From contig CP087208.1 of assembly GCA_020912385.1 (NCBI GenBank), positions 2,604,001 through 2,668,000 on the forward strand: DNA of 64,000 nt, written 5' to 3'. Below, in pieces: positions 1 through 64,000 of this stretch (the first letter of the stretch is position 1; each line of letters opens with the position of its first letter). The notes beneath the pieces were generated by a model. The model did not search any database. It was not told the DNA's origin and saw only the letters and a list, made by a program, of their open reading frames with translations. The position numbers were made by a program, and so were the translations under genes. Source of the DNA: Neofusicoccum parvum (Eukaryota; Ascomycota; Dothideomycetes; Botryosphaeriales; Botryosphaeriaceae).

Positions 1-555
1 GACTAGGTAGACGCATTCCAGCGCCAGCAGCAGCTGCGCGACGGTGTGCATTAGCCAAGCAGGGCTCCGGAGGATCTGTGACGAGTCGCGCACTGCTGCG
101 CGATATGCCATCCTACCTTGAGCACGACAACCAGATCCGGGATCTCCAGCGTGGCGGCGTGCCGGCCCAGCCCGTGGGCGATCACTGACCGACAGCTCGT
201 CAGCACACTACCCTGTAAGCACCTACACTCGCGCTGCAGCTTTTACTCACTCCCGAACACGAGCCCTCCTTCCGCGATACAGAAAATCTACCGCAGTCCC
301 CACGCATTAGCTTGCGACGCCCGCAGAGCAACGACCCCGACAGCCCCTACATACCAGCGAGACCACGATGATCCAGTCGTCGAACGCAACCGCAACGCCA
401 CGCATGAACCGACACACAAACCGCAGAGCCACGAAGAGAGCCGCCAGCACTAGCAGCGCAACCGTCGTGTTCCTGAGCGCCGGGCCCTGGTCCGGCCCGC
501 CGTGCTGGCCGGCGGCTCGAGCCACGATGTCGAGGGCCATGGGAAGAGGGAACAA
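1..555 (-). CDS. PTH11-like / fungal rhodopsin-domain integral membrane protein, 3' part cut by window edge
   Basis: Three exons can be joined in frame: 555-355, 212-117 and 75-1, with introns starting GTATGT and GTAGGA and ending CTTACAG and CACAG. All junctions are phase 0. The product begins MFPLPMALDIVARAAGQ, then a hydrophobic helix (about residues 30-46) followed by the motif FDDWIIVVSL, and after the first intron AHGLGRHAATL. The DDW motif after the first helix and the HGLGRH loop are typical of fungal PTH11-like receptors with the rhodopsin-type seven-helix domain. These act as plasma-membrane receptors for surface or host cues. Only about 125 residues lie in the window, so the remaining helices are not seen. 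The second intron would be only 41 bp, so its boundaries are less sure. Family assignment is good; ligand unknown. Confidence 0.7.
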
Positions 556-2887
556 AGCAACGACCTAATCGACGACCGCAAACAAGAAGATCAAGGCACT
601 CGGGGAGTCGCGCGGTTTAAGCAGGGTGCCAACGCCCTCGGCGCCTCTCCCCTACGCACATCGGCCGCGGCTTCGTTCTGGAAGTGATGTGCGCGCGAGC
701 GCCTGGCCCGCCTGGAGGAGCGGCCTGAAAAGGCATGCGTGGGCACTGCGAGCTTCGGCAGCTTCGGCAGCCCCTGCTGTGGCCCCAATGCACGGGTGCC
801 CGCCGGTCTGAGAGGGGTGCGCGCTTTGCCGCGGGCCGCCGGGAGGGATGCTGGGCTTTTCCTGGACGAGTTTGGCCCGTCTCATGGAGCGAAGGGTCCC
901 GGTGTTGTGCCTGTCGATCATGGGCGGGCTAACCGCTGTGGGAGGGTTGATCGGGCCTAAAGGTGCTGGTTGGGTGTGCGCAACTCCAGATGTCCTTGGG
1001 GCTTAGTCTGGGTTGGATCCACTCGGACAGATTCGTTGCGCTTTGCGATGGGGATGGATGGCGAGCTATGGTAGTCAGTCAAACACATATAAGCACGGCT
1101 TGAGTGGATCACAGCGGCGCTTTTCATCAATTTGAACAAAGATTCTTCTAGACTCAGATGGCAGAGAATTGGAACACACGCGTCAGAAGGAAGAAGCGTG
1201 TGGACCCGCAGCGTCAACTGCCGTTCGTCTTGCCCGTCGTGTCGGCCGAGCCGTATTGAATGACTCGTCTCGTCTTACGACGTCGACTGATGAGGAAAAC
1301 GACCGTCACTTTCTCTCCAATGTCCTTCAGCTACGGCAACAATAGACGCGTAAGTAGCTCTACCATTGACTTGGCGATCCCTCAGTCACGCAATCCTGTT
1401 TCAGTTCCTCGTGGCTGGTAGCCGAGTCTCTGGATCAAATTCTGCATGGGCGCTCTTCGCTTCAGCTGAAAGACCGGGCGGAGCTGGTGATCTTGATTGG
1501 CTGCTTTTTTTTTTTTTTGGCAAATTGGCCTGAACTGCAAAACAGAGCATTACCCTGCATAAGTAAGGGAGCTTACATACTCATCGGCATATGTGAGTCG
1601 ATCTGTCGGTCGCAGCCGTGCAGACGAACGCTTTAACCGTCTACAAACTTTGTCCAGGCCCGGGGGCTCTCAAATCAGAAGTACTGTACAGTCTGCTTTT
1701 CGCAACATCCATGCAAGCACGCGGAATTCCGCCTCCACGCGAAGCCGAGAGCCAACGACCGTCTTGTAAGCTTGAAGCCGGCAGTCACCTACCACAATGA
1801 GCAGTGCGCAAATCTATACCTACAGGTATAGGGCCGATATACTTCATTAGAAGAAGATTTGTCAAGTATCCGAGCCTCCGCTCGTTGGTCGTGGCTTGGT
1901 CTGGCTCGAGTTGTCTTCGCTCAGCTTGTGGTCCTGATCGGCATCCAAAATGGCGGAAGGTCAGCTTTCTGGGTCACCTTTGCTACTGAACATATGGTCG
2001 GATAATTAATGCCAGGAGCGGATACTAAGGACTATTTGAAAGCTTCGGGAGACCGTCTTCTCGGTGGGCGGCTAGACCGGACTTAAGCCTAGGGTTTTGA
2101 GACGATGGGAGAAGATCAAAAGCAGTGAGTGGAGTTTAATTCTATATTTTAAGCGTTGTGTCGAATGCGAGCAGAAGGGTATGTGTGTGTGTGTGGGTAG
2201 GTGGGTGGGTGGAAATGGCTGTTTCTCGCTAACCACTTCTGGCTGGTGAGCATGCCGCGGGGAACGTCAAACGATGGCGACCATCGCGGAAAACCCATCT
2301 TTACAACGTCTTTACCGTTGTATAAGCTTAGCTAAAGACCCAGTGCACCTCTCAATCACGCAAATGAGTAGATGCAATGGGATTTGCTTCAACATGAGAA
2401 GTGTCGCGAGAATGGTCGCAGGCCTGGACGCACCTACGTTTGAGGACCGGAACTGCCATTCATATCTACCACTAACCCGCTGTTGCGGTGGAAGACACAC
2501 CAACATCATCTGAAGAGATATCAAAACCGTCCAGGCGTAGAATGACTGCAGTGCTTCCGGAGCTGGTCAAGTTTTGGGACGGCGGAGCATCCCCATCGCC
2601 CACCACAGCGGGCAGCAGGCTTGGCAAGAACAGCGCAGCATACACATCACGCGCTGCCTCGCGAAGGCGTTCACGCGCGCACAATGGACCCTGAACTTGG
2701 ACCCTTCTTTTGAAGTGGCACAAAATTCTGCGCTCCTTCGTCTTCCTCAACCCTTCCACCACCGCTGACACTCCTCCCACGTCATTTCACCTCATCAGCC
2801 GCATGCGCTTTCTTCTTTCTTCGTCGGTTGCTCTCACGTTCCCTACCCTCGCAGAGCTCTTGCACGCAAAAGTTCTTCTTGCTCACC
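556..2887. other. Intergenic region without a supported gene
   Basis: No open frame here has coding character. Only a poly-T run (1505-1518) and a GT/GGTG-rich microsatellite (2181-2212) stand out. The last few hundred bases are pyrimidine-rich (CTTTCTTCTTT near 2810-2822) and probably hold the promoter and 5' leader of the following plus-strand gene. Confidence 0.5.
2181..2212. repeat. GT/GGTG microsatellite
   Basis: A run of GT dinucleotides passing into GGTG/GGGT units lies in the gap upstream of the D/G-repeat gene. It has no visible function. Confidence 0.8.
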
Positions 2888-4909
2888 ATGGCGCTCACTC
2901 GGAAGACTCCATCGGAGTTTGTAGCAAAGACGTTGACACTTGGAATCTTCGTTAACAACGTCCACATCAGAAAGGACGGACAAGATAGAGCCCCCGACAC
3001 TTTCAGAACCGAATATCCGAACCGCATCAGCGCGAGAGCTCACGGTACTTCCTTCCATGCCTTCGCGGATGATGAACAGGGCACTGCGGCGGACGGTGAC
3101 AAGGACGCCGCTCCCTCTACAATTCACCGCCTGACACGCCGCATGACGTTGTCTACCCTGAAGTCAACTGCGAAGCACTCGATGGCACTGATTATGCAGT
3201 GCGCTTTCTTCCGCTATCCCATTGTCGAATGGGAGAAGGGCGCAGCGAAGATCTGCTGCCTCGAACTTGAGATTGTCATCCCCGGTAAGCTGCATCTCAC
3301 TGTTGTCTCCACACATGGGTGTCGCTGACTATTGTGCCATCCAGGTTACTCCAACGACCCCGGAGCAATCTCGCAGTACATGAGCACATTCAACCAATTG
3401 TTCGGCCTGTTGAAGGGTGTCTCCACGGTTCGGATTCTGCTGCGTGTGCACAAGGATCAAAAGCTCAGCCGCAATGGTACAATCTCGCACGAGGAGTACC
3501 TCTATACGTTCTTCAACTCGCTAGGCCGCTACATGCCGTCTATCCGCCAACTCACGGTCATTATCATCTCAGAGCGCAATGCAGAGCACCGCAAGATCCA
3601 GATCGAGGGGGTTCGCGGTCGCAGCCAGCAGGCATTCAGCATGCAATGGCGCGACTCCTGTGGTGCGTTCGACTCAAACGGCAAGGGCGTTAAAATCATC
3701 CTCCGCAACATCAACGGCGATCCCGTCTGCGACAGTGACGGGAGCATGATCCGCTACTGTGTTGGAGGCGTCCTTCGCGATGCGAACGGCAAGGTTCTTC
3801 TCGACGACAACAAGATGATCATCCGCGACACGTCTGGAAGCGATATCAGGGACTCCAACGGCAACGCTATCCAGGTCGAAGGCGACGGAACCCTAGTTGA
3901 TCGGTTCGGAGTGACCATCAAGGACGCCACCGGAGCCGCTCTTCGCATTGCGAACCGCGGCCAACTCGCCGACGCGGCCGGCAACGTTCTCGTTGCTCAC
4001 TTCGCCGCGGTGCGCGACCCTGGAGACCAAATCCGCCATGATGCGCGTGGAAATGTTGTTCTTAGCATCCCTGGCCCGTGCCAGAGCGACGCCTGTGGGA
4101 TCGTGCTGCTCAACGACAACACCTGGCGCCATGATCCGGCCATAGTGTCCGCCGTGGCTCGCCCGGCTGCCACCCCGCGCGCCCAGTTCCCGGCATTTGA
4201 CGTCCAGCCGTCGGTGCTCGTCTCGGGCCCGTCTTTCGCCCATCCGTCAGCGACCGTCCGTCCGGTTGTCTCGCCTTTCCGCTCGAGCACCAACCCCATC
4301 CCGCCGGTCACGCCAGGTAACCTCGACGACTCTCGCAAAACCACCGGTCCCAGCGATACGGTCTACTATGAGTTCCCCAGTCCTTACGAACCCTTCACTG
4401 CGGGTCCTGGCCCTCGGCAGGACAGCGTCATTACCAACAACCAGACTGCTGGTCCGGTATCCAACGGCCCCTGGCGTGGCGCTGCTCCCACTACCGATCT
4501 GCATGACTTGGACTTCTACCGTCCTGATTACGTCTACCAGCACGATTCTCGCCTGTATTCCAGCAACTCCCGTGCTATCAGGGCCCGAAACCCCTCGGCC
4601 ACGCGCAGCCCCACCCGGCGCCCTCTTCGTCGCATGGGCAGCACCGTCAGTGTCACCGGCAACCATTCTCCCGATATGGACACCGGCGCTCCTCGCGACC
4701 TTATGGCGTCTGGAAACACCACCCAGCGTGTCATACGTCACATGCCCAGCACTGGCCGTGCTCATACTCCGACGATTGGCACCCCTACTACTGCTACTGC
4801 GTATGACCGCCCCGTATCCGATCACGTCAACGCTCGCGCTCTGCGCCGCGCGCGTAGCAACCTCCATGGCCGCCAGGCCTTCGACCAGCAGCCCTACTCT
4901 ATGCCGTAA
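2888..4909 (+). CDS. Hypothetical protein with D-x-x-G repeat region and Arg/Pro-rich tail (653 aa)
   Basis: Two exons, 2888-3284 and 3345-4909, are joined across a 60-bp intron (GTAAGC to CCAG, phase 1), giving 653 residues. The start at 2888 has a good fungal context (CACCATGG). I do not recognise the family. Residues 1-230 look globular, with an alpha/beta pattern (FFNSLGRYMPSIRQLTVIII). Residues about 241-390 carry repeated short motifs of the type D-x-x/N-G (DSNGKG, DSDGSM, DANGKV, DSNGNA, DATGAA, DAAGNV, DARGNV) spaced about 10-20 residues apart. From about residue 400 the protein is disordered, rich in Pro, Thr and Arg, and ends with an Arg-rich stretch. There is no signal peptide or membrane segment. 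The coding reality is strong from length, intron and composition; the function is unknown. Confidence 0.8.
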
Positions 4910-5586
4910 GTGCTTGCGTTGACGATGTGGCTATCACGAATTACGATATGACGATGGTTCTTCTGATGGGCGGTGCACTTACGGTTTTACTGGATCACGA
5001 CAATGGTTCTTCTTATGGAAGATACGATCACGGCTTCATGGGAAGATGATTCTGCAACGGTTCAAAAAGATGATGAGTTATGACAACGGGTTACGATTTC
5101 CGGTTATACCAGGCTACGAAGTGATAAATGGTGAATGGGAATATGGCTAGCAGGAAACGGATTGGCCTACGATGGCGTCTAGATAGCTTCGATCCTGCAG
5201 CTGTAGAGAGTCACAAGCTCTTCGGAATGCGAAGCATTGACGCCTTACACAAGTTCTCATGCACTATCGTGAATCAGAATGCCTCTCTCGCTGTGGCGTT
5301 ATGTCTGGTGTTGACTTCTATTCACAATGACAGAGCCATGGCAGCTCTATGCTTTCTCGTCTGCAAGGTGAAACACCTATAGGCACTTTGTCATCACGAT
5401 ACTTCATCTATACGCTGGCGAATGTAGATGCGCCGGAAAACCGATTTTGCCGCTTGACGATTCCTCCATCTTCTCACCGAAGTGTTTATTTTGCTTGAAG
5501 ATCTGGTATTTTTCCGATCCTACTGCAGTGATACCTCTTTTCATGAGGAGTTGGACGTATGCCCACCTTAGATTGACAGACCGCTC

Positions 5587-6127
5587 TCACGGCTTGAACA
5601 TCTGAGCGAACGCTTCTATCCCTAACACGCAACGACGCCCGGGCGTCCAATACCCCCAAAACCTCCTCGTGTACCCGCGTGAAGCTCTCCCGCCCATCCT
5701 ATCCATCATCTCCCACGCCAACCGCACCGCCTCAACCCCCCCTCCCCAGCTCAGCGCCCACCGCGAAGGCGTAGAACCACCACGGCGGCTCCACCAGCAG
5801 GTTCCAGACCCACTCGCCCTCGAGCTCCCGCCGCCGCCGCTCCTCCTGCCTCTCCCGCGCCTCCTCGTCCCAGCCCCACGCCCACGCGTCGTCGTTGTCG
5901 TCCTCCCAGTCGTCCATGAGCCCCTCCCACACCATGAGTAAGAACGCCCCATATACCTCGAGCAGCATCACACTGACTATCAGGAAAAGCATGGTGAGGA
6001 CTGGCGTGTCGTTGACCATGCGCGGACGCAGCCAGTGGTAGATGGCGAGGACGGGGACGTTGGGGCAGTCTTGGCGGAAGACGGCGCGGATGAGGATGCA
6101 GACGATGATGAGGAGGGCGTCGTTCAT
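5587..6127 (-). pseudogene. Small membrane protein gene with a single-base frameshift at a G7 run
   Basis: From ATG at 6127 the frame encodes two hydrophobic helices (about residues 2-15 and 43-66: LTMLFLIVSVMLLEVYGAF), an acidic stretch, an E/R-rich coil and a Trp-rich segment (WNLLVEPPWWFYAF). It then stops right after a run of seven G (minus strand, near 5748-5754). The next frame continues without a break as EAVRLAWEMMDRMGG to a stop at 5587, with the same composition. One fewer G would give a continuous protein of about 178 residues. It is either a sequencing error or a true frameshift allele; I see no intron that would bypass it. No family is recognised. Upstream exons beyond 6127 cannot be excluded. 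Confidence 0.5.
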
Positions 6128-7556
6128 GGTTTCTGCGGGGGGCTGGGTCAGCGGAGGCTGCTGGAGAGGGGGAGCAAGAAGTCAGATACTTTTTGGAAGA
6201 CGTGTTTTGTTTTGGCAAAGAGAAGGGAGCGCCCCTGGGGGTTGTTCTGGTTTGGAGAGACGTGCGTGCGCGCGAAATGTGAATTCCGTGGAGTTGAAGC
6301 GGCGCTGGGTAGGGGCGTGCTATTTTCCAGCAGGTTTTGTGGTAACAGGCCAAGGGGTTGGTTCGAAGGTTTGTGTGGGTGGAAATGCGTTGTGTAAGAA
6401 CGATGTCTTTTTTGATGTGCAGACAGCGGCGCCCAGCCGACTCGTCGGTCGCTAAAACGCTAAACACCTGCAGTCAGTACCAGCGCATAACACCAACTGC
6501 TCCTCAACTACCCTTCGCCCTCTGTTGAAAATGGAAGGAATGGAGAGAGCCTCCGATGACGCCGTTGCGCCGTTCATGGGGTGGAGCAGACAGCATCTTG
6601 GCTTCTGCGACAACTGCGCCGCTACGCGCTGCCTCCCGCCCCGGCTTTCCACGTTGTGGTCTAGTAGAACCGTCTTCGCTGGCAACTCTGCTCTGTTCAA
6701 AATCAAAAATCCAACTTCTAGAATGACTGGTAAGGCCGACCTGAAGCAGGCTGGCAGAGATTCACACCCATCGCACGTCTGCGCTGGTTCTCTCACCAAC
6801 AGTGCCACAAGTACCTCCGAAAATCTCCTCCTCCCACAAACTTCCTAAGCTCTAGCTAGACGCCATTATCGGAAATGCTTCTCAAACCCACAGCACACAA
6901 CAAGCCACCGATAGAAGCTCCCGAAGAACCTCGACGTTGGTCACTCTCCTCCCAATCTTGGCTGCGGCTCCCTCATACAACGAACACTCAGCCCTCGGAA
7001 AGACCTCCCGAGCATTTCAACACCGCCTACGATCGACAAGCCTCCCGCTATACACTTTCCACTACCCATCCAGCCTTCACACCGCCACATGAACCGCCCC
7101 GACCGCCACAAGTCCCAGACGCCGCTTTCGATCCCGGCGTCAAGAAGGCCGGTGACGGAGAGGGGCCGTGACAATACTGATACCGGAAGCGAGCTGCTGT
7201 CTGCCAACACTATTGGCATAGCTGTGGTCAGGCGCGAAGGAGTTAGCGCACAGAATTGCGGGGAGCTACATTGGTTGGCGGACCGGGCTTTTTGCCATAT
7301 GAGGTAAGCCGATGCGTCCATGCGCTGCGCTTGTTCTGACGCCTGACCACATCTCCAGGTGGGCAGGACAGCGGCAGCGGTATGGGAATGATTGGCAGAA
7401 GGCTTGAGCATTGAGCGTGTAGGGAGGAACATGGTCACGAAATGATATTAAGCGTTGCATGCGGATATCGAGGCAAAGAAAAACCACGCAGCTTCATCGG
7501 CCGTTACATCGCCATCTCCACCAAACGAGAAACTCCCTGCTACCCAATGCGAAACT
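6128..7556. other. Intergenic region, no supported gene
   Basis: Several overlapping frames of 70-165 codons exist on both strands, but none has a start context, splice pattern or domain I can support. The stretch presumably holds the upstream region of the small minus-strand membrane gene and the 3' region of the minus-strand protease-like gene. Confidence 0.4.
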
Positions 7557-10069
7557 CTAGTCCCTGCTGACCCTCCTGCTCCCCGAGTCCGGCCGCGCGC
7601 TGACCGGGCTCCGCGCGAACGTGCCGTTCTCGCTGATCGGGCTCAGATCGCTGACCCTGCGCTCCGCGTCCGGCCTTTCGCCCGTCGCCCCGTCGACGGG
7701 CTCGATGGCGTCGACCGCGCCGGCGCCCACCCTCTCCTGCAGCTCCTCCGCGCGGATGCGCTCCGCGTGCGCCCTCTCCGCCTCCAGACGCTCGCGCTCC
7801 TCGCGCTCCTTGCGCGTGACCGCGTCGATCTGGCCGGGGCTGGGCATGGGCGGGCTGGGCAGGGGCGTCGGCGTCGCGGTGCCGCTGCCGCCGCCACGGC
7901 CAAACAGCAGCAGGCCGCCTGTGGCGTCCATCTCGTACACGCCGGCCAGCTCGGCGCGCTTCCTGCGCTCGGCTTCGGCGTCGGCGGCGTGCTCGGCGCG
8001 CAGCGCGTTGCCGTCGACGGTGCCGCCGTCGCCCGACACGTAGGTCGGGAACGGCTCGTCGCCCTGCATCTCGAGCCGCTCCGGCTTCGGCTGGTACATC
8101 TCGTGCAGCGCGCTGACCTCGGCGTCCAGCTCGTTGCTGTGGTGCCGCTTGTGCTCGCGCTGCCGCCGCGCCAGCTCCTCCTCCGCCGGCGTCAGCCCCG
8201 ACGGGTCGACCGCCAGCTCGAAGTGCCCCGGCACCACCGCGTCCGCGTCGAAGGACCCCCACGGGTTGCGGAAGAAGGATGCGATGCGGGACCCGGCGCG
8301 CGGCCGGCCGCCGGGTAGCGTGGCGCTGGATGAGCTGCGCGTGTGGGCGACGGAGCTAGGCTTGATGGACTCGCGTTGGCGACGCTGTCGGCGTCGGCGG
8401 CGGATGTAGATGCATGCGATGAGGGCGGCGAGCAGCAGCCCGGCGATGATGCCGCCCACGACAGCGCCTGCAATGGCACCTGCGGAGAGGGTGTTGCTGC
8501 CGCCGGTGGACTCGGTGGGATTGCTGGTTTCGTTGATCGAGCGGATGATCATGGGAGCTGAGGGAGGAGACTTTGTTGTGTCGTCTGGCCAAACGCAAGG
8601 GGCCAACGTAAAGTTCCGTCGCTCATAATCCGCCATGACGTACGCTTCCTGCAGGAACACACGGCCAAGAGTGTACTGGTCTGTATCGTTCGCGCGTTTG
8701 ATCGGAAAGTAGTACTGTGACTGGTTTCCGTGTACCAAAGGAAATGACGCGTTCAAAAGGAAAGCTTGGATTGGAAAGCGTATCGTGATCGGATTTGATG
8801 ATCCAACCTTGAAGCTGATCTCGGGATTTTGATCCACCAAAGTATCGTGGGTCGTTGCGTTCATGATGTATAATTGCAGTGTGGAATTCCATTCGAGGTT
8901 GAAAGCGGTTTCAAATGCCTTGTACGCGAAGTCGGGGAGATACAAGTAAGGCACTGTGGAATCGATCATCATGGCTATGGACTGGGACACGAGAGGCTCG
9001 CTTGAGACATTGGTGGTTATTTCGTTGACCAGAACTGTCAGATCACGCTCATCGTCTCCCGCAAAATCAGCCATTGTCTGGGAAGTGTTGTCGAAGCGCG
9101 CCGAGTCATAGCCGCCGAGGGTTAGACTACCAAAGAAGTTCTCGGAACCTGGGAATGATCAGATGAGAAATTGAGGACTTTTGCAGAACCGACGAAAAGC
9201 ACGACCACCCAGCCGGACATGAAGACGTCAATGACTGACAACATGCGAGTACAGCGAAGGTATTACTTCCAAAGCCGAAGAGCGGCTCGATGGTAAGATG
9301 AACATACGGTATTTTGCGCCTGCAGTGTAGCCCCAGGACAGGCTCGAGATGTTGTGTCCATTTTTAAGGGATTGCAAAAGGCTGTTTTGCGGATTATCAA
9401 TGTCCGAAAGATTTGTTGGGCGTGGATTCAGTGGCAAAACCCCAAACCACCATTCCGGGCGTCCAATGCTTGCAACAACTTGGTGGTCCACTGTACCGCC
9501 TTCGCCACGATACCCCAGACCAACGGCGTCGAATCCAAAATGTCCGCCAATGCCGCTGTAGCCGAGATTGTCATCGATATGGAGGGCGTAGGGTGAGTCG
9601 TCTACGTAATCACTGGAATTATCGCTCGCATACATGCCGCCACGGCTGTCTTCACAGTCTTTCACAGAGTCCGCATCCTTGGCAGCGCTTGGGTAGTAGT
9701 GGTCGCTAGGACAGCCTATAGAGAAAACCGCCCAGAAATAAGTCGATTTGGTGGACGGAAACACTCGTATAATCTGGGCCGTTGGTCTTCCCATGCGGAG
9801 GATGTACGATGTCCTGCGCCTGTTAGTGCCTTCTCCTGGCTGGTACCGGGGCGATCCATATGTACCATTGTCCATCATTGCCATCCCAGAACTGTGAGGG
9901 CCTGCAACCTGAGTCAGTTTCTGGAGATACCAGGCTTGGAGATGGCATACGCGAGACTCAGCGGTGCGGCGAGTGTGGTGACGGTGTCGCGAGGCTGAAT
10001 CTGGGTCTCCATGATCTGGGCCTGCGCCAAGAGAGCCAGGCCCAGCAGCCCGAGTCGTGTGCGCTTCAT
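7557..10069 (-). CDS. Membrane-anchored aspartic protease-like protein (A1 fold), probably catalytically inactive
   Basis: Four exons: 10069-9951, 9901-9866, 9813-9308 and 9148-7557. The introns are GTATGC/TTGCAG, GTACAT/GCGCAG and GTATGT/CCCAG, with CTGAC or CTAAC branch sites, giving 750 residues. Order: signal peptide (1-18, MKRTRLGLLGLALLAQAQ); pepsin-like ectodomain with PSQFWDGNDGQW near residue 42, SWGYTAGAKYR near 210 and GSLTLGGYD near 230; one membrane helix (about 442-468); a basic stop-transfer stretch (RRRRRQRRQR); and a roughly 270-residue cytoplasmic tail with a Glu/Arg-rich coil. This layout matches yapsin-like fungal proteins. The first catalytic DTG position reads PST (about residue 70), while the second keeps an Asp (IDST, about 283), so proteolysis is doubtful. 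A role in cell-surface sensing is only inference. Confidence 0.85.
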
Positions 10070-11318
10070 GGCGAATGGAACGAGTGCGAGCAGAGCGTCC
10101 TCATTTGAAGGGATGCAGAATCAGGGAACTGGGCGAGCGGACGGGAGGGTGCATGAAGAAGGTGGACAGGTGCGGCCAGCCACATCGCCCGTGGACCCGG
10201 AGTCGAGACGGGCTCCGGGGCAGGGCTGAGAATCGGCGGCAGGCAGCCAGGCTGAACAAGAGAAGGCAGCAGAGCGGGGAGAGGGAAGAGACGGTCAGAG
10301 CCAGGCCGTGACACGCTAAGAAGGGCCGGAGGCGAACGATAAAAGGAAAGGAGCTGTGGCATGACGGCTGCAGCCATTCAATAGCTCACCCTGCACGGCG
10401 GTCCGAAGGGGATACAAGAGCCTCAGGTGGTGCAGGGGACGCAGATGGTGGGCGGCGCAGATAGGCTGGCGGCGGGCTGGTGGAGGGCGGGGTTGCCGGG
10501 GACATGCTGGCGTGCTGCACGCGCACATCGCATTGCGCCAGCGCGCATGGCAGCTTCGTTTTGCTCTTGTTTTAGGGGCGGGAGCGGTGAAATCAAGCTC
10601 GCGGCGGGATCGCTGAAGAAGACACGAGATCGATCGCGGCCAACAAAGAAACTCTGCGCTACTGCCGGCGTGACGTCGTCGAGGGCGCGGCGGCGGGCGG
10701 TGGTCGAGGGCGCACAGCGGCGTTGCTGGGGGATCCTGTGGGCGCTCTGGCCTGGCTGGGTAGCAGTGGAGCGGCTGGTGCGGGCGATGGGCAGCCCTTC
10801 CTCGCTCACTGCAAGCCCACTCCCTCCGCAGGGCGACGGCGCCAGCCCTCCCTCCCTCGCTGCCAGTCCACCCCCTCCTCGCCAGCAGCACGCTCCCGTG
10901 CGGGCAGGCGAGCAGCACCAGTCATCGCCGGGGCGCCGGGACACGCGAACGCGGCGATGGACCGTCCGTGGCACGGCTGCACGGTTTGCTGGCCTCGTGC
11001 GGCGTCAGGAACGCGCATCGGGCGGAGGTAAGCCGCCGCTGCTGCTCCGCCCGCCCTCCTGCGCAGCGTTCCCGGCAAGGCTGAGCAGGGATGGCGGCGA
11101 GCGGGCGGCGGGGAGCTGGGCGCACGAGTTCCGCGACGATGCAACCGTGTGGACCGCTGTGCAGCGTGCAGGATGGCACCCGACGCGCTGCCTACATATT
11201 GCGCAGCCCGGCCGGGGCTCTGAGCTGCTGGCGCCGATGCCTGATCGCCGTCCTGCTGTCGTTTCCGCCGGCCTCTGTCGTCGCTGTTGCTGAGAGGAGA
11301 GAGCTGCCAGGTCCAGCG
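10070..11318. other. GC-rich intergenic region between divergent surface-protein genes
   Basis: This is the shared upstream region of the minus-strand protease-like gene (start 10069) and the plus-strand chitin-binding gene (start 11319). Long frames of 200-290 codons on both strands here are of biased, low-information composition and mirror each other, as expected for about 65 percent GC. I see no recognisable protein or RNA gene. Confidence 0.45.
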
Positions 11319-14300
11319 ATGCGGCCGCTGCTGTTGTTCGCCGCCTGCGCGCTCGCGGGGCCGCTCAACCACCGCCCACCGCCTGCAGGCGCCCCAGTGC
11401 CGCGAGGTAAGCCTCTGCCGCCGCAGCAATCCGTGAAGCTGCATGGCTTTTTTCTTCAATGTCCCGCCAATGCCTCCAGCTCGACCTCTCGTCCCGCCCC
11501 CATCGCACGCCTCCTGCTGACCCGGCGAAGGCCTCCTCAACGACGACTGCGAGACCGTCTTCACCACCGTCAACATCTGCTACAATGCCACCGGCACGCC
11601 TTCGCTCAGCTACACAACGCCCGTGGAGACTCCCTCGACCACCCTCGCTTCTACAGCCACGGAGACGATACCGGGCACGACCAGTTCCGCACCGCCTGGT
11701 TACACCACCTCTGACGTCTACAGCAGCACGTCAAGCTACCCCACTTTCACTTGCACCACAAGCTTAACGAGCAGACCCTCGATCTCCTCCACTGGCCACG
11801 ATTCCAGCAGACCGCAGACCTCAAAGTAAGGGATGCCCGTGCTGACTTCACCGAGCGTCCAGCTAACATGGTCTTGATTCGCAGGGCCTCGACCGAGACA
11901 ACCAAGAAACATAGCTCCACTCACACGAGCAAGACGTCCCACAGCCCAAGCCCCAGCGAGACGCCCTGCTGCGGCCCGCAAGGAGGCCAGCGTCAATGCC
12001 CCCGCGGCCAATGCTGCTCCAAGGACGGATATTGGTTCGTAAATCTGCCGCGCCTGACGATATTCTAGTCGTGCTGACCCTGACCCAGTGGCTCCGGGCC
12101 GAAATTCTGCGGTCATGGCTGCCAATCACCATGGGGAAAGTGTGAAGGGGATGATGGCTACGGGTCTGAACCGTCATTCGCTTCCTCGAATTCTTCTGAA
12201 CATGCTGGATTGGGAGGCCTCTTGAAACGAAACGACTTGATCGGCGAAGGCTATTATCTGTCAACGAGTACTGAGTATATCATTGAAGGAACCAAGGTTA
12301 GCACGAGTACATGTGTCTACACTCACGGGCCCACCAGCTCAAGAAGCAAAACGACGCATTCGACCAGCCCTACGCCAACAAAGAGCACCATCACCATCAC
12401 CATCTCGACCTGTTCGACACCGAGCGTGACAAGTACCAGTAGCACCAAGTCAGCTCCTCCTTCGAGCTCTTCCACCCCAATCACGTCATCCTCAAGCACC
12501 CACACAACGCCAACATCGTCGAAGCCCTCGTCGAGCAGCTCATCAAAATACACACCGACTTCGAACACCACAACTCCTTACTCCAGTTCAAGTTCCAAGA
12601 TTACCACTTCGAGCTCTTTGGTTCCATCTTCCAACTCGACTGTCTCACCGACAACACCTCACACGCCCACTTATCCTCCCACATCATCATCGAAATCCAC
12701 TACACCTTCAACACCGAGTAACGTGACGGTCTCCAACCCCCCTACTTCTTCCTCAGTCTCTACAAATTCTACAACAAAGGTTTCAATGACAACGACTAAG
12801 ACGATTACTGTCACGCCCTCAACGGTGACAACTCCCACAGCCTCGTCTTTATCAACATCTTCAACTGAGACTCCTCCCAAACCATCGGACACAGCGACCC
12901 CGAGCTCCACGACTACTTCGACGCCGACAATATCATCTAGCTCTTCGACCACTGTACCAAGCAGCACCATTCCGCCGCCGCCAACTACCTCTACAAGTCA
13001 GCCTCCTCCCCCATCGACAACACAGACCCCTCCCCCTCCACCTTCAACGAGTTCAACTATGACGCCTCCAACCGCGTCTCCGTCTTCATCTACACCTACA
13101 ATATCAACAATCTCCCCTCCTTCCACATCTTTTCCACCGCCCCCATCTTCTTCGACAAGCAGCACTACTACGGCACCTCCTCCGTCTACAACAAGCACTA
13201 CGCCTCCGGTACCTCCACCTCCTCCTCCGCCTTCAACAAGTATTACGCCCTCGTCACCTCCACCTCCTCCTCCACCATCTCCGCCTTCAACAAGCAGCAC
13301 GACCTCGATACCTCCTCCACCTCCTCCGCCTTCAACAAGTATTACGCCCTCGGTACCTCCACCACCTCCTCCACCATCAACAAGCATTACACCTCCAGTG
13401 CCCCCACCATCAACAAGCACTACGCCTCCGGTGCCCCCACCACCTCCGCCGCCTCCAACAACCACGACCGGACCTCCGACTTTACCTCCGCCTCCACCCT
13501 CATCAACAACCCCGTCGACAACAATTGTTGCGTCCCCCCCAACATCCACGATAACAGTATACCCTCCACCCCCGTCAACGACTATCTCTTTTCCACCTCC
13601 TCCACCACCGCCACCTCCGTCTTCAACTCCCATTCCTACAACATATCCCCCTACTGTCTCACCAAGTCCGCCAGCTCTTCCCCCACCACCTCCCCCAACA
13701 ACGTCTCTACCTACTCATACTCCGACTCAGTCATCGATCTCTTCCATAGAGACGATTACCTCGATCCCAGCAGGTCCACCAACTCTGCCACCATCGACGA
13801 GCGAGACAGCCTCCATCTCCACGTCGAGTCCTATCTCCCCTCCGGTATCAGCAAGCCCTCCACCGGTGTCTCTCCCAAGCCCAATATCCACTCCTTCATC
13901 GGTCTCTCCTCCGAGTCCATCCACTCCCACAGAAGTGCCGTCTGCTCCGACCCCACCCAGCGCTCCTGACTCAACTGCCACCCCGAGCGAGACTACACCA
14001 ACAATTCCACAGTCTCCATCCCCATCTCTCGAAACGTCTTTTCCGCCAACGAGCGTTGGAAGTTCGACTCCGCCCTCCGTGACAGCGCCACCGAGTTCGG
14101 TTCTCACAACACAGACTCCTTCTACGTTGACTACATCTTTCACATCGCCTTTCCCATCATCTACTGCATGCACGCCTGGGTCGTGTAAGCTAAAAGCCGC
14201 CACGTTTGGCATCACTCTGTGGGACACATCGATCACAACCGCCTCGACCACAGTTGGCCCCGACGGCTTTACATAGTAAGGCCTTCCGCACCACATTCTG

Positions 14301-15251
14301 AAGGAAGTCCATTGCTGACCACTTCGTAGCACATCCCCAAGCGCCTACCTGCACATACAAAGCCTCTCAGCCGAGAGGCCCTGCAGCACATCCACCACCG
14401 CCGTCGGCACCACCATCACAGACATGCACATTCCCTTGAACCCTTCTGACGTCAGCACCATCACGTGGGGTAGCAAGTTAGTCAACGTGAGCTCGACGCT
14501 CTCCAACGGAAACACAGAGGGCTACTGGGAAGTATTCTGGACGACGACGACGAGGGCACTAACGTGGGCTGACCTGGCGGGCTGCGGCGGCGGCGGCACA
14601 ACATACCGCTTTCCCGCCTCGCCCACCGTCGCCTTCAGCTATCCAAATGAGCAAGAAGCCGCAACCGCCAGGCCTTTCCGGGTCAACCCGTGCGAGCCGC
14701 TCCTCGCCATTCCCACCAGCCTGACCAACCTGCAGCCCGCCTGGGCCACGTGCTTCCCGGACGCCGAAGGGGGCGACTTCGACCCGCCGTACACGCTGAC
14801 GAAAGTGGGCGGTGTCGAAGGCCCGCAGCCAACGAAGGCCAGCCAGGGCGCGTCGCTGGAGAGCCAGGTCGAGCCGACGACGACGAGGGCTCCACCGGCG
14901 AGCTCGAGTCTGGTCGTCGATGGGCCGACGCCCACGAGGACCGTGCCGGGCGTGGCGGTCAGTGGTGGCAATCCTCTGTCGATACTCCAAAGCCAGCTGT
15001 CCGAATCGAGCGCCTCGGCAGCGAGTGCCGCCTCGGCGAGCAGGTCTGCTGCTGCTTCGGGTAGTAGTGCTGCTGCTGCTGCGTCATCGACGACGGAGAG
15101 AAGCACCTCGCGCTCCAGGTCCGCCACATCGAGCACAGCTGCGGCAACTTCATCGGTAGCGGAAGGATCGGGAGTGGCCGTGGGATTCAATGGCTGGGGA
15201 ATGAGCGCAGCGCTGGGAGGGTTGGGGGGATTGGTGATGCTGTTCTTGTGA
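11319..15251 (+). CDS. GPI-anchored, Ser/Thr/Pro-rich cell-wall protein with a hevein-type chitin-binding domain (1213 aa)
   Basis: Five exons: 11319-11406, 11531-11825, 11885-12034, 12089-14275 and 14330-15251, all in frame. The product has a signal peptide (MRPLLLFAACALA) and a Thr/Ser-rich segment. A chitin-binding type 1 domain at about residues 155-197 contains QCCSKDGYCGSG and FCGHGCQSPWGKC; its fourth key Cys is created exactly at the exon 3/4 junction. Next come about 650 residues of mucin-like Ser/Thr/Pro sequence with many short poly-Pro runs, a conserved-looking Cys-containing C-terminal region (about 905-1070), a poly-Ser/Ala stretch, and a hydrophobic tail (GMSAALGGLGGLVMLFL) typical of a GPI signal. 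It should sit in the cell wall, O-glycosylated and bound to chitin. The intron 3 donor (GTTCGT) is unusual but is supported by the Cys pattern. Ligand binding is inferred from the domain. Confidence 0.85.
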
Positions 15252-15554
15252 GCGGAGCAGGAAGGAAAGTAATAAGTCTCCACGCAGAGATGGAACACGT
15301 AATGATTTGACGGATAACACATTTATTCTAATGGGTAATGATTAAGCGAGAAGCGTAATAGCAAAGTGTAGATAGCAAACATAGTCAAGAACATCGGAGC
15401 ACGGTCCCAGCAAGAACAGTGGCCGCACTTCCTATTGATCTGCCCCGTCTTCAGCGTCTGCCCTTCTACGTGTGCTGTCAGTGTCCTCGTGTCTTCACAT
15501 ATCGCCGTAACTGGCTGTTCCTTCCTTTCCATCATCGATTCTTGCACTATTCGC

Positions 15555-15573
15555 CCAATCCGGCTTAACCCCA
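15555..15573 (+). promoter_or_regulatory. Putative snRNA upstream element of the 15.7 kb gene
   Basis: CCCAATCCGGCTTAACC lies about 60 bp upstream of a TATA box. It closely matches the element CCCAATSTGGCTTAGC found at a similar distance upstream of both U2 genes in this window (28208-28223 and 56157-56172). I read it as a shared proximal or upstream sequence element of fungal snRNA-type genes. The role is inferred from position and conservation only. Confidence 0.5.
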
Positions 15574-15677
15574 GCCAACTTGTGCCCGTGATCGTTGGCA
15601 GCCGTCCGCCCTCTGCTTCCTATATAAAACCCCTTCCTCCTCGCCCTGAGGGTCTCTTCTTCTTTTCTTCGGCAGGA

Positions 15678-15828
15678 CATTACTACACGTCCAGCGGGGC
15701 GGCCGTGATCAAGCAGACGGCCGTCCTACCCGATCCGTGTGGCTCTCGGGTTGCAGAGGTAATTAGCAGGCTATGCCCCTCCGCACTGGACCAATTTTTG
15801 GCTTCACACAAGCTCCGCAGGAGCACTC
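15678..15828 (+). ncRNA. U1-like small nuclear RNA with non-canonical 5' tail
   Basis: TATATAAA (15621-15627) is followed about 55 nt later by an RNA-like unit. A long-range helix GTCCAG (15689-15694) with CTGGAC (15786-15791) closes a cruciform, like helix H of U1. Its first arm has a GGCCG/CGGCC stem with the loop GATCAAGCAG (15707-15716), which matches the U1-70K-binding loop I (GATCAAGAAG in the canonical U1 at 27.6 kb). A second hairpin, CCCGA...TCGGG, lacks the ATTGCAC loop bound by U1A. An Sm site AATTTTTGG (15793-15801) and a final hairpin GCTC-CGCAG-GAGC follow. The single-stranded 5' tail reads ATTACTACAC instead of ATACTTACCT. Downstream lies the shared bipartite element (15844-15885). 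It may be a variant or a decaying U1; the 5' end is estimated from the TATA spacing and helix position. Confidence 0.6.
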
Positions 15829-15834
15829 TCAAAC

Positions 15835-15885
15835 TTTTTTTTTTTTCGTCGCTGCTCTGCCCACGCGGCGGGCTTTGAGGAAGAA
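15835..15885 (+). terminator. Bipartite snRNA 3' element (TTTTCG - 30 nt - GGAAG), copy A
   Basis: A T-run ending TTTTTTCGTCG is followed exactly 30 nt after TCG by GGAAGAAAG, preceded by CTTTGA. The same two blocks with 30-32 nt spacing occur downstream of all six snRNA-type units in the window. It is probably a 3'-end formation signal. Confidence 0.55.
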
Positions 15886-18800
15886 AGATCTCGACCCACC
15901 AATCCAAACTCCCCAGACAGAATACCCAATGCGATCTCGACCACGCGCCCGGCCCCCACCTCCATCGCAGCCAGCCAGCCAACCAACCAGCCAGCCAGCC
16001 CGGCGGCGCTGAGCCTCAGGCACGCGCGCACATCCTCGGCACTTCGCTCGATCGCTGAGGAAAAGGGCTCCGACGTCCGACGTTCATGCAAGCGGCCGCA
16101 CTCGGGCGCTGCCATCGCCGCCACCCGCCCTTCGCTCATGCGCGCAATACGCACGCAGCCGCCACGGGCACGCCACGCCACGCCATGCACGCACCCGCCG
16201 GTCGGCCCGCCACGCGCGGTTGGCTGGGGAGGGCGGGAAGGGAGGTCGCACGGCAGGGGGACGAACAAAGAGGCCAGTCAGTCAGCCCAGTCAGCCGCGT
16301 TAGGGAGGTGTTTGGCAGCGGCGGTGCGCTGGGGAGGCGTCTGGCCACCCACCTGCCGCATCGGGCGACGTGCGCCGCCGCCGCCGCGACCGTCGAACGT
16401 CGCGCGGATGGGTATGAGTTCAGGATGCATTGCTGCCCGCGCTGGCGTCGCCTGGTACTAGCGGCTGGGGAGGGATGGCGGCGGGTGGCGAGGGGTGTGT
16501 GAGGGTTGGGTTGGGTTGTCGCGCGAGGCTGCGCGGAGGTGGAGGTGGAGGTGTTCGTGCTGCCCTCTCCTCCCCAATCCCCCCGATGAGACAGGCGGCC
16601 CTGCCTGCCTGCCACCGTCCGCGAGAAGCCAGACGGTCGAGGATGGGCGCGAGATTTGGGGCGGCCGCGGATCGGCGGGAGCGGGCGGGCGGGCGGCCCT
16701 GGCCTCGCGCGCGGCTGCTAAACCGCATCGGGCGGCGCGCATGATGGTCGAACTTCTGGAGACTGTGCAGATATGACCACCCTGCGGACTTGCGCTAACG
16801 GGCTCGAGGAGGATCGTCGCCTGGGTGGCTGGGGTTGAGCCGGGGGGGGTCACGGGGACGGGAGAGGAACGGGTGTCGCGGCGGGCTGCAGCGGTTGGCG
16901 CGACGGTCGACCTTGTCGAAGATTCCTTGCTGCGTCCGAAGTTGCGTGCTGTGTAACCTGCCTGCGAGCACGCGGGTCCCTGCGATCCGCGTGCGTGGGG
17001 CTGGGGCGTTGTTCTCTCGTCCCAGAGCTGGGTTCTATCTCACACGCAGGTGCGTTCGATTGACTACGTGTAGCAGCTTGTGCTAATATCGAACGCCGAC
17101 AACATGTTGTGCTCCATGCACTACCGCCAGCTCTGGTGGCCCGCGCTTTGAGCTTTATCACGGCGTTCTCCAAAAATCCACCAGCGGGCAGACGAGGGTC
17201 AAGCCGTCCAGTGCGACGAAAGTCATTACACGCTTTCTTTCTGCATGGCTTCACTGCTCACGGATTTTGTCGTGGAGTTGGCTTTCGGACTTTTTGCAGC
17301 TGACTCCTTCTATTGGACCATGGTAGCAGGTGGATTTCTATTCTTTTCAACTACTTTCGTCCCAAAACGTAGCCTTCGTCCAGCACGGTCTTAGTGCTTG
17401 AAAATACTACTTCCAGGAAACAAAGAACTGGATAAAACTTCTCTGCAACTGTGGCCACAGCCTTTCTGACGAGGCATTGAATAAACGCAGCTGCGCGCAA
17501 CGCAGATGCGACCACGCCATCGCGGCCTTTCCAAGACATGGACATTCAAAGTCGTCCTTCTCCTTTGTCCTGTGTGCACGCCTTGTGGTGCATGCTGATT
17601 CTTCAGTGCACTAGTACGCACAAAGGTGCTGTCGGCTTCGACTTGGCAGCCGACTATGGAATAGCGTTAATACACTGCCTTATTGGCACTGACCCCAACA
17701 TCGCCAGACTTTGGGGAAGCGCAGAGTACGGATACTTCATGCGTGACGTTTCGTACCTCCACGCTCCCTCATCTCTGTGCTGCAAATCAACTCACGTCCC
17801 TCTGCCCGGAAGCCCCAGACATCGAGGCCGTCGGTCCCATGCTCCGCCCTCTGAAAGCATCTGCAGATGACGCCGACTTTTTTTGCAGCGTAGCAAGATT
17901 TGCCTAGCGAGCATGCCGCTGACCCGGAGAAGGCGGTCGGGCTAGTCTTTGTAGGTGTAGCCGGTGGTGAGAGGTTCTGTATCATCCCACAGATAGTGGG
18001 CTGGGCGAGTTCGGCGTGCCATTTCCCTCGAATGCCTGTCAGCGTGCTACAAGAACCCATAGGAGCGCTCGTGAGAGGGAGAACCGGAGACCGCAGGGCT
18101 GCAATGACAGACCACCTTGCACCTCGCCTTGAGAGAGGACCGGCGTCTGACTCGCCTGCGATAAAGAAGGCGCTGCCTCGCGCCGCTACGCCGCAACGCC
18201 GCAGCACGCCAACCCGGAAAAGCGACAGTCTGCAGGCGCGCGGCCACAGAGGCTTGCTGTGCACTCGCGCCACGGCTCGATTCGAGCGCGCTGCATGAAG
18301 GTCGAACGTCTGCGCCTTTGTTCTAGTTACGCAACGGCAATTGCATCGAACGCCGGCGAGCTTCCAGGGCGACACTAACGCCTGCGGTGCGCGCCGGGGA
18401 GGACATGCAGGCGGCCGTCGTGTCGCGGCCGCCTCGGGCAGAGACGCTGCCACCGACGTCCGACGCCAGAGCAAACATCTCAGCAGCCGCCGTCCGACCT
18501 TCCCGCATCGGCGCGCCTGCATGCAGCCCCAGCGCAGCACGCCCGCAGTCCTCCGCACACACGTCGCGCCCCAGCTCCGCCCTGCCACTGTGGCCCCACA
18601 CGGACCCCAGCGCCGCAGCGGCCGCCCGCAACTTCGAACGTCTACGACAACGTGTGTGCAACGCGACGACCCTGCTTCGCCGGCCGGGGCTCCCGAGAGA
18701 GGCGAGGCGGAAAAGCACACGACCGGGAGGGCTAGGGGGGGGGGGGGGCCGCCGCCGCCGCGTCGACGGATTCCCCCAAGCGTCGTGGCCCACGGAAAAC

Positions 18801-20815
18801 GCGGCGGCGGCGGACATTTTTCGCGAGCCGCGGAAACCGCACGACGTTCGATGTTGTTGCGTCGCCGGTTCGGTCAGGTGCAGGTGCAGGTGCAGCAGCC
18901 CGCCCTCCCTCGCCCTTCGTGTCGGCGCGTCGGGGGCTTGGGGGCGCGAGACGCCAGCGCGCAGAGAGCGACTTCAGCGGCGCTGCTGTTATTCCCGCGG
19001 CCAGGCAGGAATCGGCGGCCGTGTCAGGCAGCAAGCAGGCGCGCTCAGGCAGGCCCGGACGGGGAGGGCAGCACTTGCGATCAGGCGTCCTCCTCCCTCC
19101 TTGCCTTCTTGGGGGAATAGACTGGCAGACTTTTCAACGTCGAACGTCTGAAGAGGTGCTTGGCTGCCGGTCCGCTGCAGTCTAGAGTTTCTTGGAGGCG
19201 TTGCTTGTGCCGTGTGCGTTCCATGGTTCGCTGCAGGAGCAGCAGCGCAGCACCAGCACCAGCAGCACCAGCAGCAGCAGAGCACAGCGCGGGCAGGCCG
19301 TCGGCGCGGCCACTCGGTGCTCGGCCAGCGCAGGCTCGGGGCTGCTGCGTCGCTCTGGTCGCCCGCGGAGCGGCTGCCTCGCTGCGCGCTCGACGTCCAC
19401 GCCGCAGTGTTGCGCTTCTTGGCCGCGACGTCAAGCATTCCGATTAATCTGTTCGACACGGGCTGCGCCCGCCAGCACGACTGCAATCCTCGACGCCCGC
19501 TGAAACCGCCTGCCTGCCTCCCGCCGTCCACCTCGGCCTTCCGCCCTCGGACTTCAGCCGCAGTCCCCGACCTTCCCCTCTCCCTCGCACCACCACGGCC
19601 CGGGACGACGAAAAAATTTGCGCTTCGCCGACAACTTCGAACGTCGGAAGGGTTGCTTGGCTGCCGTGCTGTCGGCCACGGCGCCCGTTCCAAGACCATG
19701 CTTCCGTTGCTTCGCTCACCGCGCGTCGTTCCCTCGCCGTGCCATCGCCGCGCCGTTGGGAGCGCCTGCAGCGACGTCCCCTCGCACCACAGCCGCACGG
19801 CACAACCCGCAGGCGTCGCCGATCCGTCTCCCAGAGGCAGACGTGAGCCGCATCAGCCCTACGAGGCGGCTGTGCAAGTGCTCAGAGAAGCTCGAGGCCA
19901 GGGTATCCACGCCGCCGCTCCCTCCCCTCCGGTCCCAATGGGAGCCGCATGCACTGCTCCCGTCCCGACGAGACGTCCGCCCACGACGATCACGCCCGCC
20001 CGCCGCCCCTCCTGCCCACCTCCGCGCGGCGGGCGACCCAAAACGCCCGCCCAGCTGGCAAACACCGCGCCGAAATAGCCGACCCGATATCGCCCGCCCG
20101 CACGGCAAACGCAGCGCCAAGCAGCGAAATGTGCGCCGGGCCGATCAAAACATGGCTCGAAAACCCATCACGCCCGTAAGAAGAAGAGAGGAAAAAAAAA
20201 AAATTGGGAACGCCGGCGCGCGGGAAAGTGGATCTGATAAGATTTTCGCGGCGTCAACAACCATGGCCAGCCCCCGCTTCACGCTCATCTCCGCGCACCG
20301 CTTCACCAACACCTTACTGCTTGCGGGTCGCATCCGGCTCCGCCAAGACCGGACGGCCCTCCAGCCCTCGCCTCTCCCGCGAGTCAACCGCCGCGTTGGT
20401 GGGCAGGACATGCGTTGGCGAGGCGGGTGCTCGACAAATGCGACCCCACCGGCCGCCGCTGGGTCGGGAGAATCCCGAGAGAGTGAGGGAAAGAGCCAGT
20501 CGAACGATGCTCGTCGGAGTTAACTAGGCTGGCGACTTGAGGCTGCACCGCGCCGCGCAACGTGGGCACGGCGACCGTAGCATCGGGGCCGCCCCATGCC
20601 TTCCGGACTGCGCGCGCCCCCCGGCCGCGTGGGAGTGGTGGGCGCCGCGCGGTGGACGGGCGCCATGGCTGCCGTGGGGTACAAAATGGACGGGCACGCG
20701 CGCTCGCTCTCCCTCCGCCGCAGGCATCTTATCTGATCCGTTTCCTCTCTTCCTCACTCTCCATTCCCTCCCTCCCGAGCACGCGCAGCGCCGTCTGCGC
20801 AGCCGCCCACAGCCA
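15886..20815. other. Gene-poor GC-rich region carrying motif copies
   Basis: I see no credible protein gene. Open frames of up to about 330 codons on both strands are Ala/Arg/Pro-rich and overlap each other, as expected by chance at this GC content. The region holds copies of the TCGAACGTCG motif (16393, 18302, 18634, 18842, 19140, 19637, plus degenerate ones at 16748, 17089 and 18346), a run of about 14 G (18735-18748), and the pyrimidine-rich promoter of the MFS gene at its right end. Confidence 0.5.
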
Positions 20816-22531
20816 ATGAGTTCCACGGACCAGGAGCGGGCCGACCGCGACGGAGCACGCGAGCGGAAAGACGCGGTCGGCGTGGCCGCGGTGCCCGCCG
20901 ACGACGGCAGCGGCGCGTCTGTCCGGAGCGCGCGGAGCGAGGGCGGGCGGAGCATGGTGGTGCCGCTGCGCATGAAGATCGTGTCCATTCTCATGGTCAC
21001 GGCGATTGGGTTCGGGTCGCACTGGAGCAGCGGCGTGACGGGGGCGATGAAGAGCACGCTGAAGAAGGTGCGTCGTGCTTTGCCGGGGCGTGGAGGCGGC
21101 CGGGTCGAGGCGTTGGGCGGAGAGGCTGACGGCTGGCGCAGCAATTGCACATCAACAACGCGCAGTACTCGGTCCTGGAGGCCAGCGAGGACTTCATGGT
21201 CACGGCGCTGATCCTGGTCAGCGGCGCGGTGACGGATCGGATTGGCGGTGCTGGTCGGTCTCTCGCATCCCGCAGATATGCAGCAGCTCCACTGACGGGA
21301 CACAGGTGCCATGCTCTGGGGAAACGCCATCTTCAGCGTCGGCGCCATCCTCATAGCGGCGGCAACGACGGTGCGCTCGTACAAGTTCATGATCTTCGGC
21401 ATCATCGTGCAGTCGCTGGGCGACATCGCGACGCAGGTGGCGCAGTACAAGGTCTTCAGCTCGTGGTTCGCGCCGTCCAACGGGTTCGCGTCGACGCTGG
21501 GGTTCGAGCTGGGCATCGGCAAGATCGGGTCGTTCGTGGGCAAGGCCACGGCCAACGTGATCGCCAAGAAGACGGGCGACTTCAGCTGGGTGTACTGGAC
21601 GGCGGTGTTCATGAACCTGTTCACCAACGTGGCGACGCTGGCCTTCTGGTTCTTCACGCGCTGGTGCGACCGCCACTACTCGGGCACGGCCGACCCGGCC
21701 ACCGGCGAGAAGCTGACCGAGAAGAACAAGCGCTTCGAGTTCGGCAAGATGCTGCGGCTGCCGTGGCCGTTCTGGTGCGTGATCCTGTTCTCGCTCTTCC
21801 AGACCAGCACCGCCATCGTCTTCTCGCAGAACGCCACCGAGCTGGCCGAGCAGCGCTTCAACATCGACGCCGTCACCGCCGGCTGGTACTCGGCCATGTC
21901 GCAGTACCTGGGCTTCTTCCTGGTGCCGCTGATCGGCATCTTCGTCGACCTGCTGGGCAACCGGCTGACGCTGATGCTGGTGTGCGGCCTGGGCATGCTG
22001 CTGTCCATGTGCCTGGCCGCGTGGGGCTCGACCGTCGGCGGCACGGCCGCGTCGTTCGGCATCTACGCCTTCGCGCTGGCCTTCGGGCCCACGGTCATCA
22101 TCGACGGCATCCGCACGTCCATGTGGTACCAGGAGGTGTTCGGCTCCGGCTACGCCGTCAAGATCGCCGTCAACAACAGCATGAACATCATCGTGCGCAT
22201 CGTCACCGGCGTCATCCAGGACCGCGACAACAACTCGTACGACAACGTCGTCGTCGTCTACGTCATCCTGGCCGCCGGCTCCGTCGTCGTCTCCGTCGTG
22301 CTGTTCGCCCTCGGCTTCTTCTCCGTCGACCTGGGCCGCCTGCAGTGGACGAAGAAGCAGCGCCTGCGCAAGGGCAACCTCATCAACGAGCGCAGGGAGA
22401 AGTTCGAGAGCGGCGAGGAGGGCGCCAGGAACAGGAGGGTCAGCATGGGGTTCTTCGTTTTCCTGCTGTTCTTGATGGCGGGCGCGTGGGCCGCGTACTT
22501 CTGGGGTGTTGCGACGGGTAATAATGACTAG
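20816..22531 (+). CDS. Major facilitator superfamily permease, MFSD1-like (527 aa)
   Basis: Three exons, 20816-21067, 21142-21247 and 21306-22531, are joined through introns GTGCGT/GCGCAG (phase 0) and GTGCTG/ACACAG (phase 1). A polar N-terminus of about 48 residues is followed by about 12 hydrophobic segments. Family features include NNAQYSVLEASEDF after the first helix, SGAVTDRIGGA (the MFS loop 2-3 signature, DRIGG) and GFELGIGKIGSFVGK. These resemble the MFSD1-type group of MFS proteins, whose animal member exports dipeptides from lysosomes. The fungal substrate is unknown and a vacuolar or plasma membrane location is possible. A TATA-poor, CT-rich promoter precedes it. It is the only clear protein gene in about 17 kb. 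Confidence 0.85.
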
Positions 22532-23017
22532 GCGTTAGGATTGGACGCGGGGTGGAAATAGGAGGATAGACGAAGGGTTAAAATATGGAATAGAAGAAGG
22601 GGAAAAGGAAGATGCTAATGGCTTATATCTTGTTGAGCATCTCTGCACTGTCAGCATTGCGAGAAGTAACAAATCATGGTCAAACAAACCCTGTTCCTTG
22701 AAATAGCAGTGACTGTTCCCCTCTTTCAGTCCAGAATCCCTTCGAACCGCGTCAAATGAGCTGCAAAAGAATTAGCAGCACATAAATGACCTCCATTCGA
22801 GAGACATCGTAAAGTAAGCAAGACGCTTACATGGAACGCTGAAATATTCGTTTGGATATAGACGCAATGTGCTTTATGTAGAAAAGCCATCTGTAAAAGT
22901 TTCTACTTCAAATCAGAAAACTTCATCGAACTGATGTCGGCCGGCTTGCTTTTTCTTTTTTTTGGCAACCCACCTTTCACTCACTGGATCGGCCAGAACT
23001 CGGGATAGACGCGGGGG

Positions 23018-23062
23018 AGGTCGGCCTACCAAGCGGAGCTCGATCGCTTGGTAGGCCGACCT
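23018..23062. repeat. Perfect 18-bp inverted repeat with 9-nt loop
   Basis: AGGTCGGCCTACCAAGCG (23018-23035) is exactly mirrored by CGCTTGGTAGGCCGACCT (23045-23062) around the loop GAGCTCGAT. The stem is 18 bp with no mismatch. It lies 22 bp before a TCGAACGTCG motif copy (23085-23094). No gene encodes it; it may be a structured RNA segment or a recent palindrome. Confidence 0.85.
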
Positions 23063-23456
23063 ACATTCACAGTAGTTTTGTTTGCGACGTTCGAGGTTGC
23101 GGAGCCAACCCGCTCCGCCCCGGGGAGCGCTAGGGTGCGCTATTCCATCACGCTGTGTAAGTGAGTGAGTGAGCATCCCGTCGAGTCCACACCTTGACAG
23201 CATCCCCGACGCTCGACCATCCCACTCCCCCGCTCTCCAGTCACCCGTCCACCATGCAGAGCCATGCGGGCACCACCCAAGTCCTGCCAGACCCATGGCG
23301 GCCGGCCAGCCCGTACCTGCAGCGCGCTCCGAAAGCGCACCCCCCACCTCCAGACCACCTGCGCGCTCCAGCTCCGCCAGGCTCGACCGATTGGCCGCGG
23401 TCACCAACCCCAGCTCCCGCCGTCTCGACTGCGCGGGCTGCAGACGCGCGCTTGGG

Positions 23457-23478
23457 GTGTGTGTGTGTGTGCGTGTGT
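23457..23478. repeat. GT dinucleotide microsatellite
   Basis: GTGTGTGTGTGTGCGTGTGT lies about 25 bp upstream of a TCGAACGTCG motif copy (23503-23512). A simple-sequence tract. Confidence 0.8.
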
Positions 23479-24312
23479 TCCTCACTGGCACACAGCTGCT
23501 CGCGACGTTCGAAGTTGCGCGCGGGCAGCGCGCCTTGCCGCTTCGGGCGCACGTCGTGAAATTCCCTTGGCGGCCGCGGCCTCGACATCCGCGTCTGGGG
23601 CGCGCTCGCGGGCGCCGTCGGGGGCGGGGCGGGGCGCTGGCGGCGGGAAACGATGGAGGAGGGTTTTGCGGTCGGGCTGGCGGGCTGGATGGACCGGTCT
23701 GGAGGAGCGTCGGGGAGGGGAGGGCGGGTTCGTCGGCGCGGGCAACTCGTGAATCTTTCGTGCAGAATGGATTTCGTAAATTTCAGACGTTCGAGGTTGG
23801 GGCGGCTGGCTGGCCGGGGGGGCGGCCCCGCGTCGAGCTTCCGCTTCAGGGGCGGGGCGCCAACGTCGAACGTCGCAACCTGGTGGATGACGGCTGAACT
23901 GGATTACGGCGGCCGTGGGGATGACGTTTGCTGGCCGCGCTGTGACGTTTTGGCGGCGAGGAGGCGGAGGGGAGCGAAACCGATGCTGGATGCGGGCGCG
24001 TGAGGAGGCAGGGGGATGCTCGTGGGCGGCGCTGGTCGCTGGCTGCTTGGCCTGCGTTACGCGCGCGTGCCGTTGCGTCAGCGCAAGCTGGTGGTGGGTG
24101 GTAAGGACGCTGCCCTCCTGGCGTAGGCTGCACAGTCGGTCGGTCAGTCAGTCAATCAAACCGTCATTTTCGAACTGAACCCCCAATCTCGCGTCGCCCA
24201 AACCCCCTCCCCATCGCGCAGCCACGAGCACCTTGGCGTCACGTCCCCCGACCTCCTGCCAGCGGCGGCCCCCCAATGCTCGAAATCATCGAGGATTCCA
24301 GGAGGCCAGGCG

Positions 24313-24367
24313 GGACCGTCAGGATTTACTCCAGAATCGGTTTTGAAAGTGAATCCTGACGGTCCCA
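24313..24367. repeat. Perfect 15-bp inverted repeat with 25-nt loop
   Basis: GGGACCGTCAGGATT (24313-24327) is mirrored by AATCCTGACGGTCCC (24353-24367). It ends 7 bp before another motif copy (24375-24384), the same arrangement as the hairpin at 23018-23062. Confidence 0.8.
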
Positions 24368-27300
24368 GATTTCGCGACGTTCGACGTTGGGCAGGGATGA
24401 GGCGTCCTGCCGCGCGCCCAGAGCGGTTAAACTCGCGGACTCGAGAGTGGGCGCACGGCAACTTCGAACGTCGCAACTTGTGAAGGTGTGCTTTCTACTT
24501 TTCTGCCCCCCCGACGTTTTGCCCGGCCCCCCCGACCTTTCTCCGGCCATGGGCTGGTCTGACGCGCCGGCGAGAGGCTGCCAGGCCGGTGGCGATATGC
24601 TGCCGGGGGCACCGCCGCCGCTGGCAGGGCAGCCTGGGGCTCGCGTGAGATAGATGAGCGTTCCCGGAGGAGAGGGTTGCGTGCAGGCGGGGGCATTACA
24701 TAAATCGCACGGCGGGAGCGTGTCGAGCATATTGGCGTTGCGGCTCTGGCCGATGCAACACTGCCGGGACATGGGAGCTTCCTCGCGCCCTTCACGCCGC
24801 ACCGCACCCGCGCCGGCCACCTTCGCTGCAGCAGGACACGAGCGAGGCCCGCAGGCACCGCACCGTCAAACGTCGCGACATGATTCGGAGGGGCGGCGGC
24901 GCTGGGATGCGGTGAGACAGCGGGCGACTCGCCGGGCATGACGCGCGCGGATCTCTGCAGCGGCGCAACACTGGCACCGCCGCGCGCCGTTGCGGCAGCA
25001 GCAGGCGCGTGGAGCAGCACGGCAGCAGCACGGCAGCAGCGTCGAACGTCGGGACATGATTCGGGCGCAGCGCTGCTCCTTGTGCGCGCTCACCCTCCGC
25101 CTGTCTCTTCACACGATCGCCGCGGGAAGTGACGTCATCCCGCCCTCGGACGCGCTCTCCAGCGCCGCCATCCCTCCCCCCAGCGCACATCTCCTCCTGC
25201 TTCGGCCGGCCGCCGCGAGCCCGCAACCGGTTTGCCAACCAGGCCGGCGGCGGGCGGGGAGGGAGGGCAATGGCGACCGCCCGCGCGGCAACGTCGAACG
25301 TCGCGCATGATTCGGCCTGGTGGGAACATCGCGGTTGCTGAGTCGCCGCGCTGCCACCTCATGACGTCGCGGCCTCAGGCAGGTGGCCCGCCAAGGGGGA
25401 CGGCAGCGGCAGCCCACTTTCCCGTGCCCTCAGCGGCGCCGAAAGGGGCGGCCATGCGAATGTCCGCTCGGCCAATCTGCCCGTCGTGGCTCGCGCCTCT
25501 CTGTGCTGGCCGCGCAACCTCGAACGTCGCAACTGAATCGAGCGAGGGAGCGGCGGCCGGCCACACGGATCGTCGGCGCGCGAGAGTCGTGGGCGCTGGC
25601 CGCTGGCCGCTGGCCGCTGGTGCGCTGGCTGGACGGGCACCGACACCGACACTCGCTGACCACGGCGATGCATGAATCTCACGGCCGCTGAGTCGGGCGC
25701 CGGTGCGGGCTGCCTCCTCACGGCACCTGCCCGGCCACGCCCCAGCGGCCCGGGCTGCAGAGAGCCTCCCCGGGAGCCGGCTTCGCAGGCGCGCACACTG
25801 CATTCCCGCCGCCCCAGCAGAGGCCCCGAAGTTGGATGAGAGTTCTGGATTCTCGCCACGCGACACCCGCTCGTAGGGCTGTAGGGCTTAGCACCAGTGA
25901 TCGGCGCCCGTCTGACGTCAAAAGAACGGCGCCGCCGACCCCCTTTTCGGCGCGCGCGCTGCTTCGTGCGCTGCCCCAATCTGGGCCCTTCTGGTCGCTG
26001 CCCCTGCAGGCGGCGCCCTCGATGCGGCAACTTGGCCGCAACTTCGGACGTCGAGCGCGAGTCGCACTACTCGCGCGATCCCTGGGGGGGCTGCGCGCAC
26101 ATGGCGAAAAGCAAAATCCGCTGCTCAGAGAAACAGATCTTTTTCCCCTTGATCGCTATTTCTGCGCCGCGGCGCTGATCGCGTCCTGCTGCCGTCGCTG
26201 CATGCGGAAGGGATGCCGCAACTTCGAACGGCGAGAACGAGTCGCCGTTGCTTCCAGGCCTGGTGCATTGGCTGGCGGCGTCTGTGTGGCCGGAGGTGAG
26301 CAGACGTGCTGCAGCTGCGCGGTCCTGTTGGTGTCGTCGCATTTCCGCTCCGGTGCTTGCTTCGTGCTCGTTGCCACTGCTCGCTGCCTTGCCACTTCCG
26401 CTCCTGCCCTCCGTGATCCGCTCTGCCACACTGCATCTCTGCCCGTTTCATCCCGCCCGGCGAGACCTTCTGCTGCATGGGCTCGCTTCGCTGGCTGCCG
26501 GAAAAGCATGCGGTTGCGGGCGTTGCCTCCTCGTGCGCGAGGGGGTCTTCCCTGCCAGTTTAGCGTCGTTTAGTGTTGCGATTGGAGGGCGCACCGGACA
26601 GTCCAGCCGGCAGTGTCCGTGGCGGCAGACGCAAGACCTAGCAGGTAAGTGAGTCAGAGGAGCCGTCGTGCAAGCCATCGGGAGCTCATGCTTACAAGCG
26701 TCCTGTGTGAACAGAGTGCGTACCTCGTAGACGTCGACAGCCGTGGCTTCTTCATGCCGAAGCGATTCCCGCGTAGACCTGTGGGTCTTTGTCGACAGTC
26801 AATACTGAGACGGATGGTAAGGCGGGATGGGGACGGCGCCTGGCAGCTAGCGGACGCGCTGGCTCAGGCGATTGAGCTTCACACACGCAGGCAGGCTCTC
26901 CGGCTCGCAGCGGCAGCCCGCCTTTGGATGTCATTCAATCTTGGAGGTCAAGCACCTTCACGCCACGCCTTCGTGCGGGCCAGGCTCGCCGAGCCTTCGC
27001 TGCCTGGCATCCTAGACCGAGCTGTGTGCTGTCGTGGCGTCCAAAATGTCGAGTGCCGGCACTGCCGGTCGCACAGTGCTGTGGTCGAGATGGGATCGTG
27101 GTGAGAGACTCGATACAGGTCATACAGCGACGGCTAGCTGGGTCAGAGGCGCGCCTGTCGGCACCAGCGCAAGCAGCTGTGACGCGTGCTGGTGAGTGAG
27201 CTCGCTGCTCCATCGCTGCTCCACGATCCAGCTGCGGGCAGGAAGCGGGAAGTGGCACGCCGTGACGCCAGCGGCGCGACCGCAAAGGCTGAGCACAGCG

Positions 27301-27414
27301 CCTCGCAGGCAGCTGCTTAGCGCAGCGAGCAGGCCCAAGCCCATCGCAAGCAAGCAGCGCCTCGCACGAAGTGAAGTCCCTCAAGCCCAAGCCCCAATGC
27401 CGCTCATCGTCAAA

Positions 27415-27459
27415 CCTTCCTCAATGCGCGCCGCGTGTGCGTCACACCAACGAAAGAGT
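27415..27459 (-). terminator. Bipartite snRNA 3' element, copy B (U1)
   Basis: On the minus strand ACTCTTTCGTTGG (27459-27447) directly follows the U1 RNA. Exactly 30 nt after TCG comes GGAAGG, preceded by CATTGA. This copy sits behind a canonical U1, which supports a real function of the element in snRNA 3'-end formation. Confidence 0.6.
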
Positions 27460-27619
27460 GAGCCGGTCTGCAGACCGGAGTGGTAGCCATCAAAAATTGT
27501 CCCCATGTATAGCCCCCGAAGGTAGCTACATACCCGTCACCGACCGCAGCGTGCAATGCAGGGTGGACTGGGCAGGCTTTCTGTCTTCTTGATCGCAGAG
27601 GCCCGAGGAAGGTAAGTTT
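27460..27619 (-). ncRNA. U1 spliceosomal snRNA (canonical)
   Basis: The minus-strand RNA starts AAACTTACCT (5' at 27619), whose ACUUAC pairs with 5' splice sites (GUAAGU). Stem-loop I carries GATCAAGAAG (27594-27585), the U1-70K site. Stem-loop II carries ATTGCAC within CACCCTGCATTGCACGCTG (27565-27547), the U1A-type loop. The Sm site AATTTTTGA is at 27498-27490 and the terminal hairpin CCGGTCTGCAGACCGG at 27478-27463. Length is about 160 nt, as for other U1 RNAs. A TATA-like TACATAAA lies at 27670-27663, about 45-50 bp upstream. The bipartite 3' element follows directly. U1 recognises 5' splice sites during spliceosome assembly in the nucleus. Exact ends are estimated. Confidence 0.88.
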
Positions 27620-27662
27620 GGAGAAGAAAAGAAGAGGAGGATTGGGGCCGCCGGTGGACGGG

Positions 27663-27670
27663 TTTATGTA
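27663..27670 (-). promoter_or_regulatory. TATA-like box of the U1 gene
   Basis: TACATAAA on the minus strand lies about 45-50 bp upstream of the U1 5' end, the same spacing as the TATA boxes of the U2 genes in this window. Confidence 0.6.
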
Positions 27671-28203
27671 GGCGAGCCATCGGGCAAGCGAGTGCTTCGT
27701 CAGCGCGGCCGTGCCGGCGTTGGTCCGACTGGAAGGCGCGGCGGACACTGGCGACGGCGGTCAGGAACCGCGGACGCCGACGAAAGGCAGGCACGGGCGC
27801 GAAGCTGGCAGCAGCTGTTGTTGCTCGAGGGGAAGTGGAAGTGGTCGCCTCCGCAGTCACTCTGGAATACACAGTCGCCGTGGTGGGCAGATACCAGTAA
27901 CTGCCGTCCGACATCTTGCGCACTCCTGGGAAGATATGAACAAGCTTGATGCAGGAGGCGGGCTCCTGGGCATTGCTGTGCGCCAATCATTCACAGGCGC
28001 CAGGCGAAGTAGAGCGGTGCTCGCCGGTCTTTTTCGCACGCACACGGTATGGCCTCTCGCAAGCTGGCAGCATCAAAGGTGTCTCTGACGGATGTGCGGA
28101 CGTAGTGATGGCATCGATCACGAGGCTTCCATGACTTTCCACGCCTGCTCAGCCCGCTTGCGCCGCGGACCAGGCATTCCTTCTGCAGCTTCCAAACAAT
28201 CAC

Positions 28204-28272
28204 CACTCCCCAATGTGGCTTAGCACCACGAGGCTCTTCCTCGCTTGACCCCGTCCCGCCCACACATATAAA
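28204..28272 (+). promoter_or_regulatory. U2 promoter: upstream element and TATA box (copy at 28.3 kb)
   Basis: CACTCCCCAATGTGGCTTAG (within 28204-28224) is followed by ATATAAA (28266-28272), 44 bp before the RNA start. The upstream block is shared almost exactly with the U2 copy at 56.3 kb and in part with the U1-like gene at 15.7 kb. The bases between TATA and RNA (CCGCCCTCCTCCTCTGCTCT) are identical in both U2 copies. Confidence 0.7.
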
Positions 28273-28309
28273 CCGCCCTCCTCCTCTGCTCTGCCTCCCT
28301 TTCTTCTCC

Positions 28310-28493
28310 AGCTCTCTTGCCATTTTGGCTAAGATCAAGTGAAGTAGCTGTTCTTCTCAGTTTAATCTCTGGGACGTGCCTACGGGTGCACTAGTGATTA
28401 AACCAGTTTTTGGAACCCGATTGGCGGCCGCTGAACTCCGTTCATGTCGCTAATCACAGTGTCGCCAGTACTGCACTGCCTCTGGCTGACGCG
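28310..28493 (+). ncRNA. U2 spliceosomal snRNA, copy 1, with altered branch-site recognition hexamer
   Basis: The 5' domain TTTTGGCTAAGATCAAGTG matches the U2 region that pairs with U6. Then come GAAGTAG (28341-28347) where U2 normally has GTAGTAT, and CTGTTCTTCTCAGTTTAAT as in stem-loop IIa. An Sm site AGTTTTTGG (28405-28413), a variable stem-loop III, and stem-loop IV GCCAG-TACTGCACTGCCT-CTGGC (28464-28486), the U2B''/A' binding loop, follow. Length is about 184 nt, normal for U2. Together these leave little doubt about family. The T-to-A change in the branch-recognition hexamer is seen in both copies of this window. It is either a functional variant or a non-functional duplicate. Confidence 0.82.
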
Positions 28494-28497
28494 AACA

Positions 28498-28546
28498 TTT
28501 CTTTTTCGTTGTGCGCTTCAGCATGCCTGGAGCTTCAAGGAAGAAG
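28498..28546 (+). terminator. Bipartite snRNA 3' element, copy C (U2)
   Basis: TTTCTTTTTCGTTG, then 30 nt after TCG, GGAAGAAGG preceded by CTTCAA. Same arrangement as at the other five snRNA-type loci. Confidence 0.6.
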
Positions 28547-30346
28547 GTTTCTTATGAGAGCTGTCACCAGTGTCTGCCACCCTCCAGTAGGTTTTCTTGG
28601 CTGCTTGATAAGCTGGGCTCGTGGTGTTGAGTTGCAACCCATAGCGACTGCGACGTTGTTTGTTTTGGTCTCACAAACAGCGATGCATGCTTGCTTGATT
28701 ACTTGGTGTTTTGATGCAGCGCCGGACAACCTGATCTGTCTGGCGCTCACTGATAGCGCAAAGCCACAACACTTCTCGGCATTTCTCGCTGCCGGTCTTC
28801 ACCTGGAGAGGTAGCGCCGCGTCCCAACAGAGCAAGAAAAAGTAGCATTGCCAAGATGAGCCTTCGCGCTATCTCCAAGTCGCTGTTCAGCAACATAAGG
28901 TTAAACAGTCACCTCCCTCGACGCTCTTACTTGGCACCTGCCGATGGCCCACTTACGCAAAGCATCATTCGCCGACTCGTGTCCCCAACCTCTGCCATGT
29001 TTCGCCCTTGCTACGACCCGACGCACAGATGTATCGCACGAAAATATTTCCGACCAAACCCATTCAGAACTTCAGATACCCACAGCAAGGCAGCACTGCC
29101 AGAGCTTGGCCGATCACTTTTTCCACAAAGCACCACTATCCTCGTTCAATTTTATACTTTAACCTCGACGACGAAGGATCTTCGGAAAGTAATTCGTCAT
29201 CTACTGCGGATCGTAGGTTCTCGTCCAGGCGAATTATTCCAACTACGTCACCTTCGCAGCCGATCCACCTGAGCCGCAAGCAGGAAGATAGACAGGGATC
29301 TGAACCGCTGCCCTCTCAAGGGAGTTAGAGAGGGTACCGGCGCTGTTCTTCTTGCTGTGCGGGCGAGGAAAACCCAATTGAGCGTATGTTGCATGAATGC
29401 GGAAGACCAACTGGGAGCTGAGGGAATGGAAGACTCGTATGTACGAGATAGCCTTCTAGAGACATAATAACGGCCTGCTTGCGACCGCGCAAAAAGCACC
29501 CAATTAACTCCTGCTTACAATCTGAATGTTGTGCCACTCCACAAGGCAGCCAAGTAACACTTGATGGTATGAACCCAGTAGACAAATTAGGGGCTATAGG
29601 CAAATAAGTAGGGATCCTTACCCTGCTTGAGTAGGACGTAAAAGACAATTGATCATATTTCAAGACGTCTTCTCTAAACTCGTAGATGTTGGTCGGATTT
29701 TTCACAGCCGCGGGAAATTCTTTTCCACTGTTGGCAAGCTCAACCGGCTCCCCGGCTTGCAGTAGCACCGGAATGAAGCATCTTTGTCGTCACGAATATC
29801 TCTGCCCTTGGTTGAGCAGTCCCGTAACACAACATAAAGCTTGGTAGATGTCAATTTCCAGGGGACAGGAAGGGACACCTTCACAAAAGAGTGAAGATTA
29901 TGAAGGCAACAATAATTCTTATCTTTCTATTCCGCAATATCTTTATTCTGCCATCGTCTCTCCATCCTCGCACTTCGCCTCAACTCTCGTGTTTTTGTAG
30001 TTACGTCTCCTTCTTGAGCTTCTAAAGCATATACTGTACGTACGATCTCACATCCTCATGAGTGCAGCGGCATGTCTGCATCATCGTTATCCTTTCCCCA
30101 ACAATGGAACAAGGTCGACCCGGGCACGAACTGTCGACCCCAATACGGCCCCTCTGATAGGCAAGGTACTGAAGAGTTGGAGGTCGTAAAACATAGGGAT
30201 AAATCCCCCAGGGATCATATTTTCAACATCGGTCCCCTCGCCGCGGAATGTTGCTTCACCGGTCCGTCTGCCATGCTTGACGACCTGCAGAAGTCTGATC
30301 GTCGGCGCATCAATAACGTTGGTTACATGAAGCCCCGCTAATTGCG
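28547..30346. other. Gene-poor stretch with one doubtful short frame
   Basis: A frame from ATG 28856 (context CCAAGATG) to 29272 would start with a basic, Ser/Arg-rich segment resembling a mitochondrial presequence, SLRAISKSLFSNIRLNSHLP, but the remainder (about 95 residues) shows no recognisable domain and no clear splice sites. It may be the 5' remnant of a mitochondrial protein gene. I see nothing else between here and 30346. Confidence 0.3.
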
Positions 30347-30800
30347 TTAATTTGCGGATTTGGGGGTCCAGTAGCTGAAGAGGAGGTTCGTGCTACATGA
30401 GACATGCATCCACCGGACGTTAGCGATATCTACTGGAGATATGCTGTCCACGAATCTGTGCAAAGTGTCGATCTCGTAGAACATAAACTTCGTGTTCCGG
30501 TACAGGACGTCTGAAGTGCCATTCGAGAGGAGCTTTGGAACCCATAGGACACTTGGATCCAACGGGCATCTCAGGTCATCCATGAGATGGTGCCGCAGCA
30601 GGGTCATTCTGGATTTCTAGTGCCGGGAAGTAACTTGCTATAATGCGGACATGACGAAATCCCAACACGAAGCCAAAGATTTTCAATCGAAGCTCTGGAG
30701 CAAGGTGCATGATCGGGGAGGGCAGGAGCCTCAATCTTGTGCTTCTAAAGAACACGTTCGGATTGTCAAGGTTGCATCGTTGGTTCCGGTTGTTGGACAT
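30347..30800 (-). pseudogene. Broken DUF7730/F-box-like fragment
   Basis: The first frame (ATG at 30800) contains LAPELRLKIFGFVLG, the LPxELRxxIxxxVLG signature at the start of fungal DUF7730-type proteins. It stops at 30576. The overlapping next frame continues with NGTSDVLYRNTKFMFYEIDTLHRF, which matches the DVLYxxNTFxF(x)DLxTLxxF part of the same family. The usual region with the CRQIYxEA motif is missing. No intron of normal size joins the frames, so I read it as a truncated, frame-shifted copy. An intact relative is at 42.0-43.0 kb in this window. Confidence 0.5.
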
Positions 30801-33165
30801 GCTGAATGAGAGTCCGCGTTACCAAGATTGCTCGGCACAGAGAGGCTTTCCTAAATATTCCCCTGGAACGCTCACGTAGCGTCAATTCTTGTTTGCTGGG
30901 CATTTCCATAAATGTGGGAGGTCTCAGCACCCGTACCACTTAATGCTGAAATCAAGCAATGCAAGCAGACGTGCTTAGTCCGGTTGTAGGGAGTATTGTA
31001 ACGCCATTATGCCCGTTATCCGTGGGCAGTTGCAAAAGTCCTCCGGAAGCCAATATGTAGCAACAGAGGGGTCAGACCGTGCTGTATGATCTTCAACTGT
31101 CCACGGTTGAATTACGCATGCAGTCCTTCCACCATCCGCGTGATGCGTGTTGGGGAATCTGGACCAAATTCCTGCAGAGAACGATGGCGGGAGTGCTTGC
31201 GAAGAGCTAGTGTGGACGGACAACTTATGGGCGCGCGTGTGCCTGTGGCAGGAGTTTGATGGCGTATCGTATGGCGAGTCTGTCCGGCGAGAGACGCACC
31301 CTCCAGTAGTGGAAAACCCCAACCACGTGTCGGGTGGATATAACGAAGGACCTGTTCCAAAAATCAGTAGCAGGCCGCAGAGCTCCAGGGCTAAACGGTG
31401 CTGTTGCAGCCCAGGAAATGTTAACACTCGCGCGGGGCGGGAAGACCCCTCCATCAGGTCGGCGGCTGAAAGCAGCGGGCTGGCGGCAACGGAATCTAAA
31501 CCAGCAACGTTAGCGCCCGGCGGCAATCCCGCCAACTCTGCTGCAACGTCTCCTCCATCTCTAAGCCCATCGACCGTCATCCACGAGCCGCCCGTGGTCC
31601 TGTTGCCGTCAGTGGTGTTCAGCGCGCCGGCCTTGAAACTGCAGCGGGGCAGACGGCCGTCAGCGGCGCAACCGCGGGCAAGTGTGGCGCGGAGGAAGCC
31701 AATTGCTTCCGTCGCCATCCGCCGGCGGACGGGCATGCAGGCGGGGAGCTTTGACTCCGGCCAGCTCGTTCTCGACTCCCCGCGGCCGCGGTGGCGGACA
31801 GTCCGCTGTGTGGGCGGGCCGTCCAGAAACGGAATCGGGAATACGAAGCGGCCGGCAGCAGCAGCACGCACGCCCGAACGCCGGGGTGGCAGTGCGTGGG
31901 CGGCGTCGGTGCCGTTGGCGCATCTGGCGGCGGGATGAAACGAGCGCGTCATGCACGAGCAGGCCGGCGAGGTGCGACAGGTCTTATTCTGATGGGCGCG
32001 AGGCGGGAGCTCGAACAAGCTCTCGGGCACGATGCGGTGAGAGCCAGGGCCGGCGGGGGGATCAGGCACAGCAGCCACAGACGTTGGCGGGGCAAGGTGG
32101 GGCCACAGCGGAACTGCGGCACCACAGCTGTGCAGCTCGAGCTCGCCGCCGCTGCCCCTCGTCATCTCAATCTCGACGCTGCTGCGTCCCGCACTGACAC
32201 CGGAAAACCGCGCGTTGGTCCTGGGATTGCCTGCCCCTCCGGCCCATCTCAATCACGCACTGGCGGGGCCGCTGGCCCTGAGACGGGCTGCTGGCCAACC
32301 GCCGCTGGCGCCAAAACAGCTGGCCGCCTGCACCGACCGGGGCGTGCGGTAGCTCCAAGCCAGCACCGTGGCTCCGTCTCGATCAATGGGCGTCCTGGAA
32401 AGCTTAGCCGCCGCCGGCCCTCCACACATCGTATGACGGCCGAATACCCGGCCGCCGAGTCAAGGGCCGCTGCTGCTGCCTCTCAGCACTCCTCCACGCA
32501 TCTTGGCTGTGCAACTGGCGGGTGCCGGGTTCCGTGCTGGCCGGCGTGTGGAGGTGCCTCGAAACCGGATTGACACGGGGCCTGCCAATGGCGGCGCTGT
32601 GCTGGCCGTCCCGGTGGTTCTGGAAGCGTGGGAAATAGGCTCACCCCTCCCCACAGCGGCACTGAGGCTGATGCAAAAGGTGGGTCCGGCCTGCGATCTC
32701 GACGGTCCACGTTCTGGACTGGCATTGGGCCAGCACAGCTCCAGCCTCGCAAGGCGCAGCATCCAGAGGCTCAGAGCTTCGCGGAACTTGACGCCAGCCA
32801 TGCCGCATGCCAGGCGCGCGCCTGGAGCGCAGTGGCGAGGTGGAGCCCCGTGCTGGCGTGTGTGGGCTTGGCCATGGCGTCAGCGGGGTTGTCTGACTGC
32901 TGCTGCCCGTGCCTACAAGCTTCATGCCCTGTCCGGAAGGAGGGGCACCAGGACCCTGAGCCTGAGCTGCCTCTGCCCTTGCCTCGTGCGTCGTGTCGTG
33001 CTGGCCTTGTGAGGGGCTGCGGGCTACATAAGACCTGCCGCCGCTCCGCCGCCTCCTCTTCCTTTCCTCTCCAGCTCTGCTCACGAATCCGAATCCACTA
33101 CCAACTGCTCCCACCAAGACACACACTCCCCAACCTTCTTCGACCAACACACCCCTCCTGCAACC
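30801..33165. other. GC-rich intergenic region; promoter of the CVNH gene at its end
   Basis: Open frames of up to about 425 codons are present on both strands but are compositional. The last 150 bp contain TACATAAG (about 33026-33033) and a CT-rich leader ending ACAACCATGTCG, the promoter and 5' leader of the lectin gene. Confidence 0.45.
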
Positions 33166-33724
33166 ATGTCGTTCCACCTTTCTGCCGAGGACATCCGCAT
33201 CGAGGACAACCACATCCTCAAGGCCCGTCTCCGCACTGAGGGCGGTGACTGGAACGACGCTGAGATCGACCTCAACCAGCACTTGGGCAACCAGGATGGT
33301 AAGCTGCCCCTCCAAGCTCTTTGCCGCCATCAGTGCAGCATTGCTAACACTCTCGTCAGGCATGATCCACTGGGACGGCCGCGGTACGTACAGCCATCAT
33401 CCACCCCTGGCTGCAACCTCCAAACCCCGCCCTGGCCGAGCACCACTTGCTGCCACGTCGCCAATGACTCCATGACCACATATTCTAACATAGCACAGAC
33501 TTCTCCCACTCTGCTGAGAACGTTACCTTCTCGATCGAGGGTGGCGGCGAGGTTCCCGTCCTCCGCACCTTCCTCCGCTCCATCGACGGCGAGGAGTTTG
33601 CTCGCGACGTCAACCTCGCCGAGCGCATCCAGAACCACGATGGTCACTTCGTCTACGGTAAGTCGTCTCCCTGGGCCGTCGATGGATTCCCGGACGTGCA
33701 GCTAACGTTCAATGTGCAGTCTAA
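33166..33724 (+). CDS. Cyanovirin-N homology (CVNH) lectin (106 aa)
   Basis: Four exons, 33166-33298, 33360-33383 (24 nt), 33499-33657 and 33720-33724 (5 nt: last base pair of a Val codon plus stop). All junctions are phase 1. The product begins MSFHLSAEDIRIEDNHILKA and includes DWNDAEIDLNQHLGNQDG, AENVTFSIEGGGEVPVLR and VNLAERIQNHDGHFVY. These are the two tandem repeats of the fungal CVNH fold (usual length about 100-110), a mannose-type carbohydrate-binding module. There is no signal peptide, so it is probably cytosolic, like other fungal stand-alone CVNH proteins. Intron-phase uniformity and conservation make the model secure. The precise sugar and role are unknown. Confidence 0.92.
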
Positions 33725-33977
33725 ACGACGGACTGCTCCCAACATGACGACCGAACCGAACGGCTGAGAGATGCATTCGGGGGTTGATGACAATGGGGAG
33801 ATGGATTGCGTTCATGCTCTGGAAGACGACATGATGGGTCCGAGGGCTGAGGCACCATAGCCTAGTCCGAACTAAACGAAACACTATCCTGGCACCTCGC
33901 TCTCATGATGACGTGACCTGTTGCAATGGTGTTGTGTCTTGTCTAGCATCTTGCTGTGTCTCTACTCCAAGTTCATC

Positions 33978-34640
33978 TCACCCGCTCCCCTGGCCATCGT
34001 CGCCCAACAAACAGCTCATGAAGATGGTGCCCTCTAGCTCGGTGTTGTAGTACTTCTCCGTCTCCCTGAAGCCAAGCCTCCTGTACAGCTTCTGGGCGCT
34101 CTGCATGCGTGGTAACGTGTCGAGCAGCACCTCGGAGTACCCCTGTGCTCTCGCAACGTCCACGATCTGCTCGACGAGAGCGTTGCCGATCCCCAGCGAT
34201 CGGCCGGCGGGCAGGACGTACAGCCGCTTGAATTCGCCGATCCGCCTGCCGCCGGCCAGCTTGGCGGCCTGCTCGCCCGCCGACCGCGAAGCCCTCCACG
34301 CTCCAACGGCCTCTGTGATGTCGCGCAGGGCGACGCACCCGACCGGCTCTGGCGGCGCCTCCTCCCCGGCGGCACTCAGGCACGCCAGCAGTATCTCCCC
34401 GCCCTCCTCGGGCGCGTACTTGCCGGGCAGCGACGCGAGCTCGTCTTCGAAGGACTGGAAGGACAGGTCGATGTCCAGCCAGGCGGCGTAGTCGCGGAAG
34501 AGGGCGGCGGTCGTGCGAAGGTCGTCGGGCGTGCGGACGGCGCGGATCGTGTAGGCGGACCGGGTCGAGCTGCCGCCGGGGGACGCTGCTGCGGGCGACG
34601 CCGAGGTGGAGTAGGTGTTGGCGTCGGCGGCGGAGGCCAT
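33978..34640 (-). CDS. GNAT-family N-acetyltransferase (220 aa)
   Basis: Start at 34640 (GACACGATGG context); an upstream in-frame extension of the open frame lacks conserved sequence. After a Ser/Ala-rich leader (1-25) comes a GNAT domain: TIRAVRTPDDLR at the first strand, FKRLYVLPAGRSLGIGNALV with the acetyl-CoA pyrophosphate-binding loop (R/Q-x-x-G-x-G/A type, here RSLGIG), and MQSAQKLYRRLGFRETEKYY near the C-terminus with the typical A-x-x-L-Y-x-x-x-G-F motif. It should transfer acetyl from acetyl-CoA to an unknown small molecule or protein amine. Single exon. It is transcribed toward the lectin gene. Confidence 0.88.
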   Translation of the reverse strand: MASAADANTYSTSASPAAASPGGSSTRSAYTIRAVRTPDDLRTTAALFRDYAAWLDIDLSFQSFEDELASLPGKYAPEEGGEILLACLSAAGEEAPPEPVGCVALRDITEAVGAWRASRSAGEQAAKLAGGRRIGEFKRLYVLPAGRSLGIGNALVEQIVDVARAQGYSEVLLDTLPRMQSAQKLYRRLGFRETEKYYNTELEGTIFMSCLLGDDGQGSG

Positions 34641-35290
34641 CGTGTCGTGTTCGTGCCCGGAGAGGCTTTGCTTCGGCAGAGGACTGCGAGCCAGGGGGCT
34701 ACATGCTGGTGTTGTGGTGGATGGAGGGGCATTGGAGAACTGTGTCAACCTGCGCCCTGCGCCCTGCGACGACAAGCTCAGTCTCGGCTTCCCGAGCGCG
34801 GCATCCCGCGGCGTCCCTCCATCTCCACGCCCACGCAACAGCCCGAAGATGCACGGCAGAACGCGCAATTCCGCTGCGCAGCTGAGGTGCGGCTCGACTC
34901 GAGCCATGGCCTGCACAACCCTGCTACCCCTCCACTACGCCACCCGGCTGCCGTTTCCTGCAGCAGCCGGCGCAAAACACCCGGGGTCCAGCGGCCAATC
35001 ACACTCTGCGCGCAGCTCTCGTGGCCTACCCGACTCGCTCGTCCCTGACAGCCCCAGGACAACCACCATCGCAAGAGAGGCAGCTCATCTCCAGCGCTGT
35101 CCAATGCCAGCTCTCCACTGGCTTTCCAATGCATCCTACACCTGTCGATCCCCTGCCGCCGCGTAGGCGGCTCAAAAGCAACCCCCTCCGCCGGCTGCCA
35201 TGAGAGACTTTTAAAGCTGCAGCGTCGCAGCTGTCGGTACGAGAGTCAATTCCGCAACGTGCCGCTGCGTTCGTTCACTCAATCTTCACG

Positions 35291-36886
35291 ATGCTGACCC
35301 GCTCGCTCTTTGCAGCAGCACTGGCGCTGGTCCAGCCGCTGTCCGCCGCCGCTGCGACCAACACCACCTCGGTCAACACCACCACCTGCAATGGAAACAC
35401 GTACACCTACCGCTCGCTCGCCGGCTACGGGTTCGTCCCGGGCAACGCGCGCGACAAGTACGGCGACACGCTGGGCGGCCTCGGCAGCTCCATCGCCATC
35501 GAGCGCGGCAGCTGGCGGCGCAGCCCCAACGGCAGCTACACCGGCACCCTCTGGGCGCTGCCCGACCGCGGCTGGAACACCAACGGCACGCTGAACTACA
35601 ACCCGCGCGTGCACAAGCTGGCGCTCAGCTTCACGCCCGCCGCGTCCTCCGCCTCGCCGAACCTGCGCCTCGACTACCTCGACACGGTGCTGTTCAGCGC
35701 GCCCGACGGCGAGCCGGTCACGGGGCTGGATGGCGACGCGAAGGGCGTGATCAAGTTCGACGGGTTTCCGGAGCTGCCGGTGGCGACGTACGTGGGGGAT
35801 GGGTTTGGTGGCAATGGGACGGGCGGGAGGAGGGTGTCGGTTGACAGCGAGGGTCTGGTTTTGGGGCCGGACGGCTCCTTTTGGGTTAGCGATGAGTACG
35901 GGCCGTACATCTATAGGTTCTCGAAGGAGGGGAGAATGGTCGGCGCGATCAGGCCGCCAGATGCGTTCATCCCCATGCGGAACGGTTCTGAGAGGTATGA
36001 AATGCATATCACTCCACGACACCTCCGCAATGCTGCCTGCATCCGAACTAACGTCCCGCCCAGCTTCTCCGCCGCCTCCCCGCCGCTCTACGACCCAGAC
36101 CGCGCGACCACCCCCGAGGACCCCACCTCGGGCCGCGCCAACAACCAAGGCTTCGAGGGCCTGACCCTCTCCCCGGACGGCCGCACGCTCTCGGCCCTCG
36201 TCCAGTCGGCGCTGATGCAGGAAGGCGGGGCCAAGAGCTCGACCCGGCGGCACGCGCGGCTGGTCCAGTACGACATCAGCGACCCGTCGCGGCCGGCGCG
36301 CACGGCGGCGCACGTGGTGGCGCTGCCCACGTACGCCAACGCCGCCGGCAAGACGCGCGTGGCCGCGCAGAGCGAGCTGCTCGCCCTCGGCCCCTCGCAC
36401 TTCCTCGTCCTCGCCCGCGACTCCGGCGCCGGCCGCGCCGCCGCCGCAACCGACAGCCTGTACCGCCACGTCGACGCTTTCGACGTCGCAAACGCGACGA
36501 ACCTCGTGGACGGCACCGGCGCGGCTACCCTGGACGGCGCGCTCGCGCCTGGCGTCGTGCCGGCTGAGTACTGCGCTTGGCTCGACTTCAACGTCAATGC
36601 CCAGCTGGAGCGGTTCGGCCTGCACAACGGCGGCGTGGATGACGCGGGGTTGCTGAACGAAAAGTGGGAGAGCTTGGCCGTCGTGCCGGTGCTGGGGGAT
36701 GGGGGTGAGGCGGTGGAGGGCGAGTGGTTCATCGTCAGCTTGAGCGATAATGACTTCATCACGCAGGAGGGCTTCATGGACGGGGGCCGCTTCGCGTATG
36801 CGGATGAGACCGGGGCGAGCTTGGATAATCAGGCGCTGGTGTTCAGGGTGGGGTTGGAGGCCGGGTTGGGGGTGAGCTGGAGGTAG
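35291..36886 (+). CDS. Secreted esterase-like / phytase-like beta-propeller protein (508 aa)
   Basis: ATG 35291 opens a signal peptide (MLTRSLFAAALALVQPLSA). Two exons, 35291-35994 and 36064-36886, are separated by a 69-bp intron (GTATGA, branch CTAAC, CGCCCAG). The intron is a multiple of three without a stop, so unspliced RNA would also be open; the spliced form NGSESFSAASPPLYDPD fits the family. Motifs LGGLGSSIAI, LWALPDRGWNTNG, VDSEGLVLGPDGSFWVSDEYGPYIYRF and NNQGFEGLTLSPDG are those of the esterase-like-activity-of-phytase domain found in fungal and bacterial secreted proteins. Several N-glycosylation sites are present. Substrate unproven; extracellular phosphate-ester or related hydrolysis is inferred. 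A TATA-like TTTTAAAG lies at 35210. Confidence 0.85.
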   Translation: MLTRSLFAAALALVQPLSAAAATNTTSVNTTTCNGNTYTYRSLAGYGFVPGNARDKYGDTLGGLGSSIAIERGSWRRSPNGSYTGTLWALPDRGWNTNGTLNYNPRVHKLALSFTPAASSASPNLRLDYLDTVLFSAPDGEPVTGLDGDAKGVIKFDGFPELPVATYVGDGFGGNGTGGRRVSVDSEGLVLGPDGSFWVSDEYGPYIYRFSKEGRMVGAIRPPDAFIPMRNGSERYEMHITPRHLRNAACIRTNVPPSFSAASPPLYDPDRATTPEDPTSGRANNQGFEGLTLSPDGRTLSALVQSALMQEGGAKSSTRRHARLVQYDISDPSRPARTAAHVVALPTYANAAGKTRVAAQSELLALGPSHFLVLARDSGAGRAAAATDSLYRHVDAFDVANATNLVDGTGAATLDGALAPGVVPAEYCAWLDFNVNAQLERFGLHNGGVDDAGLLNEKWESLAVVPVLGDGGEAVEGEWFIVSLSDNDFITQEGFMDGGRFAYADETGASLDNQALVFRVGLEAGLGVSWR

Positions 36887-37681
36887 AGTGATGAGGGGGT
36901 TGGCGATATGTGTGCTGGTTCTCGCATTTGCTTCAGTCCGGGATCAAACGGAGGTGGAAATGTACTTGATGCTTGTTATACGCTCTATGTTTGTTTCGCC
37001 ATGGGGGAGTCAAAGTGTGAATCGCCAGCTCATGCCATCCATCATGTAAGGCGTCGGGATGGTAAACTCAAAATTGATCGGCTTCTGGCCGGAGCCAGTA
37101 GACGCTGCGCACAATAGGGGCCGGATGAGCGGTCTACGGGTAGCGGCCGCTCTTCTTTATGAGGTTTCCGCCACTGGGGGGTTCTCCATGGCGACGACTT
37201 GATAGGAGGATGTCCGGCGTAGAGCGCAGATGGTCGTGATGCTGCTTGTTCTAGCCTCACGCCAGGGCGGAGCGTAGGTTAAGACAGCAAGTTAATGCCA
37301 CCGCAAGTTTTAAAAGTAAGGCGGAGGGCACCACTAGGGCGGCGCAAAGGCAATCAACTCGGAATATCTGGCAAAAGACGATAGAAGTAGTTACTGCCGC
37401 CATCTGAAGGTAGTACATACTGCCACGTTGTTTGTGGGAAGCGAGGAAAGAGCCGGAAGTCGGGGAGCGAGCGCGGTCATGGGCTAGGCATGCTCTGTCG
37501 GATCCTTCGTTCATGGTGTGAAATGTGAAACAGTGGGAGAGGAAGGGAAATCCAGTGCTGCACCTGCCCGTCACATCCGAACCAAGATGATGGATTGGGA
37601 AAATGTAGCGTCAGAAGCATGTCACATTTTCTTCCAAATTCAGCCACTTGCTCGCTTAGTAGTGATTCCCTCTCACACACC

Positions 37682-37688
37682 TATATAA
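37682..37688 (+). promoter_or_regulatory. TATA box of the 37.7 kb snRNA-like gene
   Basis: CTATATAAACC here matches the TATA contexts of the U2 and U1-like genes in the window (ATATAAACC, TATATAAAACC), with the RNA-like unit starting about 45 bp downstream. Confidence 0.6.
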
Positions 37689-37727
37689 ACCTGCTTACTC
37701 TTCGTCTAGATGCTTCTTCCTCTTCTC

Positions 37728-37852
37728 AATTAGCAGTAGGTGGACCGGGTTGGCAACCCGCAGGCGGTCCCTCGAGGGCCGCTTAACTTGCTTCGCTAAC
37801 AAGTATAATCAGCCTCAATCTTTGGAACTAGATACCTTTGCAGTATCATCTT
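37728..37852 (+). ncRNA. Unassigned Sm-class snRNA-like gene
   Basis: It has the same gene architecture as the U1 and U2 loci: TATA about 45 bp upstream and the bipartite 3' element downstream. The RNA of about 125 nt would start near CAATTAGCAGTAGG and form a hairpin CGGGTT-GGC-AACCCG inside a GGACCG...CGGTCC stem, then small hairpins CCCTCGAGGG and ACTTG...CAAGT. An Sm-like site AATCTTTGG (37817-37825) and a terminal hairpin GATAC-CTTTGCA-GTATC (37831-37847) follow. I do not find the signature loops of U1, U2, U4 or U5, nor the ACAGAGA box of U6. It may be a diverged spliceosomal RNA or another capped nuclear RNA. Ends are approximate. Confidence 0.5.
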
Positions 37853-37905
37853 CTGTCTCTTTTTCGTTGAAGATCTAGCCAAGCGCCGGACTTTGAGGAA
37901 GAAGG
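37853..37905 (+). terminator. Bipartite snRNA 3' element, copy D
   Basis: TCTCTTTTTCGTTG, then 30 nt after TCG, GGAAGAAGG preceded by CTTTGA. This is essentially identical to the element behind the U2 gene at 28.5 kb and is the main evidence that the preceding unit is an snRNA-type gene. Confidence 0.6.
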
Positions 37906-38388
37906 TTGGCGGTGAGTCTAGTAACAATTTGTTTGGTCTGGCTTGCTCTGTTGGTTTATGCTGGGGTCTTGTTTCTACGCCAGGCTGAAAGCCATCGTCT
38001 TTGGGCGGAATTACGCCGAGGAGTGGTTGCTTGGGGAGATTAGAAGGGTAGGCCGCATTTCTTCTGCGAGCGCGCCTTCTGTACAGCCGTGTTTCGCTGC
38101 TTTGCGTCACTTTCGCTACATTTAGACAAAGAATAGCATGGTTGACGAACTTGACGTTAATGTGAGCTTAATTTCCTTTTGCGATGGGAATAGAGTCGGA
38201 AATAATAAGGAGCTCTTTTTTCTTCGAGATGAGGACGATGGTGATGGCCGAGAAGTTGACAGTTCAGATGATGACGAGCAGGAGTTGTAGGCAGAGACAA
38301 ATGGGATGAAAATCAGCACTCTCGCAATCGGGTATTAGTCTACGAAAACCTCCAAAGCACGCCGTGAAACTCCAAAAGCACATCGTCC

Positions 38389-41330
38389 TCACCGCACCTT
38401 CTTCAACCTCTCGAACTCATCAATCACCCAATTCACATCCACCACCCTCCCCTCTCTCCCCCCACCAAACAACCACAACCCCTCCCCCACCCTCCTCTCC
38501 ACCACCTCCTTCCTCGTCCGTGTATGCGCCAACCCCCTCAGCGTCTTCGCAATGCCCTGCCCAGGGTACGCCGCGAGCCCCAACACCGCGCTCCCCGTCT
38601 TGACGCCCAAGCCGACCAGCCCCTTCCCGACGCCCTTGACAGCGCCGGCGGCGCCGCCCTGGCGGGCGCCGCGCACGGGCTGGACGACGATGTCGGTCAT
38701 GCCCTCGGCGAGGCCCCAGGCGAAGTTGCGGCCGGCGACGGCGGCGCCGCTCTTCCAGTCGGTCACGCGGCCGACGTCGCGGACGGGGTCGCCGTACGCG
38801 GCCGGCAGGTGCCGCATCCCCTCGGTCACGGCGAGCGGCAGGTCGACCATCAGCCCGCCGAACAGCGACGAGTGGAACGCACCGACTGACTTGGCTGATG
38901 CTGCCGCCATGCGCCCCGCTGTGTTGAGCGACTGCTTCTTGCGGTCTGAGGAGCTGGATGGGGTTGGCGAGAGGGGGCCTGACGTGGAGGTGCTGGGGCC
39001 TTCGCCGGCGGAGGAGGGGGTTTGGCTGTGGGATGTGGCGGTGGTGCTGCTGGTGTTGGTGCGTTTGGCGCCGGGGCCTGCGGGTTTCTCGGAGAAGGTG
39101 GATTTGGTCGGGGAGGGCGTGCGGGAGGACTCGGCGATCGAGGGGGCGCGCGAGGCCGGGGCGCTGTGGGCGGCGGCGGTGGCTTTGCCTTTGCGGTACT
39201 CCTGGTACGGGTCCAGGAAGATGCCGGTGGTGGCTTTGGTGATGTCGGTCGCTGTGCCGAGCATGGCAGAGCTTGCGCCCGTCACAGGGTCCCACCGGCG
39301 GTTCTCGATGATGATGGTGTTTGTTTCGTAGCTGTTTTGATGAGCACATCTGGCCAAAATAAGCATTTCTTGGCTACTCACAATTTCATGTGCTTCCTGT
39401 CGATGGATAGTTTGGACATGATGGCCTCTGTTGCGAGCTTTGACAGCTTCATCGGCTTTTTTCCTTTCGTGTATCTCCAGACTGCAGGCTGGTCAGGGAA
39501 GATATCGCAGGAGAGCTTTTCCAGTGGCAAGTTCTTGTGAAACGAAGCAACAGCTGCTTGTACACCGGATTCCTCCTTCATCTTCTCCGAAATACTGAGT
39601 GCAGCCTGAGCCGCGTCGTCGGAGAGACAGAATCTGATGGCTTCGGCAAGATTGTCGGAGTTCAGCTTCTTTTGCGGGATTGGCACAGGGCCTGCGCCTG
39701 CGGCAGCTATCATGTTTCCCCAGAATGGCTGGCTTCATGGATTGTCAGAAAGCGTGGAATATGGGGAAAACAGTGTAGATTCAGATCACTTACTCTCCAA
39801 AAAAGGGAACAATGGTCGTCGGTTTGCCATACCGCAGTCCACATGCCGTTGTACCGGCTCCTCCATGATGCACCACTGCAGTAACGTGCTGGAAGAGCCA
39901 CTCATGAGGGCAATCTCCGAGATAGAAGATTTGTTCTGTTGATTCTGCTTCACCAAGATTGCTCCAGCCCCTTGACACGATAGCACGAACTCCAGTGGCT
40001 TTCACAGCGGAGATAATGGTTGCTGTCATTCTCTCTGGGTCGTCGATCACGATACTGCCGAAGCCGATGTATACGGGTGGAGAGCCTGCTCGTAAGAACG
40101 CATCGAGGTCTTTCGGAGGATCGTACATCGGCGGTTCTCGAAAGAAGAAGCCACAAACATCTGCAATTGCTAATTAGTACGAGCCCCCGAGCACGTATGC
40201 TGTAGTGTCACTTGAAAACACTGACCGATATGTGACGGCCAGTCTGTGGGCTTCGGCACCAATGCTGGAGACCAGCAATACGTGAATGGAATCTTCAGGG
40301 TTTCTGCGAGATTCGGGCCCTCAGACATGGGCACCGGCTCCAGATCAATCCTTTCTCTCCAGCTATTGATCACGTCTCCCAGTCTACAACGAACGGTGAG
40401 CTACCCGCGCCATCGAGCTGAGACTGAATCACTCACCCCTGCCATGTCATCCACTCCACCACGCCATACGAGATCCAGTTCGCCACGCTTCTCTCCGTTT
40501 CCGAGTACTTCAGGTTCGCCAACGGATGCGGAAACGCCCTCGTGCTACTCCACGGCATCGTGAACATCAAATGTACCGGCACGCCCAGCGCCTGGGCGCA
40601 ATGCACATGGGCAAAGCTCGGCGGATTCGCGATGATGGCGTCGGCGACGAACGGCTCGTTGGTCAGCTCATCCGGCTCGACGCACGAGCGCCAGCAGCCG
40701 TCCAGCATCAGCTCGACCATGGCGCGCTTCTTCTGCACGTCGCCGGCGCGCAGGCTCTTCATGTTGGGGATCAGGCCGGGGTTCTTGACCATGTAGGCCA
40801 TCAGCTCGGCCGGGTCGCCGCCGATGCCGCAGAACTCGAGGCCGGCGGAGCGCACGAACTGCGCGAAGGTGTCGTGCGTGGCGAGGCGCACGCGGTGGCC
40901 GTGCCGCTGCAGCTCGTTGCCGAGCGCCACGAACGGCTGCACGTCGCCCCGGCTGCCCACCACCTGGATGACGATGTTGAGGCGCACGCCCCAGGTCTTG
41001 AGCTGCTCCTCGCGCTCGCTGTAGATGGGCGGCGGGACAGACGGGATTTCGGGCGGGGCGGCGTGGAAGATGCGGGAGAGGGTGCGGCCGAGTTTTGAGT
41101 CGAGGTCCACGTCGATGCGGCCGTCGTCTGTAGGGATGGTCAGCAATGGGGACCGGGTTGCAATTGGATCGGAGAGGGCGTCCGGGGACTATCGGCGGAC
41201 CTCTCATGTGGGTGTTGCTTTCAATTATCTGGCCTGGTGCGGCCATTTCCGAGTATGCTGGGGGAGCATCGCTGGGAACGTCTTCGGCAGGCAGCTCGTG
41301 AGGGCCAGAGGCGCTGTTGCGGTGCGCCAT
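38389..41330 (-). CDS. Sterol/UDP-glucosyltransferase-like protein with C-terminal VPS13-like tail (879 aa)
   Basis: Six exons: 41330-41201, 41127-40437, 40383-40226, 40160-39794, 39732-39382 and 39331-38389, joined by introns of about 49-73 bp. The GT-B glycosyltransferase part has NIVIQVVGSRGDVQPF near residue 95 (N-terminal domain of the UGT80/Atg26 group) and VVHHGGAGTTACGLRYGKPT near 425 followed by IVPFFGDQPFWG, the donor-binding signature. These enzymes glucosylate sterols or lipids with UDP-glucose. Residues about 700-840 (FGGLMVDLPLAVTEGMRHLP and GVGKGLVGLGVKTGSAVLGL) resemble the C-terminal lipid-transfer-associated region of VPS13/ATG2 proteins. Unlike Atg26 there are no PH or GRAM domains. 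The first intron donor (GTCCGC) is weak, so the first 43 residues are less sure. Acceptor lipid unknown. Confidence 0.85.
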
Positions 41331-42011
41331 GGCGGGCAACGGTGAAAGAGGGGAGCGAGGATGAAGCAGAGGAGAAAGAAGAGGCTGAGGAGAAAAACCT
41401 CCATTGGTGGAACAGGTCCTCAGCGGCGCATGAAATATGTAGAATTCGATGGACAAGAGTAGCTGGTAGGGCTACGAATACGACCAGATCGAGCACGAGT
41501 ACGGCTCGTAACCAATGAAACCACGCGCTATTGGCCCATCGCGGCCCTTTTCGCTCGCACGTCGCGCTAGAGCTTCGATATAGCGGTTCTCTCGCGCAGC
41601 TAGCCTGCAACGAGGAAGTTCCTCTCGAGGGGCATCGACCGGACGTATCCAAAGTTGCCTCTTTGCGTTCAGCGCCGCGCATGATCTGCGGTGGACGTGG
41701 ACGGCCCGGGAGAGCGCGGCGGGATCGCTGGGGGCGGACGCCAGGGGCTGCGGAAGCTTGTCGTCCTCGCCGCGGGCCCGCGGCCTCGCATGGTGCCCCG
41801 TCTGCATTTGCGTATTGCGGTGGGCTGCCACCGCGGTGGTGCATGGCGCTTGGAACTTGACCAGGCCCATGCGCCTAGCCCACCCCTCAGGCGGCAATGG
41901 AGTGGAGGCTGTGGCGCAAGAGAAACACCTGCGCTCGCGCGCCAGCACAAAGCGCCCGCTCCCACCGCACCCCCCGTCCGCACGGCGCCACGGAGCACGC
42001 GCACCGGCACC

Positions 42012-42973
42012 ATGCTCAGCCTGTACAGCTGCTGGAAAGGCGGAGACGCGCGCGACTCGGACGCGTCGTCCGGCGCCGATGACGCGCAGACCTGCCGGCC
42101 ACTACTTCCGCCGCCCGCCGAGACCGCCGCCAACCAATTCCAGTCGCCGCTGTTCCAGCTGCCCGCCGAGGTCAGGGCCGTGGTGTGGGAGTACGCCATC
42201 GGCGGCGAGCTGGTCCACGTCGAGCACAGCCCGACCATGCGCTGCCACGAGCCGCGCCAGCCCACCGTGCCCGTGTCGTGGGCCCAGCTGCACCGCGAGG
42301 AGCGCCTCGACTGCGGCAAGAACTGGGCCCAGAAGGACTGGCTCAACCACATGAACTGGCACTTCACCTCCAGCTGCTGCGGCAAGGGCGCCGCCCTGCC
42401 CGACGGCCGCGTCGTGCCCAAGGGCGCCATCCTCGGCCTGCTGCTGAGCTGCAAGAGAATGTAAGTGTGCCCGCCTCCGCGCCCGCCGCCGCCCGCCGCG
42501 CAGCTCACGCCCGCCGCCCCAGCTACCACGAGGCCTTCCCGTTCCTCTACACAAGGAACACCTTCGACTTCAAGTGCCCCGCGGACTTCCTCTGCTTCAC
42601 GGCCTCCCTGCCGCCCTCGCTGCAGGACCCGCTGAGACGCATCCACATGCGCCTCGACCTCTCGTGGTACTTACCTCGCCCCGAGAGCAGATGGGACACC
42701 CCGCCGCCGTGGGCCTGGTACCAGACCTGCCGCGCGCTGCGGGACATGCGGTCGCTCGAGGAGGTGCAGCTGACGGTCAACCCGACGCGGCGCGCCGGCG
42801 TGGTCGAGGAGGCGCTGGAGGCGCTGGACGGCTGGAAGATCGACGGCAGCCTGGTCGTCGAGATGTACGAGGGCGCGGACGAGCTGCGCGAGATCCTGGC
42901 CGCGAAGCAGAGCGCCTTCGAGGTCCAGACGCTGGTGCCGTGGAACAGCTGCTTCGTGACCTTCGCGTCTTGA
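42012..42973 (+). CDS. DUF7730-type fungal protein (299 aa)
   Basis: Exons 42012-42460 and 42523-42973 join at AAG-AGA-ATC through a GTAAGT/CCCAG intron (phase 2). The protein contains SPLFQLPAEVRAVVWEYAIGG, the LPxEIRxxIWxYxxGG signature near the N-terminus, then LLLSCKRIYHEAFPFLYTRNTFDF, the CRxIYxEAxxxLYxxNTFxF signature. These two motifs define the abundant fungal DUF7730 family, which is F-box-like in part. Start at MLSLYSCWKGG is chosen because the upstream open frame is of random composition. No enzyme motif or membrane segment is visible. Molecular role unknown. Confidence 0.85.
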
Positions 42974-43150
42974 CGTGCCCTGCTGTGAGATGCGTCGTCG
43001 GTAGGTGATTGGGCGCCGGCTTAGCCGAGGCCTCCGCTGTTGAGCTTGTTGTCGGATTTGTGGACATCCGATGGGGCCGGACAGGGCTATAAGCTGAGGT
43101 GCGCGTTGCCACGACGGGCGGGGAACAATCGTCAACGCCTTCCTTTTACC

Positions 43151-44785
43151 ATGGGCGGCGCGCTTTACGATTGCGATGTCGCTGTCGTCGGCGCCGGGCC
43201 TGTGGGCATGCTCACTGCATTGCTCCTGCATCAGCTCGGCAATTCCGTGCAGATCCTCGAACGTCGGCCGGAGCGTTGGAACCTCCCTCGCGCGGTGACC
43301 TGCTACAGCCAGGTCAATCGCATCTTGCAGGCGCTCGGCGTCTTGGAGGAGGTCCTGGAAGCCAAGGCCATCTATCCGTTCCGGCCGCACTTGGCTGACC
43401 ACTGCGAGTGGGTGGGTGCGGATGGTACCGTTGTGGCCAAGATCCCGTTCAATGGGACGCTCTCGAGAAGCGGGTTGGACGTTGTGTACGGCATGAATCA
43501 GATGCTTTTTGATCAAGTGATGGAGAAAATATGCATGGAGAGGGGAATCCCGGTGAAGAGAGGCGCTGAGGTCATCGGCGTCGACGACCATGGAGGCCAC
43601 GTTGAGGTTAAATGGCGGAAGTACACCTCGAAGGACGAGGTCAATTTGGTGCGACACACGGAAAGAACGACTGCTCTGTTCGCGGTAGGCTGCGATGGTG
43701 CTCGGAGCGCCGTTCGAGAAGCCGCAGGGATTCACTTTCTCCCGCAGTCAAAAGGCCAGTACCGCTGGCTGGTCCTCGACGTCGTCCCCGACCCGGACAC
43801 GGGATCCTACGACTGGAAAGACACCGGTTTCTTCAGACAATACAACCTCCCAGAGCGTCCTTGCACCTCCGCCCCCTCTCTCGGCTTCAGACGACGCATC
43901 GAGTTCATGCTTCTTCCCCACGAACCATCCGAGATAGTCGCATCCGACGAGTTCGTCTGGTCGCTGATCGAACCATGGGGCTGCACGCCCACGAACGCTA
44001 AACTCCTCCGCCGCACCGTCTTCAGCCCCAAAGGCGGCTGGGTCGACCACTTCTCCCGCGGCCGCGTCGTCCTGGCCGGCGACTCGGCGCACAACACGCC
44101 GCAGTTCCTCGGCGCCGGCGCCAACACGGGGCTTCGAGACGCAAAGTCGCTGGCCTGGCGGCTGGACCTCGCCGTCAAGCACCCAACCCTAAACTTCGCC
44201 CGACTCTTCGACGACTACTCCGTCGAGCAGCACGGCATCGCCGAGAAGCTGGTCACGATGGCGCTGGACGTCGAGAGGATGATAGCCGTCACCGACCCGG
44301 AGGAGGCGCGGCTGAGGGACGTGCGGCTCAGCCAGGCGCCCATCGCCGACGGCTATCCGGACGTCGAGGCGCTAGGCCCGCCCGGGATGTACTTGAGGGA
44401 CGAGGAGAGCGTCCGTGCCGGGCTGGACTCTGGAGGCAACCTCTTCATCCACGACGACGTGGTTTACCAGGGCCGCCGCGGCCCCTTTGACACGGTGCTT
44501 GGCCAGGGGTGGATCTTGCTTGGTGCAGGGCCTGAGGACCCGGCGGCGGCGTTGGGTGAGCAGACTCGGCTGCGGTATAAGGATGAGTTCGAGGGCTCTG
44601 CGTTTCGGCTGAGCGGAGATGACGGCTTTGAAGATGTCAGTGGCCGGTACACCGAGTGGTTCAGGAGGAATGAAGCATTTGCGGTGCTGTTGAGACCTGA
44701 TTTTTACATATACGCCATTGCGAAAAGGAAGGAAGAAGTAGACTTCGTCGTCCGTAGTGCCTTAGATCACGTCTTTACAAAGTAG
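43151..44785 (+). CDS. FAD-dependent aromatic monooxygenase, class A (MhpA/PheA-type FAD_binding_3), 544 aa
   Basis: Single exon; ATG 43151 in context TTACCATGG. The Rossmann dinucleotide motif VAVVGAGPVGMLTALLL lies at residues about 10-26, with the acidic end ILERRP about 35-40. DG-type motif VGCDGARSAVREAAG lies near residue 180 and the FAD ribityl-binding GRVVLAGDSAHNTPQFLGAGANTG near 305-325. These are the hallmarks of the para-hydroxybenzoate-hydroxylase fold and of 3-(3-hydroxyphenyl)propionate or phenol hydroxylase-like enzymes, which use NAD(P)H and O2 to hydroxylate aromatic rings. No signal peptide, so probably cytosolic. It lies tail-to-tail with an MFS exporter (188 bp between stops) and near a P450 and a Zn2Cys6 regulator, so it is probably part of a small metabolic cluster. 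Substrate not predictable. Confidence 0.92.
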   Translation: MGGALYDCDVAVVGAGPVGMLTALLLHQLGNSVQILERRPERWNLPRAVTCYSQVNRILQALGVLEEVLEAKAIYPFRPHLADHCEWVGADGTVVAKIPFNGTLSRSGLDVVYGMNQMLFDQVMEKICMERGIPVKRGAEVIGVDDHGGHVEVKWRKYTSKDEVNLVRHTERTTALFAVGCDGARSAVREAAGIHFLPQSKGQYRWLVLDVVPDPDTGSYDWKDTGFFRQYNLPERPCTSAPSLGFRRRIEFMLLPHEPSEIVASDEFVWSLIEPWGCTPTNAKLLRRTVFSPKGGWVDHFSRGRVVLAGDSAHNTPQFLGAGANTGLRDAKSLAWRLDLAVKHPTLNFARLFDDYSVEQHGIAEKLVTMALDVERMIAVTDPEEARLRDVRLSQAPIADGYPDVEALGPPGMYLRDEESVRAGLDSGGNLFIHDDVVYQGRRGPFDTVLGQGWILLGAGPEDPAAALGEQTRLRYKDEFEGSAFRLSGDDGFEDVSGRYTEWFRRNEAFAVLLRPDFYIYAIAKRKEEVDFVVRSALDHVFTK

Positions 44786-44973
44786 CGGTGGATTTTGTCG
44801 GTCAGATCGGAAGAGAGGATGTCTTCGGACAAGGAGTAGCTCCCAGAACAGTAAAAATATTGTTGATTTGTGGTCACTCTACGTAGCAATAGGACGCATG
44901 CGAAGTTGCAGGTCTCCGGTCGATTCTCTCTCATCCCCTTCCGCATCCTCCGAACGGCGGCGCCCCGACACAT

Positions 44974-46709
44974 CTACCGCCACGACGGACCTTTCCACTG
45001 CAGGAATGCTGTCGGGATCATGCTGACTCCAACCATCAGAGCCGTAGTGATCCCGGCGCTGCCGTAAAACCCTACATTCGCAATCATCGTCGGGAACCTT
45101 TCGTCCTGTCAGCAAATCTCCCGCCGCACGACTCCACAGCACCACAAACTTACCAGAACGGCCCAATGAACCCCCACGTCTGCCTCACGAAGGTGATGAA
45201 GACCCCCACCCCGGCGGCCTCCTCGCGATAGCAGTCCACCGCATACGTGATCAGCACGGTCGTGACCAGCTGATTCCCGACGGCGGCGATGGCGGCGCCG
45301 ACGATGGGCGTGATGTTCCAGCCCTCGCCGGCGCGCTCGATCTGGACGAGGAAGACGACGACGCCGCAGATGGCGAGCAGGTATCCGGCGTAGCTCAGCC
45401 ACAGCCGGTGCTCGGGCGCGTGGGCCCGCCGCCCGCCGCGCGCCATCCACATGTCCGACGCCCGCCCGCCCAGCTGCTCGCCGATGACCGAGCCCAGGAT
45501 GACGGACAGGTTCTGCAGCCCGACCTGCTGCGTGTTCAGGTGGAACTTCTCGACGAAGAGCTGCGGGATCTCGATCGTGATCATCACCGACGCGAGGAGG
45601 AAGACCATGGCGTAGGCGTAGGCGGGGAGGTAGACGCGTGGCCGCGCGAAGAAGCGGAGCGGTTGGAGGAAGTCGGTTACGGTGAGCGGGCTGGGGTCGA
45701 TGCGCGTGAACTGGAGGTAGCGCTGGCGGAAGGTGGAGGTGGGGAGGGTGCGCTGCGTGCGGAGGTAGCGCGTTTCGGGGCCGAGGAAGAGGTAGAGGAG
45801 GAATTGGACGGCGTTGGTCTGTGGGAGGTGTGAGCGGGTGCTTGATACTGGCGAGGTAAGAGTAAGTTACGCAGGCGAGGATCCAGTAGATCCAGCGGTA
45901 GCCAACGCGGAGCGCGACGAAGCCGAATATGAAGGGCGCGGTTGGGACGCCGAGCGTAACGAAGAGACTTGGCTTTTGGTCAGCTTCAGAAGCGGGATTT
46001 AAGGAGAATACGTACGTCCAGATGCCCATGTATCGTGCACGCTCATGCTTGAAGAAAGTCTCCTGCACCACAGCACTGCCGATGGCCGCTGCGGGGGAGA
46101 TGAAGAACGCAGTGATGGCTCGGCACAGACCCATTGTAGCATACGAAGGACTCTTCGCGCAGCCAACGTTCCCAATCAGACTGCAGATCAGCGAGAGGAG
46201 GAAGATAGGTCGTCGACCATATCTGTCTGATAGTGGCCTCCAGAAGAGAGGTGCACCGCCGAGAATCGCGATGACGAGGGATGTCAAATAGCTGGCGCGC
46301 TGGAGGGTGACGTGCAGGTCGATTGCAATGTCTTCGAAGGCTGACTGGATGGCGGCGGCTGTGAAAGTAGCCATCATGGCGTGAAAGGCGACGAGGCAGA
46401 GGTTTATGATTTTCTGGATCTATGTCAGTCGCAATTCTGGCTGGACGAGAGTGGTTGTACCTTTCGCTTTGGCCAGTTGTAGGGGTCGGCATCGGTCATG
46501 TCGGGGACTGGCTCGAGATCCACGGTTCCATGGCGACTCAACAGATACTCCTGGTGAGCTTCGGAGAGACCACTCTCTGGAGAGATCTTTGCCTCCTCGA
46601 TTTGATGCGGGTGAGTGTCGTCGCCTTTGTGCGACGAGCCGGGCGCCATGTCCTCGACGTGTTCCACATCGGTCCTCTTGACATCTGAAGACATGTCTAC
46701 AGCAGCCAT
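44974..46709 (-). CDS. MFS drug/metabolite exporter, DHA1 type (512 aa)
   Basis: Five exons: 46709-46461, 46419-46016, 45967-45871, 45818-45154 and 45097-44974. The junctions restore KRKIQKIINLC, YMGIWTLFVTLGVP, YWILACTNAVQFLL and GFIGPFWFPTMIANVG. A polar N-terminus of about 85 residues ends with ADPYNWPKRKI, typical of fungal DHA1 (12-TM) exporters. The MFS signature between helices 2 and 3 is RPLSDRYGRRPIF, and the C-terminus PTAFLQWKGPSWR is also typical. These proton antiporters expel drugs or secondary metabolites across the plasma membrane. The gene is divergent from the P450 gene, sharing a roughly 700-bp promoter region, which favours co-regulation. Substrate unknown. Confidence 0.9.
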
Positions 46710-47413
46710 CTCGTCGTGCTCGGGGTGTCTGGAGAAGTGAGTGAGATGCTGTGTCACACCCGCATCTTAAGTACTGGACGAAAGGATGCCGGACTGTTGA
46801 GCGGACGGAATTTTCCATATAGAGATCCAGCCCCGTGAAACCCCATGGGGGACTGTTTTCTGGGGTCCGGACATACTCACAAACCAGCTAAATGAGCCGA
46901 ACTCATCCAATCGGGCAGGCCGAGCTGGCTGAGTACGCGTCCAACATCTCCGAAAGCTCGGTGTTAAGCAAGGTGGAGCTCGGACAAGCCGTCTGCCATG
47001 CGGGGAAGTTGATTTATAGTCTCCATCAGACCGAGACTGCAGGTGTAGTAGGCCTGGCCCTTCGGACATCCCGTTTCTGTCTCACTGCATGCTCTTGGCG
47101 GTATGCGATGATGGCATGGAGACAAGCATTTGATGCCAAGTGGGCGTCCGGGAAGTGTTGATCCTATTGGCTATTGCCAAGCTTGCCCGGATTCGTCGGA
47201 GGGCAGAGCTCCGGGAAACTGCGTTCCGATTGGTTACCCCACACTCTCCGTCTGGGGAACCTTTCCAACAACATCCGCCAGAAACTCAAAGTACACCAAT
47301 CAGCCGCTTCTCATTACGCTGTAGAGACTACACTGAATGATATATAAGCCGTGGCCTTCCTCACGTACGCCCTCATTCATATATTCCCAAGCTTCACAGT
47401 ACAGGAGCAGGAA
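46710..47413. promoter_or_regulatory. Divergent promoter region between MFS exporter and P450
   Basis: About 700 bp separate the two divergent starts. A TATA-like ATATATAAG lies at 47339-47347, about 67-75 bp upstream of the P450 ATG. Two CCAATC/CCAAT-type boxes are present (near 46907 and 47295). I could not identify a definite Zn2Cys6 binding palindrome by eye. Confidence 0.4.
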
Positions 47414-49186
47414 ATGGAACCTTCATCTCTCACGTTTCCGGGTTTGCCATCTCCGGCACTACCCGCATTCTTGACCCTCGTCTTCATCATCTACTTGACA
47501 GGCTATGCTTTATATCAACGCTTTCTGCACCCACTGGCTGGCTACCCAGGTCCATTCTTGGCCTCTCTCACGGACCTGTGGCAGGTTCACCAGTACTTGA
47601 CGCTCAAGCAGCCCTACCATCTAACAGATCTTCACGCCAAGTACGGTCCATTCGTGCGATACGGACCCGACAAGCTTAGCATCACCACTGAAGATGCTGT
47701 TCCGTTGATATACCAAAAAGGAGCAAAGACAATGCCCAAGACCGAGTTCTACGACGCATATGGTGCTGCACACCCCAACGTCTTCGGTACGCGAGATGAA
47801 GCTGTGAGTATTTCTTTGAACGCCCTACGATGCTTTAAATGATAGATTATACCAGCACCACTCCGTTCGGAGGCGTCACATGTCCCACAGCTTTTCCATC
47901 TCATATGTGAAGGACATGGAAGCGTTATTGGACCAGAACGTCAAGCTTCTGAAAGACAAAATTGCCGCCTTCTCCAACAAGAACCAAATCTTCGACTTGC
48001 GAAAAGTCCTGCAATACTACGCGATTGACGTGCTCGGAGAGCTTGCTTTCAGCCAGTCTTTCGGCGTCCAGATCACCGATGACGAATCTCTTGTCCCTCC
48101 GGTCAAGGAGCACAGCCTCCTTGCTGCAGTTACAGGTGCTTGGCCTGCCATGACGATGACGCTGAAGCGATGGCTTCCCAAAGTGCCACTCGAGGGGTTG
48201 CAGCGCTTATTCAGAGGTCGGGCCGCTTGCGCAGCGCTGGCATCCCGATGCGTGCAGCAACGACTGGACGCCCTGCATGGCGTCAAAGACGACGGAGATG
48301 CCGTAGATAGGCAGAGGAAAGATATCCTCACCAACTTGATCCTGGTCAGGCACCCTGATACCGGGGAGCGGCTGACACAGACGGACTTGGAAACGGAGGC
48401 ATTTGGCTTCATGTGAGTCTTGGAGACTCAGACCTTCTCGCTCGGCAGCACCTCTGACACCTGTTTCTCAGCATCGCCGGAACCCACACCACCAGCGCGA
48501 CGGCATCCCTGCTCTTCTACCACCTTTTGCACGCTCCAGAAATCATGACCAAGTGCATCGCAGAAATCGACGCCAACCTCCCAGCCCTCCGTCCAGACGA
48601 GCCCGCCTACTCCGTCTCCGATGTGGAGTCCTCGCTGCCCTACCTCCGGCAATGCGTCCGCGAGAACTTCCGCATCACGCCCGTCTTCACGATGCCGCTG
48701 GCGCGCCGCGTCATGGCGCCGGAGGGCATCACGATAGCGGGACGCCACATCCAGCAGGGCGTAAGTACCGTGCCCCGCCACCAACACCGTTCCCTTTTGG
48801 CGCTGACAAGCTTCGTCGACACGCAGGCTTCCGTCGCGGTGTGCAACCACGCCTTCCACCACAACCCCGACGTCTGGGGCGCGGACCACGACGTCTTCGA
48901 CCCGGCCCGCTGGGAGCGACCGGAGTTGGCGCAGCGCGCGCGGTATTTGATGCATTTCGGCTTGGGCGGGAGGCAGTGCATCGGGAAGACGGTGGCGCAG
49001 ACCAATATTTACAAATTGTCGAGTACTCTGCTGAAAGAATTCGAGTTTGAGTTGGCGGATCCCGGGGAGCGGGCCGGGATTGAGAAAGGTGCGTTTCGGG
49101 GGAAGATCCCAGACTTGGTGAGTGTGGGAATCAGTGAGTTGGAGCATCCATTGATGGTGAGGGCGCGGCGGAGAGTGCAATTGTAG
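47414..49186 (+). CDS. Cytochrome P450 monooxygenase (531 aa)
   Basis: Four exons: 47414-47803, 47856-48412, 48472-48760 and 48827-49186. An N-terminal anchor helix (about residues 15-37) is followed by PLAGYPGPFLA, the proline-rich hinge. The I-helix oxygen-binding motif IIAGTHTTSA lies near residue 317, ExxR (ENFR) near 380, PARW near 440, and the heme-binding motif HFGLGGRQCIGK near 456-467 with the Cys ligand near 464. All parts of a functional P450 are present and the length is normal. It resembles fungal multi-substrate P450s of secondary metabolism (CYP65-like pattern), anchored in the ER. Its neighbours (FAD monooxygenase, exporter, Zn2Cys6 regulator) suggest an oxidation step in a small pathway; product unknown. 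Confidence 0.92.
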
Positions 49187-49531
49187 CTCTGGTTTGCGTG
49201 GCTGGATGGCTTGTTCATCTTTGGTAATTACACGTACCTCGCTGCGAGACAAGCAAGGGAGTCATTTCCCAAACGAGTAGCACGCTTGAAAGCCAAACGT
49301 GTGTGCGGCAATAAAGCAGGGAACCCTAGCTAGTGTGGGGCTTCGTGGGGAATGTGGCTCGGAGCACGCGGAAAGTCCCAGGGAAGCGGGGTAGCTAGCC
49401 TGTTTCAAATTCGGGTGGCTACACAGCACTTCTTGTCCGTTTCCAATCAGTTCTCCGCCGTTTCCATCTTTGCCGAAGGTTTCTTCAGATTGTTCACGCT
49501 GTGGCACTGGTTTTCTCTCTAATGTGTGGCT

Positions 49532-52156
49532 ATGGAGAGATCTCAAGCTGGACCTCTTCAGCCCAAGCGTCGAAGAGTGGAACTTGCATGCGTGTCATGC
49601 CGTCAAAGGAAGTCTCGTGTAGGCTTCTCATCACCTTTTTTCACGGCGGATGTTGATTGATGTCCAACAGTGTGATGGGTGCAGGCCCATCTGTACGTCT
49701 TGTCTTGAGCTCAAGATCCATTGCAGCTACGAGAACACGAGCCAAACCCGCACAAATAAGCGGGATGCCATCTCCGAGTACGTTTGTGTATCATCTTTCA
49801 TGGATGGATGCTAATGGGCGGTATAGCACCAACAATAGACTGATCCGCAGGGTGAAGGAGCTGGAGGGCAAGCTGGCTGCCTTGTCACCCATTCCTCCGG
49901 CACAGTCACAAATGCGCACAAATACGAGGCTTTCGCCGCGAAAGGAGAGAAACTCAGCTGACCCATTACCTATGGGCGAGATACCTGGAACTGCCTGTGA
50001 AAATGCGTCTCCGCAGAAGATTGCCTCAAGCGGCAGTGAGGAAGAAATCCCAAGCGAAGCTGCCGTAGACACGCTTGCAACAGACGCATTCAACGAGGTT
50101 CCCGAACGGAACATTGGATATTTTGGTGGGTTTAGTTTTCCTTGCGGAATACGTGCCCTAGAGGTCACATTTGCTTATCAAATTGACCAGGTCCAACATC
50201 AAATCACGCGTTGTTCCGCACCCTATCTGACATATTCGCGCGCAGTACACACTCGAATGGCTCAGGTCGCACCTTCAGAACAGCTGATACCACAATCATT
50301 GATCCTCAACATGAGAGCTCTGCTGGAGGAAACGATTCAAAGCCAAGAGAACATGAGCCTTGCTTAGATGACCCCTACACGCTGCCTGACCATGAGCAGA
50401 TGGGCTTGCTCGTGGCCCGATTCTGTGAGTCGGTCGGTATGGTATTACCGTACATCAACAAAGACCTCGTGCTTGAGGAAACAAAGCTTCTTCAAGAAAG
50501 GCCTGCTCGTAAGCTTTCGAGATCAATGCGGGCACTGCTGAACATGATCTGCGCACACGCTTCGTCAACTATACCCAACGAAAGCCCTGAGATATTTTAC
50601 CGCCGAGCATTGGCTCTCTTAGATGAACGCACACTTCGAGGATCAAACCTCGAGCTGGGTGAGCTGCTCTCAAGAAAAGTACTATGGACGCCTCTGCTGA
50701 CTTCAACGTAGTGCAGACGCTTCTGCTACTTGCAATCTTTCAACAGAACAATCAGAGGGCGGTCGCCAGCTGGACTTATCACGCTATTGTAGTAAAGGCA
50801 GCGTATCAGCTGGGCCTTCACTCGCGGTCCGTTGACGAAGAGGACGAGGCACAGAACAATGACCTTCGCCGAAGATTGTGGTATGCTGTTATCAACCAAG
50901 ATAGGTACTTGAACGGACTCCATACTGTAAAACTATCTCTCTACTGATACTTGGTAGATGTCTGGGTATTGCGCTTGGTCGGCCATTTTTGATTCCGGGG
51001 CAATACATTCGTGCTCCGAAAGCTTTGAACCACTATTCCACAACGGTTGTACTGTCGGGTGACAATATCAACCTGCTTTACTTTGACCACCTCACGTATG
51101 CTTTGACTCCTTTCCGTAACATGGAGCAGGTATGCTGATGGGCAGCCAGATCACTATACAGTATCAGCGCCTCTGTGGTTGAGTCTCTGTATGACCACAA
51201 TATCGGCGACGCGTGTAATCCTTCTCTCAATGAGGTCATCGTGAGGAGACTGCAATTGTCGTTGAAACTGGATGGGTGGTGCCACCTTACGACCAAACAT
51301 TTCAAGATCATCTCCAATACTGAGGTAAGCTCTTGGGACCCTGTAGTATTCCACAGGAAAAGATTCCAAATTCTCTTGTCTATTCACTACTACAAGACCT
51401 CACTACTCATCAACTGCCCGGTAATTACAATATTTCTGAATGGAAAAGGGAGGAAAGAGCATGATACGACATCAATTACTACTCTTCTTGAACACGTGGT
51501 CCCGGTAATCAAGAAAAGCTTCTTGGCTGCAAAAGAACTACAGAAAATCATACACGCCACGGCTAAAAATGGAGGGGCCTTTCTCGACTCTAATGCCGCA
51601 TGGTGGACCTGCAATTATACTTGTAAGTGGAACAGGCTCGGCAAGCGCCGAATAAGTAATTGATTGTCGGATTATCCTCCTGATAACTCCCAGCGTTTAT
51701 TGTCATTCTCCATCTATTTAGCGTCTTCCTCGCATTTCAACACGTTGAAGTGTCGTCTTCTCTCCCAGAAGTCAGGCTCGCCGACGTTCGAGCTGCCCTG
51801 AATCACGGCCTGGAAACCTTACAATTCGTCGAGAGAACAAGCCTCATGAGTCGGAAAGCTCGCCAATGCGTTTCGGGTTTTTTGAAAGCCTACGACTCTC
51901 TCAGTAAGCAGCGTTGCACTATTCAGTTCAGCTCCTCGAACTGACCCTCCTAGCTTCTACTCAGCGAGACCCGTGCCTGGGAGACTCTGGTATTGCGCAC
52001 TCTTCGGAACCGGTTGCGACGGGAGCCCTTGATCCCTTCCTGGGAGATGAACTCTCCGAGAACTTATTTTCACAATTTGTTGTGCAGTCAGCAGATGATT
52101 TCTTATTCCAGTGCAGCGATAGTGCCTTCTTGGATGCGGATATTGATATCCAATAG
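49532..52156 (+). CDS. Zn2Cys6 transcription factor with fungal_trans domain (725 aa)
   Basis: Nine exons: 49532-49618, 49671-49777, 49827-50125, 50191-50658, 50712-50904, 50958-51095, 51150-51622, 51694-51903 and 51954-52156. All have canonical introns and consistent phase. The binuclear zinc cluster has Cys at 20, 23, 30, 37, 40 and 47 (C-x2-C-x6-C-x6-C-x2-C-x6-C) and starts RRRVELACVSCRQRKSRC. A short linker and a coiled-coil (RLIRRVKELEGKLAAL) for dimerisation follow. The middle regulatory domain contains NNQRAVASWTYHAIVVKAAY and LRRRLWYAVINQDRCLGIAL, typical of fungal_trans. It probably regulates the adjoining P450, exporter and monooxygenase genes; this is inference from position. Nuclear. 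Confidence 0.92.
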
Positions 52157-52706
52157 CAGATCACGAAAGAGCAGGGTTGGAAGAGATTGGGCTGGTTGAG
52201 CCACACGCCAACAGAACTTCCCTCCCTACACACTGCGTTCGGCGTTTGGTCTCGAACATCACAATCAACATGTCAATCGGATTTTCGATTAAAATTCACG
52301 CCACTTCCGCATCCGTGGTCTCATTGATGGGACAATCTCCGTTTTCGGTGGTTCTCAGCTCAGCTCTTGGCGGAAGGTCAGAATATCAATAATCTACCCC
52401 GCATAGACTATAGTCTACACTTGCCGCTAGCCATGAGTGGATACCCAGGAAAGCCCTATCCAGGCACGATGTGATCCTTTGATGGCAAGTAGAAATGTTT
52501 GCCTCTCACATGCAAGGAGTTCGAAGAGCTGAATAAGTCTGTTTGCCTTACGCCCATAATTATGGTGAAGCGGGTTCTTTTTCTTTTTTTCACATGTCAG
52601 TGCGAATCAAAAGCATATATTAGCTGCAATATTTTGCTCGAGCAATGCGATCTCACAAAGCAATTTCCAGATCATTATTCCACAGCATCCATACATCTTG
52701 TTCTGC
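52157..52706. other. Intergenic region between regulator and hydrolase gene
   Basis: AT-richer than the surroundings; no supported gene. It contains a T-rich tract (52574-52592) and presumably the promoter of the following gene. Confidence 0.4.
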
Positions 52707-55044
52707 ATGAAAATGGCTACCCACTACAGTCCCACCGATCTCCGCCCAAAAAAGCGCCTGGTTGTGTGCTGCGACGGTACCTGGCAAGCTGGAGACAAAA
52801 CCTATGCGACCAGTCCTTCAAACGTTGCCAAGCTGAGCCGTATGATACATCGTGAATCGACCCCGGAAGGCATCCCACAAGTCGTCTATTACCAGTCGGG
52901 TGTTGGTACGAGTGGATATCTGGACACCATCGGTCAAAGTTTGCTACCCAATACCTTTTTAATGAGTATAACTAATGACTGGGCAGTCACTTTTGGTTGG
53001 GGTCTTCTCGACAACGTCGCAACTGCTTATCACTACCTTTCCACCAACTTCCATGCTGAGAGCGATGGTTATGCGAATGACGAAATTTTTTTGTTCGGAT
53101 TCTCTCGAGGAGCCTACACTGCTCGTGCCCTTGGGAGTTTGGTGACTGAGATGGGGCTCCTCAAACCTCAGTACTTAAACAAATTTAACAGGGCATTCGG
53201 AATCTACAAGATTCTCGGCCGGAGAATGGCAAAGGCTATTGAGATCGATGAGTACTTCGGTAGGAAGGCCCTCTATAGTCTCAACGACTTCGTAACCACT
53301 TTGGAAAACGGGGACAGAAAGTTTTGGAATGACATCACGAGCAAGAAGACGGATGATGATATGAAGTTCAAGAAGACATATGATAATGTCAAGATCAAGG
53401 CGATTGGAGTCTGGGAAACCGTAATGTCACCTGGAAACAGTTATCTGGCACTTGCTGACTTGGAAATAGGTCGGCGCCCTCGGAGTCCCACAGAGTCTGA
53501 TCTCAAATGTTTTCCCTTGGATAAATGCACGTCATCAGTTCTTCAACACCGCTCTCAGCCCCAGTAGGTCCACCTTCATCCACTTTTCACATAAGGCTAA
53601 GAAGTGAAAAGACATTGAAAACGCCTTCCAGGCCCTCGCACTGGACGAGCACCGTGGGTCATTTCCGCCAGCATTGTGGTACCTGCCAAAAACAATCAAA
53701 GCTCATGAAAAGATGCCGAATCTCAAGCAATGCTGGTTCCCTGGATTCCACGAAAGCATTGGGGGCGGTGGAGTCAAACTTCAGTTTCTGCTCAGAGAAC
53801 AGCTTCCATTTATCGCAAGTTGGATCGATCCGGATGATTCGCAGATACATGAGGTTACCCTCGCGTGGATGTGTGACCAGCTCGATGGCATTCTGACTTT
53901 CAATGAGGACGCCGTGAACAAGATCCTCTTGAGGCCAGGCGAAAACAAGGACACCTGGGCCGCTTCCAAAGAAACCGATTCCTTCCAAAGCCTGGCATCT
54001 TGGCAACTAGAAGTTCTGGGAGGCTGCCACCCAAGAACCCCGGGTCGATATCATCCTCGCCTGGAGACAAACGAGACCGTACATCCATCGGTTCATTATC
54101 GCATGAACATCGGAAATCTACACTACTCTCCAAAGCCGCTTCGTGAGCGATATGTCCATTGCTACCATCTTGGGCTTCCAATTTACCACTTCACCGTGCC
54201 GCGTTGGAGTTTCGGCGAACTATTTTGGTGGTTGTGCTCACTGGCGTGGGATCTGGGTGCACCAGCTCGGTATCTGGCTTCACCGCTTGGCGATGTCGTG
54301 AAAACCCTTTATCGCGACGGTAGGCATCTCTTGGGCCACGCTTCACACCGGTGGAATATTTTCCAGGAAAAGATACTCCCCAAAGCAATCGTTATACTCC
54401 GAATAGCCCTCTTTTTCTTTCCAATTTGGGTCGCAACCCCGGCACTTTGGAAATGGGAGGATGAGGCGAAGAAGAAGGACAATGCGAAGGGAGAAAAAGA
54501 GAAGGGAAAACAGACACTGTACAGCGCAAGCTGGGTGCGACATGAGGTTGGTCAGACGCTGCTGCAGAGGGAACAGACGCAGGTATCCCTCCCAGAATGG
54601 ATAATCCGTGAATCGAAAGATACGCGTAAAATCAACTTTGAGATGGCCATCCTACCTCCCAAAGTCAAGGTCTACCTGGACGAACGGAATTCTGGTTACA
54701 TCACAAGATTAGAAAACCTCGATACGGAGATGACTCCACACCACACTAGGACGGATTGGAAACTGAGGGGATTTGTCCGGAAAAAAAGCCAACAACCAGA
54801 ACTATCCTCTTACACAACGAGCCAGCAGACGCATCAGTCTTCTCAGACAACGAGTCAGCAGCTGTATGAGCTTTCTCAGCAATCGTTCCAGCAGTCTCCT
54901 CAAACCAAGCAAGGGAAAACCAAGCGTGCAAAAGTCAACGGCACCACCCATGAGAGGAATGGTAAAGGTACAGCAGGAATGGAGGAAAATTGTATGCCGT
55001 ACGAAGGTATGCCGGTCGACCTCGCAGTTCAACAGCATGGGTAG
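52707..55044 (+). CDS. DUF2235 (Tle1-like phospholipase fold) alpha/beta hydrolase with C-terminal membrane segment (746 aa)
   Basis: Three exons, 52707-53420, 53470-53563 and 53612-55044, restore KAIGVWETVGALGVPQSL and NTALSPNIENAFQALALDEH across the introns. The N-terminus has KKRLVVCCDGTWQ, the conserved C/FDGTW strand of DUF2235. The nucleophile elbow GFSRGAYTAR (Ser near residue 132) fits the GxSxG pattern of lipases. LALDEHRGSFPPALW and CWFPGFHESIGGG carry the acidic and His parts of the predicted triad. Bacterial relatives include Tle1-type phospholipase effectors; fungal members are common and largely uncharacterised. A hydrophobic helix (about residues 485-505, RIALFFFPIWVATPALW) is followed by a Lys/Glu-rich stretch and a Gln/Ser/Thr-rich tail (TTSQQTHQSSQTTSQQ). 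Lipid hydrolase activity is inferred from the fold. Confidence 0.88.
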
Positions 55045-55510
55045 ATCTGATCGGAGTGAACCTCATGGTTGGTGGTATAGTTCCTATTGCGCGGATCTTT
55101 ATCTTATGAGAGAAATTGTGTTTTATCGATCCTGTATGTCTCAATAAATCATTCGATAAGTCTTTAGTGTAATCCTCAGTAAGTGGAGGTTGAAGTAACA
55201 GCGATTCCGATCAAAACATCGCAGTGGAATGGTACCGACATAGGCGTTCATCCAGCAGCCTTGAGCATGTCGATAGTGGCTCAAAGGTTAAGGCAACAAA
55301 GCCACACTGCTTTGGTGGTGGGAAAGATTGCTGAAGTGATGATTCCGTAGACTACGGCGCTGGGGATGCATGTACGACACACCGAAAGCTCTTCGGGCCG
55401 GCTCAGGGCACACTCATGAGCATCACAAGAACGTAGAGCGTAGTCTTCCTCGAGCTTTGGTGACGTCGTAGCCAGCGGGTGTGAGGGTTGGGCCATAGAT
55501 GGTTTCTCCC

Positions 55511-55557
55511 AGATCTTCCTTGAAGCCCCGCGCATGGCAGAAAACACTCAACGAAAA
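55511..55557 (-). terminator. Bipartite snRNA 3' element, copy E
   Basis: On the minus strand TTTTCGTTGAGTG (55557-55545) is followed 32 nt after TCG by GGAAGATC, preceded by CTTCAA. It marks the 3' side of a minus-strand snRNA-like unit. Confidence 0.6.
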
Positions 55558-55561
55558 CGCT

Positions 55562-55672
55562 TGATGGGCGGGAGCGCCGAGGAAGTGCAATACGGCTCTC
55601 CTTTTTTCCAAAAATAAGACATCATTGATCGATCGCAAGAGAGAAGCATAAGAAGAACAGTCGTAGTCTAGA
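55562..55672 (-). ncRNA. Compact U2-related snRNA-like gene
   Basis: Minus strand: a TATA-like GCTATAAGAGG (55720-55710) lies about 45 bp upstream of an RNA of about 110 nt. The RNA includes ACTACGACTGTTCTTCTT, where CTGTTCTTCT matches the U2 segment directly after the branch-recognition hexamer. An Sm site TTATTTTTGG (55617-55608) is followed at once by a hairpin with stem GGAGAGCCG/CGGCGCTCC and loop TATTGCACTTCCT (55592-55580). That loop strongly resembles U2 stem-loop IV (TATTGCACTATCT in the neighbouring U2). The U2/U6 helix I sequence is absent and the position of GTAGTA reads differently. It looks like a shortened or strongly diverged U2, or another Sm-class RNA that uses a U2B''-type loop. 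The 5' end is estimated. Confidence 0.5.
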
Positions 55673-56147
55673 GAAGAGAAGGGAGTTGGTTTCGGGCGAG
55701 GGAGAGCGGCCTCTTATAGCACAACCACCTCCTCGCTTAGGGAGGGTGCTCGGACCAAGATTATTAGGTGACAGCATCATGTGCGGTACGGCTGGAGCGG
55801 TTCTGCAGCTGCTGAAGTCCGGCATGTGATCAGACGCGCCTGCCCCCAGCCGGGGCATAGCGGCGTGCACTTCCGTCTGCCTGTGGGCAATGTAATCACC
55901 ACGCTCGAGAGGCTCGAAATGCTCCAACCGACCGAGTTGTTCGACCATGGCAAGAGCAAACTCCGCAGCCTGAACTTGCTGTCTTCGAATCTGTGCCGTG
56001 ATGGCAAACATGGTGGTCATGAGATGTCCCGCCCTGTCAATCTGGAACGATACTTGCATGAGCGGCAAGAAGGTTTCCACCAGCCTCATCTTCCCTACGT
56101 AGATCAGCCTCATACAGCCACTACCAGCCCAATCGTGCTCCAAACCA

Positions 56148-56242
56148 TCACCACTCCCCAATCTGGCTTAGCGACCCGCCGATCCATCATCTGCTCGCCT
56201 CGCCAACCGACGCTTGGGCGCCCTCCCGCCTCCGCATATAAA
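56148..56242 (+). promoter_or_regulatory. U2 promoter: upstream element and TATA box (copy at 56.3 kb)
   Basis: ATCACCACTCCCCAATCTGG, continuing CTTAGCG, ends at 56172; the TATA box CATATAAACC is at 56235-56244, about 40-45 bp before the RNA. Both blocks match the promoter of the U2 copy at 28.3 kb, although the sequence between them differs. This indicates that the two blocks are under selection. Confidence 0.7.
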
Positions 56243-56279
56243 CCGCCCTCCTCCTCTGCTCTGCCTCCCTTTCTTCTCC

Positions 56280-56465
56280 AGCTCTCTTTGCCATTTGGCT
56301 TAGATCAAGTGAAGTAACTGTTTTTCTTAGTTTGATCGCTAAGAGGTGCCTACGGGTTCACCAGTGATTGAACCAGTTTTTGGAACCTGGTCGGCGGCCT
56401 GCTGGGCTCCGCCTATGTCGCTGGCCACAGTGTCGCTAGTATTGCACTATCTCTGGCTGACGCAA
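56280..56465 (+). ncRNA. U2 spliceosomal snRNA, copy 2, with altered branch-site recognition hexamer
   Basis: ATTTGGCTTAGATCAAGTG (U2/U6 pairing region) is followed by GAAGTAA (56311-56317) in place of GTAGTAT, then a stem-loop IIa CTTAG-TTTGATCG-CTAAG (56326-56343). A IIb-like hairpin, the Sm site AGTTTTTGG (56375-56383), a GC-rich stem-loop III, and stem-loop IV GCTAG-TATTGCACTATCT-CTGGC (56435-56457) complete the RNA. It is about 186 nt. Compared with the copy at 28.3 kb many loops differ, but the stems are kept by paired changes (for example CTTAG/CTAAG in IIa), which suggests both RNAs fold and are maintained. U2 pairs with the intron branch site and with U6. Both copies share the same T-to-A change in the hexamer. 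Confidence 0.82.
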
Positions 56466-56487
56466 ACCACCACTGTCGGTGGTAGCT

Positions 56488-56535
56488 TGTCTTTTCGTTG
56501 AGTGTCTCCAGCTTGACTGGGGCCTTGAGGAAGAG
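56488..56535 (+). terminator. Bipartite snRNA 3' element, copy F (U2)
   Basis: TGTCTTTTCGTTGAGTG, then 31 nt after TCG, GGAAGAG preceded by CCTTGA. A small extra hairpin, CCACC-ACTGTC-GGTGG (56467-56482), lies between the RNA and this element. Confidence 0.6.
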
Positions 56536-57194
56536 TAATGAATGGTCGGCAGTTGGTCTCCGCCAACCTGGCCGGTGCTTGGTGTTTTGCCCTGTGTCGC
56601 TCGGAAGCTGCGGCTCACGTCCAGCAAGCATTGCTTGCTCTGTAGCCTTGTGGTGTGCGTCGCTTCTGCTCGGGCCTCTGATGATTTTGCTGTTGGGTGT
56701 TGCGCGTTGACGCGACGGCCGGAGCATCGCCACGCCCGCCCACTTCAACGCAAAATAGTGACCACGGTCTGTTGGTGTTGCACTATCGGCACCGGACGTC
56801 TAATGGAACGCTTTGTGCCCCACGGACGTGTGTATAGTGTTGCAACGCCTTGTATGACGGCCATTCTACGAGGCACATCTCGTATCACAAGTTCGCACTG
56901 TCGCGGCACAGAAAGCCACCGCTTCCACCTTATCAGCTTTTGTTTCTAGAAAGGTGCTCGGTGCTGCAGTACGCATACTATCATAAACAGTTGAAGGACT
57001 TGTCTGAACGTGGATGTGCAGCAGGACTGTCAAGCACAACCGGGTGAATATCGCAACTGCTAATGTTTGGCCTTGTTGCAGTCATGATTATTGTAATAGG
57101 TGCTACACCTTCCGGATGAATCCGCCAGCCATCCCATGGTCTGGATGCCGCTCCGTGTATCCGCAATCCCCTCATATTTTGCCTCATGTCTGTC

Positions 57195-58424
57195 TCACTC
57201 CTGCCAATACGCAGAGGTCTCCTCCGCCTTCAGCTTCTCCACCACTCTCACATCCTTTGTCATATACCTACCTTCGTCCTTGGCATACGCATACACAATT
57301 ACCCCACCCTTCTCGCCCCACGAGGAGTTGATCTCCACCCTCTCCAGCGTCGGGTGCTCGCTGTGCAGGAGCCCGATCGCCACCTCCTCCTCTGCTTCGC
57401 TTTCCGTACACAAGAAATCATCCAACCCTGCCGGACAGTCTTTATCGTAGTTCCAAACCAGCTCTCCACTGGACAGCCGCAAGACGAGCCCCTGGATCCT
57501 GCTCATGCCGATCGTACGCAGGCTGGGGAAGCGCGACGCGTAGAGTATCAAGCCGACGACTTCGGGCCGGGGCTTCGAGCGGGGGTGCAGGAGGCGCAGC
57601 TCCGAGATGTTGGGGAGGCGGGCGCGGATGGCTTCGACGGCGCTGTCCGTCCAGGTGGTGAAGACGCTCAGCGAGGAGACGCGGGGGAGCGTGGCGGCCG
57701 CGTCGAGGACGGCGTCGAGAACTTCGCCGTGGATGGGGGGTACGCGGCTGGTGTTCCTGGCGTTGGCCACGATGCCGAGGGACGTGGTGTTGCGGCACAG
57801 GCCTATGATGAAGGCGCCGTACTCGCAGACGACGAGGTCGGTGACATGCGAGAGGGGCGCGGCGGGCCGGAACATGGCGGTGCCGGCCATGTGGTCGATG
57901 ATGTGGGCGGGGAGCTCGACGTGGAGGCGCCTGAGCGCGCGTGGGGCCTCCAGGAGGCACTGGAGGCTGACCGGGAGGAGCTGCGGCATGGACTTCTCCC
58001 AGTTCTCGTCCACGTACGGAATGCCCCTACGGTTGTTGTGACCCCAATATATAGCTGGCATTGTGATAGTCATGTGCTTCGTGTACACAACCGCGGCGGG
58101 CCACCACATCGCCAGCGCCCTCCTTCGGGCTCCTACCCGAATCTTTCGGATGCCGTCTCTGCTGTAATGGTTGGGCTCAAGGCGCAGGGACACGCTTCGG
58201 AAGATGATGGGCTCGGCAAGTGCCCTGATGTATTTGCAGGTCATGGAGAAGGAATGGAGGGGGTCTGGCGGTGCCTCTGCAGACAGTCCGCTGTTTTGGA
58301 GGTTGTTGTCGGACTTGAGGTGCTGGCGAAGCGCTGCAACCGCCTCGATGACCAGGACGATGACATCGTTGTTGAGATTGAAGATTGATGTACCACGGAC
58401 GCCGGCGTCGAGCGAGGAAGACAT
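57195..58424 (-). CDS. F-box/LRR-like hypothetical protein (409 aa)
   Basis: Single exon starting MSSSLDAGVRGTSIFNLNND. The N-terminal segment FNLNNDVIVLVIEAVAA, then LHSFSMTCKYIRALAEPIIFRSVSL, matches the loose fungal F-box pattern (L-x-x-D-x-x-x-x-I followed by L-x-x-x-x-T-C-K-x-x-R-x-L-x-x-P-x-x-F). The rest has Leu-rich strands such as LLEAPRALRRLHVELP, LPRVSSLSVFTTW and LPNISELRLLHPR at roughly 25-30-residue spacing, as in leucine-rich-repeat-like fungal F-box proteins. It could recruit substrates to an SCF ubiquitin ligase, but no target can be named. No signal peptide or membrane helix. The full length is open and compositionally normal. Confidence 0.78.
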   Translation of the reverse strand: MSSSLDAGVRGTSIFNLNNDVIVLVIEAVAALRQHLKSDNNLQNSGLSAEAPPDPLHSFSMTCKYIRALAEPIIFRSVSLRLEPNHYSRDGIRKIRVGARRRALAMWWPAAVVYTKHMTITMPAIYWGHNNRRGIPYVDENWEKSMPQLLPVSLQCLLEAPRALRRLHVELPAHIIDHMAGTAMFRPAAPLSHVTDLVVCEYGAFIIGLCRNTTSLGIVANARNTSRVPPIHGEVLDAVLDAAATLPRVSSLSVFTTWTDSAVEAIRARLPNISELRLLHPRSKPRPEVVGLILYASRFPSLRTIGMSRIQGLVLRLSSGELVWNYDKDCPAGLDDFLCTESEAEEEVAIGLLHSEHPTLERVEINSSWGEKGGVIVYAYAKDEGRYMTKDVRVVEKLKAEETSAYWQE

Positions 58425-59911
58425 TGTGCGCGTGGGCGTTGCGAGGAGGAGAAATGGCGCGGAAGATCTACTGGAGAGATCTGAAGGTGGTGTAGAGTTT
58501 AAAGGAATCCAGGCAAGATTTTGAAGAGACGCTGCCGAAATTTCACATTTTGCGCATTACAAGTTCACGTGCTCTTGGAGATTTCTCGCATTCACATTCG
58601 CTCCCATCTGGAACTCTTCACACCTATGGAGATCTGAAAAAATCATGGGAGGCCCGGCAAATCACCCTTCACCTGCACGTAATGCTACTCTGTCAATTCA
58701 GTAAGAAAGGAATAGCAGCACAAGAGGCGTACTGCAAGTAGACAAAAGATCGGATACAATACTTACATGTGGAATCATTCATCCGGAAGGATTCTATACA
58801 CTTCAGAGAACTTTTCACATCTGGATAGATGCTTCAAATCTCATCGCGGAACTGGATTTGGGTTGCAACTATCGTTTATTCTACTCCCGGTACTACTTAC
58901 GCTACATTTCATGATATGATAGTTGGTCCCTGGCCCCATAGTTATTTCAAGAATTCCATTGCAAGAGCGCTAAAGAGTGATTGATTTGGATGGATTCTCG
59001 AAGATCTGCAAGGTCTACTTTCATCCATAGTATGATTGCCCATGCTTGCCATTCTTATATAAAATGTGCCACTCATCTTTCGTCGTGCAGAAAGCCACGC
59101 CCTTGCATCGAGAGGTTTTATCAGTACTCCAGTAAACATGAAATGTTTGTGGTTCTCCATTGACCGGGTTTACTTTCGCCCCCACCCGCAGCATCCTGCG
59201 GAAACAGGATAACCAAGAATAGCACCACGCCGAAAGACACGCGCTTCCCCCACTTTCTTCGAAAACAGAAACCGGAGAGTTCTTGGCACCGATCGCCTCT
59301 CTGAGTAGCCTTTTCGAGGATTTTGTAGAGCAAAGGCATATATCAAGTCGTGTTATTCGCCGCGATCGCAGCCACAACCGAACTGCGGAGCACTCGTGGG
59401 ATTATCAGAACCCACTAATGTGCTATTCTTACCAGGAAATGATCCCACATGAAATACTTGCGGGTGACTTCCCTTCAGTGGTATTTGTGGAGTTTGCAGG
59501 TTGGACGCCAAGTCACCTTCGGTTCCAAAAATTGCAAGACTTGGGCTGACGCAGGTGACCTGATAGGCGGAGTCGCGCCTGAAGGAAGCGGCTGCGTAAG
59601 CACAATACCGCCTCAAACGTCTAATGAGAATATGGTTGGCTGCAGCGGTTGTGGCTTGCGGCAGCGGCCGGTGGGGGCCGTTGGTTTGAAGGGGATCTTA
59701 CTGCATTTGGACGCTTCTGTCTCACAGCAACATATAGGACAGGAATATCAACTCGATGTATCAGTCTTGCCCACAGGCCCAACAAACTCTCTCAATATAT
59801 AGCTCGAGAGTCCTCATCACATACGCGCCCGCCGCCGTCAACAATCTCAACACACACGCATCGACCCTCCACACTTTGCGACCGTCCAGGCCGAACCTGA
59901 ACCACTTCATC
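58425..59911. other. Intergenic region with possible remnant of a small secreted-protein gene
   Basis: No intact gene. On the minus strand around 59021-59300 one frame gives WGKRVSFGVVLFLVILFPQD (signal-like hydrophobic core) and the next gives a short polar segment with two Cys (YWSTDKTSRCKGVAFC) to a stop at 59021. They are not joined by a normal intron. This may be a decayed small secreted protein or chance. The promoter of the following gene (with AATATATAG at 59794) is at the right end. Confidence 0.3.
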
Positions 59912-60940
59912 ATGGCCCCCACCATGGCCCTCCCACCGCCAACCCTCCTCGCCCTCTCCCTCCTCTCCCTCCTCCCGCTCGTCCTCGCCACCCCCAACGA
60001 CGACCGCTGTCCCGCCGCCTCCGAGCTCGTCTACTCGCCCTTCAAGCCCTGGTTCGCGTTCCCCAAGTACGCCAACGGCAGCCGGCAGCTCTGCTGGAAC
60101 ATGGCCAGCTGCACCTTCATCGAAGCCGACGAGGCGCGCAAGCAGCAGTTCGCGGCCACGGCGCTGGTCATGGGGCTGATCCCGCCGACGCTCAAGGACA
60201 TCGCGTGGCCGGAGCGGCGGCTGGCGTCGGTGTCGCGCCGGCCCAACCCGCTCGTCGAGACGCTGGTGCGCGCGCTGGGGCTGGAGCCCGTCGTCGTCGG
60301 CGCCATCGCCCGCGCCGAGGCGTCCGCCGCGTCGCCCATGGGCCGCTGGGCCTGGGGCAAGAGGAGGCGCACCGTCGTCGCGCTGGCGGCGCTGTGCGCG
60401 GTTGCGCTGCTGGGCGCCTACGCCGCGCTCGCGCTGGTGGAGATCTATTCGAAGCGCGCCGCGCTGGGCTGCCCGTACCCAATCTGGGCGCTGACGTGGT
60501 ACTTTTGCGGACTGGCACCGGCGGCGGCGCATACGGCTATGTCGAGGATGAGGGGGAGCTGGGTGAGGAAGGATGGCGCGAAGGCGGAGGTGGAGGCGGC
60601 GTCGTCGCAGTATTTGGCGCTTGGCGAAGGCCAGGGTGGCGCGTTCAAGGCCGGCAGCAGTACGGAACTCGAGCCGATGATGAGCGTCAATCAGAAGGGG
60701 GTAAAGGCGGATGCTCCGAAGGAGAGTGCAAAGTCACCAGTCCAAGGCGCGGACGAATGGTGGGTGGTTCAGCTGATCTGGGTCATCTACTACATTGCCG
60801 GGACGCTGATCTTCACCTCGATTATGGCTGTGACGGTCATCGAGCTCTTTGTCTGGGTTATGATCTGCTTTGCTGTGACAGGAGCCAGCAAGCTGCTCGC
60901 TTTCTTCATCTGTTTAGCGTTTGAGGACAAGAAATGGTAG
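59912..60940 (+). CDS. Small polytopic membrane protein, unknown family (342 aa)
   Basis: ATG 59912 (context CATCATGG). N-terminal signal peptide or anchor (LPPPTLLALSLLSLLPLVLA), then a lumenal or extracellular segment of about 125 residues with Cys at about 32, 62 and 67 and one N-glycosylation site (YANGSRQLCWN). A first helix (about 150-173, TVVALAALCAVALLGAYAAL) is followed by hydrophobic segments near 180-200, a cytosolic hydrophilic loop, and two C-terminal helices (about 285-335). Single exon. The pattern, with signal peptide, Cys-containing ectodomain and four helices, recurs in fungal proteins annotated only as hypothetical. No enzymatic motif is visible. Confidence 0.8.
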   Translation: MAPTMALPPPTLLALSLLSLLPLVLATPNDDRCPAASELVYSPFKPWFAFPKYANGSRQLCWNMASCTFIEADEARKQQFAATALVMGLIPPTLKDIAWPERRLASVSRRPNPLVETLVRALGLEPVVVGAIARAEASAASPMGRWAWGKRRRTVVALAALCAVALLGAYAALALVEIYSKRAALGCPYPIWALTWYFCGLAPAAAHTAMSRMRGSWVRKDGAKAEVEAASSQYLALGEGQGGAFKAGSSTELEPMMSVNQKGVKADAPKESAKSPVQGADEWWVVQLIWVIYYIAGTLIFTSIMAVTVIELFVWVMICFAVTGASKLLAFFICLAFEDKKW

Positions 60941-61259
60941 ATCGTTGCAGGAATGAGGCTTTACCTCGATTACCAAATTAAGGCTCTGGAAGAAAGGACC
61001 ATATATCCATAATTGTACGTTAACTTCACGCCATATATCTATCAAAGACTTCTTTGAATACCGCTTCATCTGTACTCATCTCGCAAAGTGTCCCTGGGGC
61101 TTTTCATAAGACTTGGACTCCCCCACTCGATCACAACAGAGCTCGTAAACAACCCCAACGTACGTGATGACTTGGTCGATCTCCTTTCATTGCCTAACTC
61201 CTTACTCTCAGTGATTCCATGTTCGGCAGACTCTCTTCGCTTTCGGTGAGGTCAGTGTA
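60941..61259. other. Short 3' intergenic region between convergent genes
   Basis: AT-richer sequence between the stops of two converging genes; nothing beyond their 3' untranslated regions is seen. Confidence 0.4.
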
Positions 61260-64000
61260 TCACAACCTGTCTGCACGGTGTCCTAAAATCGACAGCGAAA
61301 CTTGCCAGACACCTATCCACCAGGCCGAGACTCCGAAGGCGCCTTGGATGTCCATCCTCAACACTGACCATAGAACCCCAAAGAGCAAGCTACCTATGAT
61401 AATGACTACTACAGAGATCAAATCAATCTTGTCAGTGTCCCTCCCCTCTTGGTAGTAGATGCCCCAGCCTTCTGTCTTCCTGTGGTTATCCCCACACATT
61501 CTCCCACATGTACGCTTAGGAAACTGATCCAATATGACAGAGGATTGTTCGCTCACGCAATCGGGACTCTCGAAGCAGTGTAGGAGGAATGTGGAGCTGA
61601 ATGGCGGAGATGTTCCTGGCGGAATCGGCGTGCATTTGTATTCTGGGTCTGTGCCAGGCTGAGTCGATTTGGCTCGGTCCTCAGGAGGGAGACATGCACA
61701 AGAGCCGTCATTGCAGTAGCGCTCATGGTGCCTAACATCCACGTTCTCACCCATGTATAGAAAGAACTCGGATAGAGTGTAAGCAATTGGGCAGCTCATT
61801 TTGGAATAACGTACATACCTTGACAAACTCGATTCCGCGAATCGCTCGTAGCGACAATTTAGATTTGAGATTTCCTTTCCGCTCCTTGATTCTCTCACGC
61901 ATGAAGAGGAATAGGGCCTTGTCGCAGTCTACCTTCTCAAGACCGTCTTGGTGCAAGACCTTTCCGTTTCTGCTGCCCCGCATGCAAGACATCAGGTTCA
62001 GAATCTTTACCCCTTGTGGTGAAGGGTTACGATTGCTCTGAGAAGTACAAGCAGGCTGCGTATTGTGTTGCGGAAGGCCTTGACTCGGCTTTCGGCCCTT
62101 GTGTCCCGTGATTCTCATTAAGAAGTTTTGTATCCATGCTCTCACCATCCCGTAAGCGCCACTGTTGTTAGGATTCCCCTGAATACTGTTCTTCCGAATG
62201 ATTCTTGCACCGGTAGACTCTTCGATGTGTTTCTCGAGCTGCGCGATGCCACCTTGTCTGAGCTCCATGAAATCGGAGAAGATTTCTTTCCCACATTTCT
62301 ATAGCTAACGTCAGTTCCGCAAATGGCAAAGCAGGGATGGACGCTTACGCATTCCCATCTCACTCGTTGCTTTCCGGGTGAGCAGGGGAGCTCTTTGATG
62401 CGAAGTCTCTCGAGGGAGGTATCAAAGACTTGAGAAAAAGCTGGGAAGATGCTAGAGGGACCTTTCCAAGGAAGTACGATTCTTGATGTGGTGGGGGGCT
62501 CTACAGGAACGAGGTCGGTCTTTGATACGGGTATGGGCGCTGGCTCCGTCGGTAGTGGCGGTGCAACGAACTTCTGAAATTCAGTGCAGAAGATCACAAA
62601 CGCTCTGCTTTGAAGTAGGAATTCGCTGGCTGATACTATATCCTCGGCGATACCAGAGTTGACCATGGGCCTGGATTCTTCTTCATCGGAGCTTGGATCC
62701 GCATCTTCGTCTGCTGCGCTCTCCTGGGAAGGGTTGGGTCGAGGCTGGGATCCTTGGAACTTCTTCACAATGTCACGGGCAACATATTTCGCCTTATTCC
62801 TTACGAGATGGGCAGCGAGGAAATCTAGGTGGTCATGCGCTTCTTCTTCCAGATCATGAGAATACTTCTTGAGAAGGCGGCGGAAGTTTCGCGAGAACCG
62901 TTCCGGGCCAATGCGGTTACTTTCGATAGCAGTCTTATACAATGGCCGTAACTGCTCACAGGTAGAGAGAAGATGCACCAAATGCTGAGTTGCAGCAATG
63001 ATCTGGTCGCCTGAGTATCCACTTGCTGTTGAAAGGTCGGTTGCCGAGGATGCCAACGAGGCGACGGAAAATATCGAGGCTGCTGCATCTGAAACAATTG
63101 AACAATTATCATCGTCTTCGTTCAATTTGCGAGCAAACTCGTCGATTTGCTTTCCACCATCTGGCTTGACGTTAGACCATGTCTTGGAGCCTTCTTCCAA
63201 AGTGGGCGTGTCGGTATTGACACCATCGTTCGATGCACGAATCCGAGATTCCAATGGATTGACTTCGTCTACATGATCGTGGTGGGACGAATCTCCAGAA
63301 GGTGAATTGGCCAAAATTGGGACCGCAGATCTTGTGGAAGGCTCCTCAAGCGCCAAGGTTCCTTGTACTTGTTTTGCCGCCTCTTCTTGTTCTCTTCCTA
63401 TTCTGTCTGCTGGGTCGTGCGAGAAAGCTCTACGGCTGTGCCTGATAGACTCTTTGTTGGCGATTACCCTCAAAGCCCTTTCCCGCCCGGATTCCCTCAT
63501 GCCATTAGTGGCGCCACCCTGCTGGGAATCCGCAACAGTTATGTCGCGGCGCAGGCTATAGTCATTTCTGTGAGAAGTACCAGTATTGAGGTCGTCGTAC
63601 ACATACGCCTCGTACATGCCCTCGACAAGACGCTCACGTCGGTTGACTATACGCGCTTCAGCGTTGCGGATATCTGCCTCGGCCTCAGCGATCTGGGCAG
63701 CGAGCATGACGTCGTTCTCGTAACGCTCGCGAGCTATCTGCTGTGTCTCAAAGGCATAGAGGCGGGCACGATTGGCCTCTTCGGAGTCGACGCCGGAGCA
63801 GACATCAGGGCGGCCGGTAGTACTATTGCGGCGACGAGGAAGGGTGGTAGACCGTACGTTGTTGTTGATGTTGGCTTCATTGGTACGGTTGAGGTCAACT
63901 AGGCGGCGGCGTCCCTCTGCAAGCTGGGCCTCCCAGTCATCATCACCAGAGCCATCAGCTGGGCCAACATCGATTGTAGGATCGTGGCGGTCCTCCGGCG
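61260..64000 (-). CDS. Fungal hypothetical protein with WxCxCG motif and C-terminal membrane helix, N-terminus cut by window edge
   Basis: The open frame enters from the window end and continues through exons 64000-62349, 62298-61819 and 61766-61260 (introns GTAAGC/CTATAG and GTATGT/CCGAG, both phase 0). The N-terminal part has a Glu/Arg-rich coiled coil (ETQQIARERYENDVMLAAQ), then a low-complexity segment. A folded domain follows with WECKCGKEIFSDFMELRQGG, KLSLRAIRGIEFVKFF and VRHHERYCNDGSCACLPPED. Near the end come WGIYYQEGRDTDKI, a membrane helix (ISVVVIIIGSLLFGVLWSVL) and DIQGAFGVSAWW. This set of motifs is shared by a large fungal family annotated only as hypothetical, sometimes linked to other modules. 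At least about 880 residues are encoded here. Function unknown. Confidence 0.82.

Follow-up and report, generated by a model that had tools for sequence, protein, structure and literature searches.

A covarying RNA hairpin directly behind U1, U2 and U4 snRNA genes of Neofusicoccum parvum, a probable RNase III-type 3'-end signal

In metazoans, the signal found downstream of snRNA genes, the 3' box associated with Integrator, is a DNA or RNA word that is not known to include a long covarying hairpin. In fission yeast (PMC8421224), stable hairpins directly 3' of U1, U2, U4 and U5 recruit the RNase III Pac1, which needs a stem of about 20 nt and tolerates bulges, the loops of these snRNA hairpins measuring 3-5 nt. 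The budding-yeast enzyme Rnt1 cleaves U1, U2, U4 and U5 in their 3' extensions; its cut sites lie 14 nt from the loop on the 5' side and 16 nt from it on the 3' side, and its mRNA targets are described as having no sequence consensus at the cut (PMC13183374). For Pezizomycotina, no signal of this sort was found in titles and abstract openings from one open-access library.

The window, a 64-kb stretch of N. parvum DNA analysed at its full length, had been noted to contain six snRNA-type loci that share two short downstream blocks. All six elements indeed lie at the places and on the strands indicated, with the indicated spacing from TCG to GGAAG, and the TATA-like box claimed 5' of each of the six RNAs is present. 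A covariance model scores the six elements at 40.1-63.7 bits, the next best match in the 64-kb window reaching 14.0 bits; the model was built from 46 sequences that include these six, so what counts is the gap to the remaining scores. On the forward strand, the 15.7 kb unit comprises a TATA box recognised by sequence (15621-15629), an Sm-like site, AATTTTTGG (15793-15801), and the 3' hairpin (15841-15886; model match 15836-15890, 56.7 bits), and its RNA groups with U1 genes (blastn, E < 1e-4). The reverse-strand locus at 27.5 kb had been called a canonical U1: its U1 snRNA-like gene (27462-27619) does start with AAACTTACCT and contain GATCAAGAAG, but its 53.7 bits fall below the Rfam cut-off of 69.5, which none of eight U1 matches reaches (best 66.7). 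A TATA-like TACATAAA (27663-27670) and the 7-mer CTCGCTT (27686-27692) lie upstream of it, the hairpin downstream (27413-27458; model match 27409-27463, 40.1 bits). The forward-strand locus at 28.3 kb consists of CTCGCTT (28240-28246), a TATA-like CATATAAA (28265-28272), a U2 snRNA variant gene (28308-28500, 116.2 bits) with the branch-recognition stretch GTGAAGTA rather than GTGTAGTA, and the hairpin (28501-28546; model match 28496-28550, 63.7 bits). No relative was found for the 37.7 kb RNA, which lies on the forward strand with CTCGCTT at 37651-37657, a TATA box at 37682-37689, an Sm-like site, AATCTTTGG, at 37817-37825 and the hairpin at 37859-37904 (model match 37854-37908, 60.7 bits). 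The 55.6 kb unit, on the reverse strand, carries the upstream 7-mer (55732-55738; AAGCGAG in gene orientation), a TATA-like TATAAGA (55712-55718), an Sm-like site, ATTTTTGG (55608-55615), and the hairpin (55512-55559; model match 55508-55564, 44.6 bits), and by blastn its RNA groups with three tandem RNAs of locus L106. At 56.3 kb, on the forward strand, a second U2 variant gene (56278-56471, 111 bits; branch-recognition stretch GTGAAGTA) stands between a TATA-like CATATAAA (56235-56242) and its hairpin (56490-56536; model match 56485-56540, 52.7 bits).

The two conserved blocks pair with each other as the foot of a single RNA hairpin, which rules out two independent blocks, and the spacer between them, originally described as unconserved, is the upper stem, which pairs with itself and covaries. 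From its base upwards the hairpin has helices of 7, 5 and 7 bp, the first two separated by a nearly invariant G.G mismatch and the last two by a one-base bulge, and then a five-base loop, with stem strands of 21 and 20 nt and 19 bp in all. While the middle of the stem varies freely, the foot, UUC-G.G-GAA, is nearly invariant; the G.G mismatch, 14 nt from the loop, is kept in 45/46 sequences and in 25/25 other loci. The loop is mostly CATGC (26/46), its C1 and G4 being fixed in all 46.

In the hairpin alignment, 91.4% of 874 cells are paired, and 158 of them are double changes, compared to 54.2 ± 6.1 in shuffles, none of 500 shuffles being as high; sliding the register by 1-3 columns leaves 13-33 such cells. 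Eight representatives less than 60% alike still gave 32 double-change cells (mean 10.9, maximum 18 in 300 shuffles), and 25 of 32 other loci, picked mostly by eye, gave 66 (mean 20.3, maximum 37 in 500 shuffles). G.U pairs make up 162 of 799 paired cells, which speaks for RNA and not DNA pairing. Counted by pair, 12 of 19 show at least one double change, which is not above shuffles (mean 10.6; 55/500 reach 12), and single-sequence folding was weak for the 37.7 kb hairpin (z -1.84) and not beyond shuffles for that at 55.6 kb (z -0.33). The covariation data, like all counts given here, come from one genome, in which the U2 copies are paralogues, so that the covariation cells are not independent events.

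Genome-wide, a same-strand downstream hairpin of at least 31 bits in the covariance model accompanies 45 of 46 U1, U2 and U4 genes (U2 36/37, U1 8/8, U4 1/1), 43 of these 45 genes being represented in the model and two, L048 and L057, lying outside it. Its position directly 3' of these genes supports well the proposal that the element is an snRNA 3'-end signal. Extended to the other snRNA genes of the species, the original prediction stood for U4 and 36 of 37 U2 genes and failed at both U5 candidates: none of seven U5, U3 and U6 loci (0/2, 0/2 and 0/3) has the hairpin, the best score being 7.5 bits, with U5 and U3 hairpins of other sequence looked for by short folds alone. A general signal of Pol II non-coding RNAs is ruled out, since U3 is without the element. 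A TATA-like motif is absent within 110 nt for three of the 46 genes (L053, L057 and L064); in L056 the hairpin is without its 3' half and in L057 it is degenerate (31.3 bits), these two being probably pseudogenes. Beyond the named genes, the hairpin marks at least 33 further loci with divergent U1/U2-like and unnamed RNAs, and an Sm-like site is present in 17 of 32; counts of Sm-like, TATA-like and CTCGCTT motifs are descriptive, since these motif sets were defined with the sequences already in view, opposite strands or flanks serving as controls.

In total, two exact patterns and individually examined loci yielded at least 78 elements in the genome. The genome-wide two-block search that had been suggested as a check gave 104 matches, against 75 in the reversed control, so that the bare pattern proved a poor detector and was discarded as such; none of 11 two-block matches taken as chance controls carries the hairpin (best 14.7 bits). 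The second pattern matched 99 times, compared to 55 in its reversed control, and of four new candidates followed up from it two are real (L129, 36.7 bits; L130, 51.2 bits) and two are not (16.7 and 2.3 bits). The exact pattern had no match in viral contigs, which is uninformative.

Like the metazoan 3' box, the element lies downstream of snRNA genes; it consists of a long covarying hairpin, which that box is not known to have. It resembles the Pac1 hairpins described in PMC8421224 in its place directly behind Pol II snRNA genes, its small loop, its bulge and its absence at U6; those, however, have stems of 23-32 nt, include U5 and are said to be free in loop and sequence, whereas here a stem of 19 bp plus mismatch and bulge, borderline against that range, is combined with a fixed loop and foot and with absence at U5. 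The Rnt1 hairpins likewise stand behind U1, U2 and U4, with the loop as the main determinant and a ruler of 14/16 nt; where Rnt1 substrates have an AGNN or UGNN tetraloop and, for mRNA targets (PMC13183374), no cut consensus, we find a CANGM pentaloop, a fixed foot and the G.G mismatch. A 12-nt motif at the 3' ends of Giardia ncRNAs (PMC3510501) offers a parallel of another sort, a single 3'-processing motif shared by snRNAs and unnamed ncRNAs, through which further ncRNAs come to light, but it is short and linear. The claim that such a signal is undescribed holds for Pezizomycotina as far as the literature screened above goes, and not for the kind of signal, which is known from yeasts; what appears to be new is the loop, a predicted cut zone of fixed sequence, the lack of the element at U5 and U3 and the large number of genes that carry it.

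The element is probably a 3' processing or termination hairpin cut by an RNase III of the Rnt1/Pac1 type, as in yeasts. Its place would be the 3' extension of small RNAs made by Pol II, mostly of the Sm class; the enzyme would bind the loop, measure down the stem and cut within the invariant foot (5' strand, alignment columns 11-13; 3' strand, columns 49/50). Exonucleases could thereupon shorten the RNA as far as the snRNP body, and transcription could be ended by a 5'-3' exonuclease that gains access through the downstream cut. The TATA box and CTCGCTT upstream and the hairpin downstream form a standard snRNA-type gene cassette. The fixed block coincides with the cut position predicted by the yeast 14/16-nt ruler, and the location downstream of Pol II snRNA genes, the stem of about 20 nt and the absence at U6 are in line with the fungal RNase III snRNA hairpins; the absence at U5 and U3, both RNase III substrates in yeasts, is not. 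The genome encodes one RNase III of this type, at C12:1348103, which combines one RNase III domain with a dsRNA-binding domain; its product reads RLEWYGD and GDVFEA, which we take to be the catalytic motifs of RNase III.

The conservation of foot and loop goes far beyond the needs of an RNase III, and this fixed foot, set against the missing cut consensus in the Rnt1 mRNA targets (PMC13183374), may mean another reader. Such a reader could be a different sequence-specific RNA-binding factor or endonuclease, CPSF73-like, Integrator-like or akin to the hairpin-binding protein of histone mRNAs, for which the element's absence at U5 and U3 and the 3' processing of plant snRNAs by a CPSF73-containing complex (PMC5079582) also speak. 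We nevertheless consider it rather unlikely, as the stem has a geometry that suits RNase III and its ruler; Ints3_N had no match in the genome, in a search run with no positive control, which does not by itself establish its absence. So strongly kept a structure would also suit a 3' stabiliser that stays on the RNA uncut and marks its mature end, and in many genes no more than about 10 nt separate the RNA body from the start of the hairpin. Measured from the Rfam end, however, the hairpin's distance ranges from none to about 75 nt, unlike part of a particle, and the U2 bodies are complete without it, which makes retention improbable.

Two further readings have very little in their favour. The upstream TATA boxes and the T run before the hairpin, with at least four T in 40 of 46 sequences, recall Pol III termination, in which the RNA would end at the T run; but the remaining six have only two or three T, which rules out a Pol III terminator, the region behind the run covaries although it would be untranscribed, and three U6 genes are without the element, so that we give this reading next to no weight. 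It is equally implausible that the copies descend from a mobile or duplicated cassette whose 3' part has no current function. Many copies exist, contig C3 having 23 elements within 318 kb, the U2 genes fall into clear subfamilies, and a second match at L054 is a decayed copy without a recognised RNA; yet the hairpin is kept behind the unrelated RNAs U1, U2 and U4, stems of differing sequence still pair, and compensatory change is found across families.

If the RNase III reading is correct, N. parvum provides, for a filamentous ascomycete, an snRNA 3'-end signal whose cut site can be predicted to a few bases, an RNase III substrate with a fixed sequence in the cut zone itself, in contrast to the yeast hairpins described in PMC8421224 and PMC13183374, and a covariance model that would find snRNA-type genes too divergent for Rfam. 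More tentatively, the hairpin could be the common tag of a large, selected snRNP gene system (at least 38 U2, 8 U1 and about two dozen unnamed RNAs) with one promoter type, freed by a loop-specific RNase III turned dedicated snRNA 3' enzyme; this is a possibility to which we would give less than even odds, and it would mean that a filamentous fungus has diversified its spliceosomal or snRNP repertoire. At least 38 U2 genes are present, and GUAGUA is kept in only 17 of 37 tested, so that other branch sites may be read by the greater part of the U2 set. Several of the unnamed RNAs have Sm-like sites and TTGCAC loops of the U1A/U2B'' type. The genome, in which tens of U2 variants, over half of them altered in the stretch that pairs with the branch site, occur beside unnamed Sm-type RNAs, would be a ready system for asking whether a single cell can use several kinds of snRNP in parallel.

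The original prediction placed TTTTCGTTG, followed about 30 nt on by GGAAG, behind six snRNA-type units of the window, and the places, strands and spacings are all correct. It also took the spacer between the two blocks to be free, which is not so: the spacer region pairs as a stem, and the element is one RNA hairpin of 19 bp with a G.G mismatch, a one-base bulge and a five-base loop. We aligned 46 elements (34 of U2, eight of U1 and one of U4 genes, and those of three unnamed window units), picked by the two blocks alone and ignoring the spacer; three of the 37 U2 loci (L048, L056 and L057) have no two-block match and were left out. The alignment is nearly gap-free, and every element folds into the same shape. 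Pairing holds in 91.4% of the 874 cells (19 pairs), compared to 73.7% after shuffling, and 158 cells show double changes, compared to 54.2 ± 6.1, a count reached in none of 500 shuffles and falling to 13–33 when partners are slid by 1–3 columns. Counted by pair, 12 of the 19 have at least one double change, an ordinary figure next to the shuffles (10.6; 55 of 500 reach 12). Unaided, RNAalifold recovers 15 of the 19 pairs. Eight representatives less than 60% alike in the upper part retain 32 double-change cells (shuffled mean 10.9, maximum 18 in 300 shuffles), and 25 of 32 further loci, those beyond the window whose element measures 55 nt, have 66 (mean 20.3, maximum 37), although most of these were chosen by eye from two-block matches, which favours hairpins. 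Folding z-scores of the six window hairpins are, in order, −2.95, −2.06, −2.76, −1.84, −0.33 and −2.70.

Columns 10–12 (UUC), 14 (U) and 46–48 (GGA) are identical in all 46 elements; G at 13, A at 45, A at 49 and G at 50 are each kept in 45. Within the loop, C at position 1 and G at position 4 never vary across the 46, and 42 have A at position 2; among the 25 further loci, 19 have a CATGC loop and two a T-initial one. The G.G mismatch is kept in 45 of the 46 and in all 25. Loop and foot, the stem base, are thus fixed, while the intervening stem varies yet stays paired.

Neofusicoccum parvum is a grapevine-associated fungus, and an RNase III frame of the genome studied here (44 Mb, 18 contigs, with the window at G000:C3:2604001-2668000) shares 99% identity with one of its proteins. 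The genome contains at least 37 U2 matches, all above cut-off; since 46 of 464 candidates were scored, this is a lower bound. With L115, a further match of 56.2 bits, U2-like genes number at least 38. The branch-recognition stretch keeps an intact GTAGTA in 17 of the 37; in both window U2 genes (28308–28500 and 56278–56471) it reads GTGAAGTA. Their assignment as U2 stands (116.2 and 111 bits, Rfam), whereas the predicted U1 stays below cut-off (53.7 against 69.5), as do all eight U1 matches in the genome; the remaining three window units matched no Rfam family. There are also two U5 matches (one above cut-off), one U4, three U6 and two U3. Two U6 genes are unusual, L072 (C5:766338-766444) and L073 (C2:2956570-2956668), one having a different 5′ part and the other losing U6 sequence in its 3′ part. 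In titles and abstract openings of the papers that one open-access library returned on fungal snRNAs, RNase III and Integrator, we found neither such an element nor such a U2 expansion in Pezizomycotina. Automatic annotations, as excerpted, report 44 snRNAs in Endomelanconiopsis endophytica (PMC10607883) and 104 in Alanomyces manoharacharyi (PMC11596026), weak hints of an expansion within the order.

A covariance model built from the 46 elements finds the hairpin downstream, on the same strand, in 45 of 46 U1, U2 and U4 genes (31.3–72.3 bits), L056 being the sole exception, and in none of the seven U3, U5 and U6 loci (best 7.5 bits with filters off). Eleven loci taken as chance matches to the two blocks score 14.7 bits at most. 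The proposed snRNA 3′ signal holds for U4 and for 36 of 37 U2 genes and is missing at U5. For U5 and U3 (L068, L126, L127) the 3′ end must be signalled in some other way; folding short pieces of the DNA behind these loci revealed nothing clear. There are 33 further element loci (27 distinct ones, L129, L130, three window units, and a second match at L054 that lacks a recognised RNA), bringing the genome to at least 78 elements. The 318 kb of G000:C3:2619844-2937690 hold 23, where 0.56 would be expected if 77 were evenly spread, and a second cluster lies at C2:1.70-1.86 Mb.

In fission yeast, according to PMC8421224, the RNase III Pac1 is located at U1, U2, U4 and U5 and not at U6, hairpins of 23–32 nt with 3–5 nt loops lie directly downstream of snRNAs, and the enzyme tolerates bulges and requires about 20 nt. 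PMC13183374 describes budding-yeast Rnt1 as cleaving 3′ extensions of U1, U2, U4 and U5 and binding AGNN loops, although in vitro it can also cut hairpins whose loops have 3 or 5 nt; its cuts fall at a distance from the loop of 14 nt on the 5′ side and 16 nt on the 3′ side. Applied to our hairpin, this ruler reaches G13 (U11/C12 without counting the bulge) and A49, positions that coincide exactly with the fixed foot. RNase III domains occur in pairs at two loci of the genome and singly at C7:621449, where the match is weak, and at C12:1348103, where it is clear; the last has a dsRNA-binding domain alongside and RNase III chains as nearest PDB matches. From the yeast parallels, the ruler fit and this gene, we infer that the hairpin is a substrate of the RNase III predicted at C12:1348103, which would bind and cut it; trimming would follow, and transcription might terminate. 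Directly observed are the structure, its position, the set of genes that carry it and the gene for the enzyme. Two points fit an RNase III substrate poorly: U5 (and U3) lack the hairpin, whereas both yeast enzymes act at U5, and the foot, in this one genome, is conserved beyond the apparent needs of an RNase III. A search for the Integrator domain Ints3_N, run with no positive control, gave no match.

A TATA-like motif lies 39–64 nt ahead of the RNA in 43 of the 46 U1, U2 and U4 genes. Of 67 upstream stretches, 35 contain CTCGCTT in one direction or the other, compared with 1 of 92 controls; as the best of all 7-mers its count is flattered by selection, but the gap is still wide.

We examined 32 further loci for relatives and motifs. 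Five group with U2 (L087, L091 minus, L112, L115, L129), L112 and L129 looking like a U2 3′ half with a different 5′ end, and one, the 15.7 kb unit, with U1. Two groups have four members, namely L078, L089, L091 plus and L104, and the 55.6 kb unit with three tandem RNAs within about 1 kb at L106 (G000:C3:2916300-2918500), each with a TATA-like or AT-rich box, an Sm-like or T-rich site, a TTGCAC hairpin and the 3′ hairpin. L111, L113 and L114 form a group of three, and the remaining loci stand alone. Sm-like sites occur in 17 of the 32 (against two when the opposite strand is scanned as a control), TTGCAC in 11 (again against two) and a TATA-like motif in 21; L097 and L109 showed none of these and no relatives. 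At L109 a good snR75 C/D snoRNA (85.6 bits), the one RNA recognised there, lies about 630 nt upstream of the hairpin. GGGCCAA...CCC immediately precedes the hairpin at L085, L119, L080 and L130, three of which have a TATAC or TACAC-like loop in place of CATGC. L111, L113 and L114, and perhaps L093, are unnamed G-rich RNAs with GGGCACTGGGGG repeats ahead of the hairpin.
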